Below, in pieces: positions 1 through 64,000 of a stretch of DNA of 64,000 nt (positions are counted from its first letter, which is position 1; each line of letters opens with the position of its first letter). The position numbers and the translations under genes are program-made. The notes beneath the pieces were generated by a model. That model worked only from the letters and a program-made list of their open reading frames with translations. It made no database searches and was not told the DNA's origin. Origin of the DNA: Luteibacter sp. 9135 (GTDB lineage Bacteria; Pseudomonadota; Gammaproteobacteria; Xanthomonadales; Rhodanobacteraceae). The stretch covers positions 2,473,501-2,537,500 of the forward strand of contig NZ_JQNB01000001.1 in the NCBI RefSeq assembly GCF_000745005.1. Reading direction: 5' to 3'.

Positions 1-130
1 TCATCGTGTCGCCGTCCCAGCGACCCTCGGTACCGAATTTCTCGCTCATGCGGGCGGCCACTTTCTCGACCACGGCGCGTGCTTCCGCGACGGTCTTGCC
101 ATGCGGGCGGCGAATATCGATTCTTGCCAT
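1..130 (-). CDS. polyhydroxyalkanoic acid system family protein (5' part only)
   Basis: The gene reads leftward and runs off the window edge, leaving 43 codons. It starts MARIDIRRPHGKTVAEAR and continues VVEKVAARMSEKFGTEGRWD. This matches the start of the small PHA_gran_rgn family, proteins of about 90 residues found near polyhydroxyalkanoate or lipid genes with no established reaction. The ATG at 128-130 is preceded by a purine-rich stretch on the minus strand (gaggatcgctccg). It diverges from the FHA gene at 271. The family call rests on the N-terminal pattern alone and the C-terminal half is not visible. Confidence 0.6.
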   Translation of the reverse strand, partial: MARIDIRRPHGKTVAEARAVVEKVAARMSEKFGTEGRWDGDTM

Positions 131-187
131 CGGAGCGATCCTCTGCACTGAAAGCGGCGGAGTCTAGCAGGATGGGGCATCACGCCA

Positions 188-207
188 TGTCGACACTTTC
201 GTCGACA
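188..207. promoter_or_regulatory. inverted repeat in a divergent intergenic region
   Basis: TGTCGAC (188-194) and GTCGACA (201-207) form a perfect 7-base inverted repeat with a 6-base spacer, between two divergent genes. No T-run follows, so it is not a terminator. It could be an operator for either gene. No regulator is identified. Confidence 0.3.
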
Positions 208-270
208 CCTTTAAGGTCAAACAGATAGCGCACTCTGCTAAAGTTACTTCGTCAACGTCCCGGTTCCTCC

Positions 271-1044
271 ATGCGCATCGAATTCGTCAGCTCGGCTCGC
301 GGTGATTTCCATTGGTCACGGCCCGTGCTCACGATCGGCCGTGGCGAGGACAACGACCTGGTCGTGTCCGAAAACCACGTTGCCGCCAGGCACGTCACCC
401 TCCATCGCGACCGTCGCGGCATGGTGCTGGAGGTGGCCCCGTCCACGGGGCGTGTCTACGTCAACGCCCGCCCCGTGCGCGAACGCGCGATCCTGCGCCC
501 CGGCGACAGCCTGTCGCTAGGCGACTGCCGCATGTTGCTGCGCGACGATGCCGACCTCGACGCCCGGCCCACCGTGGAGCCGACGGACGCCCGTTGCACC
601 GTCGCGTTGCGGCCGGTGGCCGGCCCCTTGTCCGGCCGTGTCATTACCGTGGGCGATCGTCTCGAACTGGGCGCCACGCATGGTGCCTTGCCGCTCGAAT
701 TACCCGGCAACGATGTCGCCCTGCTGGTGCTGGCGTGGGAGGACGGCGAGCTGATCCTCGATGGCTCACGCGTTCCGGCGCGCCATGCCGTACGCGTCAA
801 CGGCATCACCGCCGTGCGCGCGGTGTTGCAGCCGGGCGACCAGATCGGTCTGGCCGCGCATCGCTTCGTGGTCGATGCCCCGGGCTGGTCGGCGGAGCCA
901 CCGGTGGTGCTGCCCGGGCCCGCTCCCACGGTCGACCCCGGCAGTGAAGACGCCGCCGGCGCACGCGGCGACGTGTGGTGGCTGATCCTCACCGCGGCGT
1001 TGCTTGCCGTGGGTATCGCACTGGTGCTGTTCGTCAAGCTCTGA
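271..1044 (+). CDS. FHA-domain protein with C-terminal membrane anchor
   Basis: A 257-residue protein. Residues 1-90 form an FHA domain: GR at 23-24, DNDLVV, then AARH at 38-41 and a VYVN turn. A second, more degenerate FHA-like unit spans about 110-205, with its closing pattern VRVNG, LQPGDQIGL and HRFVVDAP. Residues 234-256 are one hydrophobic helix (WWLILTAALLAVGIALVLF), so the protein is a tail-anchored cytoplasmic reader. Canonical FHA domains carry SRxH where this one has AARH, so the usual phosphothreonine contacts may be missing. There is no kinase or secretion gene nearby. It lies 44 bases upstream of serC on the same strand. Confidence 0.75.
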   Translation: MRIEFVSSARGDFHWSRPVLTIGRGEDNDLVVSENHVAARHVTLHRDRRGMVLEVAPSTGRVYVNARPVRERAILRPGDSLSLGDCRMLLRDDADLDARPTVEPTDARCTVALRPVAGPLSGRVITVGDRLELGATHGALPLELPGNDVALLVLAWEDGELILDGSRVPARHAVRVNGITAVRAVLQPGDQIGLAAHRFVVDAPGWSAEPPVVLPGPAPTVDPGSEDAAGARGDVWWLILTAALLAVGIALVLFVKL

Positions 1045-1088
1045 AGCGGGCGCATAATCGGGGTTTCCTTCCCGAGGGTGCATCGAGC

Positions 1089-2174
1089 ATGACAAGAGCC
1101 TGGAACTTCAGCGCAGGCCCGGCGGCCCTGCCGGAAGCGGTGCTGCGCCGCGCCCAGTCGGAACTGCTCGACTGGAACGGCACCGGTGCCTCCGTAATGG
1201 AACTGTCCCACCGCGGCAAGGATTTCATGGCCCTGGCGGCCAGTGCCGAAGCGCGCCTGCGCAGGCTGATGGCGGTGCCCGAGGGCTACACGGTGCTGTT
1301 CCTGCAAGGCGGGGCCACGCAGCACTTCGCGCAGATCCCCATGAACCTGGCCGGGGCCGATGCGTCGGCCGATTACATCGTGACGGGCCACTGGGGCGAG
1401 AAAGCGGTGCGCGAAGCGTCGCCCTACCTCACCGCCCGCGTGGCCGCCACCTCGGAAGACGCCCGGTACCTGGCCCTGCCGGCGCGAGACACCTGGCAAC
1501 TCGATCCCCGCGCCGCCTACCTGCACTACACGCCCAACGAGACCATCCACGGCGTGGAGTTCCACGACGTGCCTGACGCGGGCGACGTGCCGTTGGTGGC
1601 GGACATGTCGTCGAACATCCTCAGCCGGCCGGTCGACGTATCGCGCTTCGGCCTGATCTACGCCGGTGCGCAGAAGAACATCGGGCCATCCGGCCTGGTG
1701 GTGATGATCATCCGCGACGATCTGCTGGCCCGCGAAGGCCGGCCCATGGCGAAGATCTTCCGGTACGCCGAGCACGCCGCCAACGATTCGATGCTCAACA
1801 CGCCCAACACGTGGGGCTGGTATCTCGCGGGGCTCACGTTCGAGTGGCTGGAAGATCAGGGCGGCCTCGAAGCCATGGGCGAACGCAATGCGCGCAAGGC
1901 GGCCACGCTGTATGCCGCGATCGACGGCTCGGGCGGTTTCTATCGCAGTCCGGTGGCGGTGGCATCGCGCTCGCGGATGAACGTGCCTTTCACCCTGCAC
2001 AACAGTGCGCTGGATGCCGCGTTCCTTACCGAATCCGCCGCGGCGGGTTTGCTGGCCCTCAAGGGGCACAAGGCCGTGGGTGGCATGCGCGCATCGCTGT
2101 ACAACGCCGTGCCGCAGTACGCCGTGGATGTGCTGGTGAACTTCATGCGGGACTTTACGGCGCGTCACGGTTAA
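1089..2174 (+). CDS. serC: phosphoserine aminotransferase
   Basis: A 361-residue class V PLP aminotransferase that makes 3-phosphoserine from 3-phosphohydroxypyruvate and glutamate (serine synthesis, and a step of PLP synthesis). It begins WNFSAGPAALPEAVL, typical of SerC. The PLP lysine is in GAQKNIGPSG, and HYTPNETIHGVEF and ADMSSNILSRP are family signatures. The ATG at 1089 is chosen because the frame is open upstream to 975 but only the MTRAWNFSAGP start fits SerC length. It heads the run serC-pheA-hisC-aroA, an arrangement also known in Pseudomonas. Confidence 0.97.
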   Translation: MTRAWNFSAGPAALPEAVLRRAQSELLDWNGTGASVMELSHRGKDFMALAASAEARLRRLMAVPEGYTVLFLQGGATQHFAQIPMNLAGADASADYIVTGHWGEKAVREASPYLTARVAATSEDARYLALPARDTWQLDPRAAYLHYTPNETIHGVEFHDVPDAGDVPLVADMSSNILSRPVDVSRFGLIYAGAQKNIGPSGLVVMIIRDDLLAREGRPMAKIFRYAEHAANDSMLNTPNTWGWYLAGLTFEWLEDQGGLEAMGERNARKAATLYAAIDGSGGFYRSPVAVASRSRMNVPFTLHNSALDAAFLTESAAAGLLALKGHKAVGGMRASLYNAVPQYAVDVLVNFMRDFTARHG

Positions 2175-2183
2175 AGTCGGGAT

Positions 2184-2214
2184 TCACCGCATTGCAGCAT
2201 GCGTAGTGCGGTGA
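2184..2214 (+). promoter_or_regulatory. hairpin between serC and pheA
   Basis: TCACCGCA (2184-2191) and TGCGGTGA (2207-2214) pair perfectly over 8 bases with a 15-base loop in the 80-base gap before pheA. There is no T-run, so a simple terminator is unlikely. It may stabilise or process the transcript, or act as an operator. I see no leader peptide rich in Phe codons. Confidence 0.35.
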
Positions 2215-2254
2215 TAACCGTTTCATTTGCAACCACTTAGCCGCCTGGAAGTCC

Positions 2255-3355
2255 ATGAGCAAGACCCCCACCGATAAGCAAGCCACGCTGATCGAAGCGC
2301 GTACGCGCATCGACAGCATCGACCAGCAACTGCAGTCGCTCATCAGCGAGCGCGCCCGTTGGGCACAGCAGGTCGGCCGGGCCAAGGGCCCGTTGAAGGC
2401 GGCGGTGGAGTATTACCGACCCGAGCGCGAGGCCCAGGTGCTGCGTGGCGTAATCGACCGCAACGACGGCCCGCTGCCCAACGGCGAGCTGGTGCGGTTG
2501 TTCCGCGAGATCATGTCGTCGTGCCTGTCGCAGCAGCAGCCGCTGAAGATCGGCTTCCTCGGCCCCGAGGGCACGTTCAGCGAGCAGGCCGTGCGCAAGC
2601 ACTTCGGCCATGCCGCCTACGGCTTGCCGCTGGGCAGCATCGAGGAAGTCTTCCAGGAAGTGGCTGCCGGCAATGCCGATTTCGGCGTGGTACCGGTGGA
2701 AAATTCCGGGCAGGGCATGATCCAGATGACGCTGGACATGTTCCTCGTCTCCAAGGCCACCATCTGCGGCGAGGTGGAACTGCGTGTCCACCAGAACCTG
2801 CTCTCGCTCGACGGCGAGCTGAAAGAAATCAAGCGCGTCTACTCGCACCCGCAGTCGTTGCAGCAATGCCAGGGCTGGCTGCGCGTGAACCTGCCCAACG
2901 CCGAGCGCATTCCCGTTTCGAGCAACGCCGAGGCCGCACGAACGGCCAAGCTGTCACCGGAATCCGCCGCCATCGCCGGCGAGACGGCCGGCCGCGTGTA
3001 TGGCCTGAAGACCATCGCAGGCCCGATCGAAGACCGCTCGGACAACACCACGCGGTTCCTCGTCATCGGTCGCTCGATCTTCCCGCCCTCGGGCAACGAT
3101 CGCACGTCGCTGCTGGTGTCCGTGCGTGACAAGCCCGGCGCGCTGTACGACGTGCTCAGCCCGCTGGCGCAGCACGGCATCAGCATGAACCGTATCGAGT
3201 CGCGCCCGGCGCATACGGGTAAGTGGCAGTACGCGTTCTTTATCGACGTGTCGGGCCATGTGAACGATGACGCGATGAAGGCCGCCCTCGACGAGATGAA
3301 GCCGGCCGCCGCCGACGTGCGCGTACTCGGTTCCTATCCGGTCGCCTTGCCGTGA
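2255..3355 (+). CDS. pheA: bifunctional chorismate mutase/prephenate dehydratase (P-protein)
   Basis: A 366-residue enzyme converting chorismate to prephenate and then phenylpyruvate, the committed branch to phenylalanine. Residues 8-90 are an AroQ chorismate mutase domain (ARTRIDSIDQQLQSLISERA). Residues 96-275 are the dehydratase (KIGFLGPEGTFSEQA, VPVENSGQGM, NTTRFLVIG). Residues 283-366 are an ACT domain with KPGALYDVL and ESRP, the phenylalanine-binding feedback site. Its stop overlaps the GTG start of hisC by 4 bases, indicating translational coupling. Confidence 0.97.
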   Translation: MSKTPTDKQATLIEARTRIDSIDQQLQSLISERARWAQQVGRAKGPLKAAVEYYRPEREAQVLRGVIDRNDGPLPNGELVRLFREIMSSCLSQQQPLKIGFLGPEGTFSEQAVRKHFGHAAYGLPLGSIEEVFQEVAAGNADFGVVPVENSGQGMIQMTLDMFLVSKATICGEVELRVHQNLLSLDGELKEIKRVYSHPQSLQQCQGWLRVNLPNAERIPVSSNAEAARTAKLSPESAAIAGETAGRVYGLKTIAGPIEDRSDNTTRFLVIGRSIFPPSGNDRTSLLVSVRDKPGALYDVLSPLAQHGISMNRIESRPAHTGKWQYAFFIDVSGHVNDDAMKAALDEMKPAAADVRVLGSYPVALP

Positions 3356-4464
3356 CCGTCGGGTTCGACGCGACCGCGCTCGCGAACCGGGCGACGGCCG
3401 CGCTGCGCGCATACGATCCAGGCCACGACCTGCCCGCGCTGCGGCGACGCTTCGGCGCGACCATCGCCGAGTTGGGCTCGAACGAGAATCCACTCGGCCC
3501 CAGTCCAATGGCTATGCAGGCGGCCACACGGGTGCTGCAGGACATGTGGCGCTACCCCGACCCGACCGGCACGGCGCTCAAGGCGTGCCTCTCGACCGAG
3601 CTGGGCATCGCACCGGCAGGCATCACGCTCGGCAACGGCTCGCACGAACTGCTGATGCTGCTGGCGCAGTGCTTCGCCGACGCCGAGCACCCGGTGGTGT
3701 TCTCGCAGTATGGTTTCGCGGTGTTCCCCATCGCCGCCGCGGCGGCCGGTGCGCAGGGCATCGCCGTGCCCGCTTTGTCGGCCGACCATCCCCAGGCGCC
3801 TTACGGGCACGACCTGGAGGCGATCGCGCACGCTGTCACCCCCGCGACGCGGCTGGTTTACCTCGCCAACCCCAACAACCCGACCGGTACCTGGTTCACG
3901 GCCGCCGCGCTCGCCGCGTTCCTCGGGCGCGTTCCGCCGTCAACCCTGGTGGTAGTGGACGAGGCGTACCACGAGTACGTGGACGCCGCTGGTCCCGCAA
4001 CCGCCATCGCCCTGATGGATCGCTTCCCCAACCTCGTCGTGACCCGCACCTTTTCCAAGGCGCACGGCCTGGCCGGGCTGCGTGTCGGCTACATGGCCAG
4101 CCATCCGTCGGTGGCGGCGGTGTGCGAGCGGCTGCGCGAATCGTTCAACGTCAACGCCGTGGCCCTGGCCGCCGCGGAGGCCGCGCTCGCAGATCGTACG
4201 CATCGCGATCGCGTGCGCGAGGTCAACGCGGGCGACCGTGCTTGGCTGGCCGATGCGCTGACCGCGCGCGGCATGCGCGTGCTGCCGTCGCAGGCGAACT
4301 TCCTGCTGGTCGACCTGGGGCGCGACGCCGCGCCCGTCGAAGCCCATCTGTTCGAGCGCGGCGTGATCGTGCGGCCCATGGGCGGCTACCGCCTGCCCCA
4401 TACGGTCCGCATCAGCATCGGCAGCCGTGCCGAACTTCACCGTCTACTGGAGAACCTGCCATGA
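3352..4464 (+). CDS. hisC: histidinol-phosphate/aromatic aminotransferase
   Basis: A 370-residue class I/II PLP aminotransferase of the HisC family. Visible motifs are SNENPLGPSP, YLANPNNPTGTW, VDEAYHEYV and TFSKAHGLAGLRVGY, where the SK lysine binds PLP. It starts with GTG at 3352, overlapping the pheA stop. Its place among phenylalanine and chorismate genes, not in a his operon, suggests a HisC2-type role in aromatic transamination (phenylpyruvate or 4-hydroxyphenylpyruvate). That substrate assignment is inference from context. It overlaps aroA by 4 bases. Confidence 0.9.
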   Translation: MTVGFDATALANRATAALRAYDPGHDLPALRRRFGATIAELGSNENPLGPSPMAMQAATRVLQDMWRYPDPTGTALKACLSTELGIAPAGITLGNGSHELLMLLAQCFADAEHPVVFSQYGFAVFPIAAAAAGAQGIAVPALSADHPQAPYGHDLEAIAHAVTPATRLVYLANPNNPTGTWFTAAALAAFLGRVPPSTLVVVDEAYHEYVDAAGPATAIALMDRFPNLVVTRTFSKAHGLAGLRVGYMASHPSVAAVCERLRESFNVNAVALAAAEAALADRTHRDRVREVNAGDRAWLADALTARGMRVLPSQANFLLVDLGRDAAPVEAHLFERGVIVRPMGGYRLPHTVRISIGSRAELHRLLENLP

Positions 4465-5777
4465 GCCGCATGGACTGGCAAAGCCGCACGGGCCGCCCCC
4501 TGTACGGCGAGATCACGGTACCGGGCGATAAATCCGTATCCCATCGCGCGCTGATGTTCGGCGCGCTGGCCGAGGGCGTCACCCACATCCGCGGTTTCCT
4601 TGAAGGCGAGGACACCCGCGCCACCGCGGCGATCCTGGGCACGCTGGGCGTGCGTTTCGACACGCCGGCCCCGGGCGAGCGCGTGGTGCATGGCGTGGGC
4701 CTGCATGGCCTACGCGGCAGCACGGACAACCTGGATTGCGGCAACGCGGGCACCGGCATGCGCCTGCTCGCCGGGCTGCTGGCCGGGCAGGCGTTCGACA
4801 GCACGCTGGTCGGCGACACCTCGCTGTCGCAGCGACCGATGCGTCGTGTCACCGATCCGCTGGCGCTGATGGGTGCCTCGATCGACAGCGCTGACGGCAA
4901 GCCGCCGTTGCGCATCCACGGCGGTGGGCGGCTCAAGGGCATCCGCTACCAGCCGCCCGTGGCGAGCGCGCAGATCAAGTCGGCGCTGCTGCTGGCCGGC
5001 CTTTACGCCGAGGGCAGCACCGAGGTGATCGAGCCGCATCCCACCCGCGACTACACCGAAAGCATGCTCAAGGCGTTCGGCTGGCCGATCGAGTATTCGC
5101 CGGGCAAGGCGAAGCTGGAAGGTGGCCATCGCCTCACCGCGGTGGACGTGGACGTGCCGGCGGATTTCTCGTCGGCGGCCTTCTTTATCGTCGCAGCCTG
5201 CGTGGTGCCCGGTTCCCACGTGCGCATCAAGGGCGTGGGCCTCAACCCGCGCCGTACCGGACTGCTGGCCGCGCTCGAACTCATGGGCGCGGACATCGCC
5301 GTGGAAAACGAGCGCAGCAGCGGTGGCGAGGACATCGGCGACCTGGTGGTCAAATACGCGCCGCTGCATGGTGTGGCCTTGCCGCTGGATATCGTCCCCG
5401 ACATGATCGACGAGTTTCCCGCGTTGTTCGTCGCCGCAGCCGTGGCCGAGGGCATGACCACGATTCGCGGCGCGGCGGAGTTGCGGGTGAAGGAGTCTGA
5501 TCGCATCGCCAGCATGGCCAACGGGCTGAAGGCTTGCGGTGTGCTGATCGATGAACTGCCGGATGGCGCGATGATCCGTGGCGGCAGCATCGGCGGCGGC
5601 CACGTCGACAGCCATGGCGATCACCGCATCGCCATGAGCTTCGCCGTTGCCGGCCTGGTCGCTAGCGCACCGATCGTCATCGGCGACTGCGCCAACGTCG
5701 CCACCTCGTTTCCCGGCTTCATGGCGCTGGCCAACGGGCTGGGCTTCGACCTGTCGGATACCGTGACGTCCGCGTAG
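4461..5777 (+). CDS. aroA: 3-phosphoshikimate 1-carboxyvinyltransferase (EPSP synthase)
   Basis: A 438-residue enzyme of the shikimate pathway that joins PEP and shikimate-3-phosphate. Motifs in order: VPGDKSVSHRALMFG, LDCGNAGTGMRLL, GDTSLSQRPMRRV, ASAQIKSALLLAGL, RVKESDRI and GDHRIAMSF. The FLEGED, RPMRRV, NPRRTGLL and GGEDIGDL segments resemble class II synthases more than the E. coli class I enzyme. The residue before TG in GNAGTG is Gly, where the well-known insensitive class II enzyme has Ala. The ATG at 4461 overlaps the hisC stop; the frame is open far upstream, but only this start fits the family. Confidence 0.96.
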   Translation: MSRMDWQSRTGRPLYGEITVPGDKSVSHRALMFGALAEGVTHIRGFLEGEDTRATAAILGTLGVRFDTPAPGERVVHGVGLHGLRGSTDNLDCGNAGTGMRLLAGLLAGQAFDSTLVGDTSLSQRPMRRVTDPLALMGASIDSADGKPPLRIHGGGRLKGIRYQPPVASAQIKSALLLAGLYAEGSTEVIEPHPTRDYTESMLKAFGWPIEYSPGKAKLEGGHRLTAVDVDVPADFSSAAFFIVAACVVPGSHVRIKGVGLNPRRTGLLAALELMGADIAVENERSSGGEDIGDLVVKYAPLHGVALPLDIVPDMIDEFPALFVAAAVAEGMTTIRGAAELRVKESDRIASMANGLKACGVLIDELPDGAMIRGGSIGGGHVDSHGDHRIAMSFAVAGLVASAPIVIGDCANVATSFPGFMALANGLGFDLSDTVTSA

Positions 5778-5814
5778 GCGCTACGCTGGTCGCTTTCCCC
5801 GTCCGGATGCCCCC

Positions 5815-6597
5815 ATGGCTGACAAACTCCCCCCGTTCGTCGTCGTCGTCCCGGCGCGGTTCGGCTCCACCCGACTGCCGGGCAAGCCGCTGCTGAAGAT
5901 CGCCGGCGAATCGATGATCCGGCGGGTGGCGGCAAGGGCAGGGCAGGCCGGCGCCGCGCAGGTGGTGGTCGCCACGGACGACGACCGCGTGGCGACCGAG
6001 TTGCGCGGTTGCGGCGACCTGCTGGTCTGCATGACCCGGACGGACCACGCCTCGGGCAGCGACCGCATCGCCGAGACCGTAGCTCACTTCGGCTGGCCCG
6101 ACGACACCATCGTGGTGAACCTGCAGGGCGACGAGCCCTTCGCTCCCGCCGCCGGCATCCGTGCGGTGGTGGCCACGCTGGCGGGGGACGACGCACCCAT
6201 GGCCACCCTGGCGACCCCTATCGTGCATGCCGACGAATTCTTCGACCCGAATATCGTCAAGGTGGTGCGCAGCCAGAACGGTCGCGCGCTGTATTTCACC
6301 CGCGCACCGGCGCCCTGGGCCCGGGACGAGTTCGCCCGGGACCGGGGCGTGCTGCCACCCGGCCTGCCGTTCCTGCGCCACATCGGCATCTACGCGTATC
6401 GGGCCGGCTTCCTGCGCCGGCTGGCGGCCCTGCCGCGCACCCCGCTGGAGCAACTGGAGTCGCTGGAACAGCTGCGCGCCCTGGAGCACGGCCACGCCAT
6501 TTCGGTCCAGCCCACGCCGGAGCCGTTCCCGCCCGGGATCGACACGGCCGAGGATATGGAGCGGGCCGAGCGCTGGGTGGCGACGCAGGCCGGGTAA
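5815..6597 (+). CDS. kdsB: 3-deoxy-manno-octulosonate cytidylyltransferase
   Basis: A 260-residue nucleotidyltransferase that activates KDO as CMP-KDO for lipid A-core synthesis. It opens VVVPARFGSTRLPGKPL, the KdsB N-terminal signature, followed by ATDDDRV, RTDHASGSDRIAE and VNLQGDEPF. HIGIYAYRAGFL and LEQLESLEQLRALE are conserved C-terminal elements. Length is normal. It lies 37 bases after aroA and may be the last gene of that transcript; an intrinsic terminator lies about 160 bases downstream. Confidence 0.96.
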   Translation: MADKLPPFVVVVPARFGSTRLPGKPLLKIAGESMIRRVAARAGQAGAAQVVVATDDDRVATELRGCGDLLVCMTRTDHASGSDRIAETVAHFGWPDDTIVVNLQGDEPFAPAAGIRAVVATLAGDDAPMATLATPIVHADEFFDPNIVKVVRSQNGRALYFTRAPAPWARDEFARDRGVLPPGLPFLRHIGIYAYRAGFLRRLAALPRTPLEQLESLEQLRALEHGHAISVQPTPEPFPPGIDTAEDMERAERWVATQAG

Positions 6598-6755
6598 GCG
6601 AGCGCGTCCTAGGGGATTTCCTACACGGGTATCTGGTCGCCACCTACAGGGATATTCGGTCTCGGCCGGGCGCGCCCCGTAGGGCGACGACGTAACCTAT
6701 CCCTGTCGCCAAGCTCTCTCCCCCTAAGGACGGCGACGCTCCCACGGAAGGTCCG

Positions 6756-6787
6756 CGCCGGCATGATTCATCCCATGCCGGCGTTTT
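6756..6787 (+). terminator. intrinsic terminator after kdsB
   Basis: CGCCGGCATG (6756-6765) pairs perfectly with CATGCCGGCG (6774-6783), loop of 8, followed by TTTT. It sits between kdsB and uvrC and would end the serC-kdsB transcript. Confidence 0.7.
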
Positions 6788-6823
6788 CGCGTCCGGCGTA
6801 CGTCTACGCGGTAAAATGGGCGC

Positions 6824-8647
6824 ATGGAGCACACCGAGTCGCACCCCTTTGACGGCAAGGCCTTCGTCCGCCACCTGACCACCTCGCCCGGCGTCTACCG
6901 CTATTTCGATGCGGAGGACGAGTTGCTGTACGTCGGCAAGGCCGCCAACCTCAAGAAGCGCGTCAGCAACTACTTCCTGAAGCCGCCCATGGACCCGCGC
7001 ATCGCCTCGATGGTGTCGCAGATCGCGCGGGCGGAAGTGACCCTGACCCGCACCGCGGGCGAGGCGCTGCTGCTCGAATCACAGCTGATCAAGTCGCTGA
7101 AGCCGCGTTACAACATCGTCCTGCGCGACGACAAGAGTTATCCCTACATCTATCTGTCCAGCACCGATGAGTATCCGCGGCTTGGCTTCCATCGGGGTGC
7201 CAAGACCGCGTCGGGGCGCTACTTCGGTCCCTATCCGAGCACGTTCGCCGTCCGCGAGAGCCTGGGCCTGATGCAGAAGCTGTTCAAGGTGCGCCAGTGC
7301 GAGGACAGCTATTTCCGGAACCGTTCGCGCCCCTGCCTGCAACACCAGATCGGCCGGTGCAGCGCGCCCTGCGTGCGCCTGATCGACGTGCCGGACTACC
7401 GCAACGACGTGCGTCACGCCGAGATGTTCCTGGAAGGGCGCAGCAGCGCCGTGATCGACGAGCTGGCCGTGGCCATGGAAACCGCCAGCCAGTCGCTGCA
7501 CTTCGAGCGTGCCGCCACCCTGCGTGACCAGGTGGCCGCCCTGCGCCGGCTCCAGGCCCAGCATTTCGTGCAGGGGGCGAGCGCGGACATGGACGTCATC
7601 GCTTGCAGCATGGAAGGGGGGATGGCCTGCGTCAGCGTGCTGTTTTTCCGCAACGGCGTCAGCCTGGGATCGCGCGATTTCTTCCCGCGGCTGGGTACGG
7701 ATGCATCGATCCCCGATGTCCTCGCGCAGTTCATCGCCCAGTACTACCTCGAGCGCCAGGTGCCGCGCGAGCTGGTGCTCAGCGACGACGTGGAAGACAT
7801 CGAGGTGCTGGCCGGCGTGCTGTCGGAGCATGCCGGGCACACGGTGTCGCTCAAGCCCAGCGTGCGCGGCGAGCGCGCCCGCTTTTTGGAAATGGCCCAG
7901 CGTAATGCGGGCGCGGCGCTGACCTCGCGCCTGGCCAGTCGGCACACGCTGCTGGCGCGTTTCGACGACTTGCAGAAGGTGCTCGAGCTGACCGAGATGC
8001 CGCGACGCCTCGAGTGCTTCGACATCAGCCACACCATGGGTGAGGCCACGGTGGCTTCCTGCGTGGTCTTCGGTCCCGAGGGCCCGGAAAAGTCGCACTA
8101 CCGACGCTTCAACATCGCCGGGATCACCCCGGGCGACGACTACGCCGCCATGCACCAGGCACTGACCCGGCGCTTCAAGAAGGTCGTGGAGGGCGGTGTG
8201 CGGCCCGATATCCTGCTGATCGACGGCGGCACGGGCCAGGTGGGGCAGGCGGTGGATGTCCTGCGCGAGCTCGGCGTCGAGGGCATCCGTGTCGTCGGCG
8301 TGGCCAAGGGCCCCGGCCGCCGTGCCGGCGAGGAAACCCTCGTGCTCGCCGACAGCGGCCGGACCTTGCACCCCGGCACCTCGTCGCCGGCCCTGCACCT
8401 CGTGGCCGCGGTCCGTGACGAAGCGCACCGTTTTGCGATCAGTGGCCATCGCCGCCGTCGTGAAGCGGCCCGCGAACGCAGTACGCTGGAGGACGTGGCC
8501 GGCGTGGGCGCGCGCCGACGCGCGGCCCTGTTGAAGGCCTTCGGTGGACTGGCGGGCGTGGAAGCGGCCGGCGTCGAGGAATTGATGAGCGTGAAGGGCA
8601 TTGATCGCGGGCTCGCGGAGCGCATCTATGCCATGCTGCATCCCTGA
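6824..8647 (+). CDS. uvrC: excinuclease ABC subunit C
   Basis: A 607-residue nucleotide excision repair nuclease that makes both incisions around a lesion bound by UvrAB. The N-terminal GIY-YIG domain shows SPGVYRYFD and LYVGKAANLKKRVSNYF. The UVR motif lies at about 205-240. The RNase H-like C-terminal nuclease shows FDISHTMGEATVAS and LLIDGGTGQV. A helix-hairpin-helix DNA-binding end is at VAGVGARRRAALLKAFGG. Length is normal. It is followed 49 bases later by pgsA, the same order as E. coli uvrC-pgsA. Confidence 0.97.
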   Translation: MEHTESHPFDGKAFVRHLTTSPGVYRYFDAEDELLYVGKAANLKKRVSNYFLKPPMDPRIASMVSQIARAEVTLTRTAGEALLLESQLIKSLKPRYNIVLRDDKSYPYIYLSSTDEYPRLGFHRGAKTASGRYFGPYPSTFAVRESLGLMQKLFKVRQCEDSYFRNRSRPCLQHQIGRCSAPCVRLIDVPDYRNDVRHAEMFLEGRSSAVIDELAVAMETASQSLHFERAATLRDQVAALRRLQAQHFVQGASADMDVIACSMEGGMACVSVLFFRNGVSLGSRDFFPRLGTDASIPDVLAQFIAQYYLERQVPRELVLSDDVEDIEVLAGVLSEHAGHTVSLKPSVRGERARFLEMAQRNAGAALTSRLASRHTLLARFDDLQKVLELTEMPRRLECFDISHTMGEATVASCVVFGPEGPEKSHYRRFNIAGITPGDDYAAMHQALTRRFKKVVEGGVRPDILLIDGGTGQVGQAVDVLRELGVEGIRVVGVAKGPGRRAGEETLVLADSGRTLHPGTSSPALHLVAAVRDEAHRFAISGHRRRREAARERSTLEDVAGVGARRRAALLKAFGGLAGVEAAGVEELMSVKGIDRGLAERIYAMLHP

Positions 8648-8696
8648 TCGAACGGAGGTGTCGGCTCGCACCGATTCCTCCCGTACTGGCTGACCT

Positions 8697-9311
8697 ATGC
8701 GCATCAACCTTCCCACCTGGCTGACCCTGTTCCGCGTGCTCCTGCTGCCGGTCATGGTCGTCGTCTTCTACCTGCCGTTCCGCGGCGCCAGCCTGACGGC
8801 GGCACTGGTCTTCGTGCTGGCCGCCTTCACCGACTGGCTGGACGGTTACCTGGCCCGGCGCATGAACCTGACCTCGGCGTTCGGGGCATTCCTGGACCCG
8901 GTGGCGGACAAGCTGATGGTCGCCGTCACGTTGTTCCTGCTGGTGCAGTCGCACCCTGGCGGTTGGCAGGGCATCCTGCTGGCGGTCACGGCCGCCGTCA
9001 TCGTCGGCCGGGAAATCAGCGTTTCCGCGCTGCGCGAGTGGATGGCCGAGATCGGCGCGCGCTCGCGGGTCAAGGTCGCCTTCCTCGGCAAGCTGAAGAC
9101 CACGATGCAGATGGTGGCCCTCGTGGTCCTGCTGCTGCAGCACGACGCCGAGACGCTGCGCCTGTACCACATCGGCGAGGCCCTGCTGGTCATCGCCGGC
9201 ATCCTCACGATCTGGTCCGGGCTGGATTATCTGCGCGCCGCATGGCCGGCCCTGCGTGGCGACGCCGAGGCGGTCAACAAAAATGAAAAAAAACCGCTGC
9301 AAGGTGGTTGA
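8697..9311 (+). CDS. pgsA: CDP-diacylglycerol--glycerol-3-phosphate 3-phosphatidyltransferase
   Basis: A 204-residue inner-membrane enzyme making phosphatidylglycerol phosphate, the precursor of phosphatidylglycerol and cardiolipin. The CDP-alcohol phosphotransferase signature is complete: DWLDGYLARR followed by GAFLDPVADKLM, supplying the four catalytic Asp. Four to six hydrophobic segments are visible, and it starts NLPTWLTLFRVLLLPVMV as PgsA proteins do. The following tRNA promoter begins inside its last codons. Confidence 0.95.
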   Translation: MRINLPTWLTLFRVLLLPVMVVVFYLPFRGASLTAALVFVLAAFTDWLDGYLARRMNLTSAFGAFLDPVADKLMVAVTLFLLVQSHPGGWQGILLAVTAAVIVGREISVSALREWMAEIGARSRVKVAFLGKLKTTMQMVALVVLLLQHDAETLRLYHIGEALLVIAGILTIWSGLDYLRAAWPALRGDAEAVNKNEKKPLQGG

Positions 9312-9335
9312 CACATGGACGTCGTGATCTAGAAT
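9308..9335 (+). promoter_or_regulatory. sigma-70 promoter of the tRNA cluster
   Basis: TTGACA (9308-9313), a 16-base spacer and TAGAAT (9330-9335) lie 14 bases before tRNA-Gly. The -35 is consensus and overlaps the pgsA stop codon region. Confidence 0.75.
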
Positions 9336-9349
9336 AGCGGGACAACGAC

Positions 9350-9425
<76 letters not shown>

Positions 9426-9439
9426 AAGTTTTCACGAAG

Positions 9440-9466
9440 CCTCGGTCACCCGGGGTTTTGTTTTTT
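9440..9466 (+). terminator. possible terminator after tRNA-Gly
   Basis: CCTCGG and CCGGGG pair (one T:G) around TCAC, followed by TTTTGTTTTTT. It is shorter than the other terminators here and may only partly stop transcription before tRNA-Cys. Confidence 0.5.
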
Positions 9467-9502
9467 AGGCGCCACGCGATACTCTCGCGCTGCGCCAGCG
9501 AT

Positions 9503-9576
9503 GGCCGGGTGGCAGAGTGGTCATGCAGCGGACTGCAAATCCGCGTACGCCGGTTCGATTCCGACCTCGGCCTCCA
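9503..9576 (+). tRNA. tRNA-Cys (GCA)
   Basis: A 74-base tRNA with encoded CCA. The acceptor is GGCCGGG with CTCGGCC, the anticodon loop CTGCAAA gives GCA, and the T-loop is GTTCGATTC. It is in the cysT position of the conserved Gly-Cys-Leu cluster. Confidence 0.96.
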
Positions 9577-9585
9577 TCGCATTCC

Positions 9586-9617
9586 AAGGCGCTCCGCTCA
9601 CGCGGTGCGCCTTTTTT
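9586..9617 (+). terminator. strong intrinsic terminator between tRNA-Cys and tRNA-Leu
   Basis: AAGGCGC (9586-9592) pairs with GCGCCTT, with an inner CCGC/GCGG pair around TCAC, followed by a T-run. It ends only 8 bases before tRNA-Leu, so tRNA-Leu needs read-through or an overlapping promoter. Confidence 0.65.
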
Positions 9618-9624
9618 CTTGAAA

Positions 9625-9711
9625 GCCCGGATGGCGAAATCGGTAGACGCAAGGGACTTAAAATCCCTCACTCGTAAGAGTATGTCGGTTCGAGTCCGAC
9701 TCCGGGCACCA
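9625..9711 (+). tRNA. tRNA-Leu (TAA)
   Basis: An 87-base class II tRNA with encoded CCA. The acceptor is GCCCGGA with TCCGGGC, the anticodon loop CTTAAAA gives TAA, and the long variable arm is CTCGTAAGAG. It corresponds to leuZ of the conserved cluster. Confidence 0.97.
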
Positions 9712-9736
9712 TGTCTACCGAAAGCAGATCGATCCC

Positions 9737-10303
9737 ATGACATCCCGCTCGGTGCTCAAGGTCATTGTCGGCTCGCGCAATCCGGTCAAGATCGGCGCGG
9801 TACGCAACGCGCTCGCAACGCTCTTTCCCGAGCATGTCCTCGCCTGCGAAGGCATGCATGCGCCATCCGGCGTCGCCGATCAGCCGATGACCGCGACGGA
9901 GACGCGTCAGGGCGCCATCCAGCGCATGCAGTACTGCCAGCGACACGGTGGTGAGGCCGACTTCCATGTCGCGCTGGAAAGTGGGATCGACATGGGTGAG
10001 GACGGTCCAGGCACGGTCGGTTACGTGGCCATCGCCGGGGGCGACCACGTATCCGTAGGGCGCAGCGCCTGGCTGCCCTTGCCGCCGATTGCGTACGAGG
10101 CCCTGCTCGAGGGCGAAGAGTTGGGTGACGTGATGGACCGGCTGTTCGGCACGGTCAACGTCAAGCAGCAAGGAGGCGCCATGGGCCTCGTCACCCGTGG
10201 TCATGCCACTCGCGAGGGCGCGTACACGCAGGCCCTGCTGCTGGCGATGGCGCCGTTCCTGAACCCCGATCTCTACGGTTTGGCTTCGCGAGTCGTCCCG
10301 TAA
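9737..10303 (+). CDS. yjjX: inosine/xanthosine triphosphatase
   Basis: A 188-residue protein of the YjjX (DUF84) family, which hydrolyses ITP and XTP to keep damaged purines out of nucleic acids. It shows VIVGSRNPVKIGAVRNAL at the N-terminus, DQPMTATETRQGA, ALESGID followed by GYVAI, and GAMGLVTRGHATREGAY, all family signatures. It is slightly longer than the E. coli protein (about 170). It starts 25 bases after tRNA-Leu and may be read from the tRNA transcript. Confidence 0.88.
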   Translation: MTSRSVLKVIVGSRNPVKIGAVRNALATLFPEHVLACEGMHAPSGVADQPMTATETRQGAIQRMQYCQRHGGEADFHVALESGIDMGEDGPGTVGYVAIAGGDHVSVGRSAWLPLPPIAYEALLEGEELGDVMDRLFGTVNVKQQGGAMGLVTRGHATREGAYTQALLLAMAPFLNPDLYGLASRVVP

Positions 10304-10389
10304 GCCATGACACTGGTGTGTCGGTTCGGCGACAGGTCACACCCCCGTAACGCCGCCTGTGCGACACGTGGGTATTAGGGAGGTGCGCC

Positions 10390-10653
10390 ATGCTCGGATC
10401 TACCCAGGCCACGGTGACCGCCGCCGCGACCGAACACGTCAAGCCACTGCGCGTCTACGTCTTCTATCCGTCGATCAATCACCGTGCGTGGTGGGTCCTG
10501 CTTCCGGGTTCGGCCAAGCAGTCCTTCGACTCGGAAGGCGCGGCGATCGAGTTCGCGGTGACGCGCGCCCGCACGCTGCGTGGTCACGGCCGCCCTGTCG
10601 AGGTGCTGCAGGAAAAAATCTCGGGATCGTGGATGGCCGTTCGCGTGTCGTGA
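10390..10653 (+). CDS. small protein, DUF2188-like
   Basis: An 87-residue protein. The core pattern (VYVFYPSINHRAWWVLLPG, then FDSEGAAIEFAVTRARTL and VEVLQEKISGSWMAVRV) resembles DUF2188, small proteins of unknown function with a strand-helix-strand fold. An AGGGAGGTG ribosome site (10377-10385) sits just before the ATG. It belongs to a group of small genes between the two tRNA-Gly copies. The family call is moderate and the function is unknown. Confidence 0.6.
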   Translation: MLGSTQATVTAAATEHVKPLRVYVFYPSINHRAWWVLLPGSAKQSFDSEGAAIEFAVTRARTLRGHGRPVEVLQEKISGSWMAVRVS

Positions 10654-10712
10654 GCAATCGCCGGTAATGAGTGCCTGTTGATCCAGTTCGACCTGTCCAG
10701 AGGTGTTTCGCC

Positions 10713-10922
10713 ATGACGACCGAGTACGAAACGATCAACCAGCGCCTGATCGGCGAACTCAAGGCGCAGCGTCGCGAGGTGCGTAGCCCGGCGATCGTCG
10801 ATCCACGTCGTTACCGCGATCCCGAGGACGAGGCAGGGCAACTGGCCGATCCCGGCGATGCGGGCACAACGAGCGTGGCCTGCGACGACGCCGATCGCGG
10901 ACCGTTGGACGACGATCACTGA
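10713..10922 (+). CDS. small acidic hypothetical protein
   Basis: A 69-residue protein rich in Asp, Glu and Arg, beginning MTTEYETINQRLIGELKAQ and ending DDADRGPLDDDH. The ATG at 10713 is preferred over the upstream in-frame GTG at 10671 because AGAGGTG lies 9 bases before it. No domain, signal peptide or membrane segment is visible. The second half looks disordered. Confidence 0.45.
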   Translation: MTTEYETINQRLIGELKAQRREVRSPAIVDPRRYRDPEDEAGQLADPGDAGTTSVACDDADRGPLDDDH

Positions 10923-10936
10923 AACGTGTCGAGGGC

Positions 10937-10965
10937 TTGCAATGCGGGCAAGGCTTGCCTAGAAT
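10937..10965 (+). promoter_or_regulatory. promoter of the second tRNA-Gly
   Basis: TTGCAA (10937-10942), 17 bases, then TAGAAT (10960-10965), 12 bases before the tRNA. The -10 and the bases before it (CTAGAAT) match those of the first tRNA-Gly promoter, so the duplication probably included the promoter. Confidence 0.65.
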
Positions 10966-10977
10966 TGCCGGCTCGAT

Positions 10978-11053
<76 letters not shown>

Positions 11054-11096
11054 GATTGCGATCTACAGGCATTCATCGGCCTCTGTAGGTCTTCGA

Positions 11097-11121
11097 AAAA
11101 AGGAGCTTCGGCTCCTTTTTT
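11097..11121 (+). terminator. terminator of the second tRNA-Gly
   Basis: AGGAGC and GCTCCT pair around a TTCG tetraloop, flanked by A5 upstream and T6 downstream. This is a textbook intrinsic terminator that could work in both directions. Confidence 0.85.
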
Positions 11122-11160
11122 CGTTTCAGTCAACCTCACGCAAATCCATCGACAGCCAGC

Positions 11161-11178
11161 GTCTTTGAGTTCAAAGAC
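11161..11178. promoter_or_regulatory. short palindrome upstream of an unknown gene
   Basis: GTCTTTGA and TCAAAGAC form a perfect 8-base inverted repeat around GT. The spacing is too tight for an RNA hairpin, so a dimeric repressor site is more likely. It is 123 bases before the gene at 11302. The flanking 11122-11301 stretch shows no gene. Confidence 0.3.
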
Positions 11179-11301
11179 TCGGATGCCCTTGTTCCTGTCG
11201 AGGTCACCACGGCAGATAAAGTTGCCGGGGCTTCCGCCGATAACCCTATCTTCGCCGCGCACGTCACCGCGACGTGCTGTCGGCTGCTTAGGGATGGGCT
11301 C

Positions 11302-12174
11302 ATGCCTCTGGTCATCGTTGTCGCCTCCGTCGTCTCCCTTCTCGCCGCCGCCATGTTGTACGGCGGCTGGACGGTCTACCAATCGCGCTACGCGCTTCGG
11401 GAATGGCGTCAGCGATCCGAACGTGCGGAGCAGCAGGTCGCGTCCCTGGAGCGCCACCTTGGTGCTCTTGTAAAGGTGATCCACCACAAGGGTGGGGGCG
11501 TCGTGCAGCGTTATTACGAAATCAGCGCCCTTCGTTTCCTGTTGATGAAGCAGCATCCTTCTGCATGGGACGCTCGCTCAAGTATTCCTCAATGGCTGCG
11601 TGCCCACAGCGAGTTCCTGCATGATCTTGCCGAGCAGTCGAGACGCGTCGGGACGACGGAGGAGATGCGCCGACGGATTGAAGCGGTGCGCATCGGGCAT
11701 GGTGAAGAGCTTGCCTCCTACACCCTGCCGGTCGATGTCGATCCACCGACGGCATCATCTCCTACGGAGGATTCGGCGCACGATAGTGCTTTGGTGGCGG
11801 AGGCTGAGCGCCAGGCCTTGTTTTACTTTCTGCAAGTGGCCACCGCGCTGGCCTTTTCCGGCCGGTTTGTGTCTGCTGAGCATGGCGGTCGGGGATCCGC
11901 GTTGGCAGGTGTGGAGCACATGTGCGATGAAGCGGCGAAAATCCTCCATGGGCAGACGGCAGCCGTCGCGGACCGCGCACTGGCTGTGGTGGCCGCGGCT
12001 GACGCGTTGAGTGAAACGCTGGGCACGGCCTGGCTCGCAGGCGCCGCGGCGGCCAAACCGACGCCATCCAAAAGACAGCTGGATGATCTCAAGACATCCG
12101 TTCGTGGTTCGATCGGTGGCGGATCAGGCGCCGCTGGCTCGGCCAGTTATGGCACGATCGGGAGCATCGCGTAG
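11302..12174 (+). CDS. membrane-anchored protein of unknown function
   Basis: A 290-residue protein I do not recognise. Residues 2-24 are a hydrophobic anchor (VIVVASVVSLLAAAMLYGG), followed by a helical, charge-rich stretch at 30-60 likely to be a coiled coil. The middle has RFLLMKQHPSAWDARSS and LRAHSEFLHDLAEQSRRVG; a helix-rich region at 165-245 follows a disordered acidic linker. The C-terminus is Gly/Ser rich (SIGGGSGAAGSASYG). There is no clear ribosome site before the ATG. It stands alone between a tRNA terminator and a convergent lipoprotein gene, a position typical of acquired genes. Confidence 0.55.
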   Translation: MPLVIVVASVVSLLAAAMLYGGWTVYQSRYALREWRQRSERAEQQVASLERHLGALVKVIHHKGGGVVQRYYEISALRFLLMKQHPSAWDARSSIPQWLRAHSEFLHDLAEQSRRVGTTEEMRRRIEAVRIGHGEELASYTLPVDVDPPTASSPTEDSAHDSALVAEAERQALFYFLQVATALAFSGRFVSAEHGGRGSALAGVEHMCDEAAKILHGQTAAVADRALAVVAAADALSETLGTAWLAGAAAAKPTPSKRQLDDLKTSVRGSIGGGSGAAGSASYGTIGSIA

Positions 12175-12358
12175 GCTCAGGGAATGACGCCAAAGCCGCG
12201 CCGGGTCGATCGTTCGGCTTCATGTACGCCGGCGGGATCCAGGCTCTGGCTACACGCGTGCCGTCCTTGACCCCTTCATGCCCGGAAGCTCGGCAAGCGG
12301 CAGCTTGGCGATAGTCTGTCGCGGACTCATGCCCAGCCCGTTACCACGGCCACCTCGC

Positions 12359-12706
12359 TCAGGGATCAGCCACAACCCAAAGCGCCGGCATGTGCAGCTC
12401 CGCACACCCATGCCGGCAGGCGAACGTGCTGTGCTCACCCACTAGGAAGACATGCTTTCCGCCGGCAAGCGTGATGTCGAGCGTGCCGGACACCCCGGCA
12501 TCCCCGCGGACGGTGGTGCGCTTGTTAGCGGTGACCGCCTCGGTGAACGACTTCGACCCCCAGTGCCAGGTGACCGTGCCCCGCTTGCCCTGCAGGGCGA
12601 TATCGGCAGGGTCTGCACCCTTGCCCGCCAGGTGGAGGTCGTCGCCCGCGCAACCGGCGAGGAGCAGGGGGAGCAGGATGAGGCCCAGTACGCGGTAGCG
12701 TTTCAC
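12359..12706 (-). CDS. small lipoprotein of unknown function
   Basis: A 115-residue protein from a GTG start at 12706. Its N-terminus VKRYRVLGLILLPLLLAGC is a lipoprotein signal with lipobox LLAGC; residue +2 is Ala, which favours the outer membrane. An ATG at 12754 in the same frame would add 16 residues ahead of the signal and is less likely. The mature part is beta-like with two Cys (FACRHGCAELH). It lies 85 bases downstream of the DHA2 pump on the same strand and may be co-transcribed. No family is recognised. Confidence 0.55.
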   Translation of the reverse strand: MKRYRVLGLILLPLLLAGCAGDDLHLAGKGADPADIALQGKRGTVTWHWGSKSFTEAVTANKRTTVRGDAGVSGTLDITLAGGKHVFLVGEHSTFACRHGCAELHMPALWVVADP

Positions 12707-12791
12707 GTGATGTCCAGCCGGAGGGTCGCCACCGGTAACGGCCGAGGTCGGCAAAGCTTGATGCCGGAGGATGCGCCTATGTATCCGCGAT

Positions 12792-14360
12792 TCATGGGCG
12801 CGCCTCGACGAGGCGCTCCTCGGACGTGACCGGCTTGCCTGCCGTAACGGGTGCGACCGGTGCGCGGCGCAGCGGCGCGTCCTTCATCCACCAGGCGACG
12901 ACGAACGCCACCGCCATCACGCAGGCGCCGACGTCGTACACGGTATGCAAGGAAGCGCCGAACGCCTCCAGGTAGGAGGCATGGATATCGGGGGGCAGGG
13001 CGTTCACGGCGTCGGGGCGAAGCGACCGCACCGGCGAGCCGGCAGGCAGCAGGTCGGCCATGCGCGACTGCAGGCCGTTGCTGAATACGGCACCGAACAC
13101 CGACACGCCCACCGAGCCGCCGATCGAGCGGAACAACGTCACGCCGGAGGTGGCCACGCCCATGTATTTCATGTCGACGCTGTTCTGCGTGGCGAGGACC
13201 AGCACCTGCAGGATCATGCCCAGTCCCACGCCGAGCAGCCCGGCGTAGGCGTACATGAGCGGGATGGGGCTGTCGTTGTGCAGCGTACCCAACAGCGTCA
13301 GCGCCACGGTGGCGAGGAACGTGCCGACGATGGGGAAGACCCGGTAGCGCCCCATGCGGCTTATCAGGCGGCCGCTGACGATCGAGCTGACCAGCAGGCC
13401 GCCCATCAGCGGCAGCAGCTGCATGCCGGCCGCCGTGGGAGACACGCCCTTGACCACCTGCAGGTACAACGGCATGAAGGTGGTCGAGCCGAACAGCGCC
13501 GCGCCGACGAACAGGCCGATGATACAGCTGAGCAGGAAGGTGCGGTGCCGGAACAGTCCCAGCGGGATGATCGGCTCGCTGGCCACCGATTCCTCGTAGA
13601 CGAAGCCGATCACGCCGACGATGGCGAACGCCAGGATGAACCACAGTTCCCCGGACGACCACGGCAGCATCGTGCCGCCCTCGGTGGTAAAGAGGATCAG
13701 GCAGCTCAGCGCGAGCGTCAGCCACGCGGCTCCCCAGTAGTCGATGGTGTGCTTCACGTGGCGCACATGGGGATGGAACGCCGCGGCGATGACGCCGATG
13801 GCGACCAGTCCCAGCGGCAGGTTGACGTAGAAGATCCAGCGCCATGACAGATGGTCGACCATGAAGCCGCCGACCAGCGGGCCGAGAACGGTCGCCAGGC
13901 CGTACACACCACCGAACAGGCCCTGGTACTTGCCACGGTCGGCCGGCGGGATCACGTCGCCGATCGAGGCCATGACGATCACCAGCAGGCCGCCGCCGCC
14001 CAGTCCCTGTAGCGCACGCATGGCGATCAGCTGGGTCATGTCCTGGGCCAGGCCGCACAGGACGGACCCGAGCAGGAAGAGGGCGATCGCGGTCTGCAGC
14101 ACCACCTTGCGCCCGAACAGATCGCCGAACTTGCCGTACAGCGGCACCACGACGGTGGAACTGAGCAGGTAGGCGGTCACGACCCACGACAACTGGCTGA
14201 AACCGCCCAGTTCCGTGACGATCGTCGGCAGCGCGGTGGAGACGATGGTCTGGTCGAGCGCGGCCAGCAGCATCACCAGCATCAGGGCAGGGAACAGCAC
14301 GCGCAGGGAGGGGCTGGCGGTCGGCGAGGGCGCCGAATCCGGCACGGGGGTAGCGGTCAC
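12792..14360 (-). CDS. MFS multidrug efflux transporter, DHA2 (14-helix) family
   Basis: A 522-residue inner-membrane drug:proton antiporter related to EmrB. The DHA2 signature LDQTIVSTALPTIVTELGG is at 35-53, motif A GKFGDLFGRKVV at about 76, the R-rich MRALQGLGGGG follows, and motif C is GLATVLGPLVGG. About 14 hydrophobic segments are visible, and the C-terminal tail is charged. There is no adjacent EmrA-like membrane fusion protein. It is divergent from a TetR-type gene across an AT-rich spacer, the usual layout of a pump and its repressor. Substrates cannot be read from sequence. Confidence 0.88.
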   Translation of the reverse strand: MTATPVPDSAPSPTASPSLRVLFPALMLVMLLAALDQTIVSTALPTIVTELGGFSQLSWVVTAYLLSSTVVVPLYGKFGDLFGRKVVLQTAIALFLLGSVLCGLAQDMTQLIAMRALQGLGGGGLLVIVMASIGDVIPPADRGKYQGLFGGVYGLATVLGPLVGGFMVDHLSWRWIFYVNLPLGLVAIGVIAAAFHPHVRHVKHTIDYWGAAWLTLALSCLILFTTEGGTMLPWSSGELWFILAFAIVGVIGFVYEESVASEPIIPLGLFRHRTFLLSCIIGLFVGAALFGSTTFMPLYLQVVKGVSPTAAGMQLLPLMGGLLVSSIVSGRLISRMGRYRVFPIVGTFLATVALTLLGTLHNDSPIPLMYAYAGLLGVGLGMILQVLVLATQNSVDMKYMGVATSGVTLFRSIGGSVGVSVFGAVFSNGLQSRMADLLPAGSPVRSLRPDAVNALPPDIHASYLEAFGASLHTVYDVGACVMAVAFVVAWWMKDAPLRRAPVAPVTAGKPVTSEERLVEARP

Positions 14361-14370
14361 TAGGGTATCC

Positions 14371-14402
14371 CGTGAATTTAATTAATGGGTAAGTTAATAT
14401 AG
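14371..14402. promoter_or_regulatory. AT-rich divergent promoter/operator region (MFS/tetR)
   Basis: The stretch around AATTTAATTAATGGGTAAG and TTAATATAGG is strongly AT-rich in GC-rich surroundings. It sits directly before the pump start and about 90 bases before the TetR start. It offers -10-like hexamers on both strands and imperfect symmetry (TTAATTAA, TTAATAT) suited to a TetR dimer. No boundary of an operator can be fixed. Confidence 0.45.
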
Positions 14403-14489
14403 GTGCGACACGGCGTCCGGTCAATCCGACACGCTGCCGTGGTATTGAAGTCATGGTGTCGAGCACCTGTCGACCATGTCGGAGCATCC

Positions 14490-15161
14490 TTGGTTACTTC
14501 TGTCCCTCGCCGCGGCCGCCGCCCCGGTCGGCCACCCGTCCAGCCGGATGGCCCCGACCAGCGCCAGCGCCTGGCCGATATCGCACTGGAGCTGATCGCC
14601 CGGAAGGGCTACGCCGAGACCACGCTGGCGGGCATCGCCCGGGCCGCGGGCATGACGTCCGCCGCGGTGCACTATTACTTCAAGACACGCGAGCAACTGT
14701 TCGACATGTTGTTCGACGAGCGCATCGCGCCGATGCAGAAACGCCTCGAAGGCATCTTCCTGGAGCACGCCGATGATCCGGTGGCCGCCTTTGCGGGCCT
14801 GGTGCGCCGCTTCGTCGAGATCGCAGGCGATTCACCGTGGGTGGGGCCGGTCTTCTTTGGCGAGATGCTCAACGACAGCGACCTGTTCAAGCAGCACATG
14901 CGCAAACGGCTGGGCGACTCGCGCCAGGTGGCGGTCGTCGGCACCCTTCGCCGGTGGCAGGAGGAAGGGCGTATCGCGAAGGATCTCGACCCCGCGCTGT
15001 TGATGGGTACGGTGCTAAGCCTGACCGTGCTGCCGGTGACGGCCAGCCGGAAATGGAAGGGCGATGCCCTGCGGGGCCACATTGATGCAGACGTCATCAC
15101 GCGCCATGCGCTGGCCCTGCTGATGCATGGCATCCGGGCCCCCAGCGACCACACCGGCTGA
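14490..15161 (+). CDS. TetR-family transcriptional regulator
   Basis: A 223-residue protein from a TTG start at 14490, preceded by GGAG five bases upstream. The frame is open back to 14403, but that extension has no regulator-like sequence. The N-terminal helix-turn-helix is at about 25-75: IALELIARKGYAETTLAGIA then RAAGMTSAAVHYYFKTREQL. The C-terminal half is a helical ligand-binding and dimer domain. It is divergent from the DHA2 pump and is its likely repressor. The start codon remains uncertain. Confidence 0.85.
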   Translation: MVTSVPRRGRRPGRPPVQPDGPDQRQRLADIALELIARKGYAETTLAGIARAAGMTSAAVHYYFKTREQLFDMLFDERIAPMQKRLEGIFLEHADDPVAAFAGLVRRFVEIAGDSPWVGPVFFGEMLNDSDLFKQHMRKRLGDSRQVAVVGTLRRWQEEGRIAKDLDPALLMGTVLSLTVLPVTASRKWKGDALRGHIDADVITRHALALLMHGIRAPSDHTG

Positions 15162-15257
15162 CGTAAATACGTCCTATCCCCCGGCTTCACGTGGTTGCCA
15201 TGCGGCCCCGGCGACTCTTGCCGCTCTGGCGCGCACTATCCACTCGGGGATCGGATC

Positions 15258-15464
15258 ATGGCTAATACGACGGGCTCTCACGTCAACACCATCGGCGCAT
15301 TGGCCGCTGGAAAACTGCTGGCCAAGGCCACTGGTGGAAAATGGGGTCCGGCCATCCTGATCCTTGCCGGCATCATCCTGCTGCGCAAGCGCGCCGCACA
15401 ACGTGCCGCACAACGACAACGCGCCGACATGGCCCTCGCGAGCCACGCCGACGCGTCGTACTGA
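15258..15464 (+). CDS. small single-helix membrane protein
   Basis: A 68-residue protein with a short soluble start (MANTTGSHVNTIGALAAGKL), one hydrophobic helix (GPAILILAGIILL) and a basic tail (RKRAAQRAAQRQR), giving an N-out or peripheral topology. No family is recognised. The ATG at 15258 is chosen over upstream GTG codons because the N-terminus becomes compact. It converges on the small gene at 15471. Confidence 0.45.
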   Translation: MANTTGSHVNTIGALAAGKLLAKATGGKWGPAILILAGIILLRKRAAQRAAQRQRADMALASHADASY

Positions 15465-15470
15465 CCGTAA

Positions 15471-15617
15471 TCAGCCCTGCTGCTTGTTGTCTTCGCCGGT
15501 GCCGTCCAACGGGTCGCCGGACGAGTCGGTCTTCGGCTGTTCGGTCGGGCCCCGCTTCTGCGGCGGGGCGTCGTTCTGGCCGGGATGCTGCGGCGGGCGA
15601 TTTTTCTCATTAGCCAT
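15471..15617 (-). CDS. small hydrophilic, Pro/Gln-rich protein
   Basis: A 48-residue, apparently disordered protein beginning MANEKNRPPQHPGQNDAPP and ending GEDNKQQG. A strong ribosome site (GAGGAGA) lies 5 bases before this ATG, which decides the start over a longer upstream frame. Short hydrophilic proteins of this type are common orphans in Xanthomonadales. The function is unknown. Confidence 0.5.
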   Translation of the reverse strand: MANEKNRPPQHPGQNDAPPQKRGPTEQPKTDSSGDPLDGTGEDNKQQG

Positions 15618-16015
15618 GATCGTCTCCTCGGTTAAAGATTCACCTTGGCGTGTCGGCGCTGACGATGGTGTGGTCACTTCGTGAGTGCGATGTCGTGATG
15701 GCCGATTTGGCCGAGGTGTTCACCACCGTCAGGCTGTAACGATCGGTGAATTACGCTCCCGTGGCGCAGGACATGTGGCAGCGAGATTGGGAGTAAGCGA
15801 ACCCCTACATACCAACGCGGACGCGGCCTACGTGACGATCGGGTCGCGTCGCCTCACGACGCGGGGAGATTACCGCTACAGGCCCTGCGGGCATTCGATG
15901 ATCATACCGGCACGCTGGTTGTCTCGCCTGCACATCTGGCATTGTATGCATTCGCAGGCAGCGTGCAGGTCATTCCTCGCGCACAGAAGTACAGTCGGCC
16001 CAGGGAGGGCAAAGA
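15618..16015. other. non-coding stretch upstream of the uvrY-like gene
   Basis: About 400 bases without a credible gene. It holds a perfect 7-base hairpin, CGCGTCG (15845-15851) and CGACGCG (15857-15863) with loop CCTCA, and the ribosome site AGGGAGG (16000-16006) for the downstream regulator. A plus-strand frame at 15685-16023 has no ribosome site or protein-like composition and is left out. The length suggests a regulated leader. Confidence 0.4.
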
Positions 16016-16669
16016 ATGATTAATGTTGTATTGGTCGACGACCACGAGCTGGTCAGGACCGGTTTCCGGATGATCCTGCAGCAGCAGGCCGACGTCCGCA
16101 TTCGGGGGGAGGCCGGTTCGGCGGAAGAAGGCCTGCGTCTTATCCGCTCGCACTCACCGGACATCGCACTGGTCGACGTCCACATGCCGGGCATGAGCGG
16201 CGTCGAGCTCACGGAACGTGTAATCCGCGCCAAGTTGCGCACCAATGTCGTGATCCTCACGGTCGTCGACGACGCGCGTTTTCCCAAGCGCCTGCTTGAC
16301 GCCGGCGCACTGGGTTATCTGACCAAGGCCTGCACGGCCGACGAACTGCTCGCGGCCGTGCGGCAGGTGGCGTCGGGTCGGCGTTACCTCGCCCCCACCG
16401 TGGCGCAGCAACTGGCGTTGGCCACGCTGGATGGCTCCGACTCGCCGTTCGATACCTTGTCCACGCGCGAGATGGAGGTCTCGATGATGTTGGTCCGCGG
16501 TATGCCGCTCACCTCCATCGGCGAGCGCCTGAACCTCAGTCCCAAGACGGTTTCGACCTATAAGCAGCGCCTCATGGAGAAGCTGCACGTCGAGCATGTC
16601 GTCGGCCTTGCGCACCTCATGACCGTGCATGGACTGTTGGATACCCATAACCATCAGGTCGGTACGTGA
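16016..16669 (+). CDS. uvrY: GacA/UvrY-type response regulator
   Basis: A 217-residue NarL/FixJ regulator. The receiver domain (1-120) has the acidic pair D8-D9, phosphoacceptor D54 in LVDVHMPGMSG and the switch lysine in GYLTKAC. The LuxR helix-turn-helix (150-205) shows LSTREMEVSMMLVRGM, LNLSPKTVSTYKQRLMEKL and a GLAHLMTVHGLL end, as in GacA and UvrY. These regulators answer BarA/GacS and activate small RNAs that trap CsrA. In E. coli uvrY sits next to uvrC; here it is about 7 kb away. A terminator follows. Confidence 0.88.
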   Translation: MINVVLVDDHELVRTGFRMILQQQADVRIRGEAGSAEEGLRLIRSHSPDIALVDVHMPGMSGVELTERVIRAKLRTNVVILTVVDDARFPKRLLDAGALGYLTKACTADELLAAVRQVASGRRYLAPTVAQQLALATLDGSDSPFDTLSTREMEVSMMLVRGMPLTSIGERLNLSPKTVSTYKQRLMEKLHVEHVVGLAHLMTVHGLLDTHNHQVGT

Positions 16670-16710
16670 CAATCGGCATTCCTGACCACGATCCACCGAT
16701 GGACGTAACA

Positions 16711-16741
16711 AAAAAACGCCGGGCTTAGCCCGGCGTTTTTT
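16711..16741. terminator. bidirectional terminator between uvrY and rne
   Basis: ACGCCGGGC (16716-16724) pairs with GCCCGGCGT (16728-16736) around TTA, with A6 upstream and T6 downstream. It serves both convergent genes. Confidence 0.9.
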
Positions 16742-16774
16742 ATGGTGAGAGGGAGGCTTTCACCTCCCCAGGTG

Positions 16775-19700
16775 TCACGCGTCGCCGTGCGGCTTTTCGT
16801 CGGACGAGGGCTTGTCGGACGACGGCTCCTGACGCGGGCGCGTCAGCAGGTCGCCCTGGGCCGGTGCCGGCGAAGCCGGCTGCGATGGAGCCACCGGTTC
16901 GTGGGACACCGGCGAGACGTTGGATGCCTCGGGCGACTTCGGCGTGACCACGGCGGGCGGTGCCGGGGCATCGACCGGCACATGGTCCACGGCTGCCGAG
17001 GCCGGGGCGACCGCGGTCGGCACTGGCGTGGGAGCCGGGGCCGGAGCACGCGGGGTCGGGGCAGGTGCCGGAGACTCCGCGGGTGCCGGTGCCGGTGCCG
17101 GTGCCGCAGGCGCCGGGGCTTCCGCGGGAGCGGGTGCCTTGACCGGGGCGGGTGCTTGCACCGGGGCCGGAGCCTGGACCGGAGCCGGCGCCGGCGCGTG
17201 GGCCACGGGCGCGTCGGCCTGGCGAACCGGCTCGGCACGAGGTGCCGTCTCGACCGCAGGCGCCGCCGGAGCCGGAGTCACGGCAGCGGCGGGCCGGGGC
17301 TTGCGCTCGGGCTTTCGCTCGGTCCCGACGTCATCCGTGCCGTCTTCGGTCGGCAGCATGCCACGCGCAGGCGCATCGAGCACCGAGGGCTGGCTGGCCG
17401 GCGAGGCGGCGGGCTGAATCGTCTCGGTTGCCATTGCCGGTACGTCGCTTGCTGCCGGGGCACGGGCAGCCTGCGAAGCAGGCGGCGGCGTGTTCAGCGG
17501 TGCATCCGATTCGGTCTGCCGACGCTCGGTCGTGCGGACCGGGGCGGAGTCCGCCGGGGTGGCGCTATCGACCGGGTGTGCCGGTGCCGGTGCCGGTGCC
17601 GTGGGCTGGCCCGGAATCGGCGGCAGCTTGGGCAGCGAGCTCAGGGTGAGGGCCGACGGCACGTTTTCGTCGTCCGAGGCGTCGCCCTGTACGGCGGCCG
17701 GTGCCCGGATCGAAGCGGCCGGGGCGGGACGGGTGGCTTCGTGGCGCGGGGCTTCCACGGCGAAAGCGTTCTCGGCCGCGGCAGCGGTGTCGAGCATGGG
17801 CGGCACGCTGGCGCTGGAACGGCCCGTGCCGACCTGTGCTTCATCCTCACCCTCAACCTCGTCGTCGTCGAGATCGTCGGGACCGTTGGCACCATCGGCC
17901 GAGCCGACGGCACCGCCGTCTTCCTGGCGACGACGACGACGGCCACCGCGACGACCGCGACGGCGGCGCTGGCCACCCTCGGTATCCTTGCCGCCATCGG
18001 TGGAAGGCGCTTCGCTGTCGACCTCGCCCGTGGCGACGGCATCGACGCCCAGTGCGTCGGCGTCGAGGATCAGCTTCTCGTCGTCGTTGACCACCGACGC
18101 AGTGACCGGCTTCTCGGCCGGGTTGCGCGGGGCGGCGGCAGCGACGTCCGGCGCGATGTTGACGTTGGCGGCCTTCTCGATGCGCTCACCCTGCGGCTGA
18201 CGCTCGCCGCGCGGCTGACGCTCACGACGGCCGGTGGTCTCACCCGTGGGCGAGGCCTCGGCACGGCCACCCTGGCGACCCTGCTGTGCGGGATCCTTCT
18301 GGCGCGGTGCCTTTTCGTCACCCTGGCGCGGCGCGGCGTCGTTACGACCCTGTGCCGGCTTGTTGCCGTTACGCGGCTGCTGCGTCTTGCCCTGTGCGGG
18401 CAGGCCGTCACGGTCCTTGCGCGGACCCTGCGCCTGGCGCGGTTCGCCACCGCGACCACGGCCTTCGTTGCCGCGACGGTCGTCACGGTCGCGGCGGTTG
18501 CCACGCTCGTTGCGATCACCGCGTTCGTTGCGGTCGTTTCGCTCATTGCGGCCGCCGGAGCGCGCCTCGTCACGGCGGGACGCCGGGCCGGGCTGCGCCG
18601 TGGGCGCGGGCTGTGTACCGGCGTTGCCGCCGAACAGGCTGCCGAACAGGCGCGAGAAGAAGCCACCCGCGGGGGCGGCAGGCGCGACCGGTGCGGCAGC
18701 GCGGGGCACCGCCGCCGCAACGGCGACGGCCACCGGCTCGGCGATTTCCTCGCGAACCGGGGCGGGCGACGACGGTACGACGCCCGTGACCAGCGGCTGC
18801 TCGCCGCTGCCCAGCGCCTGGCCCATCTTGGGCAGGGCCTGGGCCACCACCGGGGTGGTGCGCTCGTAGCTGGGCTTGCTGTGCTCGCCCATGTCGACTT
18901 CGCGGATGCGGGTGATCTCGAGATGCGGTGTTTCCAGCTTCTCGTCGGCGACCACCACCACGTGCACGTTGTGGCGCAGCTCGATTTCGACGACGCTGGC
19001 GCGCTTCTCGTTGAGCATGAAGTTGGCCACCGAGGACGGTGCCTGCACCAGGACCTGCCCGGTGTTTTCCTTCATGGCGTGTTCTTCGATCAGGCGCAGG
19101 GTGGACAGCGCCAGCGATTCCACGCTGCGGATGTGGCCGTGGCCCTCGCAGCGCGGGCAGACGATCTGCGTGGCTTCGCCCAGGCTGGGGCGCAGGCGCT
19201 GGCGGGACATCTCCAGCAGGCCGAAGCGCGAGATGCGACCGATCTGGACGCGGGCGCGGTCTGCCTTGAGGGCGTCCTTCAGGCGCTCTTCCACCTCGCG
19301 CTGGTGGCGCGGGCTGTCCATGTCGATGAAGTCGATGACGATCAGGCCGCCGGCGTCGCGGATGCGCAGCTGACGGGCGATTTCCGTCGCGGCCTCGAGG
19401 TTGGTGTTGAACGCCGTCTCTTCGATGTCGCTGCCCTTGGTGGCCTTCGACGAGTTGATGTCGATGGCGGTCAGGGCTTCGGTCTGGTCGATGACGATGG
19501 AGCCGCCCGAGGGCAGGCGCACGTTACGCTCGAAGATGCTGTCGATCTGGCTTTCGATCTGGTACCGCGAGAACAGCGGGGTCGGATCCTGGTAGAGCTT
19601 GAGCTTGCGCAGGTTGTTCGGCATCACCTGCTGGACGAAGTCGCGGGCGTCGTTGTACAGCGACTCCTCGTCGATCAGGATTTCGCCGATATCGTTGCGC

Positions 19701-20359
19701 AGGTAATCGCGCAGGGCGCGGATGAACAGCTTGGATTCCTGGTAGATCAGGAACGGGGCTTTCTGCGACTGCGACGCGCCGGAGATCAACTTCCACAGCT
19801 GGAGCAGGTAGTCCAGGTCCCACTGGAGTTCCTCGGCGTCGCGGCCCATGCCGGCGGTGCGCACGATGAGGCCCATGTCGTCGGGCACCTGCAGGTGCTC
19901 CATGGCCTCCTTGAGGGCCTGGCGGTCTTCACCCTCGATGCGGCGCGAGACGCCGCCGGCACGGGGGTTGTTGGGCATCAGTACCATGTAGCGACCGGCG
20001 AGGCTGATGAAGGTGGTCAGGGCGGCGCCCTTGTTGCCACGTTCTTCCTTCTCGACCTGGACGATGATCTCCTGGCCTTCCTTGAGGAGATCGCGGATGT
20101 TCGACTTGCCTTCCGCGTTGGGATTGAAATATTCGCGGGAGATTTCCTTCAGGGGAAGGAACCCGTGGCGCTCGGCGCCGTAGTCGACGAAGCAAGCTTC
20201 GAGCGAGGGCTCGACGCGAGTGATGCGGCCTTTGTAGATATTGGCCTTTTTCTGCTCGCGGGACGGGATTTCGATATCGAGGTCGTAGAGGTTCTGACCA
20301 TCGACGATGGCCACACGCAACTCTTCGCGCTGAGTCGCGTTGATAAGCATACGCTTCAT
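16775..20359 (-). CDS. rne: ribonuclease E
   Basis: A 1194-residue endonuclease, core of the RNA degradosome and of rRNA and tRNA processing. From [17 protein letters not shown], the N-terminal half shows an S1 domain (about 35-120, [20 protein letters not shown]), the DNase I-like catalytic part ([15 protein letters not shown] and [10 protein letters not shown], the Mg-binding Asp) and the Zn-link CPRCEGHGH near 400. The rest is a disordered scaffold with Arg/Asn/Asp-rich RNA-binding stretches and a long Ala-Pro repeat tract (about 1030-1130). The membrane helix segment [12 protein letters not shown] is at about 570. An upstream in-frame ATG would add 17 residues and is not used. It is long for the family because of the tail. 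Confidence 0.96.
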
Positions 20360-20709
20360 TTGTAATTTCCTCGGCCTTGCCGCGCGGCCGCGGGCCGCGG
20401 TGGCGCCCATGTGGCGGCCTGCCGGGGATCGCGCCGCAGCGGTGAGGCTTCAAGCGGCATGGGATCCGGGACCGATGCCTGGACCCGGCGTGATTCGTGA
20501 TAAGCGCCTTGCAACCGGTCCGCGTCCCTACGGATTAGCCGGACAACCGCAACCCGAACCGTTACGATGTGGGGTGTCTTCGCGGTCCGTCTCCCTGGAC
20601 GGACCCGCGCGACACTCGCCTTACGTGACGGTACAGGCACCCCGCGAGAGATAAGTCTTCAGCGGAGCCTGGCGCTGGCCGAGTATCCTATCAATTTCGA
20701 GTTTTATCA
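20360..20709. promoter_or_regulatory. divergent leader region of rne and rluC
   Basis: A 350-base gap without genes between two divergent genes. In E. coli a long structured rne 5' leader lets RNase E limit its own mRNA and rluC is also divergent from it; the same layout here suggests the same control. I cannot place promoters with confidence, nor the leader stems. Confidence 0.5.
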
Positions 20710-21657
20710 ATGCAGACGGCAACTTCCCTCGACGGCGGCCAAGGTGTGCGCATCGTCGAAATCGGACCCGAGCGGGATGGTCAGCGCGTGGACAACGCCC
20801 TGCTCACCCTCCTGAAGGGGGTGCCGCGCAGTCTCGTCTATCGCATCCTCCGAACCGGTCAGGTCCGCATCAATGGCAAGCGCGCCAAGCCGGAAACGCG
20901 CCTGGCCGCTGGCGACATGCTGCGTATTCCGCCTGTGCGCGTCGCGGAGCGCGATGAGACGGTGGCTCCCTCCGGCATGGTGAGGGCCGTGGCCGACTCG
21001 GTCATCTTCGAGGACAAGCACTTCCTCGTGATCGACAAGCCCGTGGGCATCGCCGCTCATGGCGGCAGCGGGGTCAGCCACGGGGCGATCGAACTGCTGC
21101 GCGCGGCGCGCCCCACGGAGCACCTGGAACTGGTTCACCGGCTGGACCGGGACACCAGCGGCGTGCTGGTGCTGGCGCGTTCCCGCCCGGGCCTGACCGG
21201 CCTGCAGGCGCTGATCCGCGAGAACGAGGTGACCAAGCAATACCTCTGCCTGATGACCGGCACGCCGCGCAAGGCCAAGTTCGACGTCAACGCGCCGCTG
21301 CTGAAGTCGGTCATGCACGGCGGCGAGCGCCTGGTGCGGGTGGACGACGGCGGCAAGCCGTCGCTCACCTTCTTCCAGGAGATGGAGCAGTACCCCGGCT
21401 CGCGCCTCATGCAGGCCACGCTGGGCACGGGGCGCACCCACCAGATCCGCGTGCACGCCCAGTATGTCGGGCATCCGCTGGCGGGCGATCCCAAGTACGG
21501 CGACGAGGAAGCCAACAAGCGGCTGCGGGCCAAGGGGTTGAAACGGATGTTCCTGCACGCCGCGCGCATGAGTTTCGATCTTGGCGGCAAGAACTACGAT
21601 TTTTCTTCGCCGTTGCCCGACGATCTGAAGGTTTTCCTGAACAACCTTCGCGGCTGA
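20710..21657 (+). CDS. rluC: 23S rRNA pseudouridine synthase RluC
   Basis: A 315-residue enzyme isomerising uridines of 23S rRNA (positions 955, 2504 and 2580 in E. coli). An S4 RNA-binding domain (about 20-80, GQRVDNALLTLLKGVPRSLV) is followed by the RluA catalytic domain: VIDKPVGIAAHGGSG, HRLDRDTSGVLVLA with the catalytic Asp, and GRTHQIRVHAQYVGHPLAGD. The distinction between RluC and RluD rests on SLVYRILRTGQVRINGKRAK, on KPVG(I/L)A(V/A)HGGSG and on its place opposite rne, as in E. coli. Confidence 0.93.
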   Translation: MQTATSLDGGQGVRIVEIGPERDGQRVDNALLTLLKGVPRSLVYRILRTGQVRINGKRAKPETRLAAGDMLRIPPVRVAERDETVAPSGMVRAVADSVIFEDKHFLVIDKPVGIAAHGGSGVSHGAIELLRAARPTEHLELVHRLDRDTSGVLVLARSRPGLTGLQALIRENEVTKQYLCLMTGTPRKAKFDVNAPLLKSVMHGGERLVRVDDGGKPSLTFFQEMEQYPGSRLMQATLGTGRTHQIRVHAQYVGHPLAGDPKYGDEEANKRLRAKGLKRMFLHAARMSFDLGGKNYDFSSPLPDDLKVFLNNLRG

Positions 21658-21686
21658 TCCCGCGCCCATGGTTGCGGCGGCCGTGC

Positions 21687-23132
21687 CTAGCCCAGGTAGC
21701 GGGCGCTGACTTCCAGCGATCGCAACGCGCCGCCGCTGACGCAGGCCTGCAGGACCACCGCGCTCAGTGCATGCGCCACCGCCACCGGCACCAGCGCGCG
21801 GTGGCGCAGGTACCACCAGGCCCAGCCCAGTTCGCCGACGAAGCACAGCTGCATCAGCAGACCGTTAGGCGTGTGCAGCAGGGCGAAGACGGTGGCCGTC
21901 CCCAGGATGGCGAGCGGGCGGGGCCACGCGCGGTCGAGCAGGCCGGCCACCACGGCCAGGATCAGCCACTGCTGGAACGTGGCCCAGGCCAGGTAGACCA
22001 GCACGCGTGCGATCGGGGGCCACGCGGGCGCATGACCGGCGATGGCGGCCACGACGAGCGCCGCGGGCAGGGCGACCGCGGGCACCCAGCCGACACGCCA
22101 GCCGGCCAGCCAGCCCCACGAGGGCAGCCGGCGTTGCGCTGCGAGCAGGCCCGCGTAGGCCACGCCGAGGACGAACAGCGCCACCTCGCTCGGGGCCGGG
22201 TGAAACGACAGCCCCAGGCCGGCGATGAATGCGACGGGTCCGAGCACGGCGAGCGCGGCATCGGTCGGCCCGGCGCTGCCACGGCGCAGACGGTGGCGGG
22301 CGATCAGCAGAAGCAGGTAAAGCGAAGGGAGCAGCCAAGCCTTCCAGCCCGACGCGGTGCCGTCGGTGCCGGGGGCATCCGCCGCTCGGGGTGGGATGTC
22401 GCCGTCGCCGAAAATCACCAGGGCATCGCGGGCACGTGCCTTGTCGCGCCAGCCAAGCATGGCTTCGGCGGTGAGGCCGGTCGGCAGGACGGTCGCGGCA
22501 AGGGCAAGCGACGCTGGCGCGTCGATCGATGTCAGGCGGGCGTCGCGAAGGGTGAGCGTCTCACCGACGGGCAATTGTACGCGTAGGCGCAGCATCGCCA
22601 CGCGGTGGGGTGCCGGCACGGCCGCGCCTCGCTCGTCGGTCCATGCCAGCTGGTCCAGCCCTACGGCGTTCTTCGCCAGCGGACCCGGACCCAGGGTGCC
22701 CAGTTCGGCGCGCAGGCCCGGGCTGTCCAGCGTCTGGCGAACCGTCAGGCCATATCGGCCCGGGGCACTCGCCTCCGCATCCAGATGGAATGCCGCGGTT
22801 CGTGCAAGGTCCGCATCCCGACGCAGCGGCAGGCCGATCTCGAAACCGGTGGGGGCCCGGGCCTGCACCACCAGTCCCTGGGGTGACGACGACAGCTTGC
22901 CTGCGCCGAAGGCACGTCCCGCCACGACATCCCCGGCATCGCGGAAACACCATGCCCAAGGGGACTCGCCGCGGGCAAAAGCGGCGCGGTCGACGGCGCT
23001 GTCGCGCTCGATGGCCGTGTGGACCACCGAGGCGGCAAAGCGCGGCAAGACAAGAAAAAGCAGGGCAACCGCCATGACGATGGCCGCGACCACCGTCGCC
23101 ATCGGGGCCCAACCGGCGGCGCGTGGCGGCAC
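21687..23132 (-). CDS. CPBP-like membrane protein with degenerate protease motif
   Basis: About 481 residues from a GTG at 23132, one base after the phhB stop; an ATG at 23102 is also possible. One N-terminal helix precedes a 250-residue periplasmic-type beta region, then about eight helices. The last 130 residues resemble the CPBP (Abi) intramembrane protease fold: FALLHTPNGL (motif 2) and VAVAHALSAVVL (motif 3). The expected EExxxR of motif 1 reads FQQW here, so both catalytic glutamates are missing. Probably a non-enzymatic member. It follows phhB as a two-gene unit. The overall family call is moderate. Confidence 0.6.
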   Translation of the reverse strand: MPPRAAGWAPMATVVAAIVMAVALLFLVLPRFAASVVHTAIERDSAVDRAAFARGESPWAWCFRDAGDVVAGRAFGAGKLSSSPQGLVVQARAPTGFEIGLPLRRDADLARTAAFHLDAEASAPGRYGLTVRQTLDSPGLRAELGTLGPGPLAKNAVGLDQLAWTDERGAAVPAPHRVAMLRLRVQLPVGETLTLRDARLTSIDAPASLALAATVLPTGLTAEAMLGWRDKARARDALVIFGDGDIPPRAADAPGTDGTASGWKAWLLPSLYLLLLIARHRLRRGSAGPTDAALAVLGPVAFIAGLGLSFHPAPSEVALFVLGVAYAGLLAAQRRLPSWGWLAGWRVGWVPAVALPAALVVAAIAGHAPAWPPIARVLVYLAWATFQQWLILAVVAGLLDRAWPRPLAILGTATVFALLHTPNGLLMQLCFVGELGWAWWYLRHRALVPVAVAHALSAVVLQACVSGGALRSLEVSARYLG

Positions 23133-23133
23133 G

Positions 23134-23475
23134 TCAGCGATCGAGCAGCGCCTCGACCCGCGCCGCACAGATCACGTCGTTGAGCGAGAGGCCGCCCACG
23201 TCGTGGGTGGACCACAGCACCTGGCAGTGGCCGTAGCCGGCTTCGAGATCGGGGTGGTGGTCTTCCTGGTTGGCCATGAAGCCGACGGCGTTGATGAAGC
23301 CCAGGGTGTGGCGGAAATCCGGGAAGGTGAAGTCCTTGACGATGGCCTTGCCGTCGGCGGTGACCGTCCAGCCGGGTAGGGTGGCCAGGTGCCCGTCGAG
23401 GGTGGCCCGATCGAGCGCGTTCTCCGCGCCCTTGCGCGGCTGGCAGTGCTGGGAGGCGAGTGGGGAAAGCGACAT
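23134..23475 (-). CDS. phhB: pterin-4a-carbinolamine dehydratase
   Basis: A 113-residue enzyme that dehydrates the 4a-hydroxy-tetrahydropterin left by aromatic amino acid hydroxylases; a DCoH-type fold. It shows LATLPGWTVTADGKAIVKDF, FMANQEDHHPDLEAGYGHC (the substrate HxxPD motif) and STHDVGGLSLNDVICAARVE. The ATG at 23475 fits the family length; the frame is open upstream without similarity. No phenylalanine hydroxylase gene lies in the window. The downstream membrane gene is 1 base away. Confidence 0.93.
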   Translation of the reverse strand: MSLSPLASQHCQPRKGAENALDRATLDGHLATLPGWTVTADGKAIVKDFTFPDFRHTLGFINAVGFMANQEDHHPDLEAGYGHCQVLWSTHDVGGLSLNDVICAARVEALLDR

Positions 23476-23613
23476 GGGGAAGATCCGTCCGGGGAAAGCG
23501 CGAAGCGTCGGCGCTCCGGCTGGAATTGTCAAAAGGCGGCGCCTCGCGCGAAACAGTACTAGAATGGTGCTGTATTCCGGCGTCCCCACGCCGGTACCGG
23601 ATTCGGAGTGGTC

Positions 23614-24201
23614 ATGATCGATATTTCGGAGCGCGCCCAGGCGCATTTCCAGCGGTTGCTTGCCCAGCAGGGCGGCGACGGCCTCGGTATCCGCCTGCGC
23701 GTGGTCGAGGCGGGCACGCCTGCCGCACAGTGCGAATTGGAGTTCTGCGACGCGACGGAACTTACCGGCGACGAATGGACCGTCGAGTGCACCGGCTTCA
23801 ACCTCTATGTCGACAGCGAGAGCATGCGCTGGCTCGACCCGGCCAACATCGACTACGAAACCCACGCCACCGGCAGCCAGCTCAATATCCGCGCACCGCG
23901 GATCAAGGGCGATGCACCGGGTGAAGGTGCGGGCATCGTGGAGCGGGTGACGTTCGTGCTGGAGTCGGAGGTCGCGCCGCAGATCGCCTCGCACGGCGGC
24001 CGCATCTCGCTGGTCGAGGTTACCGCCGAGGGCGTGGTGGTGCTGCGCTTCGGCGGCGGCTGCCACGGCTGCGGCATGGTCGATGTCACGCTGAAGAACG
24101 GTGTGGAGAAGACCCTACGCGAGCGCGTGCCGGAAATTACCGAGGTGCGCGACGTCACCGACCACGAGACCGGCGACACGCCGTACTTCGCCAAGGCGTA
24201 A
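23614..24201 (+). CDS. nfuA: Fe-S biogenesis protein NfuA
   Basis: A 195-residue carrier that delivers 4Fe-4S clusters to apoproteins. The N-terminal 100 residues are a degenerate A-type (IscA-like) domain lacking the cysteine triad. The C-terminal NifU domain (about 105-190) carries the cluster motif GGGCHGCGMVDVTLK. The ATG at 23614 is preferred to a GTG two codons earlier. It is divergent from phhB. Confidence 0.95.
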   Translation: MIDISERAQAHFQRLLAQQGGDGLGIRLRVVEAGTPAAQCELEFCDATELTGDEWTVECTGFNLYVDSESMRWLDPANIDYETHATGSQLNIRAPRIKGDAPGEGAGIVERVTFVLESEVAPQIASHGGRISLVEVTAEGVVVLRFGGGCHGCGMVDVTLKNGVEKTLRERVPEITEVRDVTDHETGDTPYFAKA

Positions 24202-24216
24202 GTACGGCCCGGCGGA

Positions 24217-24570
24217 TCAGTCGCCCTGGATGTGGTGTTCCAGGCCCTGCAGCTTCGTCGGCATCGTGGCGAAGTACGCCGACACGTCGTCGACGTCCTG
24301 GTCGGACAGCGTTGCGGCGAAGCCCTTCATGATGGCGTTGTTGCGGCGCCCATCCTTGTACTCGTGCAGCGCCTGCGCAAGGTAATCGGCGTACTGGCCG
24401 GCCAGGCGCGGGTACTGCGGATCGACGGAGTTGCCGTCCTGGCCGTGGCAGGCTACGCAGGTGGCGATCTTGGTCTTGCCGCGGGCCGGGTCGCCGGCGG
24501 CGAAGCTCGAGGTGGCGGTCAGCGCGAAGAGCGCGCCGATGGCAATCAGGGAAAACCCACGGATCATCAT
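24217..24570 (-). CDS. class I cytochrome c (c4/c5-like), exported
   Basis: A 117-residue periplasmic monoheme cytochrome. The signal peptide is MIRGFSLIAIGALFALTATSSFA, cleaved after AFA or SFA. Heme attaches at CVACH (CxxCH), and the distal Met is likely in NAIMKGFAATLSDQDVDDV. It is tandem with a second, related cytochrome 14 bases upstream on the same strand, together resembling a split c4. Probable role is electron transfer to a terminal oxidase; the partner is unknown. Confidence 0.9.
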   Translation of the reverse strand: MMIRGFSLIAIGALFALTATSSFAAGDPARGKTKIATCVACHGQDGNSVDPQYPRLAGQYADYLAQALHEYKDGRRNNAIMKGFAATLSDQDVDDVSAYFATMPTKLQGLEHHIQGD

Positions 24571-24584
24571 TCGTCCTCGGCGGC

Positions 24585-24905
24585 TTACTTGGCGAGACTG
24601 GAAAGGTAGGCGGCGATGTCGTCGATGTCCTGATCGGACATGCTCTGCGCCTGGGCGCCCATCGTTGGGTGAGTGCGCTCGCCGCTCTTGTAGGCCTTCA
24701 GGGCGTTGACGAGGTATTGCTCATTCTGGCCGCCGATATGCGGCACGTGGTACTCGGGATACGCATTGGCATAACCCGGTACGCCGTGGCAGCCATTGCA
24801 GGTATAGACCAGCGTCCGCCCCCTGGCCTTGTCTCCTTCGGCATGCGCGGCGGATGCGGCGCACAGAGCTACAGCGATCAGGCCAATCAGATGCAGACGC
24901 TTCAT
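24585..24905 (-). CDS. class I cytochrome c (c4/c5-like), exported
   Basis: A 106-residue protein with signal peptide MKRLHLIGLIAVALCAASAAHA, heme motif CNGCH and likely axial Met in HPTMGAQAQSMSDQDIDDIA. It shares the SDQDIDD/VSAYF-like end with its downstream neighbour, so the pair arose by duplication. The ATG at 24905 is chosen since only it places the signal peptide at the N-terminus. The two genes form an operon transcribed from about 24950. Confidence 0.9.
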   Translation of the reverse strand: MKRLHLIGLIAVALCAASAAHAEGDKARGRTLVYTCNGCHGVPGYANAYPEYHVPHIGGQNEQYLVNALKAYKSGERTHPTMGAQAQSMSDQDIDDIAAYLSSLAK

Positions 24906-25001
24906 TAAGAGTTCCCTGGGTGCCGGTCGGGGCCGGGGTTGAACAGCCGTCGAAGTATAGAGGGCTGTCGCAAGGTGGAACAACTCGGGCGTAAGTGCAG
25001 G

Positions 25002-26237
25002 TCAGAAAAGACTTTTGAGGATGTGGAAGCCAGCGATGTACTCGCCGGCGATGGTGCCGACGCAGACCAGGAAGAAGTTCAGCAGGGTGCGTGCCACGCG
25101 ATTCTTCCACCAGCCGGTCCAGTGGGTGATGTCGTCGCGCAGGTGCTCGAAGTCGATTACACGGGGTTTGCGGACCCATGCCTCGGCCATGGCGCTGAAC
25201 GCACCGGAAGGAATGCCCGGGCGGAACGGTTTCAGCGGGCCGGCCACGAACGCGGCGACGATGGACAGCGGATGGCCGCCGGCGATCAGCGCGCCAAGGG
25301 CGGACAACCCGCCCGTGAGCAGCACCCAGCTCTTCACCGCGTCGGCGCCCAGGCTGGGGCTGCGGTAGAACGCGAAGCCGATGGCGGCGAAGATCGCCAG
25401 CACCAGGCCCACGGCGAACACCTTGGGCCACGGCGAGGCCGGCGGGGTGACGGCCAGATCGTCGGCGGTGGCGCGCGCGTCGCCGTGCTGCTCCGCCAAC
25501 TGGTGGCTCATGCCCTTGAGGTGGCCCGCGCCGATGACCACCAGCACGGTGCGCGCGGGCGCGGCGGCATCCATGCGCTGGCCGTTTTCGCGCAGGCGCG
25601 CGGCCATGAATTCGTCGCGCTCCGCGATCAGCGCGCGGTACAGCGGCGCGGAGTCCTTCGCGAAATCGCTGAACGCGCTTTCCAGCAGGTCGGACTGCTT
25701 GAGTTTCTCGATGTCCGCCTCGGCGATTTCCTCGCGTTCGAACACGCTGCCCAGCATGCCGGCCATCAGGCCGAAGCGCTGGAAGAAACCGACGCTGCGC
25801 CAGGCGCGCTTGAGGGTGGTGCCCACTTCGCGATCGACCAGCCACACCGGGATGCCGCGCGCGTCGGCGCCATCCATCGCGGCCTTCATTTCCGCGCCGG
25901 GCTCGATGCCGTACTGCGCGGCCAGGCGTTTCTGGAAGCCGCCGAGCACCAGACTGGCGGCGACCATGCCGGCCTTGCCCTGGCGGATCACTTGGAAGAG
26001 ATCCATCTGCTTGAAGGCTTCCGGGTCGCGGATGCCGTGCGCGCGACTGGCGCAGAGCTCCACGGCCACCGCGTCGAAGTGTTCGCGTTCCAGCAGCGCA
26101 TCCACCGCCTGCACGCTGGCGCGTGACACGTGCGCCGTGCCGAGGATGACGTAGTCGACGCCGTCGCGCGTCATGCGCTCGATGGGCTGGCCGTCCAGTG
26201 CGGGATGCGGTGTGACGTCGTGCTCGGCGGGAATCAT
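25002..26237 (-). CDS. TraB/PrgY family membrane protein
   Basis: A 411-residue protein of the TraB (PrgY/GumN-related) family, whose bacterial members limit peptide pheromones and whose chemistry is unproven. Conserved elements are VILGTAHVSRASVQAV, DAVAVELCASR, and VVIGAGHLKGM near 255. Residues 285-411 hold four or five hydrophobic helices, as in long TraB proteins. The ATG at 26237 (MIPAEHDVTPHP) fits; an upstream extension is spurious. It lies 25 bases after aguB and is the third gene of that operon, a link to agmatine metabolism that I cannot explain. Confidence 0.85.
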   Translation of the reverse strand: MIPAEHDVTPHPALDGQPIERMTRDGVDYVILGTAHVSRASVQAVDALLEREHFDAVAVELCASRAHGIRDPEAFKQMDLFQVIRQGKAGMVAASLVLGGFQKRLAAQYGIEPGAEMKAAMDGADARGIPVWLVDREVGTTLKRAWRSVGFFQRFGLMAGMLGSVFEREEIAEADIEKLKQSDLLESAFSDFAKDSAPLYRALIAERDEFMAARLRENGQRMDAAAPARTVLVVIGAGHLKGMSHQLAEQHGDARATADDLAVTPPASPWPKVFAVGLVLAIFAAIGFAFYRSPSLGADAVKSWVLLTGGLSALGALIAGGHPLSIVAAFVAGPLKPFRPGIPSGAFSAMAEAWVRKPRVIDFEHLRDDITHWTGWWKNRVARTLLNFFLVCVGTIAGEYIAGFHILKSLF

Positions 26238-26262
26238 GCGCTCGGTTGTCCTGGGCTGGGGC

Positions 26263-27153
26263 TTAGTCGCGGAAGCGCTTGGTGAGGTCGCCGTAGGCAT
26301 CGATGCGGCGATCGCGCAGGAACGGCCAGATGCGACGCACGTGCTCGCTGCGCTGCATGTCGACATCCACGATCAGCAACTCGCGACCCTCGGTGCCGGC
26401 CTGGGCGAGGAATTCGCCCTGCGGCCCGGCCACGAAACTGGAACCCCAGAACTGGATGCCGTTGCCGACAGCGGTGGGGTCGGCCTCGTAGCCGGTGCGG
26501 TTGCAGGCGAGCAAGGGCAGGCCGTTGGCCACGGCATGGCCGCGCTGCACGGTGATCCACGCCTCGCGCTGGCGTGCCTTCTCTTCGTCGGTGTCTTTCG
26601 GATCCCAGCCGATGGCGGTGGGGTAGAACAGGATGTCCGCACCGGCCAGCGCCATCATGCGCGCGGCTTCGGGGTACCACTGGTCCCAGCAGACCAGCAC
26701 GCCGAGCTTGCCGACCGAGGTGGGGATGGGATCGAAACCCAGGTCGCCCGGCGTGAAGTAGAACTTCTCGTAGAACGCCGGGTCGTCGGGGATGTGCATC
26801 TTGCGGTACTTGCCGGCGATGGCGCGAGAGCGATCGAAGACCACGGCCGTGTTGTGGTACAGGCCGGTGGCGCGTTTCTCGAACAGCGAGGCGACGACGA
26901 CGAGTTTCAGTTCCTCGGCCAGCCGGCCCAGGCGCTCGGTGCTCGGCCCGGGGATGGTCTCGGCGAGGTCGAACAGGTCGACGTTCTCGTGCTGGCAGAA
27001 GTACGGGCCGTTGTGCAGTTCCTGCAGCAGCACCAGCTCGACGCCGGCCGCGGCGGCATCGCGCAGGCCTTGCTCGATCGCGTCGAGGTTGGCTTCGCGG
27101 CTGCCGCGATCGGTTTCCTGGAGCAGGGCGACCTTGAGGGTGGTGCGGGACAT
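26263..27153 (-). CDS. aguB: N-carbamoylputrescine amidase
   Basis: A 296-residue carbon-nitrogen hydrolase (nitrilase superfamily) that turns N-carbamoylputrescine into putrescine, CO2 and ammonia. The catalytic triad is visible: Glu in LVLLQELHNGPYFCQ, Lys in GKYRKMHIPDDP and Cys in GVLVCWDQWYPEAAR. The PYFCQ and FYEKFYFTPGDLGF segments are typical of AguB. The start at 27153 fits the family. It follows aguA by 11 bases, so the two steps of the agmatine route are co-expressed. Confidence 0.95.
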   Translation of the reverse strand: MSRTTLKVALLQETDRGSREANLDAIEQGLRDAAAAGVELVLLQELHNGPYFCQHENVDLFDLAETIPGPSTERLGRLAEELKLVVVASLFEKRATGLYHNTAVVFDRSRAIAGKYRKMHIPDDPAFYEKFYFTPGDLGFDPIPTSVGKLGVLVCWDQWYPEAARMMALAGADILFYPTAIGWDPKDTDEEKARQREAWITVQRGHAVANGLPLLACNRTGYEADPTAVGNGIQFWGSSFVAGPQGEFLAQAGTEGRELLIVDVDMQRSEHVRRIWPFLRDRRIDAYGDLTKRFRD

Positions 27154-27164
27154 GAGGGGTTCCT

Positions 27165-28202
27165 TCAGGCGGCGACGGCGGCGGGAAGCTGCATGGTGAT
27201 GCAATGCAGGCTGCCGTTCTGCCAGATCAACGGACGGCATGGCACCTGCACCACCTCGCGGCCGGGGTGGGCGAGCCCGATGATGCGTGCGGCTTCGTCA
27301 TCACGGGCGTCGCCATACGACGGCACCAGCACGGCGCCGTTGACGATCAGGTAGTTGGCGTAGGACGCCGCGAGTCGACGGCCTTCGTCGAGGATCGGCT
27401 GCGCCCACGGCAGCGAGTGCAACGGATACGGCGTGCCTTCCGGCGTCCGCAGCGCGGCCAGTTCATCGGCCATCGTGCCGAGTTCCGCGAAGTGCGGATC
27501 GGTGCTGTCGTCGCATGCCTGGTACACGATGCCGCCGTCCTCGGAGAAGCGCGCCAACGTATCGATATGGGCGTCGGTGTCGTCGCCTTCAAGGTAACCG
27601 TGGTCCAGCCACAGCACGCGGTCGGCGTGCAGGGTGGTGGCCAGGGTGTCGGTCATCGTCTCGCGGGATAGCGTGGGGTGGCGCTGGGCGAGGCACTTCC
27701 ACGTGGTGAGCACGGTGCCACGGCCGTCGCTCTCGATGCCGCCGCCTTCCAGGGCCCAGTCGATGCGCCGGTGCGGCAGCCCCGACAACACGCCGCGCTC
27801 GAGCAGGCCGGCGATCAGCGCGTCGTCCTGGTCGGCGCCGAATTTGCCGCCCCAACCGGTGAACCGGTAGTCGTTCAGCAGCACGCCATTCGGACCGGTC
27901 AGGGTGATCGGGCCCGAATCGCGCAGCCAGGTATCGTCGTAGGGCAGTTCGATGAAGTGCAGGCGGGCCATGTCGGCACCGGCGTGCTCGACGGCCTGGC
28001 GCGCACGCTCACGCAGCGCGGCATCGGCCACGATCACATGCAGCGGTTCGAAGCGGGTGACGGCCACGGCCAGCGCGACATAGGTGGTCTCGACGTCGGC
28101 CAGGCGATCGGCCCAGTCGGTGTCCGCGTGGGGCCAGGCGATCAGGACGCCGGCCTGCGGCTCCCATTCGGCGGGCAGGCGATACGAGCTACGGTCGGTC
28201 AT
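27165..28202 (-). CDS. aguA: agmatine deiminase
   Basis: A 345-residue guanidino-group-modifying enzyme that converts agmatine to N-carbamoylputrescine. It shows PAEWEPQAGVLIAWPH, the substrate-site DTWLRDSGPI, EGGGIESDGRGTVLTT, a histidine motif DAHIDTLARF and the nucleophilic Cys in NGSLHCITMQLP near the end. The start at 28202 gives the usual N-terminus. It is first in the aguA-aguB-TraB operon. No arginine decarboxylase gene lies in the window to supply agmatine. Confidence 0.95.
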   Translation of the reverse strand: MTDRSSYRLPAEWEPQAGVLIAWPHADTDWADRLADVETTYVALAVAVTRFEPLHVIVADAALRERARQAVEHAGADMARLHFIELPYDDTWLRDSGPITLTGPNGVLLNDYRFTGWGGKFGADQDDALIAGLLERGVLSGLPHRRIDWALEGGGIESDGRGTVLTTWKCLAQRHPTLSRETMTDTLATTLHADRVLWLDHGYLEGDDTDAHIDTLARFSEDGGIVYQACDDSTDPHFAELGTMADELAALRTPEGTPYPLHSLPWAQPILDEGRRLAASYANYLIVNGAVLVPSYGDARDDEAARIIGLAHPGREVVQVPCRPLIWQNGSLHCITMQLPAAVAA

Positions 28203-28306
28203 GGCGGGCAACGGCGGCAAGGGGTGAGCCCGCTAGTGTAAAGCCTCCACCCCACCCACCACACACCCGCGCCGTTTGCCGCACCACCCGGTGCCGCACA
28301 CCCGGT

Positions 28307-28329
28307 GTAGGAGCGCACGATGTGCGCGA
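28307..28329 (+). repeat. single REP palindrome (GTAG family)
   Basis: GTAGGAGCGCAC, GAT, GTGCGCGA: a short hairpin headed by the GTAG tetranucleotide typical of REPs mobilised by RAYT transposases. It lies between the divergent aguA promoter side and a convergent gene end. Eight more copies are in the window. Confidence 0.75.
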
Positions 28330-28359
28330 TCCCGTACCCTCAACCGACCTTCAAGCCCC

Positions 28360-28701
28360 TCACCGCGAACCCTGCGGATTCACGTTGTTCCCCGCCGGCG
28401 TATTCAACACGGCATGCACCACATGGCTGCGCTCGAAATACACGATGTAGCCCGGATACATCCACCGGTTGATCACCGGCTGCTTCGCGCTGCCGCCGCC
28501 GCGGGCGTCCAGTTTCGAGGTGGGCGTACCGAACTGGCGTTCCACCTGGGCCATGCTCATGCCCTTGCGGGGCAGGTTCATCGCCTGCTCCTGCTGGACG
28601 CGGTTGACCAGCAGGCTGTCGCCGGCGTGAGCGACCGGGGCCAGGGCGGCGAACGCAACGGCCAGGGCGGTCGCGAGGAAAACAGGCTTGAAGGTGTTCA
28701 T
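28360..28701 (-). CDS. exported protein with BamE-like core
   Basis: A 113-residue protein with signal peptide MNTFKPVFLATALAVAFAAL, cleaved after AHA. The mature part NLPRKGMSMAQVERQFGTP and RWMYPGYIVYFERSHVVHAV follow the helix-turn-strand pattern of SmpA/BamE-like domains (GMSxxxVxxxxGxP), though it has no lipobox. Probably a periplasmic envelope protein. The start at 28701 is set by the signal peptide. It is divergent from the ABC-F gene. Confidence 0.65.
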   Translation of the reverse strand: MNTFKPVFLATALAVAFAALAPVAHAGDSLLVNRVQQEQAMNLPRKGMSMAQVERQFGTPTSKLDARGGGSAKQPVINRWMYPGYIVYFERSHVVHAVLNTPAGNNVNPQGSR

Positions 28702-28815
28702 GATGGCTCCGGCGCGCTCCCCATGCGGCGCAAGACGCCGTTTTAACAGATCGCCTCCACACACGCCATGGGGCGGCTATCATGGGCGGTCGCCAGCCGC
28801 CAGTTTGCCCAATTC

Positions 28816-30705
28816 ATGATCTCGTTCCGCAATCTTGCCCTTCGCCGGGGCAGCCGCACCCTGCTGTCGCAGATGGACCTCACCATTCAGAGCGGGTGGA
28901 GCCTCGGCGTCATCGGCCGTAACGGCTGTGGCAAGTCCACCCTGTTCGCCGCCCTCAAGGGCGAGCTCGAGCCGGAAGTGGGCGACCTGGACATGCCGTC
29001 CAAGGTCCGCCTGGCCTCGGTCGCGCAGGAAACCCCCGCGCTGCCGGACCCCGCCATCGACTACGTGCTGGGCGGCGATGTGGAGGTGGCGGCCGTCCTG
29101 AAGGCCGAGGCGGAAGCCTACGAGCGGGAAGACTACGAAGCCGTCGCGGTAGCCAACCAGCGCATCGAGGAACTGAACGGCTACGACGCCCGCGCGCGTG
29201 CCGGCCGGCTGATGCACGGTCTGGGCTTCAGCCCGGACACCCACGAGCGCGCGGTGGCGTCGTTCTCCGGCGGCTGGCGCGTGCGCCTGAACCTGGCCCG
29301 CGCGCTGATGGCGCCGTCCGACCTGCTGCTGCTGGACGAACCGACCAACCATCTGGACCTGGACGCCGTGCTGTGGCTGGAGGAATGGCTGCGCCGCTAC
29401 CCCGGCACGCTGCTGATCATCTCGCACGATCGCGAATTCCTCGACGGCGTGATCTCGCACACGATGCACCTGCACGACGGCACGGCCAAGCTCTACACCG
29501 GCAACTACACCGCCTTCGAGCGGCAGCGCGCGGAGCACCTGCGCCAGCAGCAGATCGCCCACGTGCGCGAGCAGGCCGAACGTGCCCACCTGCAATCCTT
29601 CATCGACCGCTTCAAGGCCAAGGCGAGCAAGGCCAAGCAGGCGCAGTCGCGCATGAAGCGCCTGGAAAAACTGGCCGGCACGGAAGCCGTGCGCGCCGAG
29701 CGCTCCTTCAGTTTCTCGTTCCCCACGCCGGACCGCCTGCCCACGTCGATGTTGCAGCTGGACCACATCGACGCCGGTTACGGCGAGCACGTGGTGCTGC
29801 GCGACGTCGCCTTCGGCCTGGAGGCCGGCGATCGCATCGGCCTGCTCGGCCCGAACGGCGCGGGTAAGTCCACCATGGTGAAGTCGCTGGTGGGTGAACT
29901 CGAGCCGCTCACGGGCGAGCGCTCGTTCCACAAGGACATGAAGATCGGCTACTTCGCCCAGCACACGGTGGAAAGCCTGCACGAAGGCTGGAGCGCGTAC
30001 GACCACTTGCAGGAGAAGGCGCCCGCCGCCGGCCAGCAGGCCTTGCGCGACTACCTGGGTACCTGGAATTTCCCGGCCGATCGCGTGTTCGAGCCGGTGG
30101 ACAAGTTCTCCGGCGGCGAGCGCGCGCGCCTGGCGCTGGCCCTGATCGCCTGGGACAAGCCGAACCTGCTGCTGCTCGACGAACCGACCAACCATCTCGA
30201 CCTGGACATGCGCGAAGCGCTTGCCGATGCGCTGGCCGAGTTCGACGGCGCACTGGTGCTGGTCTCGCACGATCGTCACCTGCTGGGTATGGTCTGCGAC
30301 GAGTTCTGGCGTGTCGCCGACGGCAACGTCGACGCCTTCGACGGTGACCTGGATGATTACGCGAAATGGCTGCGCTCGCGCGCCACCACGCGCAAGACCG
30401 CCGCCGTCGCCTCGGCCGCGGCGGAAGCGCCCATCCAGGCGTCCGCGAAGGAGAAACGCAAGCTCAGCGCCGAGGAACGCGAGAAGGAAAAACCGCTGCG
30501 CGCGCGGGTGAAGAAGATCGAGACGCAGATCGCCACGCTCGACAAGGAACTGGCCACGCTGGAAGGCAAGCTGGCTGATCCGAAGGTCTACGACGGCCCG
30601 ACGGTAGAGCTGATGAATCTCAGCCAGCGCCAGTCGACCTTGCGCGGCGAGAAGGAGGCCCTGGAGCTGGAATGGCTGGGCATCCTCGAGCAGATCGGGG
30701 ACTGA
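28816..30705 (+). CDS. ABC-F family ATPase (YheS-like)
   Basis: A 629-residue cytoplasmic protein with two ABC ATPase domains and no membrane part, of the family that acts on stalled ribosomes. Domain 1 has Walker A GRNGCGKST, signature SFSGGWRVRL and Walker B LLLLDEPTNHLDLD. The linker (about 240-300) is Arg/Lys-rich, as in ABC-F. Domain 2 has GPNGAGKST and FSGGERARLAL. The C-terminal 80 residues form a charged coiled coil as in YheS. The start at 28816 (MISFRNLALRRG) fits the family. It is 3 bases ahead of the RpfE-like gene. Confidence 0.9.
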   Translation: MISFRNLALRRGSRTLLSQMDLTIQSGWSLGVIGRNGCGKSTLFAALKGELEPEVGDLDMPSKVRLASVAQETPALPDPAIDYVLGGDVEVAAVLKAEAEAYEREDYEAVAVANQRIEELNGYDARARAGRLMHGLGFSPDTHERAVASFSGGWRVRLNLARALMAPSDLLLLDEPTNHLDLDAVLWLEEWLRRYPGTLLIISHDREFLDGVISHTMHLHDGTAKLYTGNYTAFERQRAEHLRQQQIAHVREQAERAHLQSFIDRFKAKASKAKQAQSRMKRLEKLAGTEAVRAERSFSFSFPTPDRLPTSMLQLDHIDAGYGEHVVLRDVAFGLEAGDRIGLLGPNGAGKSTMVKSLVGELEPLTGERSFHKDMKIGYFAQHTVESLHEGWSAYDHLQEKAPAAGQQALRDYLGTWNFPADRVFEPVDKFSGGERARLALALIAWDKPNLLLLDEPTNHLDLDMREALADALAEFDGALVLVSHDRHLLGMVCDEFWRVADGNVDAFDGDLDDYAKWLRSRATTRKTAAVASAAAEAPIQASAKEKRKLSAEEREKEKPLRARVKKIETQIATLDKELATLEGKLADPKVYDGPTVELMNLSQRQSTLRGEKEALELEWLGILEQIGD

Positions 30706-30708
30706 GGC

Positions 30709-31617
30709 GTGGGTGTCGTCCTCAACGTGTTGTTGCCGGGGCGCGACAAGCTCGCCACCGTGGTCCCATTCGCCACCTGGCTGGCGCGTGGCAGCACGTT
30801 GCCGGCCGCCGCGCCGGGTTACCTGGCGGCGATGGCCGAGTACTTCCGCTGGCCCGGCGGGCGGCTGCCCGCCGCCGCACTGATCCGTCAGTCGGTGGCC
30901 GGCGATGCAGGCACGGCGCAATGGCTGTCCGCCGATCCGGCCTGGGTGCAGCCCGAGCTCAGCGGCGCGCGCCTTTTGGCATGCGGCAACCTGGGGCTGA
31001 CGGTCGAGGAGTCGGCCGCCCTGGTGGCCGCGCTGACCGAAACGTTCGAGGCGGAAGGCATGCGCCTGCAGATGGGCGATGCGCAGCACTGGCAGCTGCG
31101 CCTGCCCGCTGACGTGGACGTGCCGTCCTTCCCCGAGCCGGAAGACGCGCTGGGTGCCGACCTCTTCGAGCAGTTGCCCAAGGGCGACGCCGGACGGCGC
31201 TGGCGTGCCCTGATCAACGAGGCGCAGGTGGTGTTGCACAACCATCCGGTGAACCACGCGCGCGCCTCGCGCGGCCTGCCGCCGGTCAACAGCGTGTGGC
31301 TGTGGGGACCGGGTGTGCTGCCCGACTGGATCGAGTGCGGCTTGTCGCGTATCCACAGCGACGACCTGCTGGCCTGGTCGCTGGGCCACAAGGCCGATGT
31401 CGATGTGCAGGCGCGCAGCGCGTTCGTCGGCAGCGATGCCTCGCCGTATACCTTGCTCGACCTGCAGGACGTGCAGGCGGACGATTTCGCACGGTCGTGG
31501 TGGCCCGCCATCCAGGCGCGGCTGGAAGACGGCGCGGAGCTTCGTCTCGCTTTCGCCGACGGCACGCGCACGGTACTGCGCAAGCATCACCGGCTGCGGT
31601 TCTGGCGCAAGCCATGA
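30709..31617 (+). CDS. RpfE-like protein of unknown function
   Basis: A 302-residue soluble protein starting with GTG. It resembles the Xanthomonadales proteins called RpfE, at times mislabelled as cofactor-independent phosphoglycerate mutases; in Xanthomonas rpfE lies beside recJ, as here. Visible segments include LACGNLGLTVEESAALVAAL, FEQLPKGDAGRRWRALINEA, VVLHNHPVNHARASRGLPPV, NSVWLWGPGVLP and a beta-rich C-terminus. No catalytic motif is clear. It overlaps recJ by 4 bases. The name rests on recalled family features and synteny. Confidence 0.65.
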   Translation: MGVVLNVLLPGRDKLATVVPFATWLARGSTLPAAAPGYLAAMAEYFRWPGGRLPAAALIRQSVAGDAGTAQWLSADPAWVQPELSGARLLACGNLGLTVEESAALVAALTETFEAEGMRLQMGDAQHWQLRLPADVDVPSFPEPEDALGADLFEQLPKGDAGRRWRALINEAQVVLHNHPVNHARASRGLPPVNSVWLWGPGVLPDWIECGLSRIHSDDLLAWSLGHKADVDVQARSAFVGSDASPYTLLDLQDVQADDFARSWWPAIQARLEDGAELRLAFADGTRTVLRKHHRLRFWRKP

Positions 31618-33323
31618 CGCGCCGCGTGTGGCGCCGACGCGAGGCGGAGGCCCCGCCGAGCGGCTGGCCCGGGCACGTCCATCCCGTCATCCAGCGCATC
31701 TATGCCGCGCGTGGCGTGTGCACGCCCGATGGCGTGGAACATCGCCTGGCGAGGCTGCTGTCGCCGACGCTGCTGGGCGGCATGGACCGTGCCGTGGCGG
31801 TGCTGATGGATGCCATCGCGAACGACCGGCACATCGTGGTGGCCGGCGATTACGACTGTGACGGCGCCACGGGCACGGCAGTCGCCGTGCGCGGCCTGCG
31901 TCTGCTGGGTGCGCGGCACGTGGCGCATGTGGTGCCCAACCGTTTCGTGCATGGTTATGGCCTCAGTGAAGCGCTGGTGGCATCGCTGCAACCGTCGCCG
32001 GACCTGATCGTCACCGTCGACAACGGCATCGCCAGCGTGGCCGGCGTCGCCGCGGCGCGGGCACGCGGCATCGGCGTGCTGATCACCGATCATCACCTGC
32101 CGGGCGACACGCTGCCCGAGGCCGATGCCATCGTGAACCCCAACCTCGCCGACGACGGTTTTCCCAGCAAGGCGCTGGCGGGCGTCGGCGTGATGTTCTA
32201 CCTGTTGCTGTCGCTGCGCGCCGCGATGCGCGATGCCGGCCGGTTCACGCAGGGCGAGCCCGACCTGGGCGCGCTGCTCGACCTGGTCGCGCTCGGCACC
32301 GTCGCCGATCTGGTGCCGCTGGATTTCAACAACCGCGTGCTGGTCGAGGCCGGCCTGAAACGCATGCGCGCCGGCAAGGCCTGCGCTGGCATCACCGCAC
32401 TGATCGAGGCCAGTGGCCGCTCGCTGGCCACCATCGCCGCGACCGACCTGGCCTTTGCCATCGGCCCCCGGCTCAACGCGGCGGGGCGGCTCGAAGACAT
32501 GTCGCTGGGCGTGGCTTGCCTGCTGACCGATGAGGTGGGCATCGCGCGGCGCTACGCGGAACAACTCTCCGGCATCAACCAGGAACGCCGCGAAATGCAG
32601 GCGGGCATGGTCGAGGAAGCCGAGCGCATGGTGGCGCTGGCACGGCACGTGGATGCCGTAGGCGTGGCGTTGTTCGACGAAGGCTGGCATCCGGGCATCG
32701 TCGGCCTGATCGCATCGAAGCTGAAAGAGAAACTGCATCGCCCCGTGCTGGCCTTCGCGCCCGCCGGCGACGACACCGACGAGCTGCGCGGTTCCGCACG
32801 CTCCATTCCCGGCTTCCACATCCGCGACGCGCTGGCCGAGATCGACGCGAAGCACCCCGGCCTGATCCTGCGCTTCGGCGGTCACGCGATGGCCGCCGGC
32901 CTCAGCCTGCAGGCGCGTGACTTCGACCGTTTCGCCGCGGCGTTCGACGCCGCCGCGCGCCGCCACCTCGACGACGACCACCTGCAGGCGCTGGTGCACA
33001 CCGACGGCGAGCTGGATTACCGCGACCACACGCTGGACCTGGCGAAGCAGCTTCGCCATGCCGGTCCCTGGGGCCAGGCCTTCCCCCCGCCGGTGTTCGA
33101 AGCGCGCTTCGAGTGCGCCTCGTGGAAACCCATGGGCAGCCGCCACCTGCGCCTGCAACTGCGGCACACCCAGGGCGGCGCGCCGCTGGAGGCGGTGATG
33201 TTCAACTGCTACGAAGGCACGCCACCACCCGCGCGCATGCGTGTTGCTTACGAGCTATCGGTCAACGACTGGCAGGGCAGGGAAAGCGTGCGGTTGCTGC
33301 TGACGCATATGGAAGCCCTTTAA
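31614..33323 (+). CDS. recJ: single-stranded-DNA-specific 5'-3' exonuclease RecJ
   Basis: A 569-residue DHH-family exonuclease used in RecF recombination and mismatch repair. Metal and catalytic motifs are present: VAGDYDCDGATGTA, VTVDNGI, LITDHHLPGD, AIGPRLNAAGRL and the DHHA1 part with FGGHAMAAGLSL. The C-terminal OB-like domain (about 450-569) contains RHLRLQLRHTQGG. The ATG at 31614 overlaps the stop of the preceding gene. Length is normal. Confidence 0.96.
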   Translation: MTRRVWRRREAEAPPSGWPGHVHPVIQRIYAARGVCTPDGVEHRLARLLSPTLLGGMDRAVAVLMDAIANDRHIVVAGDYDCDGATGTAVAVRGLRLLGARHVAHVVPNRFVHGYGLSEALVASLQPSPDLIVTVDNGIASVAGVAAARARGIGVLITDHHLPGDTLPEADAIVNPNLADDGFPSKALAGVGVMFYLLLSLRAAMRDAGRFTQGEPDLGALLDLVALGTVADLVPLDFNNRVLVEAGLKRMRAGKACAGITALIEASGRSLATIAATDLAFAIGPRLNAAGRLEDMSLGVACLLTDEVGIARRYAEQLSGINQERREMQAGMVEEAERMVALARHVDAVGVALFDEGWHPGIVGLIASKLKEKLHRPVLAFAPAGDDTDELRGSARSIPGFHIRDALAEIDAKHPGLILRFGGHAMAAGLSLQARDFDRFAAAFDAAARRHLDDDHLQALVHTDGELDYRDHTLDLAKQLRHAGPWGQAFPPPVFEARFECASWKPMGSRHLRLQLRHTQGGAPLEAVMFNCYEGTPPPARMRVAYELSVNDWQGRESVRLLLTHMEAL

Positions 33324-33357
33324 GGGTCGAAGCCGCTTTCCTCGTAGGGTGCGGGGA

Positions 33358-33442
33358 GGAGGCGTCGGGTGGTCACCCTCTGCGCTCGGGCAGCGGCCGC
33401 AAGCGGCCGAACTCGCTCAGAGGATGACCACCCGACACCTCC
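33358..33442. repeat. long palindrome, copy 1 of a two-copy family
   Basis: Outer TCGGGTGGTCA (33365-33375) pairs perfectly with TGACCACCCGA (33425-33435). Next CCTCTG pairs with CAGAGG, and the tip is CGGCCGC, AA, GCGGCCG. Flanking GGAGGCG and CACCTCC extend the stem. The gap 33324-33760 has no gene; it contains this copy and the inverted copy at 33569. Confidence 0.8.
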
Positions 33443-33568
33443 CTGACCACTGAGGTTGCGGGCTGGGAAAGCAACGCTCGCCGCGTCGCACGGAGCGGCA
33501 TCCCCAGGGTGGAGCCCCCGAAGTCGCCGCCGCTTTGCTCTCCACCCCCGTTTGCCTCTGTCGTCGCA

Positions 33569-33651
33569 GAGGTGCTGGGTGGTTACGCTCTGAGCGAGTT
33601 CGGCCGCTTGCGGCCGCTGCTCGAGCGCAGAGTGTGACCACCCAGCACCTC
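33569..33651. repeat. long palindrome, copy 2 (inverted)
   Basis: CTGGGTGGTTA (33575-33585) pairs with TGACCACCCAG (33635-33645), GAGGTG with CACCTC outside and CGCTCTG with CAGAGTG inside, with the same GCGGCCG tip. It is the reverse complement of copy 1 with small differences, several of which are compensated by their partner. Confidence 0.8.
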
Positions 33652-33760
33652 GTCGCCGCGCCATGCGAGAACGACGGCTTCGGCTTCGGGAGGTGTACCA
33701 GACGTGGTAGAAGAATCAGCACGACATTACCGACAGCCAGCTACTCGGGGAATAACGCCC

Positions 33761-34090
33761 ATGACTAAGATTTTATTCTTAGCAACGGCTTGCATTGGAC
33801 TCGTCGCTAGCTACGTCATGTTCAAGATGCGCTACGGGTGGTACCTCGCGAATGCGGATGCTCACTTCCTCGATCTTGGGTTTCTGACGGTTGCCTGCGC
33901 ATTGGTCGTACTTTGGGTGGTCTTTCCCAGCCGTGTAGCCGTAGCTGTGGTGGGTGCTGCGCTTTTTGTTTTCCCTCCGCTGCTCAAGCCCGATACCTTT
34001 GTGGGGCTTGATATTCCCTTTGCCGCCCTGTCTCTGATCCCCATCTTCCTACTCGTTATCGCTACACACCTTCGGCAGCCGGCGCTTTAG
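33761..34090 (+). CDS. small membrane protein of unknown function
   Basis: A 109-residue protein with four hydrophobic segments (ILFLATACIGLVASYV, LDLGFLTVACALVVLWVVF, VAVAVVGAALFVFPPLL, FAALSLIPIFLLVIAT). No family is recognised. Codon use differs from its neighbours: the first codons run ATG ACT AAG ATT TTA TTC TTA, with TTA leucines rarely seen elsewhere in the window. That and its place beside the palindrome pair suggest recent acquisition. The ATG at 33761 is set by the first hydrophobic segment. Confidence 0.55.
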   Translation: MTKILFLATACIGLVASYVMFKMRYGWYLANADAHFLDLGFLTVACALVVLWVVFPSRVAVAVVGAALFVFPPLLKPDTFVGLDIPFAALSLIPIFLLVIATHLRQPAL

Positions 34091-34198
34091 GGCCCGCGGC
34101 GGATTCGCGTCCGTGCCCAGCGACTTGCCTGAAAAACCTCAGGCAAACCTGCCGCGCCGTCCACATATCTGAGACGGGGCCCACCTAATCTCGGCCCC

Positions 34199-34555
34199 AT
34201 GGCCACGGTGAACTGGATACGGATGGGTGAGCGGCAGTACGCGGTCCTCGATGGGACGACGCGGCCGTTCGCGCGGGTCAGTCCGCAGGACGGGCGCTGG
34301 GTGGTGCGCTGGCGCTATGGGCCGCGGCAGGGGCAGGGGGCCGTACTGCGGGGGATGTCCCTGATGCAGCGCATGGTGACGCGCTGGGCCGAGCACAACG
34401 AGGCTAAGCTGCGGAAGCTCATTCCGCCACCGGTGCAGGCCTATGCGCCGCCCAGCGCGGTGGAGCGCTATTTCTACGACGCTATCTGGCCCGGCTACGT
34501 GCCGGCGTCGCGCCGGCCGCGGCGGGAAGGACGAAAAGGGCGGGAGCGCCATTGA
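34199..34555 (+). CDS. hypothetical protein, basic C-terminus
   Basis: A 118-residue soluble protein beginning MATVNWIRMGERQYAVLDG and ending in a very basic tail (SRRPRREGRKGRERH). A central segment RWVVRWRYGPRQGQGAVLRG is beta-like. No domain is recognised. It lies between two other small orphans; 33652-33760 and 34091-34198 hold nothing I can name. Confidence 0.45.
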   Translation: MATVNWIRMGERQYAVLDGTTRPFARVSPQDGRWVVRWRYGPRQGQGAVLRGMSLMQRMVTRWAEHNEAKLRKLIPPPVQAYAPPSAVERYFYDAIWPGYVPASRRPRREGRKGRERH

Positions 34556-34611
34556 GCCGGGGGCACACCCCCCACACATAGGCTGCATATCGTCTTCCCG
34601 CAGGTGGCGCC

Positions 34612-34965
34612 ATGTCTCCCGAGTGTTTCGTCTCCGCCCTCCAGCAGGCCGTGGTCCGTGACAACCTCGCCGTCTACGCCGAACTGTTCCGCACCACGCC
34701 GGCCGAGCGCGCGGTGGACCCGCATTGGGTGAACGCGCTGGAACTGTTCAACGGGCTGGACGAGGCCGGCAAGGAGGTCTTCCTCCAGGTGATCTGCCAC
34801 ACGATGATCGATACCACGGCCAATCTGCTCGGTATCGTCGACGGCTGCTGCCCGGTGGCGGGTATCGAGGGCGACGTGACATTGTGCATCGACGGCCGGC
34901 CCATCGGTGGCGAGTTGCAGGAGCTGTTCCTGGAGCTCAACGAGGCGACGGACGACGCCGGCTGA
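34612..34965 (+). CDS. hypothetical protein
   Basis: A 117-residue acidic, mostly helical protein: ECFVSALQQAVVRDNLAVYA, ELFNGLDEAGKEVFLQVICH, then a short beta part (GDVTLCIDGRPIGGELQ) and an acidic helix (LFLELNEATDD). No signal or membrane segment. The pattern recalls small immunity-like or nuclear transport factor-like orphans, but I cannot support a family. Confidence 0.5.
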   Translation: MSPECFVSALQQAVVRDNLAVYAELFRTTPAERAVDPHWVNALELFNGLDEAGKEVFLQVICHTMIDTTANLLGIVDGCCPVAGIEGDVTLCIDGRPIGGELQELFLELNEATDDAG

Positions 34966-35016
34966 CGTTGCGCGCGGTCGCTGGCACACTGGGGCCTGTT
35001 CGTTCCAGGTCATGCC

Positions 35017-35994
35017 ATGCGTTCCCGTGCTTCCCGGGCGGTCGCCCTCGCGCTGCTGTCCGCACTGTTCTTCACGCTCACCTATGTCCTCAACCGCGCC
35101 GTGGTCAGCGGGGGCGGGCACTGGCAATGGGCGGTGATCCTTCGTTATCTCATCACGCTGCCGCTGCTGGCGGCGGTGCTGCCCTTCAGCGGTGGACTGG
35201 GCGCGCTGCCACAGGAACTGCGCGGGCATACGTGCACCTGGCTCACCTGGAGCGGCGTCGGTTTCGTGCTGTTCGGCGTGCCGCTGACCTGGGCGGCCAG
35301 CAGCGGGCCGTCGTGGCTGGTGGCCGGCAGCTTCCAGACCACCGTGCTGGCCGGCCCCCTGCTGGCGCCCTTCATCTATCGCGACGAGCGGGCCCGTTGG
35401 CAGGTCGGGGCGCTGTCGATCGGGGCGCTGATCGTGCTGGGCGTCATGCTGCTGCAGTTCGGCCATGCGCGGGGTGCGCTGGATGCCTCCGCCTGGCTGG
35501 CGGTGGGCGCGGTGGTGTTCGCCGCGTTCGCGTATCCGCTGGGCAACCGGATGATCCTGCTGCACCTGGAGCGCACGGGCACCCGGCTGGGCGCCGTGCA
35601 GCGCGTGTTCGGGATGACCCTGGCCAGCGCGCCGGTGTGGCTGGTCCTCGCGGGCGTGGCGTGGTTCACCCTGGGGCCGCCGTCGCTGCGCGAGGTGTTG
35701 CTGGCCGGTGGCGTGGCTTTGTCCTCGGGTGTGGTGGCCACCGTGCTGTTCTTCCACGCCACCGAGATGGTGGGACGCCAAGGCACCGCGCTGGCCGGCG
35801 TGGAGGCCATGCAAGCCGCCGAACTGCTGTTCGCCACGGGCATCGGCGTGCTCTTCCTGCACGAGTCGCTGCCCGGCCCGCTCGCGGCCTTCGGAGCCGT
35901 GGCCATCGTCGTCGGCATCGCCCTGTTCGCATGGGCGAGTGGCCGGGACGGTTCACCCGATCCGGACGGGCCGGACGCCGACCGGGGCGCTTGA
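35017..35994 (+). CDS. DMT-superfamily transporter (EmrE/EamA-like, 10 helices)
   Basis: A 325-residue inner-membrane protein with ten hydrophobic segments arranged as two five-helix halves, typical of the drug/metabolite transporter superfamily. The start MRSRASRAVALALLSALFF, LTYVLNRAVVSGGGHWQW and QTTVLAGPLLAPFIY match the longer putative multidrug-resistance EmrE-type family. The tail is acidic. The substrate is unknown. It is followed by the exported gene at 36047 on the same strand. Confidence 0.75.
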   Translation: MRSRASRAVALALLSALFFTLTYVLNRAVVSGGGHWQWAVILRYLITLPLLAAVLPFSGGLGALPQELRGHTCTWLTWSGVGFVLFGVPLTWAASSGPSWLVAGSFQTTVLAGPLLAPFIYRDERARWQVGALSIGALIVLGVMLLQFGHARGALDASAWLAVGAVVFAAFAYPLGNRMILLHLERTGTRLGAVQRVFGMTLASAPVWLVLAGVAWFTLGPPSLREVLLAGGVALSSGVVATVLFFHATEMVGRQGTALAGVEAMQAAELLFATGIGVLFLHESLPGPLAAFGAVAIVVGIALFAWASGRDGSPDPDGPDADRGA

Positions 35995-36046
35995 CGCCAT
36001 CCAGACACGGGAAGCGTACGCTGCGCCTATCTTCCCGAGGTGCGCC

Positions 36047-36505
36047 ATGAAACCCCTTGCCATCGCTTTCCTGCTTGGTTGCACCTTCGCCGCCTCGGCC
36101 GCGCAGACCCCGCCCGGTACCCACGGGCAGCGCGCCCCGGCGGCCGATCCGATGAAACGTTTCGCCTGGCGCGATGAAGCTGCGGGGTACACCTTCGTCG
36201 GGCCGCCGCGCTGGACGGACAAGGTCACGGCGGTGCCGCTGGATTCCGCGGCGCTGGCGAAGTCGGGAGCCACCAGCGGCGTGCGCTTCGTGGCCGGCGC
36301 GAAGACCCTGCTGGTGCTGCTGTCCTCGGACGATGAACGCGCGCATGCGATGGCGAGTTCGGGCGCGCGGGAATTGTCCCGTCACGACGGCCATGTGCTG
36401 TCGCTCAAGACCGAGGCCGGGTCCGGCGCCCTTGCCCTCACCGACGAGGAACTGGCCGCCGCCATCCAGTGGGATGGCGGCGACACCGGCACCGTCACCC
36501 GCTGA
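36047..36505 (+). CDS. exported protein of unknown function
   Basis: A 152-residue protein with signal peptide MKPLAIAFLLGCTFAASAAQ, likely cleaved after SAA. The mature part has WRDEAAGYTFVGPPRWTDKV and VRFVAGAKTLLVLLSSDD, beta-rich and compact, with no catalytic motif. The ATG at 36047 is fixed by the signal peptide and the GAGGTG site just upstream. Predicted periplasmic. Confidence 0.55.
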   Translation: MKPLAIAFLLGCTFAASAAQTPPGTHGQRAPAADPMKRFAWRDEAAGYTFVGPPRWTDKVTAVPLDSAALAKSGATSGVRFVAGAKTLLVLLSSDDERAHAMASSGARELSRHDGHVLSLKTEAGSGALALTDEELAAAIQWDGGDTGTVTR

Positions 36506-36585
36506 GCCGATTCATACGCAGGACATATCGAAGAGGACGCATACCGGTATCGATCCGACTCAATTCAGGGTCTAGCCTTGGCGAC

Positions 36586-37842
36586 ATGGCGCATTCCCTG
36601 GAGGTTCCCGTGGACGGTTCGTCGCCCGCACCGGCCGTCGTAGTCGATCGCCGTATCAGGCACGGCACGCCGGCGTTCCGGCGCACCAACCTGGCCTTGT
36701 TCTCGTCGGGGTTCGCTACGTTCGGCCTGCTTTATTGCGTGCAGCCGTTGATGCCCGCGTTCTCGCACGATTTCGGCGTGGACGCGGCCAGCAGCAGCCT
36801 GTCGCTGTCGCTGACCACCGGCGTGCTGGCCGTGGGCATGCTGTTCGCCGGGGCGATCTCCGATGTCCTGGGGCGCAAGCCGGTGATGCTGGCCTCGCTG
36901 CTGGGCTCGTCGCTGCTGGTGCTGCTCTCCGCCATGGCGCCGCACTGGGGTACGTTCCTGATCATCCGCGCGCTGCTGGGCCTTACCCTGGCGGGGTTGC
37001 CTGCGGTGGCCATGACCTATGTGGGCGAGGAGATCCACGGCGATTCACTCGGCTTCGCCATGGGGCTGTATATCGGTGGCAATGCTCTCGGCGGCATGGG
37101 CGGGCGCCTGATCGCCGGCTTCGCCGCGGATCATGCCTCGTGGCGCGTGGCCGTGGCGGTCATCGGTGGCCTCGGCCTGATCGCGTCGTACCTGGTGCTG
37201 CGCGGCTTGCCTGCGTCGGCGTATTTCGAGAAGCGGCGCGCGCATCCGCGGGCCCTGCTGGCGTCGTTCGGTTCGCTATGGCGGGACAAGGGCCTGCCGT
37301 GGCTGTTCGCGGAAGGCTTCCTGCTGATGGGCGCCTTCGTCACGATCTACAACTATGTGTCGTACCGTCTCATCGCCGCGCCGTTCTCGTTGTCGCAGTC
37401 GCATGTAGGTGCCATCTTCATGGTCTACGTGATCGGCGTGGGCAGCTCGGCGTGGATGGGTGCGCTTGCCGGCCGGCTGGGTCGCCGTCGCGTGCTGTGG
37501 GCGGCGTTCGTCATCATGCTGGCCGGCGTGGCGCTGACGGCCAGCGGGTCGCTGTGGGCCATCGTCGCCGGGATCGCCTTGCTGACCTTCGGTTTCTTCG
37601 GCGGGCATTCCATCGCCAGCAGCTGGGTGGGCCGGCGCGCGTCGTTCGCCAAGGCGCATGCGTCGTCGTTCTACCTGTTCGCGTACTACATGGGGTCGAG
37701 CATCGCCGGCTCGATCGGCGGGTTGGCCTGGAACCACGGCGGGTGGAACGGCGTGGCGATCTATGCGGCCGTGCTGATCCTTGCCGGCCTGGCTGTCGCG
37801 TTGAAGCTGCGCACGCTCACGCCTTTAGCATCAGCGTCGTAA
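36586..37842 (+). CDS. MFS transporter, YnfM-like
   Basis: A 418-residue twelve-helix transporter. TNLALFSSGFATFGLLYCVQ and PLMPAFSHDFGVDAASSSLS open the first helix pair as in YnfM-type sugar/drug efflux proteins; motif A is AGAISDVLGRKPVM, and a second half starts after RRAHPRALLASFGSLW. The ATG at 36586 is chosen over an earlier in-frame start that overlaps the previous gene. Its 3' end overlaps the convergent LysR gene by 26 bases. In E. coli ynfM also neighbours a LysR gene (ynfL), which supports the assignment. Confidence 0.8.
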   Translation: MAHSLEVPVDGSSPAPAVVVDRRIRHGTPAFRRTNLALFSSGFATFGLLYCVQPLMPAFSHDFGVDAASSSLSLSLTTGVLAVGMLFAGAISDVLGRKPVMLASLLGSSLLVLLSAMAPHWGTFLIIRALLGLTLAGLPAVAMTYVGEEIHGDSLGFAMGLYIGGNALGGMGGRLIAGFAADHASWRVAVAVIGGLGLIASYLVLRGLPASAYFEKRRAHPRALLASFGSLWRDKGLPWLFAEGFLLMGAFVTIYNYVSYRLIAAPFSLSQSHVGAIFMVYVIGVGSSAWMGALAGRLGRRRVLWAAFVIMLAGVALTASGSLWAIVAGIALLTFGFFGGHSIASSWVGRRASFAKAHASSFYLFAYYMGSSIAGSIGGLAWNHGGWNGVAIYAAVLILAGLAVALKLRTLTPLASAS

Positions 37843-38707
37843 ATGCCTTCACCAGCGGCGAGGCATCGTCGCGACGGTGGGCGACGTGCAGCGCGCTGGC
37901 GGCATCCGGCGAATCGATGGCGACGTAGGCCACGCCGTCGACACGCACGTGGCGCAGCGAGTCCGGCAGCACGGCGACGCCCAGGCCCGCGGCCACCAGG
38001 CCGATCATCGTGGACGACTCGCCGGCTTCCTGGGCGATGCGCGGCACGAAGCCCGCATTGCGACACATCGACAGCAGCTGGTCGTGCACGCCGGTGCCGG
38101 CGGCACGACTGAACACCACGAAGCGTTCGTCGGCCAGTTCGTCCATGCGTAGCCGGGCGCGCTTGCGCGTGGCCAGCGGGTGATCGGCGCGCAGCACGGC
38201 CACCAGGGGATCGTCGACCAGCTTGTGCGAGACCAGCGTGGCGGGCAGTGCACCGCCACGCAGGAGGCCGACGTGCTGGCTTCCCTCCAGCAGGCACGCC
38301 ACCTGCTGCAACGTGTTCCGTTCCACCAGCACCAGCCGCACGGCGGGATAAGCGTCGCGGAAGGCGCGGATCGTTCGCGGGAACCGCTCGATCAACGGGG
38401 TGGAACGAGTGAAAGCCACATGCAGTTCGCCGATCTCGCCACGCTCGGCGCGGCGCGCCTGGTCGGCGGCATCGTCCACGCGCGTGACGATGTCGCGGGC
38501 GGCGTCGAGGTAGACGCGGCCGGCATCGGTCAGTTCGACGCGCCGGTTCGTCCGTCGCAGCAGGCGCAGGCCGAGCAGGCTTTCCAGGTCGCGGATCTGC
38601 TGGCTGAGCGGCGGCTGGGACATACCCAGCCGCTCGGCGGCACGGCTGAAATGCAGCTCGTCGGCCACGGCGATGAAATAACGCAGGTGCCGCAGCTCGA
38701 TGCCCAT
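37817..38707 (-). CDS. LysR-family transcriptional regulator
   Basis: A 296-residue regulator. The N-terminal winged helix (1-62) reads LRHLRYFIAVADELHFSRAA then LGMSQPPLSQQIRDLESLLG. The effector domain follows, with a typical GLVAAGLGVAVLPDSL hinge. It resembles the AlsR/BenM/YnfL branch. It is 7 bases downstream of tesB and convergent with the MFS gene, whose last codons it overlaps. The target may be that transporter; no operator is evident since the genes are not divergent. Confidence 0.9.
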   Translation of the reverse strand: MGIELRHLRYFIAVADELHFSRAAERLGMSQPPLSQQIRDLESLLGLRLLRRTNRRVELTDAGRVYLDAARDIVTRVDDAADQARRAERGEIGELHVAFTRSTPLIERFPRTIRAFRDAYPAVRLVLVERNTLQQVACLLEGSQHVGLLRGGALPATLVSHKLVDDPLVAVLRADHPLATRKRARLRMDELADERFVVFSRAAGTGVHDQLLSMCRNAGFVPRIAQEAGESSTMIGLVAAGLGVAVLPDSLRHVRVDGVAYVAIDSPDAASALHVAHRRDDASPLVKAFTTLMLKA

Positions 38708-38714
38708 GGGTTGC

Positions 38715-39581
38715 CTAGTCCGGCCGGACGCGGATCAGGCCTTCCTGCGCGGTGGAGGCCACCAGCACGCCGTTACGGGTGTAGATCATGCCGCGCGCCA
38801 GGCCGCGCGCGCCCTGCGATGTGGGGCTGTCGAACGAATACAGCAGCCAGTCGTCGATACGGAACGGGCGATGGAACCACAACGCGTGGTCCAGGCTGGC
38901 CATCTGCATGTTGCGGGTGAGGTAGGAGATGCCGTGGGGCAGGGTGGCCGTGCCGATCAGGTGGAAATCCGACGCGTAGGCCAGCAGCGCCTGGTGCAGC
39001 CCGAGGGTGTCGTCGATCGGCGCGGTGAGGCGGAACCAGATGTGCTGGTAAGGCGGCCGTTTGGCCGGGCGCAGTTCGTCGCGCGGCCACACGTGGCGGA
39101 ACTCGAACGGGCCGTCGATGCCGAGCCAGCGCTGGGTCTTCTCCGGCAGCCGGGCCAGCTGCTCGGCGGTCATCGCGGGCATCGGCTCGACGTCCTCGGG
39201 TGCAGGCACCTCGGGCATCGACATCTGGTGCTCGTAGCCGGCTTCCGGTTCCTGGAACGAGATGGACCCGTTGAGGATGGGCTGGCCGTGCTGGATGGCG
39301 ACCACGCGGCGCGACGAGAACGAGCCGCCGTCGCGCGTGCGCTCGACGCTGTAGACGATCGGTGCGTTGATGTCGCCGGCACGCAGGAAATAGGCATGCA
39401 GCGAGTGCGCCTCGCGGCGCGGGTCCACCGTGCGCTGCGCGGCGGACAGCGCCTGGCCGAGCACCTGGCCGCCGAAGACGAATTTGGTGCCGATGTCGCG
39501 ACTCTGGCCGCGGAAGAGGTTGTCTTCGAGGCGCTCGAGTTCGAGCAGTTCGACGAGTTCGCCGACGTGGTTGTCCGTCAT
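38715..39581 (-). CDS. tesB: acyl-CoA thioesterase II
   Basis: A 288-residue double hot-dog thioesterase that hydrolyses medium and long acyl-CoA. It has the TesB start LVELLELERLEDNLFRGQS, GQVLGQALSAAQRTVD, HSLHAYFLRAGD, SFSSRRVVAIQHG and, in the second half, ASDFHLIGTATLPHG, LDHALWFHRPFR. The catalytic Asp, Thr/Ser and Gln lie in those second-half segments. The ATG at 39581 is preferred to one 10 codons upstream. It lies 51 bases after the amidase gene. Confidence 0.94.
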   Translation of the reverse strand: MTDNHVGELVELLELERLEDNLFRGQSRDIGTKFVFGGQVLGQALSAAQRTVDPRREAHSLHAYFLRAGDINAPIVYSVERTRDGGSFSSRRVVAIQHGQPILNGSISFQEPEAGYEHQMSMPEVPAPEDVEPMPAMTAEQLARLPEKTQRWLGIDGPFEFRHVWPRDELRPAKRPPYQHIWFRLTAPIDDTLGLHQALLAYASDFHLIGTATLPHGISYLTRNMQMASLDHALWFHRPFRIDDWLLYSFDSPTSQGARGLARGMIYTRNGVLVASTAQEGLIRVRPD

Positions 39582-39632
39582 GGGGGTCTCTGTTGAGCGG
39601 GGTGGCGACATGGCCGGAAAGTATACCGGGCC

Positions 39633-40190
39633 TCAGCCCGCCAGCCGCGCGAGGCGGGCCGCATCGTAGGCGCGTGCCCAGGGGAATTGCGGGCCCGGAT
39701 CGCGCTTGCGTGGCACCTCGCGGTGCGGATCGTCGCTGGCGGGAACCATGGCGGTGTCCAGGTCCTCGTGGCCAGCGATATGGCGCAGCGACGGAAAGCG
39801 CAGCGTGAGGTCGTCGAGCAGGGCACGCAGGGCGTCGATCTGTTCGGCGGGGTAGGGCTCGGTCATGACCTGCCGGTCCGAGTGGAACCATTCGGGATAA
39901 CGCCCCGTGTTGACCAGTTCGATGCCGATCGAACGCGGGTTGTAGCCGCGGGTGTGATTGGCAACGCGGTGCGGATCGACGTAGCACTGGATCGTTCCGT
40001 CGCGATCGACGTAGTAATGCCCGCTGGCACCCGTGCCGCGGTCCTCGTAGAGCACGCGCTCGCCGTACTCGCGCGCCATGGCCAGGTCGGGCAGCTCGGT
40101 GCAGTGGATGACGATCAGGTCCACCGCGTCGGCCTGGCGCTCCGGGAGGCGGTGTTCGTAGGGGAGAGGGTTAGGGCGGATGTCGATCAT
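39633..40190 (-). CDS. N-acetylmuramoyl-L-alanine amidase (AmpD-like)
   Basis: A 185-residue zinc amidase_2 domain protein without signal peptide, so cytoplasmic as AmpD, which recycles anhydromuropeptides. Zn ligands are likely His in LIVIHCTEL, His in IAGHEDLD and Asp in RKRDPGPQFPW. SIGIELVN and NHTRGYN are family landmarks. An insertion of about 12 residues separates the second His from the Asp, unlike E. coli AmpD. Start at 40190 (MIDIRPNPLPYEHR). Whether it acts on anhydro-muropeptides is not certain. Confidence 0.85.
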   Translation of the reverse strand: MIDIRPNPLPYEHRLPERQADAVDLIVIHCTELPDLAMAREYGERVLYEDRGTGASGHYYVDRDGTIQCYVDPHRVANHTRGYNPRSIGIELVNTGRYPEWFHSDRQVMTEPYPAEQIDALRALLDDLTLRFPSLRHIAGHEDLDTAMVPASDDPHREVPRKRDPGPQFPWARAYDAARLARLAG

Positions 40191-40235
40191 GGCGCTTTGA
40201 TAACATAGCCGGTCATTCCGCGTACGGAGTCCGCC

Positions 40236-40754
40236 ATGCGCGGTCACATCATCCTTTCCCACGGTTCCGATTCCGGCCCCGACGCCACCAAGGTCAGCGC
40301 GCTGGCGGCCCTGGCGGGCTCACTGGGCTGGACCACGGTCCGCCCCGATTACCGTGAAGACGACGCCCTCGGCCACGCCGGCTGCGTCGAACCGCGGCTG
40401 GCGCGGCTGGCCCGGGCAATCGCGGACTCGCGGGCGCCCCCGATCCTGGTCGGCTCCAGCATGGGCGCCTTCGTTTCGGGGCTGGCCTCGCTGCAGGTAC
40501 CGGTGGCCGGCGTGTTCCTGTTGGCGTTGCCTGCGCGCATCCCCGGCTACGCCCGGGCCTTCGACCTCGCCAGGGGCGTGCCCGCCTTCATGATCCACGG
40601 CTATGCGGACGACGTCTGCCCGGTGGATGAGGCCTTCGCCTTCGCGCGCAGCCATGCGATCCCGATGCTGCTGGTCGAGGACGACCACCGGCTGGGCAAC
40701 GCCATGGCAGGCATCGAAACCACCTTCCGCCGTTTCCTCGAGGGCCTGGCATGA
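40236..40754 (+). CDS. small alpha/beta hydrolase
   Basis: A 172-residue protein with the nucleophile elbow GSSMGAFVSGL, an acidic residue in IHGYADDVCPVDEA and a His in EDDHRLGN, forming a credible Ser-Asp-His triad. HIILSHGSDSGPDATKVSAL is the oxyanion strand. It resembles the short YqiA/dienelactone-like hydrolases. It overlaps rlmKL by 4 bases, so it is translated with it. The substrate is unknown. Confidence 0.75.
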   Translation: MRGHIILSHGSDSGPDATKVSALAALAGSLGWTTVRPDYREDDALGHAGCVEPRLARLARAIADSRAPPILVGSSMGAFVSGLASLQVPVAGVFLLALPARIPGYARAFDLARGVPAFMIHGYADDVCPVDEAFAFARSHAIPMLLVEDDHRLGNAMAGIETTFRRFLEGLA

Positions 40755-42892
40755 ACTTCTTCGCCACCTGCCCGAAGGGCCTGGAATACCTGCTCAAGGA
40801 CGAACTGATCGCCATCGGCGCAAAGGACGTACGCGAGGCCCTGGCCGGCGTTTCCTTTGCCGGTGACATCGAGACGGCCTACCGCGCCTGCCTGTGGTCG
40901 CGCATGGCCAGCCGCGTGCTGCTGCCGCTGGCCGAGTTCGACGCCGCCGACCAGGACGCGCTCTATGCGGGTGTGCAGGACATCGACTGGGCCACCCATC
41001 TGGCCGCGCACGGCACGCTGGCCGTGGATGCCAACACGGCACAGAGCAAGCTCACGCACAGCCAGTTCATCGCGCTGAAGACCAAGGACGCCATCGTCGA
41101 CCAGTTCCGCGCCGCCACCGGCGCGCGCCCGGACATCGATCCGGAAGAACCCGACCTGCGCGTCAACGTGCGCCTGCGCCGCGACCGCGCCACGCTGTCG
41201 ATCGACCTCTCGGGCCTGCCGTTGCATCGTCGCAACTGGCGCGAGCAGCAAGGCGAGGCGCCGCTGAAGGAAAACCTCGCCGCCGCCATGCTGGTGCGCG
41301 CGCAGTGGCCGCGCATCTACGCCGAAGGCGGTGCGCTGGTCGATCCGATGTGCGGCTCGGGTACGCTGCTGATCGAAGGCGCGCTTATGGCCGCCGACGT
41401 GGCGCCCGGCCTGCGTCGCGATTACTTCGGCTTCCTCGGCTGGGCCAAGCACGATTACGCGTTGTGGCGCTCCATCTACGACGAGGCCAAGGCGCGGGCG
41501 GAAGAAGGCCTGCGTGCCCTGCGCCCGGTGTTCTTCGGCAGCGATTCGGATGCACAGATGGTGCAGACCGCCAAGCGCAACGCGCAGAGCGCGGGCGTGG
41601 CGGGTTTCGTCCACCTCGACAAGCGCGACGCGGTGCACGTGGCCCCGCCGCCGGAAACCCCGCTCGGCCTGGTCATCACCAACCCGCCCTACGGCGAGCG
41701 CCTGGGCGATCGTGCCGAACTGCCGGCGCTCTATCGCGACTTCGGCCAGGCCCTGAAGGACCGTTTCGCCGGCTGGCGCGCGGCGGTGCTGGCCGGTGAC
41801 GAGGAACTGGGTCGTGCGCTGCGCCTCAGCCCCGACAAACGCTACGCCCTGTTCAACGGCGCGCTGGAAACCCCGCTGCTGACCTACGCCCTGCGCGCAC
41901 GCGACGAAGCCCCGCGCGAAGCGAAGCCGCTGTCGCCCGGCGCGGAGATGCTGAAGAACCGCCTGGAGAAGAACGTCCGCCACCTGCGCAAGCGGCTCAC
42001 CCGCGAGGGCATCACCTGCTGGCGCGCCTACGACCAGGACCTGCCCGAGTACGCCGCCGCCATCGACGTCTACGAAAACTGGCTGCACATCCAGGAATAC
42101 AAGGCGCCGCAGGACGTGCCGGTGGACGTGGCGCGCATCCGCATGCGCGAGATCGGCCGCGTGGCCAGCGAGGTGCTCGGCATTCCCCGTGAGCGCATCG
42201 CGGTGAAGACGCGCGAGCGCGGCAAGGGGGGCTCGAAGTACGGTCAGTTCGACCAGAAGGGCGAGTTCATCGAGGTGGGCGAGGGCGGCCTGCGCTTCCT
42301 CATCAACCCCACCGATTACCTGGACACCGGCCTGTTCCTCGACCATCGCCTGGTTCGCGAGAAGATCCGCGAACTGGCGCCGGGCAAGCACTTCCTCAAC
42401 CTGTTCGCCTATACGGGCACGGCCAGCGTCTATGCTGCGGCCGGCGATGCGCGCGACACCACCACCGTGGATCTGTCCGGCACCTACCTGGACTGGGCAT
42501 CGCGCAACCTGGCGTTGAACGGGTTCGAAGGTGCACGCCATCGGCTGGTGCAGGAAGATGCCCTGACCTTCCTCGAGAAGCGCTCGATGCAGTACGGGCT
42601 GATCTACGTCGACCCACCGACCTTCTCCAACTCCAAGAAGGCCGACGACTTCGACGTGCAGCGCGATCACATGAAGCTGCTGATGCTGTGCCTGGACCGG
42701 CTACTGCCGGACGGGGTCATTGTTTTCTCGAACAATTTCCGTCGTTTCCAGCTTGATAAGGCGGCGCTGGAGCCCCATTTTTCCATCGAGGACTGGAGCG
42801 CCCCCAGCATCCCGTTCGACTTCTCCCGCCGGCACAACATCCACGGTTGCTGGTTGCTCCGTAAGCCGTTCGTGAATCCGTGGAAAACGTGA
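40751..42892 (+). CDS. rlmKL: bifunctional 23S rRNA methyltransferase RlmKL (m2G2445/m7G2069)
   Basis: A 713-residue fusion of two methyltransferases. The N-terminal part has a THUMP domain and the RlmL MTase: MNFFATCPKGLEYLLKDEL, DPMCGSGTLLIEGAL, ITNPPYGERLGD. The C-terminal half, from about 390, is the RlmK MTase: INPTDYLDTGLFLDHR, NLFAYTGTASVYAA, VDPPTFSNSKK. Both SAM motifs are intact and the length is close to E. coli RlmKL (702). It starts inside the stop of the hydrolase gene. Confidence 0.96.
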   Translation: MNFFATCPKGLEYLLKDELIAIGAKDVREALAGVSFAGDIETAYRACLWSRMASRVLLPLAEFDAADQDALYAGVQDIDWATHLAAHGTLAVDANTAQSKLTHSQFIALKTKDAIVDQFRAATGARPDIDPEEPDLRVNVRLRRDRATLSIDLSGLPLHRRNWREQQGEAPLKENLAAAMLVRAQWPRIYAEGGALVDPMCGSGTLLIEGALMAADVAPGLRRDYFGFLGWAKHDYALWRSIYDEAKARAEEGLRALRPVFFGSDSDAQMVQTAKRNAQSAGVAGFVHLDKRDAVHVAPPPETPLGLVITNPPYGERLGDRAELPALYRDFGQALKDRFAGWRAAVLAGDEELGRALRLSPDKRYALFNGALETPLLTYALRARDEAPREAKPLSPGAEMLKNRLEKNVRHLRKRLTREGITCWRAYDQDLPEYAAAIDVYENWLHIQEYKAPQDVPVDVARIRMREIGRVASEVLGIPRERIAVKTRERGKGGSKYGQFDQKGEFIEVGEGGLRFLINPTDYLDTGLFLDHRLVREKIRELAPGKHFLNLFAYTGTASVYAAAGDARDTTTVDLSGTYLDWASRNLALNGFEGARHRLVQEDALTFLEKRSMQYGLIYVDPPTFSNSKKADDFDVQRDHMKLLMLCLDRLLPDGVIVFSNNFRRFQLDKAALEPHFSIEDWSAPSIPFDFSRRHNIHGCWLLRKPFVNPWKT

Positions 42893-42969
42893 ATTGAGGG
42901 TGTAGAAAACTTCAGATTGGATTCAGTGGCCGAGCGCGAATCTGCAGTCAACACCCGGAGGTAACTGTC

Positions 42970-43392
42970 ATGAAAGGTAAGTTCGTAAAGTCCGCTCTCG
43001 TCCTCGCCGCTGCGGGTCTGATGGCGTTCGCACCCGGCGCTTTTGCCCGCGGTGGTTATTACGGCGGCTACCATGGTGGTTACGGCTATGGTTACCACGG
43101 TGGTGGCTACTACGGCGGTCGTGGCGGTTACTACGGTCGCGGTCACTACGACCACGCCGGCCGCTGGATCGCTGGCGCCATCGTCGCCGGTGCGGTCGTC
43201 GGCCTGGTCGCCAACGCCACGCAGCCGCGCACGGTGGTCTACGACAACGGCCCGGGCTACTACTACGCCCCGCCCACCCGCACGGTGGTCTATGACGACG
43301 CGCCGGTCGTTACCCGCCGCGTGACCACCACGACCACCTACGTGGACGATGGTTACGGTGGCACCCGTTATGTGCGTGACGACGGGTATTGA
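42970..43392 (+). CDS. secreted Gly/Tyr-rich protein
   Basis: A 140-residue protein with signal peptide MKGKFVKSALVLAAAGLMAF, cleaved after AFA. Residues 28-58 are a Gly-Tyr-His repeat (GGYYGGYHGGYGYGYHGGGY). A glycine-zipper helix AGAIVAGAVVGLVANAT follows, then a Tyr/Val/Thr-rich beta tail (RTVVYDDAPVVTRRVTTTTT). It suggests an envelope or surface structural protein. GGAGGT lies 8 bases before the ATG, a strong site that fits high expression. An intrinsic terminator follows. Confidence 0.75.
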   Translation: MKGKFVKSALVLAAAGLMAFAPGAFARGGYYGGYHGGYGYGYHGGGYYGGRGGYYGRGHYDHAGRWIAGAIVAGAVVGLVANATQPRTVVYDNGPGYYYAPPTRTVVYDDAPVVTRRVTTTTTYVDDGYGGTRYVRDDGY

Positions 43393-43426
43393 TCGGAGTC
43401 GTTTTCGGTTGAGTGGTTTGATGGAG

Positions 43427-43453
43427 GAGCCCGGCGCAAGCCGGGCTCTTTTT
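43427..43453 (+). terminator. terminator of the Gly/Tyr-rich gene
   Basis: GAGCCCGGC pairs with GCCGGGCTC around GCAA-type loop bases (43427-43448), followed by T5. A strong intrinsic terminator between the gene and composite repeat A. Confidence 0.9.
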
Positions 43454-43531
43454 GTTTTGGGGCGGACGTTTCGTGGTGGATTGCCGTGAGGGCTCGCCTT
43501 CGGCATCGCGTTTGGCCTTGGGCCGTGGAGC

Positions 43532-43771
43532 AAGAGCCGACGGGTAGCCCCCTCGGTGCCACGCCTGCGGCGACCCGCTAGGGAAGGGCCGCTCCGCGGC
43601 CGTATGTTTATTGCCCTTCGGGCACGGGTCGGGCTTCGAACGGAGGTTTCCGATTCGACCTCCTGTCTCAGCGGAAACGGCCGGCCGTCCTGGCCGGCCC
43701 CCTGCGGGCTTTTTCCGTTCGAAGCCCTCGCCTGCGGCTACCGGCCCCGAGGGGGCTACCCGCCGGCTCTT
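43532..43771 (+). repeat. structured unit A-left
   Basis: Closed by AAGAGCCGACGGGTAGCCCC (43532 on) pairing with GGGGCTACCCGCCGGCTCTT (ending 43771), 24 of 25 positions. Inside are GGCCGC/GCGGCC, TGCCC-TTCG-GGCA, GGGCTTCGAACGGA (43631-43644) with TCCGTTCGAAGCCC (43714-43727), GTTTCCG (43646-43652) with CGGAAAC (43672-43678), and GGCCGGCC-GTCCT-GGCCGGCC (43679-43699). Confidence 0.8.
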
Positions 43772-43860
43772 CCTCAAACTGAGGTGGGATGTTGGGCGAG
43801 CAGCGAGGGGTGGTGAACGAGTAGCGGGAGGGGTACGGCGTCGCCGCTTTGTTGGCTTTT

Positions 43861-43882
43861 CGCCCACATCGTGGGCTCCTAC
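43861..43882 (-). repeat. REP palindrome in core of composite A
   Basis: On the minus strand GTAGGAGCCCAC, GAT, GTGGGCG. Compared with the other REPs both arms changed together (CGCAC to CCCAC and GTGCG to GTGGG), keeping the stem. Confidence 0.65.
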
Positions 43883-43934
43883 CTCGGGGGGTAGGGCAGG
43901 TGTTGGAATACCCGACGCATGATCTATCGGCTGG

Positions 43935-43959
43935 GTAGGAGCGCACGCACGTGCGCGAA
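43935..43959 (+). repeat. REP palindrome in core of composite A
   Basis: GTAGGAGCGCACGCACGTGCGCGA, same family as 28307, opposed to the REP at 43861 and so forming a REPIN-like pair. Confidence 0.7.
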
Positions 43960-44075
43960 CCCTCGACGTACCTAAGGCGACGGATGCCATGCGCAACAGG
44001 CAAGCGAGCGGTCCCAGCAACGAAGCGAAACCCAGCTCTGCTCTGCGCTCGACCCCAACCCACCTCAGCTTGAGG

Positions 44076-44311
44076 AAGAGCCGGCGGGTGCCCTCGGGGC
44101 CGGTAGCCGCAGGCGAGGACTTCGAACGGACAAGGCCCGAAGGGGGCCGGCCAGGACGGCCGGCCATTTTCGCTGAGACAGGAGGTCGAATCGAAAATCC
44201 CCGTTCGAAGCCCGACCCGGCCCGAAGGGCAATAAATAAACGGCCGCGGAGCGGCCTTTCCCTAGCGGGTCGCCGCAGGCGTGGCCACGAGGGTGGCACC
44301 CGCCGGCTCTT
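44076..44311 (-). repeat. structured unit A-right
   Basis: Inverted copy of A-left with all stems. The inner stem reads ATTTTCG (44166-44172) with CGAAAAT (44192-44198) instead of GTTTCCG/CGGAAAC, so two base pairs changed on both sides. CTTCGAACGG (44120-44129) pairs with CCGTTCGAAG (44201-44210). Confidence 0.8.
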
Positions 44312-44364
44312 GCTCCGCGACGCCAAGGCTCGAGCCCCAACGCGATGCCGAAGGCGAGCCCGCC

Positions 44365-44823
44365 TCAACCACCCGGAGACGGCAGCTGCGCACCCGAGCC
44401 GCGGCGCTTTGCGCTCTTCTTCATCGATTCGAATGTCGCCTTGTCGATCGTCTGCACGGACTGGATCTGGCACGGTGGCTCGTTGCGGCGAAGGATTTTC
44501 TCATCGATGCCGCCGCAGATACGCATCTCGCCCATGGCCTTGTCGCTGTTGGACGACTTGAAGCGGATGCCGCCGCCCAGGTCCATCCGCGGGCAGTCCG
44601 CGCTGGTCTTCACGACGAAATGGTTCGGTCCGTTGCGCACCGCCACCGTTCGCGTATCGACCACGGCCCATTCGTTGATGCGGTCGGTGCGCAGGCAATC
44701 GTTGAAGGGTAGTTCGTTGCGGGCCTGGGGGGAGGGGCCGGGACGGGGCATGTTGTCCTGCGCGTGCGCGATGGACGCGCCGGCGAGCAGGAGGGCGGCG
44801 CTGAACAGGATTCGGGCAGTCAT
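44365..44823 (-). CDS. exported DUF6491-like protein
   Basis: A 152-residue protein with signal peptide MTARILFSAALLLAGASIAHA. The mature part has CLRTDRINEWAVVDTRTVAV, HFVVKTSADCPRMD and CGGIDEKILRRNEPPCQIQS. Spaced Cys and the RI..W start are typical of DUF6491, small periplasmic proteins of unknown role common in Xanthomonadales. The C-terminus is basic (MKKSAKRRGSG). The start at 44823 is set by the signal peptide. Composite A ends 5 bases after its stop. Confidence 0.7.
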   Translation of the reverse strand: MTARILFSAALLLAGASIAHAQDNMPRPGPSPQARNELPFNDCLRTDRINEWAVVDTRTVAVRNGPNHFVVKTSADCPRMDLGGGIRFKSSNSDKAMGEMRICGGIDEKILRRNEPPCQIQSVQTIDKATFESMKKSAKRRGSGAQLPSPGG

Positions 44824-45006
44824 GACGGGGTCCTCCGGGAGGAATAGAGATGTTAAGCCGGGATCGGCCCATGGGCGAGATTGACAGGGGCCACGGTGCA
44901 CCTTTCGTTAAGGGCGTGGAGAATGCCACTCACGTTCGTTGAACGTTTCCTCGGCCATCCTTTCCGTCATGACTGACGCTATTAAGGCCGCACAGGAGGC
45001 CAGCGC

Positions 45007-46275
45007 ATGACGGTCCGCCCGCTTGGCCTCGACCCTACCCCCTCGGCCCCTGCGGACCTTGTCACGCGCTTCCTCGGCGTGCGTCGTCGCAGCGCTGAAC
45101 TGGCCTCGCGGCTGCGTCCGGAGGACACCGTCATCCAGTCGATGCCGGATGCCAGCCCGACCAAGTGGCACCTCGCCCACACCACATGGTTCTTCGAGCA
45201 CTTCGTTCTCGGTCCCAGCGAAGGCTATGTGTCGGCTAACCCGGAGTGGCACTTCCTGTTCAATTCGTACTACCAGTCGGTAGGCCCGATGCACGCGCGC
45301 CCCAGTCGGGGAATGATTACGCGGCCGGACTTCGCCGAAGTGCTGGATTACCGGCGGCGTGTGGACGACGCCGTGGCCGAGCGCCTCCTGCGCGGCGACG
45401 ATCCGGCGCTGGCTGTCGTGATCGAACTGGGCTGCCAGCATGAGCAACAGCATCAGGAATTGCTCCTCACCGATATCAAGCACGCGTTTGCGCAGAATCC
45501 GTTGGAGCCGGCGTTTACCACCGAGGCGCCGCGTGCGCTCTCCGTGGCCGCGCCTGTCTTGCGCTATGTGCCGTTCGACGAAGGCGTGGTGGAGGTGGGT
45601 CATGCCGGTGACGGTTTCCACTTCGATAACGAAGGGCCTCGCCATCGCACCTGGCGTCAGGCGGGATCGCTCGCCAATCGCCCGGTGACGAACGCCGAGT
45701 TCCTTGCGTTCGTGCAGGATGGCGGCTATCGCGACCCGTTGCTGTGGTTGTCGGATGGCTGGGCCACCGTGCGGGCCGAGGGCTGGCAGCGTCCGTTTTA
45801 CTGGGACGAGGCGTGCGAGACGGAGTTCACCTTGCAGGGCCGCCGGGCCATCGATCCGCATGCGCCGGTGTGTCATGTCAGCTATTTCGAGGCCGACGCG
45901 TTCGCGCGCTGGGCCGGCGCCCGGCTGCCGACGGAGGTCGAATGGGAAACCATGGCCACGTCACTGCCGGTTCGCGGCAATTTCCAGGACAACGGTTTGT
46001 TCCACCCACGTGCGTCGTCGTTCGAAACCGACCTGGGTCAGATGTATGGCGACGTTTGGGAATGGACGATGAGCCCATATGTCAGTTATCCGGGGTTTCG
46101 TCCGCTGGACGGTGCGCTGGGGGAATACAACGGCAAGTTCATGAACGGTCAGTGGATACTCCGCGGGGGCTCGTGCGCGACGCCCTCCGATCATATTCGT
46201 GCCACCTACCGTAATTTTTTTCCTCCCCATGCGCGCTGGCAGTTCACGGGGATACGACTGGGAAACGATCGATGA
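45007..46275 (+). CDS. egtB: ergothioneine sulfoxide synthase EgtB
   Basis: A 422-residue non-heme iron enzyme joining trimethylhistidine (hercynine) to a thiol with oxygen. The N-terminal DinB-like domain supplies the iron histidines: KWHLAHTTWFFEHFVLGP and HEQQHQELLLTDIKHAF. The C-terminal FGE-sulfatase domain has GNFQDNGLFHPRA, MYGDVWEWTMSPYVSY and WILRGGSCATPSDHIRATYR. It overlaps egtD by 4 bases. No egtC or egtE lies nearby, so the C-S lyase must be elsewhere. Whether the thiol is cysteine or gamma-glutamylcysteine cannot be decided here. Confidence 0.94.
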   Translation: MTVRPLGLDPTPSAPADLVTRFLGVRRRSAELASRLRPEDTVIQSMPDASPTKWHLAHTTWFFEHFVLGPSEGYVSANPEWHFLFNSYYQSVGPMHARPSRGMITRPDFAEVLDYRRRVDDAVAERLLRGDDPALAVVIELGCQHEQQHQELLLTDIKHAFAQNPLEPAFTTEAPRALSVAAPVLRYVPFDEGVVEVGHAGDGFHFDNEGPRHRTWRQAGSLANRPVTNAEFLAFVQDGGYRDPLLWLSDGWATVRAEGWQRPFYWDEACETEFTLQGRRAIDPHAPVCHVSYFEADAFARWAGARLPTEVEWETMATSLPVRGNFQDNGLFHPRASSFETDLGQMYGDVWEWTMSPYVSYPGFRPLDGALGEYNGKFMNGQWILRGGSCATPSDHIRATYRNFFPPHARWQFTGIRLGNDR

Positions 46276-47255
46276 GTGCTCAACCCAAAGACATCCGTGT
46301 CGACGACCGCCATCCGGATGTCGAGGACACCCTCGAGACCGTCCGGCGCGGCCTCGGGGCCAAGATCAAGAAGCTGCCCTCGCGCCTGTTCTACGACGAG
46401 CGCGGTTCGGCGCTGTTCGAGGCCATCTGCGAGCAGCCGGAGTACTACCTCACGCGCACCGAGATACGCATCATGCGCGATCATGCGGCCGACATTGCCG
46501 ACGTGATCGGGCCTGACGTGCGCCTGGTCGAATACGGCAGCGGCAGCGGGATCAAGACGCGGATGCTGCTGGAGCATCTGGTCACGCCCGTGGCCTATGT
46601 GCCGGTGGAGATATCGCGCACGGCGCTGATGGAAAGCGTCGCCGAATTGTCCACGCGTTTCCCGGACGTGCCCATGCAGCCGGTGTGCGCCGACTTCACC
46701 CAGCCGTTGCGGCTGCCGGTGGCCTCGCGCTCCCCGCGGCGTACGGTGATCTACTTCCCGGGTTCGACCATCGGCAATTTCGAGGCGAAGGATGCGGTGA
46801 AGATTCTCCGCCAGATGCGCGCCGAGATGAGCGACGGCGGCGGGGTGCTGATCGGCGTGGACCTTAAGAAGGACGCCTCGGAGATCGAGGCGGCGTATAA
46901 CGACGCCGCCGGTGTCACGCGCGATTTCACGCTCAACATGCTGGTGCGGCTGAATCGCGAGATCGGCACCGATTTCGATCTCGATGCGTTCCGCCACCGC
47001 GCACGCTACAACGTGCTGGCCGGCCGGATTGAGACCTCGCTGGTCAGCACCCGCCACCAGGTGGTGCATGTGGGTAGCGACGCCTTCACCTTCCGCGAGG
47101 ACGAAGCAATGCAGGTGGAGTACAGCTGCAAGTATTCGCTGGACGACTTCGCGCAGATGGCGAACAAAGCCGGTTTGTCGGTGGAGCAGGTCTGGATGGA
47201 CGAGGATCGCCGTTTCAGCGTGCAGTACCTGGTGCGGACGACGCCTGTCGCCTGA
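46272..47255 (+). CDS. egtD: L-histidine N-alpha-methyltransferase EgtD
   Basis: A 327-residue SAM-dependent enzyme that trimethylates histidine to hercynine, the first step of ergothioneine synthesis. It has the EgtD start LPSRLFYDERGSALFEAICE, the acceptor-site QPEYYLTRTEI, the SAM loop LVEYGSGSGIKTR and VIYFPGSTIGNFE. The end (VWMDEDRRFSVQYL) is typical. It is translated with egtB through an ATGA overlap. A REPIN lies between it and the convergent mfd gene. Confidence 0.95.
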   Translation: MSAQPKDIRVDDRHPDVEDTLETVRRGLGAKIKKLPSRLFYDERGSALFEAICEQPEYYLTRTEIRIMRDHAADIADVIGPDVRLVEYGSGSGIKTRMLLEHLVTPVAYVPVEISRTALMESVAELSTRFPDVPMQPVCADFTQPLRLPVASRSPRRTVIYFPGSTIGNFEAKDAVKILRQMRAEMSDGGGVLIGVDLKKDASEIEAAYNDAAGVTRDFTLNMLVRLNREIGTDFDLDAFRHRARYNVLAGRIETSLVSTRHQVVHVGSDAFTFREDEAMQVEYSCKYSLDDFAQMANKAGLSVEQVWMDEDRRFSVQYLVRTTPVA

Positions 47256-47286
47256 CCCGTTCGCCCGCCGCCTTACATCGGCGGTT

Positions 47287-47393
47287 GTAGGAGCGCACGC
47301 TGTGCGCGACATCTTTTCACTGCATTCTTCGAGTTGGCGCGCCAGCTCGAAGGGTCGGCTTTGAAAGATGTCGCGCACATCGTGCGCTCCTAC
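47287..47393. repeat. REPIN (two opposed REPs) between egtD and mfd
   Basis: GTAGGAGCGCACGCTGTGCGCGAC (from 47287) and its inverted partner ending GTGCGCTCCTAC (47370-47393) enclose a spacer that itself pairs: GATG/CATC-like ends, AAAGA/TCTTT and TTCGAG..CTCGAA. It lies between two convergent gene ends, the normal niche for REPs. Confidence 0.75.
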
Positions 47394-47437
47394 ATGTGTC
47401 GCCTGGAAGATGCGTGCATGTGTTGTGCGGGGGGGCA

Positions 47438-50400
47438 TCACCCCGGCCGGCGGGCACCCAGGGAGACCAGCAGGTCTTGCGCGGTGCGGATGCGTTCGGC
47501 GCTACCAGATAGCTCGAGGATTACCCGGAGCTTGTCCTGGCCGTCCATCTTGAAGATGCGCGGCTGTTGCTGGATCAGCTTGATCAGGGCCATCGGGTCG
47601 ATGTCGGGCTTGTCGCGGAAGGTGATGCGTCCACCGCTGGCGCCGAAATCGACCTTGCGGATGCCGAGCGGGGTGGCCATGAGCTTCAGTTGCGCAACGG
47701 CGAACAGGCACTTGGTCTGTTCGGGCAGCAGGCCGAAACGGTCGATCATCTCGACCTGCAGCTCGCGCAGGCCGTGCTCGTCGCGCGCGCTGGCGATGCG
47801 CTTGTACAACGTCAGTCGCGTGTGGACATCGGGCAGGTAGTCTCCGGGGATCAGCGCGGGCAGGTGCAGTTCCACCTCGGTTTCGTGCTCGGAGGTGAGG
47901 TCGAAATCCGGCACCTTGCCCGACTTCAGCGCGCGCACCGCGCGGTCCAGCAGCTCGGTATACAGCCCGAAGCCGATCTCCTGGATCTGTCCGGACTGTT
48001 CCTCGCCCAGCATCTCGCCCGCACCGCGGATCTCTAGGTCGTGGGTGGCGAGCGTGAAGCCGGCCCCCAGTTCCTCCAGCGAGGCCAGCGCTTCCAGGCG
48101 CTTCTCCGCATCGGCGGTCATCGCCTTGCGGTCGGGCACGATGAGGTAGGCATAGGCGCGGTGATGCGAGCGACCCACGCGTCCGCGCAACTGGTGCAGC
48201 TGGGCCAGGCCGAAGCGGTCGGCACGGTTCACCACAATGGTGTTGGCGGTGGGGATGTCGATGCCCGATTCGATGATGGTGGTGGACACCAGCACGTTGA
48301 ACCGCTGCCGGTGGAAATCGGCCATCACCTGTTCCAGCTCGCGCTCGGGCATCTGGCCGTGGGCGACGCGGATGCGTGCCTCGGGCACCAGTTCGCCCAG
48401 CTCGCGTGAGATGCGCTCGATCGACTCCACTTCGTTGTGCAGGAAGTAGACCTGGCCACCGCGGGCCAGCTCGCGCTGGATGGCTTCACGGATCAGCGCG
48501 GGTTGATAGGTGGAAATCAGCGTGCGCACGGCCGTGCGATGGGCCGGTGGCGTGGCGATGATCGACAGGTCGCGCAGGCCGCTCATCGCCATGTTCAGCG
48601 TGCGCGGGATCGGCGTGGCGGTGAGGGTCAGCAGGTCCACCTCGGCGCGCAGCTTCTTCAGTTGTTCCTTCTGGCGCACGCCGAAACGCTGTTCCTCGTC
48701 GACGATGACCAGGCCCAGGTCCTTGAAGCGGATGTCCGGGCCGAGCAGCTTGTGCGTACCGACGATGACGTCGATTTGGCCGTCGGCCAGCCGTTGCAAC
48801 GCCCCGTCCACTTCCTTTTTCGACTTGAAGCGGGAGATGACGTCGACGCGTACCGGCCAGTCCGCGAAGCGGTCGGCGAAGTTGCGGTAATGCTGCTGGG
48901 CGAGCAGGGTGGTCGGCACCAGCACGGCCACCTGCTTGCCCGCGGTGGCCGCGGCGAACGCGGCGCGCAGGGCGACCTCGGTCTTGCCAAAACCCACGTC
49001 GCCGCAGACCACGCGATCCATGGCGCGCGGCGCGGCCAGATCGACGATCACCGCATCGATCGCCGCCTGCTGGTCCGGGGTTTCCTCGAACGGGAAGGTG
49101 GCCGCGAATTCCTCGATCATCGGGCGGTCGACGGACAGCGACTGCCCCTGGCGCGCCTCGCGCTGGGCGTAGATGCCCAGCAACTCGGCGGCCACGTCGC
49201 GGACTTTTTCCGCAGCCTTCTTGCGCGCGCGCTCCCAGGCGTCGCCGCCGAGCGAGTGCAGGGGTGCCAGTTCCGGCGCGGTGCCGGTATAGCGGCTGAC
49301 CAGACCGAGCTGGGCCACCGGCACGTAGAGCTTGTCGCCCTTGGCGTATTCGATGGTGAGGAACTCGCCGGGCATGTCGCCCACGTCCAGGGACACCAGC
49401 CCCTGGTAACGGCCGACACCGTGATCGATGTGGACAATGGGCGAGCCGATGGACAGCTCGGTCAGGTCCTTGATGATGCTTTCGGGATCGCGCGCGGCAC
49501 CGGCGCGACGCTTGCGATCGGTGCGCACGCGTTCGCCGAACAACTCGCGCTCGGTGAGCACGGTGAAGGCCGGCTTCGTGATCGCGAAACCCTGTTCCAG
49601 CGACGCGACGGTGATGGCGAGCTTCTCGTCGCGCGCGAGGAAATCCTTCCAGCTGTCGAGGTTGACCGGTTTCAGGCCGGCACCGGCCAGTTGCTCGATC
49701 AGCGCCTCGCGGCGGCCGGCGGAATCCGCCGCGATCAGCACGCTGCCCTTGTAGCTGGACAGGAAATGCCGCAGCGCCGCGCCCGGTTCGTCGCCCTTGC
49801 GGTTCAGCGGTACGTCCGGTGCCGGCTGCGTGCCCAGGTCCACCGCGTGCTCGTGGCCGGCGGGCACCACGTCGATCCGCACCTGCTTGTTGAGGCGCTC
49901 GCGCAGTTGCTCCGGCGGCAGGTAGATCTCCGCCGGCGGCAGCACCGGGCGCTCGATATCGTGCGCGCGCTGGTCGTAGCGCTCGGCGGTCTGCGTCCAG
50001 AACTGCTCCGCGGCGTCCAGCGTGCCCTCGCCGAGGACGAACATCGCATCGCCCGCGATGTAGTCGAACAGGGTTTCGGTCGCGCCGAAAAACAACGGCA
50101 GGTAGTACTCGATGCCGCCGGGCGTCACGCCTTCCTTCATGTCCTGGTAGAGCGGACAGCGACGGATGTCGATGGGAAAGCGTTCGCGCAGGTTGGCGCG
50201 GAAGGTCTTCGCCGCGTCTTCGGTCAGCGGGAACTCGCGTGCGGGCAGCAGGTCGACGCTGTCCACCTGGTGGGTGGAGCGTTGGGTTTCGGTGTCGAAA
50301 CTGCGGATGGACTCGATCTCGTCGTCGAACAGCTCCACGCGGTAGGGCTCGTCGGCGCCCATCGCGTAGATGTCGATGAGCGCGCCGCGCACGGCGAAGT

Positions 50401-50887
50401 CACCCGGTTCGGCCACCTGCGGCACGTTGCGGTAGCCGGCGGCCTCCAGCCGACGCTGCTCCGCGCCCATGTCGAGCTTCTGGCCCTTGCGCAGCACCAG
50501 TCCCGATCCGGTGATGTGGGCGCGCGGCGCGATGCGCTGCATCAGCGTGGCCACCGGCACCACCAGCACACCGCGCCGGGTGGTGGGTAGGCGATAGAGC
50601 GTGGCGATACGCTGGGAAACCACTTCCGGGTGCGGACTGAAGACGTCGTAGGGCAGGGTTTCCCAGTCCGGGAAATGCAGCACCGGCAGTTCACCGGCGA
50701 ACACCGCCAGTTCGCTTTCGAGGTTGTCGGCACTGCGGGTATCGCGGGTGACCACGACCAGTACGCCCTCGTGCGCGCGTGCCGCCTCGGCGACTTCGAG
50801 TGCCCACGCCGAGCCATGGGGCGTGGCCCAGTAGCGGCGGGTCTTGGCGGTGGCGGGGAGCGACGGGCGGGGGAGCACTAGAGGCAT
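47438..50887 (-). CDS. mfd: transcription-repair coupling factor Mfd
   Basis: A 1149-residue ATPase that removes stalled RNA polymerase and recruits UvrA. The N-terminal UvrB-like homology modules are at 1-350, the RNAP-interacting CarD-like domain at about 470-545 (LSIGSPIVHIDHGVGRYQGL), and the translocase at 580-950 with GDVGFGKTEVALRAAF, DEEQRFG and TATPIPRTL. The TRCF C-terminal domain ends the protein. The start at 50887 is chosen over an open extension to 51013 that runs into the previous gene. It is last in a four-gene leftward row. Confidence 0.97.
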   Translation of the reverse strand: MPLVLPRPSLPATAKTRRYWATPHGSAWALEVAEAARAHEGVLVVVTRDTRSADNLESELAVFAGELPVLHFPDWETLPYDVFSPHPEVVSQRIATLYRLPTTRRGVLVVPVATLMQRIAPRAHITGSGLVLRKGQKLDMGAEQRRLEAAGYRNVPQVAEPGDFAVRGALIDIYAMGADEPYRVELFDDEIESIRSFDTETQRSTHQVDSVDLLPAREFPLTEDAAKTFRANLRERFPIDIRRCPLYQDMKEGVTPGGIEYYLPLFFGATETLFDYIAGDAMFVLGEGTLDAAEQFWTQTAERYDQRAHDIERPVLPPAEIYLPPEQLRERLNKQVRIDVVPAGHEHAVDLGTQPAPDVPLNRKGDEPGAALRHFLSSYKGSVLIAADSAGRREALIEQLAGAGLKPVNLDSWKDFLARDEKLAITVASLEQGFAITKPAFTVLTERELFGERVRTDRKRRAGAARDPESIIKDLTELSIGSPIVHIDHGVGRYQGLVSLDVGDMPGEFLTIEYAKGDKLYVPVAQLGLVSRYTGTAPELAPLHSLGGDAWERARKKAAEKVRDVAAELLGIYAQREARQGQSLSVDRPMIEEFAATFPFEETPDQQAAIDAVIVDLAAPRAMDRVVCGDVGFGKTEVALRAAFAAATAGKQVAVLVPTTLLAQQHYRNFADRFADWPVRVDVISRFKSKKEVDGALQRLADGQIDVIVGTHKLLGPDIRFKDLGLVIVDEEQRFGVRQKEQLKKLRAEVDLLTLTATPIPRTLNMAMSGLRDLSIIATPPAHRTAVRTLISTYQPALIREAIQRELARGGQVYFLHNEVESIERISRELGELVPEARIRVAHGQMPERELEQVMADFHRQRFNVLVSTTIIESGIDIPTANTIVVNRADRFGLAQLHQLRGRVGRSHHRAYAYLIVPDRKAMTADAEKRLEALASLEELGAGFTLATHDLEIRGAGEMLGEEQSGQIQEIGFGLYTELLDRAVRALKSGKVPDFDLTSEHETEVELHLPALIPGDYLPDVHTRLTLYKRIASARDEHGLRELQVEMIDRFGLLPEQTKCLFAVAQLKLMATPLGIRKVDFGASGGRITFRDKPDIDPMALIKLIQQQPRIFKMDGQDKLRVILELSGSAERIRTAQDLLVSLGARRPG

Positions 50888-50972
50888 GGAGTCGGCTTGG
50901 CAGCTTGCGGACAAGCCGACGATTGTACTACCTGCCCGTGAAGGGCCAGCGGTGCCGGCCCCTCGGACGGGG

Positions 50973-51881
50973 TCAGTCGGTGATGTCGGGCTCGAAGAAA
51001 CTCCAGCGCACATCGCGGAACTCGGCCTTGAAGTCGGCCTCGACGATGTTGATCGCCTCGACCATGGCCCGCGCGGTGGGCGCGGGGCTCATGCGGGCCT
51101 TGATCGCCACCATCACCTCGTTGCCCATCTGCAGCGTGAGCAGGTTGTAGACGGTGTCGATTTCCGGGCGGGCCTCGAGGAAGGCCATCATCTGCACGCG
51201 GCGCTTCGGCTCCACGCCCTGGCCGATCAGCAGCGCCTTGACCTCGCGCGCCACCGCCACCGCCACCACGATCAGCAGCACGCCGATGGCGATGGTGCCG
51301 ATGGCGTCGAACATGAGGTTGCCGGTGAGCATGGTGAGCAGCACGGCGAGCAGCGCGAAGCACAGCCCCACCAGCGCCGCCAGATCCTCGCCGAAGATCA
51401 CCAGCAACTCGCTGGCGCGGGTTTCGCGAAACCACTGCCACAGCGGCTGGTCGCCGCGGGCCTTGTTCACTTCCTGCATGCAGCCATGCATGGAAATGCC
51501 TTCGGTGACGATCGAGAAGGCCAGCACGCCGATCGCCAGCCACGCCCATTTGAGCGGCTCGGGATGGGTCAGCTTGTGCACGCCCTCGTACACCGAGAAC
51601 ATGCCGCCGACGCTGAAAAGCAGGATCGCCACCAGGAACGACCAGAAATACAGCGCACGGCCCCAGCCGAGCGGATAGTCCGCCGACGGGGGGCGCTTGG
51701 CCTGGCGCATGCCCAGCAGAAGCAGGCCCTGGTTGCCGCAGTCGGCCAGGGAATGGACCGCCTCGGCCAGCATGGCCCCGGAACCGGTGAAGATGGCCGC
51801 TACGAGCTTGGCGACGAAGATGGCGAAATTGGCTCCGAGCGCAAGAAAGATCGCGCGCTTCGAATCGGCGTGTCCCGACAT
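50973..51881 (-). CDS. cation diffusion facilitator family transporter
   Basis: A 302-residue inner-membrane metal:proton antiporter with six helices and a cytoplasmic C-terminal domain. The metal motif in helix 2 is AEAVHSLADCGNQGLLLLG (HxxxD). In helix 5 FGEDLAALVG carries Glu-Asp rather than HxxxD, as in the ZnT9-like branch, so zinc may not be the substrate. RPPSADYPLGWGRALYFWSF links helices 2 and 3. The C-terminal ferredoxin-like domain (about 215-302) lacks His-rich loops. Confidence 0.88.
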   Translation of the reverse strand: MSGHADSKRAIFLALGANFAIFVAKLVAAIFTGSGAMLAEAVHSLADCGNQGLLLLGMRQAKRPPSADYPLGWGRALYFWSFLVAILLFSVGGMFSVYEGVHKLTHPEPLKWAWLAIGVLAFSIVTEGISMHGCMQEVNKARGDQPLWQWFRETRASELLVIFGEDLAALVGLCFALLAVLLTMLTGNLMFDAIGTIAIGVLLIVVAVAVAREVKALLIGQGVEPKRRVQMMAFLEARPEIDTVYNLLTLQMGNEVMVAIKARMSPAPTARAMVEAINIVEADFKAEFRDVRWSFFEPDITD

Positions 51882-51915
51882 GTGATCCCTGTTCCCGATG
51901 GGTAATCGAAAGATC

Positions 51916-52422
51916 TTACCGTAGGATGCCCACGCCCACGCCGAAACTCACGTTCGGATGGCCACCGGACATTTCCTTGGCCGTCCATACGTGCGACTGG
52001 TTCACCGTCACCAGCGGGAAGGTGTAGGACGCCTGGCCCACGTTCGATGCGCGCGTGCCGTTGAGGCGTCCGGATACCGTGACCAGCCCCCCCGCCGGGT
52101 AATCCAGGCTTTCGACATAACCGGGCATGGCGGCGATGAAGCGGCCGTTGCCGGTGTCGTTGGCCTGCGGCCGCTGCGAGCGGTCCAGCGGGTAGGCGAG
52201 GATCTCGATCTCGCTGTGGTCGGCGAAGTTGCTGACCTTGACGATGCGCCCGCCCCAGATGACGTCGGCGCTGCCGTATCGTTCCGGCTCCCGGGCCACC
52301 TGGGACGGCGGCACGGCGGCGTTGTTGGGGGTCGGCTTGTAGATCGGTGCCGGGGCGCAGGCGGAAAGGGCGGCGGCGAACAGGAAAGCGGCGGCGGTGA
52401 AACGAACGGTCTGGGGGCGCAT
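51916..52422 (-). CDS. slp: Slp-family outer-membrane lipoprotein
   Basis: A 168-residue lipoprotein of the starvation-inducible Slp family. The signal peptide ends with lipobox LSAC. Conserved Slp features are VIWGGRIVKVSNFADHSEIE, ILAYPLDRSQRPQ, GRFIAAMPGYVESLDYPAGG and LVTVSGRLNGTR. The start at 52422 (MRPQTVRFTAAAFLFAAAL) places the signal at the N-terminus; a start nine codons earlier is possible. It is between rlmJ and the CDF gene, with gaps of about 30 bases on both sides. Confidence 0.88.
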   Translation of the reverse strand: MRPQTVRFTAAAFLFAAALSACAPAPIYKPTPNNAAVPPSQVAREPERYGSADVIWGGRIVKVSNFADHSEIEILAYPLDRSQRPQANDTGNGRFIAAMPGYVESLDYPAGGLVTVSGRLNGTRASNVGQASYTFPLVTVNQSHVWTAKEMSGGHPNVSFGVGVGILR

Positions 52423-52450
52423 GGGTCGGCTCCTGGCGTGTGCCACCAAT

Positions 52451-53353
52451 CTACCGCCGGCGGACTGAACGTGGCGACTGCGGCGCGTGGGCTACGTCTT
52501 CATCCTTGCCTTCCTCAACCAGCCAGGTCAGGCGGTACTCGGACTGGCCGGCGGTGCCCAGGAGTTTCGGCAGCAGCTTGAGGGAATCGCGCAGGGCGTC
52601 ATCCAGCTTCCACGGCGCATTCACGATGGCGATGCCGGTGCCGTTCAAGCGCAGCGGGGAATCGTCCGGACGCAGCAGCAGCTCGGCCACCAGCACGCGC
52701 CGGGCGCCGCACTTGGTCAGCCAGCGGTGGAACGGCTGGACATGGCTGCGCAGCTTGATCGGATACCAGACGGCGTAGACGCCGGTGGGCCATTTTTCCA
52801 GCGCGGCTTTCAGCGTCTTCTCGATCAACCGGAACTCGGCTTCCTGCGCCTCGAACGGGGGATCGATAAGGACCAGACCGCGTTTTTCCTTCGGCGGAAC
52901 GAACGCCTTCATGGCTTCGTAGCCGTCGCGCTCGTGCACGTGGATGCGCTTGTCGTGATGGAACAGCTGGCGCAGGGCGCTGGACTCGTCGTTGCGCAGG
53001 TCCACCATCTGGGCGGAATCCGTCTGCCGCATGAGGTGCGCGGCGATCCACGGCGAGCCCGGGTAGTAACGCAGCGTATCGCTGCCCTCGTTGCAGGCCC
53101 GGACGATCTCGAGATACTTCCACAGCAGGGGCGGCAGCCCGCTGGCGGTCTTGAGGATGCCGAAGCCTTCGTCCGCCTCGGCCGTCTTGCGTGCCTCGTT
53201 GCCCTGAAGGTCGTAGCGGCCGCCGCCGGCGTGGGTGTCGATGTAGCAGAACGGCGAGGCCTTCTGCTTCAAGGCATCGATGAGGGCCACGAGCACCATG
53301 TGCTTGAGGACATCGGCAAAATTGCCGGCATGGTAAGCGTGACGGTAGTTCAT
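52451..53353 (-). CDS. rlmJ: 23S rRNA (adenine2030-N6)-methyltransferase
   Basis: A 300-residue SAM-dependent enzyme methylating A2030 of 23S rRNA. It starts MNYRHAYHAGNFADVLKHMV, the RlmJ hallmark; YIDTHAGGGRYDLQG is the SAM loop and LVLIDPPFEAQEAEF the catalytic DPPF motif. YYPGSPWIA is also conserved. The last 20 residues are a basic/Ser-rich extension (ARQSPRSVRRR-like). It heads the row rlmJ-slp-CDF-mfd. Confidence 0.94.
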   Translation of the reverse strand: MNYRHAYHAGNFADVLKHMVLVALIDALKQKASPFCYIDTHAGGGRYDLQGNEARKTAEADEGFGILKTASGLPPLLWKYLEIVRACNEGSDTLRYYPGSPWIAAHLMRQTDSAQMVDLRNDESSALRQLFHHDKRIHVHERDGYEAMKAFVPPKEKRGLVLIDPPFEAQEAEFRLIEKTLKAALEKWPTGVYAVWYPIKLRSHVQPFHRWLTKCGARRVLVAELLLRPDDSPLRLNGTGIAIVNAPWKLDDALRDSLKLLPKLLGTAGQSEYRLTWLVEEGKDEDVAHAPQSPRSVRRR

Positions 53354-53388
53354 GGGGGCAGAGTATACCGGCCGCAGGCCGGTATACC

Positions 53389-53496
53389 GTAGGAGCGCAC
53401 GATGTGCGCGAGTGCTTTTCGCACCAGTCCCCCACCTCTAAGCGCCAGCGCCGAGGTTGTCGCGAAAAGATGTCGCGCACATGCGTGCGCTCCTAC
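53389..53496. repeat. REPIN upstream of rlmJ
   Basis: GTAGGAGCGCACGATGTGCGCGA (53389-53411) opposed to a REP ending GTGCGCTCCTAC (53472-53496), with a 60-base spacer. It lies between rlmJ's start and the 3' end of the NAD(P)-binding gene, so the rlmJ promoter must lie inside or beside it. Confidence 0.75.
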
Positions 53497-53497
53497 A

Positions 53498-53521
53498 GTT
53501 GCGGTTGCGGTTGCGGTTGCG
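53498..53521 (+). repeat. hexanucleotide tandem repeat (GTTGCG)4
   Basis: Four perfect GTTGCG units plus a degenerate fifth, directly next to the REPIN and 18 bases from the end of the next gene. A slippage-prone microsatellite in non-coding DNA. Confidence 0.8.
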
Positions 53522-53538
53522 GTCGCACCTCACACCCC

Positions 53539-54174
53539 TCAATACGCGAACGTCACCCGCTTCTTCGCCGCATCGCCTTGCTCGATCCGGTCCAGCACGC
53601 CGATGGCGAAATCCGCCGTGGAAATTTTGCTGTGCCCGCCAGCATCCACCAGCAACTGCTCGCCGCCGACCCGGAAGCTGCCCTTTCGCTCACCGGGAGC
53701 GATCTCGGCGGCGGGGCTGATATAGGTCCAGTCCACGGCCGCCGTGCTGGCACGAAACGCCTTCAGCGCCTCGATCTGCGCGTTCGCGGCCGTCTTCCAT
53801 GCCTCGGGAAAATGCGGATCGTCGATGACGCGCACGCCGGGCGCCGTTTCCAGGCTGCCGGCGCCGCCAACCCAGGCGAAGCGCTTCACGTGTGCCGCGG
53901 CCAGCGCGTCGAGCAGGGTGGTCGCCTGGCGGGGGACGTTGGCGGGATCGGCGTGGTCGTTGAGGCTGGCGATGGCGGCATCGGCGCCGCCAAGGGAGGG
54001 AGCGAACGAAGCCGGCTCGGCCACGTCGCCCTTCACCACGTGAAGCTTCGGATGCTTCGTGGCGAGCTTCGACGGGTCGCGGACCACCGCCGTGACCTCG
54101 TGGCCGCGGGCCAGGGCCTCGTCGAGGATCACATTGCCGATGTTGCCGGTGGCGCCGAACAGAACGATCTTCAT
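53539..54174 (-). CDS. NAD(P)-binding oxidoreductase (NmrA/SDR-like)
   Basis: A 211-residue Rossmann-fold protein. The nucleotide loop is GATGNIGNVILDEALARGH (GxxGxxG), with VTAVVRDPSKL at the second strand, the usual NADP-reading region. FAWVGGAGSLETAPG and DWTYISPAAEIAPGERKGSF match the atypical-SDR family that lacks the YxxxK catalytic pair. It is divergent from a LysR gene, its probable regulator, through a 136-base spacer with a perfect operator palindrome. Confidence 0.85.
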   Translation of the reverse strand: MKIVLFGATGNIGNVILDEALARGHEVTAVVRDPSKLATKHPKLHVVKGDVAEPASFAPSLGGADAAIASLNDHADPANVPRQATTLLDALAAAHVKRFAWVGGAGSLETAPGVRVIDDPHFPEAWKTAANAQIEALKAFRASTAAVDWTYISPAAEIAPGERKGSFRVGGEQLLVDAGGHSKISTADFAIGVLDRIEQGDAAKKRVTFAY

Positions 54175-54255
54175 GGAAAAACCTCGGGTTGGTCAGGTCA
54201 GGCGCACAGCATGCGCCTCGCACCGTTACGGAAAAACCGCCATCTGCGCGATTCA

Positions 54256-54276
54256 TCGTAAACTCCTGCTTTACGA
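54256..54276. promoter_or_regulatory. LysR-type operator palindrome
   Basis: TCGTAAA (54256-54262) and TTTACGA (54270-54276) form a perfect 7-base inverted repeat with a 7-base spacer, fitting the T-N11-A LysR box. It lies between the divergent oxidoreductase and LysR genes, so the regulator likely controls both. Confidence 0.7.
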
Positions 54277-54280
54277 TCCC

Positions 54281-54310
54281 AGCCCAGCCCAGCCCAGCCC
54301 AGCCCAGCCC
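54281..54310 (+). repeat. pentanucleotide tandem repeat abutting a start codon
   Basis: Six perfect AGCCC units (preceded by CCC) end exactly at the ATG of the LysR gene. They occupy the whole place of the ribosome site, and there is no Shine-Dalgarno sequence between the operator and the ATG. Confidence 0.85.
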
Positions 54311-55201
54311 ATGGCCATCGACATCAACCTCAACCGTCTCGGCGTCTTCGTCGCCCTGGTTCGTGCCGGCTCGTTCACGGCCGCCGCCGAGCAACTGGGC
54401 ACGACCAAGGCGATGGTCAGCCAGCACCTGGCCCGCCTGGAGGCCGAGCTTGGCGTGCAGCTGCTGGTGCGCAGCACCCGCCGCATGGCCCTGACCGACG
54501 CGGGCGAGCGTTTCCACGAGGACTGCGCGCGCGTGCTGGCGGAGGCGGAAGCCGCGATCGCCCGCCTGGGCGAATGTCGCGACACCCCGATGGGCACGCT
54601 GCGCATCAGCGCCGCGAACGACCACGGCATCAACGTGGTGGCGCCGGCGCTGGCCGCCTATGCCGAGCGCTACCCGCAGGTCCGTGTGGAACTGGTGGTT
54701 ACCGACACCGTGACCGACCTGATCGCCGAGCGCTTCGACCTGGCCATCCGCCTGGGCTGGCTGCGCGACTCCAGCCTGCGCGCGACGAAGCTGTCGAGTT
54801 TCCGGCAATGCCTGGTGGCGTCCCCGGCCTATCTCGCCCGCCACGGCATCCCCGCGGTGCCCGAGGATCTGTCCACGCATCGCTGGATCGCGGTGAGCGT
54901 GCTCGCCTCGCCGACCCGCTGGGTGTTCAAGGATCCGAACGCCGCGGACTGCGTGGTGCAGACCCGCGCCGTCGCCAGCGCGAACAGCGCCACGGCGGCG
55001 TACCGCTTCGTGCTCGAAGGCCTGGGCCTCTCGGTGCTGCCCGATTACATCGTGGAGGCCGAACTGAAAGCGGGCGGCCTGGTGGCCCTGCTGCCGGGCT
55101 ACACCTTGCCCGAGGGCGGGGTGCACGCCGTTTATCCGGGCAACCAACCGCCGGTGAAGGTGCGGGCGTTCATCGACCTGCTCAAGGAACGTCTGGCCTG
55201 A
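54311..55201 (+). CDS. LysR-family transcriptional regulator
   Basis: A 296-residue regulator with winged helix at 5-64: LNRLGVFVALVRAGSFTAAA and LGTTKAMVSQHLARLEAELG. The effector domain is of the CrgA/DmlR branch (PMGTLRISAANDHGINVVAP, VLEGLGLSVLPDYIV, KVRAFIDLLKERL). It is divergent from the oxidoreductase. The translation start is unusual: six AGCCC repeats stand immediately before the ATG in place of a ribosome site, so copy number may affect expression. Confidence 0.9.
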   Translation: MAIDINLNRLGVFVALVRAGSFTAAAEQLGTTKAMVSQHLARLEAELGVQLLVRSTRRMALTDAGERFHEDCARVLAEAEAAIARLGECRDTPMGTLRISAANDHGINVVAPALAAYAERYPQVRVELVVTDTVTDLIAERFDLAIRLGWLRDSSLRATKLSSFRQCLVASPAYLARHGIPAVPEDLSTHRWIAVSVLASPTRWVFKDPNAADCVVQTRAVASANSATAAYRFVLEGLGLSVLPDYIVEAELKAGGLVALLPGYTLPEGGVHAVYPGNQPPVKVRAFIDLLKERLA

Positions 55202-55231
55202 ACGCGCCGCACCGCGTGGCGCGCCTGCCGC

Positions 55232-55765
55232 TTACGTGACTTGGCTACCCAGCCGAAGGTTGATCCCCAGCTTGGCCGCCAGCTGGCGCATGTTCTCGTC
55301 ATCGCGCGAGGACGTGATCCAGCCGGCGTAGACGTCGTCGTCTTCCGCTTCGCGGGCCCACAACGTGTAACCGTACTGGTTGAGCTGGTCGAAGGCGCGG
55401 CTGAAGATCTCCGGACCGTCGATGTCCTCGTGGAAGTCGTCCTCGCTGGGGTCGCCGTCCCAGTCGATGGTGACGTCGCTCCAGCGCGAGACCAGCTCGG
55501 CGATCGCATCCACCAGCGTGCGGGTATCGTCGGCGTCCACTTCGAAACTGGACTGCCAGTCGGTGACCTGCGCCACGACACGGATGGGATCGTCGTCGCC
55601 CTGGTCCTCGATTTCCGCGCGGTAGACGGTGAACTGGCGAAGCGCGTTTTCCTCGTCGCCCGGGTTGATCAGCAGCAACAGCTGCCACACCTGCGACTCG
55701 ACCGTCTCCTCGCCTTCTTCGTCGTCGAACTCGCGTTCTTCAGGGTAATCGTCGTCGTAGCTCAT
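55232..55765 (-). CDS. DUF6630-like acidic protein
   Basis: A 177-residue acidic soluble protein. It opens with an Asp/Glu run (MSYDDDYPEEREFDDEEGEE), then VWQLLLLINPGDEENALRQF, LVDAIAELVSRWSDVTIDW and FDQLNQYGYTLWAREAEDDD. This agrees with DUF6630, single-domain proteins of unknown role. The start at 55765 is chosen as the most compact; longer frames run to 56035 without protein-like sequence. No signal peptide is seen. Confidence 0.7.
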   Translation of the reverse strand: MSYDDDYPEEREFDDEEGEETVESQVWQLLLLINPGDEENALRQFTVYRAEIEDQGDDDPIRVVAQVTDWQSSFEVDADDTRTLVDAIAELVSRWSDVTIDWDGDPSEDDFHEDIDGPEIFSRAFDQLNQYGYTLWAREAEDDDVYAGWITSSRDDENMRQLAAKLGINLRLGSQVT

Positions 55766-56199
55766 GGGGAAGGGCCTGTGGAGAACTGGCGAAATCATCG
55801 CACGATGCGCGTCAAAGCGTCGCAGTCCTTGAAATGGACGTCCAATCGACCGGGTTGACATCGGGTCGCTGCGGTGCAACAAATGGCACCTGGCCCTATC
55901 CAGGCGACACCCGCTCACCGTGAACGCACACACCTGCCGCGCACCTGCCTTTCCGTCGATGTCAGCGGCCACGCCGCGATGTCCGGTCGGCGCTGCGTGT
56001 CGTTCGTGTCGACGGGCCTGAGCGACTGACGCCACGCGTTGCGCGTGTCCTGCGGGTCGGCCGCAGGTAACGATATTTCGATTCTTTTCCGGCCATGCCG
56101 GCTGCCGCTGCCTTCGCCGCGGTGTCGTGCCGCCGTTCCCGGCTATCCGGCGCCTCAGGTGCCGATCCTTTCATCGTTTTCCAGGGGAAAGTCCCACCC
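55766..56199. other. non-coding stretch before the TonB receptor gene
   Basis: About 430 bases without a gene between two divergent genes. Only the ribosome site AGGGGAAA (56183-56190) before the receptor's ATG is evident. An ATG-initiated frame from 56095 merely extends the receptor. No Fur-like box or riboswitch pattern is recognisable by eye. Confidence 0.4.
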
Positions 56200-58608
56200 A
56201 TGTCGCCTTCGACCCATCGTCGTCACCCGTTGTCCCTCGCGCTGGCCCTCGTGCTCGGCGCCACGTCCGCCCATGCCCAGGAGGCCGCCCCGGCGGACAA
56301 AGCGGAATCGGCAAAACCGAGCCAGCTGGATACCGTGATCGTCACCGGCACCCGCAGCACCGAGCGCACCGTTTCCAGCTCGTTGCAGGCGATCGACGTG
56401 ATCACCCCGCAGCAGCTGCAGCAGACCGGCGCCACCCAGCTCACGGCCGCCCTGGCGCGGCTGGTGCCGTCGCTCAATTTTCCGCAGCCGACCACGATCA
56501 GCGGTGCCGAAGTGGCCCGTCCCGTGACCTTGCGCGGTCTCAGCCCGGACCAGGTGCTGGTGCTGATCGACGGCAAGCGCCAGCATGCCGGTGCCTTCCT
56601 CAACCTGGGCGGTGCGATCGGACGCGGTTCGAACCCCGTGGACCTCAACGCCATCCCCGTCTCGGCGGTGGAGCGCATCGAGGTGCTGCGTGACGGGCAG
56701 TCGGCGCGCTACGGCTCCGATGCCATCGGTGGCGTGATCAACGTGATCCTGAAGAAGTCCGGCACGGGCGGGCAGGTGACCGCCAAGTTCGGCGGCTACG
56801 ACGCGGGCGATGGCCTCCAGCGCCAGCTGAGCGCGGACACCGGATTCAAGCTGGGCGACAAGGGCTCGATCCATGTCGCCATCGACACGCAGAACAACGA
56901 CGGCACCAACCGCGCCGGCCTGGATCGCACGGCCGCCTCGGTCGGCACCACCTACGGGAAGAAGGTGTACTGGCTGGGCGAACCCGCCGTGCAGTCGAAC
57001 AAGGTGTCGCTGGTGGGACAGTACGCCTTCAGCAAGGCGGCCGAGGTGTATGTCGAAGCCCTTTACCGGCGCGATCGCGACGAGACCGCCAGCCTCTATC
57101 GCCACCGTGGCGAATCGACCAACGTCGCGTCGATCTATCCGCAGGGCTACCTGCCGGTGAACGTGCCCATCGTCAACGACACCACGCTGACCGCCGGCGT
57201 GCGTGGCGAATTCGACAGCGGCTGGCATTACGACGCGTCGGTCAGCCATGGGTCGAACGAATACGACCAGCGCAGCCATGCGATCAACGCGGACTACTAC
57301 CGCGCGTTCGGCAGCACGCCGTTCTTCATCCAGGGCGCCGATTACAAGACCAACCAGCAGGTGGCCAACCTCGACATCGGCAAGGAATTCAGCCCGTCGT
57401 GGCTGCCCAACCCGATCAGCGTGTCGTTCGGTGCGGAATACCTGCGCCAGGGCTACAAGGTGAAGCCGGGCGACGCCGTGTCGCAGTACGGCGCCAACGG
57501 CGGTATTACCGGCGACCTGCAAGGCAACTGGCAGCGCCACGACACGTCCGTGTACGTGGACCTGGACACCAACCTGACCGACCGCTTCGCGGTGTCGCTG
57601 GCCGGCCGCCATGAGCAGTACAGCGACTTCGGCGGTACCACGTCCGGTGCGTTGTCCGGTCGCTTCGACTTCACCCCGCGCGTGGCCCTGCGCGGCAGCG
57701 TAGGCACCGGGTTCCGCGCGCCCACGCTGGTGCAGCAGCACTACGCGGATATTTCCTCGCAGTTGCAAGACCTCGGCCAGGGCCAGGTGCTGGTGCAGTC
57801 GGGCACGTTCCCCGTGGATTCCGCGGCGGCCGGCCTGCTCGGCGCGGTGAAACTCAAGCCGGAGAAGTCGCGCAGCGCCACGCTGGGCCTGGTGCTGGAA
57901 CCGCTGGACGGCTGGAACGTCAGTGCGGATGCCTACTGGATCAAGATCGCCAACCGGATCAACCTGTCGTCCAACATTCCGGTCAACACGCCGGCCGTCA
58001 ACGCCTACCTGGCCGCCAACGGCGTGGACGCGAATTACCAGTCGATCCGTTATTTCACCAATGCGGTGAACACACGCACGCGCGGGCTCGACATCGTCAG
58101 CCAGTACGGTTTCGATTTTGCCAACGGCGATCGCCTCAACACCACCGTGGGCTGGGCATACAACGAGAACAAGGTGACGCGGGTGAAGCCGAACCCGGCG
58201 ATCCTCGACGAACTGGGGGTGGCGGTGCAGCGTGTGGAGCGCCGCGAGCGACTGGGGTTGCTGGGCGATACCAATCCGCGGACCAAGCTCGATGTCGGCT
58301 TCGACTACCTGCACAGCCGCTGGGCGGCACACGCCAACGTGCAGCGCTACGGCAGCTACACCGTCTACAGCAACAGCGGCCCGGCGCTGGACCAGGACTT
58401 CGACCATCGCTGGACGCTCGACGTATCGGCCGACTACAACCTCGACCGCTGGACGTTCACCGCGGGCGCGGACAACGCGTTCAATGCGCGGCCGGAGCAG
58501 GTGAAGTACGCCAACTCCACCAGCGGCAACTTCAAGTACAGCCTGTTTTCGCCGTTGAGCTGGAACGGCCGTTACTACTACGCCAGCGTGACCTACCGGT
58601 GGGATTGA
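56200..58608 (+). CDS. TonB-dependent outer-membrane receptor
   Basis: An 802-residue receptor. The signal peptide ends ALVLGATSAHAQ. The plug (about 35-165) includes DTVIVTGTR (TonB box region), RGLSPDQVLVLIDGKRQ and ERIEVLRDGQSARYGSDAIG. The rest is a 22-strand barrel ending YYYASVTYRWD with a terminal aromatic as barrel proteins do. The ATG at 56200 is fixed by the signal peptide and AGGGGAAA. It overlaps the M28 peptidase start by 1 base, so the likely ligand is a peptide or peptide-linked compound rather than iron-siderophore; this is inference. Confidence 0.92.
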   Translation: MSPSTHRRHPLSLALALVLGATSAHAQEAAPADKAESAKPSQLDTVIVTGTRSTERTVSSSLQAIDVITPQQLQQTGATQLTAALARLVPSLNFPQPTTISGAEVARPVTLRGLSPDQVLVLIDGKRQHAGAFLNLGGAIGRGSNPVDLNAIPVSAVERIEVLRDGQSARYGSDAIGGVINVILKKSGTGGQVTAKFGGYDAGDGLQRQLSADTGFKLGDKGSIHVAIDTQNNDGTNRAGLDRTAASVGTTYGKKVYWLGEPAVQSNKVSLVGQYAFSKAAEVYVEALYRRDRDETASLYRHRGESTNVASIYPQGYLPVNVPIVNDTTLTAGVRGEFDSGWHYDASVSHGSNEYDQRSHAINADYYRAFGSTPFFIQGADYKTNQQVANLDIGKEFSPSWLPNPISVSFGAEYLRQGYKVKPGDAVSQYGANGGITGDLQGNWQRHDTSVYVDLDTNLTDRFAVSLAGRHEQYSDFGGTTSGALSGRFDFTPRVALRGSVGTGFRAPTLVQQHYADISSQLQDLGQGQVLVQSGTFPVDSAAAGLLGAVKLKPEKSRSATLGLVLEPLDGWNVSADAYWIKIANRINLSSNIPVNTPAVNAYLAANGVDANYQSIRYFTNAVNTRTRGLDIVSQYGFDFANGDRLNTTVGWAYNENKVTRVKPNPAILDELGVAVQRVERRERLGLLGDTNPRTKLDVGFDYLHSRWAAHANVQRYGSYTVYSNSGPALDQDFDHRWTLDVSADYNLDRWTFTAGADNAFNARPEQVKYANSTSGNFKYSLFSPLSWNGRYYYASVTYRWD

Positions 58609-60839
58609 TGTCGATGCGTGCCTTTCTGCTTGCCTTGTCGCTGACCGTCACCGCGGCGGTCGCCACGCCGGCCGCGGACGCACCGCTGGTCGGTTTCACA
58701 CCCGCATCGTCCGTTGCCGAACGCGAGACGGAGCGTCGCGTGGACGCCGCTCTGGCTGGCGCCGACCTGGACGGCTGGCTGCGCCGACTCACCTCGGCGC
58801 CCAACCACGTCGGCTCGCCGCACAACGACGAGAACGCCCGCTTCATCGCCGACAGCCTGCGTCAGTGGGGCTGGGACGTACAGGTGGAGTCCACCCGCGT
58901 GCTCGTCGCCTATCCCACGGTGCAGAAGCTTGCCCTGCTGGACGGCGACGGTTACGCGGCGGACTTCACCGAGCCGGCGGTGGCCGGCGATGCCGACACC
59001 GCGCGGCGTGACGGCGTGCTGCCGGGCATGGAGGCGTACAGTCCCGACGGCGCGGTGGACGCGCCGATGATCTACGTCAACGAGGGACTGGCGAAGGACT
59101 ATGCCGACCTGGCCCGCACGGGCCAGTCCGTCGTGGGCAAGGTGGTGCTGGTGAAGTCCAGCGGCGCCGGTCGCTGGGTGAAGCCGCGGCTTGCCCAGCA
59201 GCATGGCGCGGTGGGCGTGGTCATCTATTCCGATCCCCAGGCCGACGGCTTCACCAAGGGCGAGGTCTATCCCACCGGTGCATGGCGTACGCCGCGCACC
59301 GTGCAGCGGGGCACGCTGGGCATCGACAGCGCGCTGGATGCCGCCAGCGCGAAGACGATCCAGGCGGCCAGGCATACCGACGACCTGTCGATCCCGGTGG
59401 TGACCATCGGCTACGGTGATGCCGAGCATTTCCTGCGCGCGCTGGGCGGTCGTGTCGTGCCGAACCGCTGGCAGGGTGGACTGCCGCTCACGTATCACAT
59501 CGGTGGCGAGGCACGTGTCCATCTGGAAGTCCGTTCGCCGTGGGAGTGGCGCACGCTGCATAACGTCATCGCCACACTCCGCGGCAGCCGCTACCCGGAC
59601 GAGTGGGTGATCCGTGGCGTGCACCACGACGCCTGGGTCTACGGGGCCTGGGACCCGCTGGCGGGCACCACGGCGCTGCTGGCCGAAGCGAAAGCCATCG
59701 GTGAGCTGGCCAAGGCGGGGGTTCGACCCAAGCGCACCCTGGTCTTCGCCAGCTGGGACGGCGAGGAACTGGGCATCCTGGGCTCGCGCGCGTGGACGGA
59801 ACGCCATGCTGCGGAACTCGCCAAAAAGGCGGTGTTCTATCTCAACAACGACACCACCGGCCGCGGCCTGCTGGCCGCCCAGGGCGATCCGTCGATCGGT
59901 GCACTGGTGGACGGTGTCGCCGCCGACCTGCGCGATCCGGAGACGGGAGCGAGCGTGCAGGCACGCCGTCTTGCCAAGCGCGCCGTGCACGCCGACGAGA
60001 AGGGCAGGGAGGTACCTGCCGGCCCCGTGGTCCTGCCTCGGCTGGGCACCGGTTCCGATTACCTGGCCTTCGCCCATCGATTCGGCGTGCCCTCGCTGCA
60101 TGTTCGTTACGGTTACGACCGCGACGGCGACGAGGAAAGCGTGCCGGTCTACCACTCGCTCTACGACACGTATGCGCACTACCAGCGCTTCGGCGACCCG
60201 GGCCTGGCCTATGTCGGTCTGCTGGCGAAAACCAATGCCCGCCTGGCCTTGCGTGTCGCCAATGCCGACGTGCTGCCCTGGCGATTCACCGTCTTCGCGC
60301 AAGCGCTGGGTCGCGATATCGATCGGGTGCAGGCCGGCGCGACGAAAGCCCACGACGAAGCGCAGCGGCACAACGCGCTGGTGGCGGACGGGTCGTACCG
60401 CCTGGCGGAGGTGGCCTACCGGCAGTTGCAGCCGCCTTCGCGGGTCGATGACGCATGGCAGCCGGTGGACTTGGACGCCTTGCGTGCGGCGCAGCGTGAC
60501 TTGCTGGCGGCAGCGGCCGCTTACGATGCGGCGGCCGACGCCAGCGCGGACATCCCGCCCGCGGACGCCATCCGGATCAATCGTCACCTGCGCGAGGTTG
60601 GCGACGCCTACCTGCAGACGGAGGGTCTGCCGCAGCGGCGCGCGTATCGCCACCTGTTGCAGGCACCCGGTCGCAAGGAGGGTGAAGATGTCGCCCCCCT
60701 GCCGGGAATCGGCGATGCGATCGACGCTAAAGCGTGGGACGAGGCACGCGACGAGACGGCGTTGACCGTGGAGGCGACCCGCAAGGCGACCCAGGCCTTG
60801 CAGCGAGCGACCGTCTTGTTGGCGGGGCGGAAACCGTAG
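58608..60839 (+). CDS. exported M28-family metallopeptidase (PSMA-like)
   Basis: A 743-residue protein with signal peptide MSMRAFLLALSLTVTAAVAT, cleaved near ATPA. A protease-associated domain lies at about 150-290. The di-zinc peptidase domain (about 310-560) has VHHDAWVYGAWDPLAGTTAL, WDGEELGILGSRAW, GTGSDYLAFAHRFG and YHSLYDTYAHY, the ligand set of M28B (glutamate carboxypeptidase II type). A helical dimerisation domain ends it. It starts inside the receptor's stop codon, so capture and periplasmic cleavage of peptides are coupled. Confidence 0.92.
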   Translation: MSMRAFLLALSLTVTAAVATPAADAPLVGFTPASSVAERETERRVDAALAGADLDGWLRRLTSAPNHVGSPHNDENARFIADSLRQWGWDVQVESTRVLVAYPTVQKLALLDGDGYAADFTEPAVAGDADTARRDGVLPGMEAYSPDGAVDAPMIYVNEGLAKDYADLARTGQSVVGKVVLVKSSGAGRWVKPRLAQQHGAVGVVIYSDPQADGFTKGEVYPTGAWRTPRTVQRGTLGIDSALDAASAKTIQAARHTDDLSIPVVTIGYGDAEHFLRALGGRVVPNRWQGGLPLTYHIGGEARVHLEVRSPWEWRTLHNVIATLRGSRYPDEWVIRGVHHDAWVYGAWDPLAGTTALLAEAKAIGELAKAGVRPKRTLVFASWDGEELGILGSRAWTERHAAELAKKAVFYLNNDTTGRGLLAAQGDPSIGALVDGVAADLRDPETGASVQARRLAKRAVHADEKGREVPAGPVVLPRLGTGSDYLAFAHRFGVPSLHVRYGYDRDGDEESVPVYHSLYDTYAHYQRFGDPGLAYVGLLAKTNARLALRVANADVLPWRFTVFAQALGRDIDRVQAGATKAHDEAQRHNALVADGSYRLAEVAYRQLQPPSRVDDAWQPVDLDALRAAQRDLLAAAAAYDAAADASADIPPADAIRINRHLREVGDAYLQTEGLPQRRAYRHLLQAPGRKEGEDVAPLPGIGDAIDAKAWDEARDETALTVEATRKATQALQRATVLLAGRKP

Positions 60840-60933
60840 TGCCACGTCGCCGGAGGGGCGGCAGTCGCGCCCCTCCGGTGCATCGGGCATGCACTCGGCT
60901 ATAGTCCGCCGCACTCTCAAGGCGGATGCAGGC

Positions 60934-61617
60934 ATGAACGACACCTCGCAAAAACACGGGTCGCATCGCAAGAAGGTGTGGGCACCCATCCGTTACGCGC
61001 ATGCCCGCCCGCGCCTGCTGGTCGGTGCGGCCGCCGCCGTGGTCGCTGCGGTGGTGCTGGAATTCAGCGGGCTGCCGCGTTCGCTGCCGTTGCTGATCGG
61101 TTTCGATATCGGTGCCGTCGTGTACTTCGTGCTGCTGTTGCGCATCTTCGTCGGCGCCAACCCGGCCACGATGCGCCGGCAGGCCTCGCAGCAGGACACC
61201 GGGCGCTGGACCACCCTGCTCAGTGGCGTCGTGCTGTCCGCCGTGGTGCTGGGCGCGGTCACCACCGAGCTGAACTCCAGCGACAAGGGCGGCGTGATGG
61301 CGATCGCCGTGGCGGCAAGCACGATCATCCTGGCGTGGACGTTCATGAACACGCTGTTCTCGCTGCACTATGCGCACGGTTACTACGGCGAATTCGGCGA
61401 GCCGCACAAGGGCCTGGACTTTCCCGGCGACGAAGAACCCGATTACTGGGATTTCGCTTATTTCGCCTTCACCATCGGCATGACCTTCCAGGTCTCCGAC
61501 GTGCAGATCACCACGCGCTACCTGCGCCGTGTGGGCCTGATGCACAGTGCTATCGCTTTTTTCTTCAACGTTTTCATCATCGCGATCAGCGTGAACGTGG
61601 CGGCGGGCAAGGCCTGA
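60934..61617 (+). CDS. DUF1345 membrane protein
   Basis: A 227-residue inner-membrane protein with five or six hydrophobic segments, typical of DUF1345. Landmarks are LLIGFDIGAVVYFVLLLRIF, MNTLFSLHYAHGYYG and GLDFPGDEEPDYWDFAYFAF then FTIGMTFQVSDVQITTRYLR. The ATG at 60934 is preferred over one 15 codons earlier because the upstream part lacks a ribosome site. The function is unknown. Composite B begins 25 bases after its stop. Confidence 0.85.
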   Translation: MNDTSQKHGSHRKKVWAPIRYAHARPRLLVGAAAAVVAAVVLEFSGLPRSLPLLIGFDIGAVVYFVLLLRIFVGANPATMRRQASQQDTGRWTTLLSGVVLSAVVLGAVTTELNSSDKGGVMAIAVAASTIILAWTFMNTLFSLHYAHGYYGEFGEPHKGLDFPGDEEPDYWDFAYFAFTIGMTFQVSDVQITTRYLRRVGLMHSAIAFFFNVFIIAISVNVAAGKA

Positions 61618-61699
61618 GTTTTGGGATTGGACGTTTGGTTCGGGCTCGCCTTCGGCATCGCGTTGGGGCTTGGAGCTTGGAGCGTCGCGGCGTTCGAGC

Positions 61700-61938
61700 A
61701 AGAGCCGGCGGGTAGCCCCTCGGTGCCACGCCTGCTGCGACCCGCTAAGGAAGGGCCGCTGGCGCGGCCGTCTATCTATTGCCCTACGGGCCGGGTCGGG
61801 CTTCGAACGGAGGTTTCCGATTCGACCTCCTGTCTCAGCGGAAACGGCCGGCCGTCCTGGCCGGCCCCCTTCGGGCTTTTTCCGTTCGAATCCCTCGCCT
61901 GCGGCTACCGGCCCCGAGGGGGCTACCCGCCGGCTCTT
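61700..61938 (+). repeat. structured unit B-left
   Basis: Closed by AAGAGCCGGCGGGTAGCCCC (from 61700) and its complement ending 61938, with one bulge. The inner stems (GGGCTTCGAACGGA class, GTTTCCG/CGGAAAC, GGCCGGCC hairpin) match A-left almost base for base. Confidence 0.8.
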
Positions 61939-62026
61939 GTCGACACTGAGGTGGGTTGTTGGGCGAGCAGCGAGTGGCGGTGAACGAGCAGAGGTAGGGT
62001 ACGGCGTCATCGCTTTGTTGGCTTTT

Positions 62027-62048
62027 CGCGCACATCGTGCGCTCCTAC
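62027..62048 (-). repeat. REP palindrome in core of composite B
   Basis: Minus-strand GTAGGAGCGCAC, GAT, GTGCGCG; the canonical form of the family. Confidence 0.7.
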
Positions 62049-62097
62049 ACAGGGTAGGGCAGGCTGTGGAATCTTCGACGCGTGATCCGCTGGCTGT

Positions 62098-62121
62098 GTA
62101 GGAGCGCACGCATGTGCGCGA
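62098..62121 (+). repeat. REP palindrome in core of composite B
   Basis: GTAGGAGCGCACGCATGTGCGCGA, opposed to the REP at 62027. Confidence 0.7.
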
Positions 62122-62235
62122 ACCCTCAATGTATCTAAGGCGACCGATGCCATGCGCATCAGGCAGGCGAGCGTTCCCAGCAACGAAGCGAAGCCCAGCT
62201 CTTCGCTCTCCCCACACGCAACCTCAGCGCTGGAA

Positions 62236-62473
62236 AGAGCCGGCGGGTGCCACCCTCGTGGCCGGTAGCCGCAGGCGAGGGATTCGCACAGATCAGGCCC
62301 GAAGGGGGCCGGCCCGGATGGCCGGCCGTTTTCGCGAGACAGGGATGTCGAGTCGAAAACCCCTGTGCGAAGCCCGACCCGGCCCGACGGGCAATCAATA
62401 CATGGCCGCGCAGCGGCTTTCATTGACGGGTCGCCGCAGGCGTGGCCACGAGGGTGGCACCCGCCGGCTCTTG
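62236..62473 (-). repeat. structured unit B-right
   Basis: Its closing stem is perfect over 29 bases: AAGAGCCGGCGGGTGCCACC at 62236 on with the complement ending 62473. This sequence differs from unit A-left on both strands. The second stem is TTCGCACAG (62284-62292) with CTGTGCGAA (62364-62372) where others have TTCGAACGG/CCGTTCGAA; the inner stem is GTTTTCG/CGAAAAC. Confidence 0.8.
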
Positions 62474-62602
62474 CCGCCGCTAACCCTCCCGATGTCCTCA
62501 ACTGACCATTTTTCTTATTGACGCGGCGCCGCAAACGCGGTGTCCTTCCCTCGGCCGTCCATACGGCCAGGCCCGCATCGGGCCGGGAACTGGGGGTAAC
62601 CA

Positions 62603-63025
62603 ATGAAAACCAAGATGTTGGGAGGGGCGACCGCCGTCGCCGTGGCATGGGTGCTGGCCGTCGCGCCGCTGACCGCGCGTGCGGCGCCGGAGACGCCGCC
62701 GGACTCGATTTGTGCGGTGCTCGACGGCGCGGCGCGCTATCTCAACACCACCGTGACCGTGCGCGGCATCGCCAGCAGCGAGGGCAAGGTCACCACGCTG
62801 TCGGACGCGCAGTGCAAGGGCGCCGTGGCGCTGGCCATGGACGAGAAAGCGATGGGCAAGCGTGACGTGTCGTCGTTCCGGCGGACCGTCGCTGCCAAGG
62901 GTATGCGGGCCGACGCCACCGTGTTCGGTCGCTTCAAGGCCACCGGCGATACCCGGCAGCCTTATGCGATAGACGTCTACAGCGTGCGTGACGTCAACGA
63001 ACTGCGGGTCGCCGAGGGCGGTTGA
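62603..63025 (+). CDS. exported protein of unknown function
   Basis: A 140-residue protein with signal peptide (GATAVAVAWVLAVAPLTARA, cleaved after ARA or RAA). The mature part begins PETPPDSICAVLDGAARYLN and has a beta-barrel-like pattern TVTVRGIASSEGKVTTLSDA with Cys pairs (ICAV, AQCKGA), then ADATVFGRFKATGD and YAIDVYSVRDV. This recalls OB-fold-like small periplasmic proteins. No family is assigned. GGGGGTAACCA stands before the ATG as a ribosome site. It converges on the UvrA-like gene with no gap. Confidence 0.55.
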   Translation: MKTKMLGGATAVAVAWVLAVAPLTARAAPETPPDSICAVLDGAARYLNTTVTVRGIASSEGKVTTLSDAQCKGAVALAMDEKAMGKRDVSSFRRTVAAKGMRADATVFGRFKATGDTRQPYAIDVYSVRDVNELRVAEGG

Positions 63026-64000
63026 TCAGCCGATGACACGCGCCAGGTAGGGAGCCGTGCGGCTGGCGCTTTCGGCGGCCACGGTGCGGGGCGGGCCGCT
63101 GGCGACGATGCGTCCGCCCTCGCTGCCGGCACCGGGACCCACGTCGATCACCCAGTCGGCACCCGCGACGACGCGCATCTCGTGTTCGACCACGACGACG
63201 GTGTTGCCCGCATCGACCAGCCCCTGCAGCTGCGAGACCAGTTTGTCCACGTCCGACGGATGCAGGCCGGTGGTCGGTTCGTCCAGCACGTAGAAATTGC
63301 TGCCGCGCTGCGAACGCTGCAGTTCGGTGGCCAGCTTGATCCGTTGCGCCTCGCCGCCGGAAAGCTCGGTGGCCGGCTGGCCCAGGCGCAGGTAACCCAA
63401 GCCGATGTCGTAGAGCAGCATGAGCGGTTTCATCACGGCGGGCTCGTCGGCAAAGAACTCGCAGGCTTCTTCCACCGTGAGTTGCAACACCTCCGCGATG
63501 TTCCTGTCGTTCCAGCGGATGGCGAGTGTGGCCTCGTTGTAGCGCGCGCCGTGGCAAGTAGGGCAGGGGGCGTAGACACTGGGCATGAACAGCAGTTCGA
63601 CGCTGACGAAGCCCTCGCCGTCGCAGGTGTCGCAGCGGCCCTTGGCCACGTTGAAGGAAAAACGCCCCGCGTCGTAGCGCTTCGCCTTGGCGGCGCGCGT
63701 GGCCGCGAACAGCTTGCGCACGTGGTCGAACAGTCCGGTATAGGTGGCCAGGTTGGAGCGCGGCGTGCGTCCGATCGGTTTCTGGTCGACCTGGACCAGG
63801 CGGGTGATGCTGTCCGCTCCCTTATGGATGCGACCGCCGGTTTTCGTGACGATGGCGGGCGTGGCGTCGTCGGTCTCATTGTCGACGGCGGCGGGCTCAT
63901 GGCCCAGGTGGTCGCCGAGCAGTTCGACCAGGGCCTGGCTGACCAGGCTGGACTTGCCCGATCCGGAGATACCGGTCACGGCGGTGAACAACCCCAGGGG
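63026..64000 (-). CDS. UvrA-like ABC ATPase (3' part only)
   Basis: 325 codons of the C-terminal half of a UvrA-family protein; the rest lies beyond the window. Visible are Walker [10 protein letters not shown], the zinc module [16 protein letters not shown] and [14 protein letters not shown], the signature [15 protein letters not shown], Walker [16 protein letters not shown] and the His switch VVEHEMRVV. The NRTSN-like [13 protein letters not shown] is typical. The end lacks the C-terminal Gly-rich tail of true UvrA, which suggests a class II paralogue (UvrA2/DrrC type). That cannot be proved without the N-terminal half. Confidence 0.85.

What the first reader, a model, noticed from the sequence alone, without database searches (positions are those of the whole stretch)
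43532..62473. Four structured repeat units with compensated base pairs
Units 43532-43771, 44076-44311, 61700-61938 and 62236-62473 share one nested fold. The inner stem is GTTTCCG/CGGAAAC, GTTTTCG/CGAAAAC or ATTTTCG/CGAAAAT, always paired. The second stem is TTCGAACGG/CCGTTCGAA or TTCGCACAG/CTGTGCGAA. The closing stem changes from GGGTAGCCCCCTCGG to GGGTGCCACCCTCGT with its partner following. Double substitutions in three stems argue for selection on an RNA or single-stranded DNA structure. I know of no described family with this sequence.
Basis: seen in the sequence. Interest (0 to 1): 0.87.

Follow-up and report, generated by a model that had tools for sequence, protein, structure and literature searches.

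The report
Dispersed RNA-like repeats with RsmA-type hairpins
The four units are two copies of one repeat element scattered through this Luteibacter genome and its relatives; its folded form shows hairpin tips that look like docking sites for the global regulator CsrA/RsmA, which hints at a many-copy regulatory RNA family that still needs a wet-lab test.

Summary
The four units are two copies of one ~0.8 kb element: unit A, ~290-nt spacer, inverted unit B. This Luteibacter genome has at least 30 loci and 50 full-length units, mostly intergenic. Relatives occur in at least 117 of 197 family genomes, 73 of 250 in the order, 7 of 249 phylum-wide.

Across 102 diverged units the stems covary: 10 column pairs are significant, 8 of them in the fold. 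This matches published CsrA/RsmA sites, and the genome has one csrA.

Best reading: REP-like dispersed repeats whose units act as RsmA-binding RNA. Transcription and binding are inferred, not shown; ssDNA mobility is the main rival.

The parts
43490..44361 (.). composite element 1: outer inverted ends (43490-43528 / 44323-44361), unit A, spacer, inverted unit B
   Evidence: inverted repeats I2, I5, I10, I12; between convergent genes ending 43392 (+) and 44365 (-)
43532..43771 (-). unit 1 (A type); the strand with the GGA loops and wobble pairs is the minus strand
43646..43678 (-). unit 1 hairpin P3, loop GACAGGAGGTC on the minus strand
   Evidence: sequence; fold
43679..43699 (-). unit 1 hairpin P4, loop CCAGGACGG on the minus strand
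   Evidence: sequence; fold
43772..44075 (.). spacer 1, with two REP-like GTAGGAGC hairpins head to head (minus near 43874, plus at 43935)
44076..44311 (+). unit 2 (B type); GGA-loop strand is plus; closing stem has lost bases on one side
44145..44165 (+). unit 2 hairpin P4, GGCCGGCC-AGGAC-GGCCGGCC
44166..44198 (+). unit 2 hairpin P3, ATTTTCG/CGAAAAT, loop GACAGGAGGTC
61641..62474 (.). composite element 2: left outer end 61641-61680; no matching right outer end seen
   Evidence: inverted repeats I3, I6, I8, I9; flanks printed; orthologous intergenic region of the nearest relative lacks it (L148)
61700..61938 (-). unit 3 (A type); GGA-loop strand is minus; closing stem lacks one base on one side
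61813..61866 (-). unit 3 hairpins P3 (61813-61845) and P4 (61846-61866)
   Evidence: sequence; fold
61939..62235 (.). spacer 2, REP-like hairpins minus near 62040 and plus at 62098
62236..62473 (+). unit 4 (B type); GGA-loop strand is plus
62307..62360 (+). unit 4 hairpins P4 (62307-62327, loop CCCGGATGG) and P3 (62328-62360, loop GACAGGGATGTC)
   Evidence: sequence; fold

Best explanation
This is an order-wide family of dispersed, mostly intergenic repeats built as inverted pairs of a structured unit. SHOWN: copy number, inverted-pair anatomy, covarying stems, strand-specific wobble pairs, conserved GGA loops on that same strand, sites that are partly shared and partly not shared between species. 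INFERRED: the conserved single-stranded form is an RNA, each unit offers one CsrA/RsmA dimer two ANGGA-type hairpins at bridging distance, and the dispersed copies together sequester RsmA (CsrB/RsmZ-like), or tether it to the messages that carry them. How the repeats spread is not shown; the RAYT-type REP hairpins in the spacer of the Luteibacter copies make a REPIN-like, ssDNA-based spread plausible there.
For: Covariation: (8 of 10 significant pairs in the fold; 24 of 33 core pairs doubly changed in A1; 16 of 21 predicted pairs in A4, 40 cores from 17 genera). Loops: GGA apical-loop hairpins per unit 2.29 against 0.19 on the opposite strand in 102 units, 3.16 against 0.08 in 38 units of other genera. 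Parsimony changes: P4-loop GGA columns 0, 0, 1, their neighbours 10 and 14; P3-loop GGA columns 2, 1, 1, their neighbours 14 and 7 (the latter mostly gap) (which lists the complement). GGA in the P3 loop 40 of 40 and P4 loop 38 of 40 rows of A4; 26 and 25 of 29 rows of A1; 9 sequences are in both. Spacing P4-P3 26-29 nt in all 63 rows with both GGA, of the 69 rows of A1 and A4. Published CsrA facts read as passages of PMC7652899: CsrB repeats CAGGA(U/A/C)G in hairpin loops, SELEX RUACARGGAUGU, ANGGAN loops, one dimer bridging sites 10-63 nt apart with an optimum above 18. One csrA of canonical look in the genome.
Against: No transcript evidence exists here. No sigma-70-like promoter by a simple scan in either window element. 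A transcript of whole element 1 folds as a duplex of its two arms (-754 kcal/mol), which would hide the loops, so a unit must be made or folded alone. Some loops are tight: PMC7652899 says very stable stems may disfavour CsrA, PMC3791407 reports weak binding to a 4-nt GGA loop, and in RsmU of Xanthomonas replacing all four GGA did not abolish RsmA binding (PMC7694677) (passages). Three G032 units of A1 lack GGA in both loops; L104 (G001) and L213 lack it in P4. All units descend from one ancestor, so 139 of 140 units with more GGA than its complement is not 139 independent witnesses. The G·U bias also fits ssDNA, and A3 was selected by a model of that strand.
Confidence: 0.5

Rival explanations
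1. DNA-level mobile palindrome: the units are ends or body of a REPIN/MITE-like element moved as a folded single strand by a RAYT (Y1 HUH) or another enzyme; stems covary because the enzyme reads the ssDNA fold.
For: Inverted pairs in 47 of 65 Luteibacter/G032 loci, + then - and none - then +; two REP-like hairpins in the spacer and the same REP type beside the single Y1_Tnp match of the genome; element 2 of the window has no unit at its site in the 12 relatives that can be judged; REPINs of P. fluorescens also show compensatory changes and inverted doublets (PMC3116915, passages).
Against: GGA held in two loops on one strand with freer neighbours, and extra GGA hairpins outside the core in other genera, fit no REP rule I read. 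Of the 12 two-unit loci of other genera only L215 has a GTAGGAGC in its spacer, so these REPs are not a constant part. Several sites are shared between species, so turnover is slow.
Confidence: 0.3
2. 3'-end elements: bidirectional terminators or mRNA stabilisers between convergent genes, like BIMEs.
For: Of 30 own loci 15 lie between convergent genes, 10 tandem, 4 divergent, 1 unresolved by a simple ORF caller; terminator-like hairpins in element 1 (4 found, 0.9 expected; element 2 only 1 against 0.7).
Against: Does not predict GGA loops, their spacing or a 240-nt covarying fold; half the loci are not convergent.
Confidence: 0.12
3. Neutral palindromes kept perfect by template switching or gene conversion between arms, with no selected structure.
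For: Long inverted repeats are prone to it (general knowledge); the arms within the two window elements are 83-93% complementary (I2, I3, I5, I6).
Against: Should give neither strand-specific wobble bias nor loop GGA conservation; short stems covary across genera.
Confidence: 0.05

Closest known systems
REPINs / BIMEs and GTAG-tagged REPs with RAYT transposases
   Same: many copies, extragenic, inverted doublets, ssDNA or mRNA hairpins, compensatory changes (PMC3116915 and PMC3733652, passages); REP-like GTAGGAGC hairpins sit in the Luteibacter spacers
   Different: unit is ~240 nt with a multi-helix fold, not a short REP; no GTAG tag seen on the unit itself; conserved GGA loops on one strand
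CsrA/RsmA-sequestering sRNAs: CsrB/CsrC, RsmX/Y/Z, RsmU of Xanthomonas (PMC7694677), CsrR1/R2 of Alcanivorax (PMC9788540)
   Same: several GGA motifs, many of them in hairpin loops (passages)
   Different: those are individual transcribed RNAs; here dozens of dispersed repeat copies in inverted pairs with no demonstrated transcript or promoter, and no Rfam match
Long palindromes with inserted REP dimers (PMC3733652)
   Same: that paper describes GTAG or CGTC dimers inside longer palindromes in other bacteria (passage)
   Different: the sequences quoted there look unrelated; no GGA loops in the passages read

Membership tests
CsrA/RsmA-sequestering sRNA | two or more GGA motifs in hairpin loops or single strands | tested here: met
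CsrA/RsmA-sequestering sRNA | match to a known family (CsrB, CsrC, RsmX/Y/Z) | tested here: not met
   Rfam (window; element 1)
CsrA/RsmA-sequestering sRNA | a CsrA/RsmA protein in the same cell | tested here: met
   one PF02599 match
CsrA/RsmA-sequestering sRNA | transcribed from a promoter | tested here: inconclusive
   no sigma-70-like match by a simple scan; no transcript data
CsrA/RsmA-sequestering sRNA | binds CsrA/RsmA and relieves its action | not testable with these tools
   needs gel shift, CLIP or genetics
REP / REPIN | dispersed extragenic palindromes in inverted doublets | tested here: met
REP / REPIN | short unit (20-40 bp in the abstract of PMC3733652) with GTAG or CGTC tag | tested here: not met
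   unit ~240 nt; GTAG hairpins only in the spacer
REP / REPIN | mobilised by a RAYT | tested here: inconclusive
   one Y1_Tnp match flanked by the spacer's REP type; no mobility shown

The most novel reading that the evidence does not exclude
A selfish or domesticated repeat family forms a genome-wide sponge: tens of dispersed copies per cell each present paired CsrB-like hairpins, so that copy number and position of a mobile repeat set the free level of the global regulator RsmA across Xanthomonadales.
Probability: 0.25. Interest if true: 0.92.

Novelty: new variant of a known kind. Interest (0 to 1): 0.72.

Why it matters
If the units bind RsmA, a repeat family that looks like genomic litter would be a distributed part of the Csr/Rsm circuit, and gain or loss of copies would retune a global regulator. 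It would also link palindromic repeats to a known RNA-binding protein through an explicit, testable motif. Even if the repeats act as DNA, I found no description of the family or of its strand-specific signature in the ten literature searches named under Tried and rejected.

Tried and rejected
Known Rfam family: none for the units at gathering; the weak radC hit in the spacer (22.3 bits, cut-off 40) taken as chance. Protein-coding element: the ORFs over the units look like mechanical overlaps in a GC-rich stretch; the simple caller put ORFs inside only in L032, L033 and L050, and found ORFs running over an element end in L044, L046 and L048 and 32-33-nt overlaps at L035, L044, L048 and L052, so not every copy is cleanly intergenic. 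Cargo genes: the long spacers of L031, L032, L033 hold insertion-sequence genes (IS110 type in L033, rve/IS3 type in the others), and L050 has nearly the same ORF as L033 (not scanned); the long spacers of L034, L039 and L053 were not identified. Plasmid or phage origin: none for window element 1; for L213 only its end palindrome matched, in 4 plasmid-collection records, and nothing in phages; none for L246 and L248 in plasmids. Model R2 lost helix P4 through alignment shift and was not used. A target-site duplication could not be read because the empty site in L148 is too diverged.

Searches show that site 1 holds both ends of an element around a run of N in L178 (G011) and a unit-like remnant in L164 (G008).

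Papers: 10 searches. In the listed titles and abstract starts I saw no paper on a CsrA-binding repeat family or on Luteibacter repeats; one search found 0 papers, but searches listed only 20 of 92, 12 of 138 and 8 of 83, and the library lacks most subscription journals. PMC4679880 (passages) considered CsrA for Beggiatoaceae repeats and judged it unlikely for lack of GGA. PMC12306157 has none of the six terms sought.
Full report
What is there. Each window locus is one element: outer inverted ends (both at element 1, the left one only at element 2), unit A, a ~290-nt spacer that is itself an imperfect palindrome and holds two REP-like GTAGGAGC hairpins head to head, then unit B inverted. A DNA search of the own genome (G000, 4,485,268 bases, one contig) scored 40 of 93 first-look candidates, a second one 40 of 101, so both are capped. 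Of 31 own-genome stretches examined (29 fetched by place plus two from the window) 30 carry at least one unit, and the 102 full-length units aligned include 50 from this genome. An end pattern with up to 2 mismatches occurs 124 times against 47 for its reversed control, so more or degenerate copies may exist. The genus is Luteibacter: the 23 named stretches are all Luteibacter, and several of their contigs have the lengths of contigs of same-genus handles (e.g. 1,906,706 for G011, 688,390 for G004).

Distribution. With the unit as DNA query, 19 of 61 genomes match: own, 17 of 22 same-genus relatives, 1 of 14 other genera of the family, 0 of 24 order-level genomes, with at most 12 candidates scored per genome. 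A covariance model of the core (R1, 29 sequences) found 117 of 197 family genomes and 21 of 26 genera with 20 candidates scored per genome. In 30 genomes chosen because they had matched, 137 candidates each, all 30 match again, with up to 60 places. A model from the 39 cores, all but one from other genera (R3), found 73 of 250 order genomes, 28 of 78 genera, and 7 of 249 drawn from the phylum, of which four are in the order and three outside are weak (36-43 bits); 16 candidates were scored per genome in both. E-values from these models are rough by the tool's own note.

Structure. RNAalifold on 25 representatives gives a closing stem P1, P2, then hairpins which on the GGA strand come in the order P5, P4, P3 with a small inner stem in P3. 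My R-scape-like test (G-statistic with APC, Fitch tree null, 40 simulations, 34,716 pairs, 266 columns, 102 units) gave 10 pairs at E <= 0.05; 8 are among the 68 pairs of the fold, in P1, P2, P3 and the P3 inner stem, one more (135-152) is placed to extend P3 and one (59-98) is unexplained. The fold was derived from the same alignment, which favours it. The count on A1 gives 96.9% paired cells against 84.8% in shuffles and at most 56% when slid; four of its five measures were reached by 0 of 500 shuffles, the fifth by 8.

Which strand. If a single strand is selected, mismatches that keep a wobble on that strand should be tolerated. By raw cells the order is reversed (205 G·T, 86 A·C), but 163 of the G·T cells come from two column pairs, 125-196 and 110-212, that are probably not real pairs. 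Mutation alone should be symmetric here, since paired elements carry the unit in both orientations. The complement is therefore the likelier functional strand; it is also the more stable fold in 83% of the 102 units, though not on average in G032. In the 39 rows of A3, G·U outnumbers A·C 19 to 1 on that strand, but those rows were picked by a model of it.

Loops. On that strand the loops of P3 and P4 read CAGGAUG, CAUGGAUG, CACGGAUG, CAGGGAUG, CCAGGACGG and the like. GGA is nearly fixed while bases beside it change often, across stems that differ freely. In other genera the counter finds two to five such hairpins per unit with 60-nt flanks (seen by eye). The P4-P3 spacing is 26-29 nt. PMC7652899 (passages) gives the published CsrA site rules that this fits; I had recalled the CsrB repeat before finding it there.

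Architecture. Of 65 Luteibacter/G032 loci, 47 read + -, 2 read ++-, 15 show a single unit and 1 reads -- (a unit in two pieces); none reads - +. Stretches were short, so a partner may lie outside some. In the GGA-strand sense the two units point outward. All 13 two-unit loci also point outward; in G048, of another family, the three pairs listed point inward, so pair orientation is not fixed in the order.

Position. By a simple GC-frame ORF caller the 30 own loci are 15 convergent, 10 tandem, 4 divergent, 1 unresolved; three have an ORF running over an element end. Window site 2: a homolog of the upstream gene was found in 13 relatives (51-89% identity); one locus (L153) ends with its contig, and the other 12 show no unit. 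Window site 1: a homolog of the neighbouring gene was found in 21 relatives; L178 (G011) holds both ends of an element around a run of N on the matching side, L164 (G008) a unit-like remnant without the core, and the other 19 no unit. Other own loci share their site with relatives on both flanks: L033 with L093, L084 with L097 and L103. So some copies are old and others are not shared.

Mechanism. Shown: repeats, fold, strand bias, GGA loops, spacing, csrA present. Inferred: transcription, RsmA binding, titration or tethering. The chief difficulty is that a transcript of the whole element pairs arm to arm, so single-unit transcripts or co-transcriptional folding are needed. I put RNA-level RsmA binding at 0.5 and DNA-level mobility as the cause of the fold at 0.3.

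Noticed in passing
L209, L213, L208, L212 near their unit ends; plasmid-collection hits H1-H4: A palindrome of the type GGTTACTTTCTCTTG-n6-CAAGAGAAAGTGAC closes the elements read in other genera; the L213 form is 86-91% identical to stretches in Aeromonas, Pseudoalteromonas and Ilyobacter records with no annotated feature there.
   Followed up: partly
L248, L253, L249 (G459, G455): Weak model hits outside the order have a closing stem TTTCAGGGG/CCCCTGAAA around two hairpins with CAUGGAUG and CAAGGAUG- or CAGGGAUG-like loops, 14 and 2 places in the two genomes; possibly an analogous or related repeat family in a Pseudomonas-like genome (genus recalled from its REP type).
   Followed up: partly
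L033, L050 (IS110 type); L031, L032 (IS3 type): Insertion sequences sit in the spacer of several elements, as if the spacer were a preferred or harmless target.
   Followed up: partly
L123 (G000:C1:1697503-1697778): The genome's single Y1_Tnp match has three GTAGGAGCGCAC REPs nearby, the same type as in the element spacers.
   Followed up: partly
right flanks of L043, L046, L031: Short tandem repeats such as (GGTCTCGC)n and (CCAAGGCC)n abut the element ends.
   Followed up: no
window 47287-47394 and 53389-53488: Two further inverted pairs of GTAGGAGC-type REPs in the window, outside the elements.
   Followed up: no
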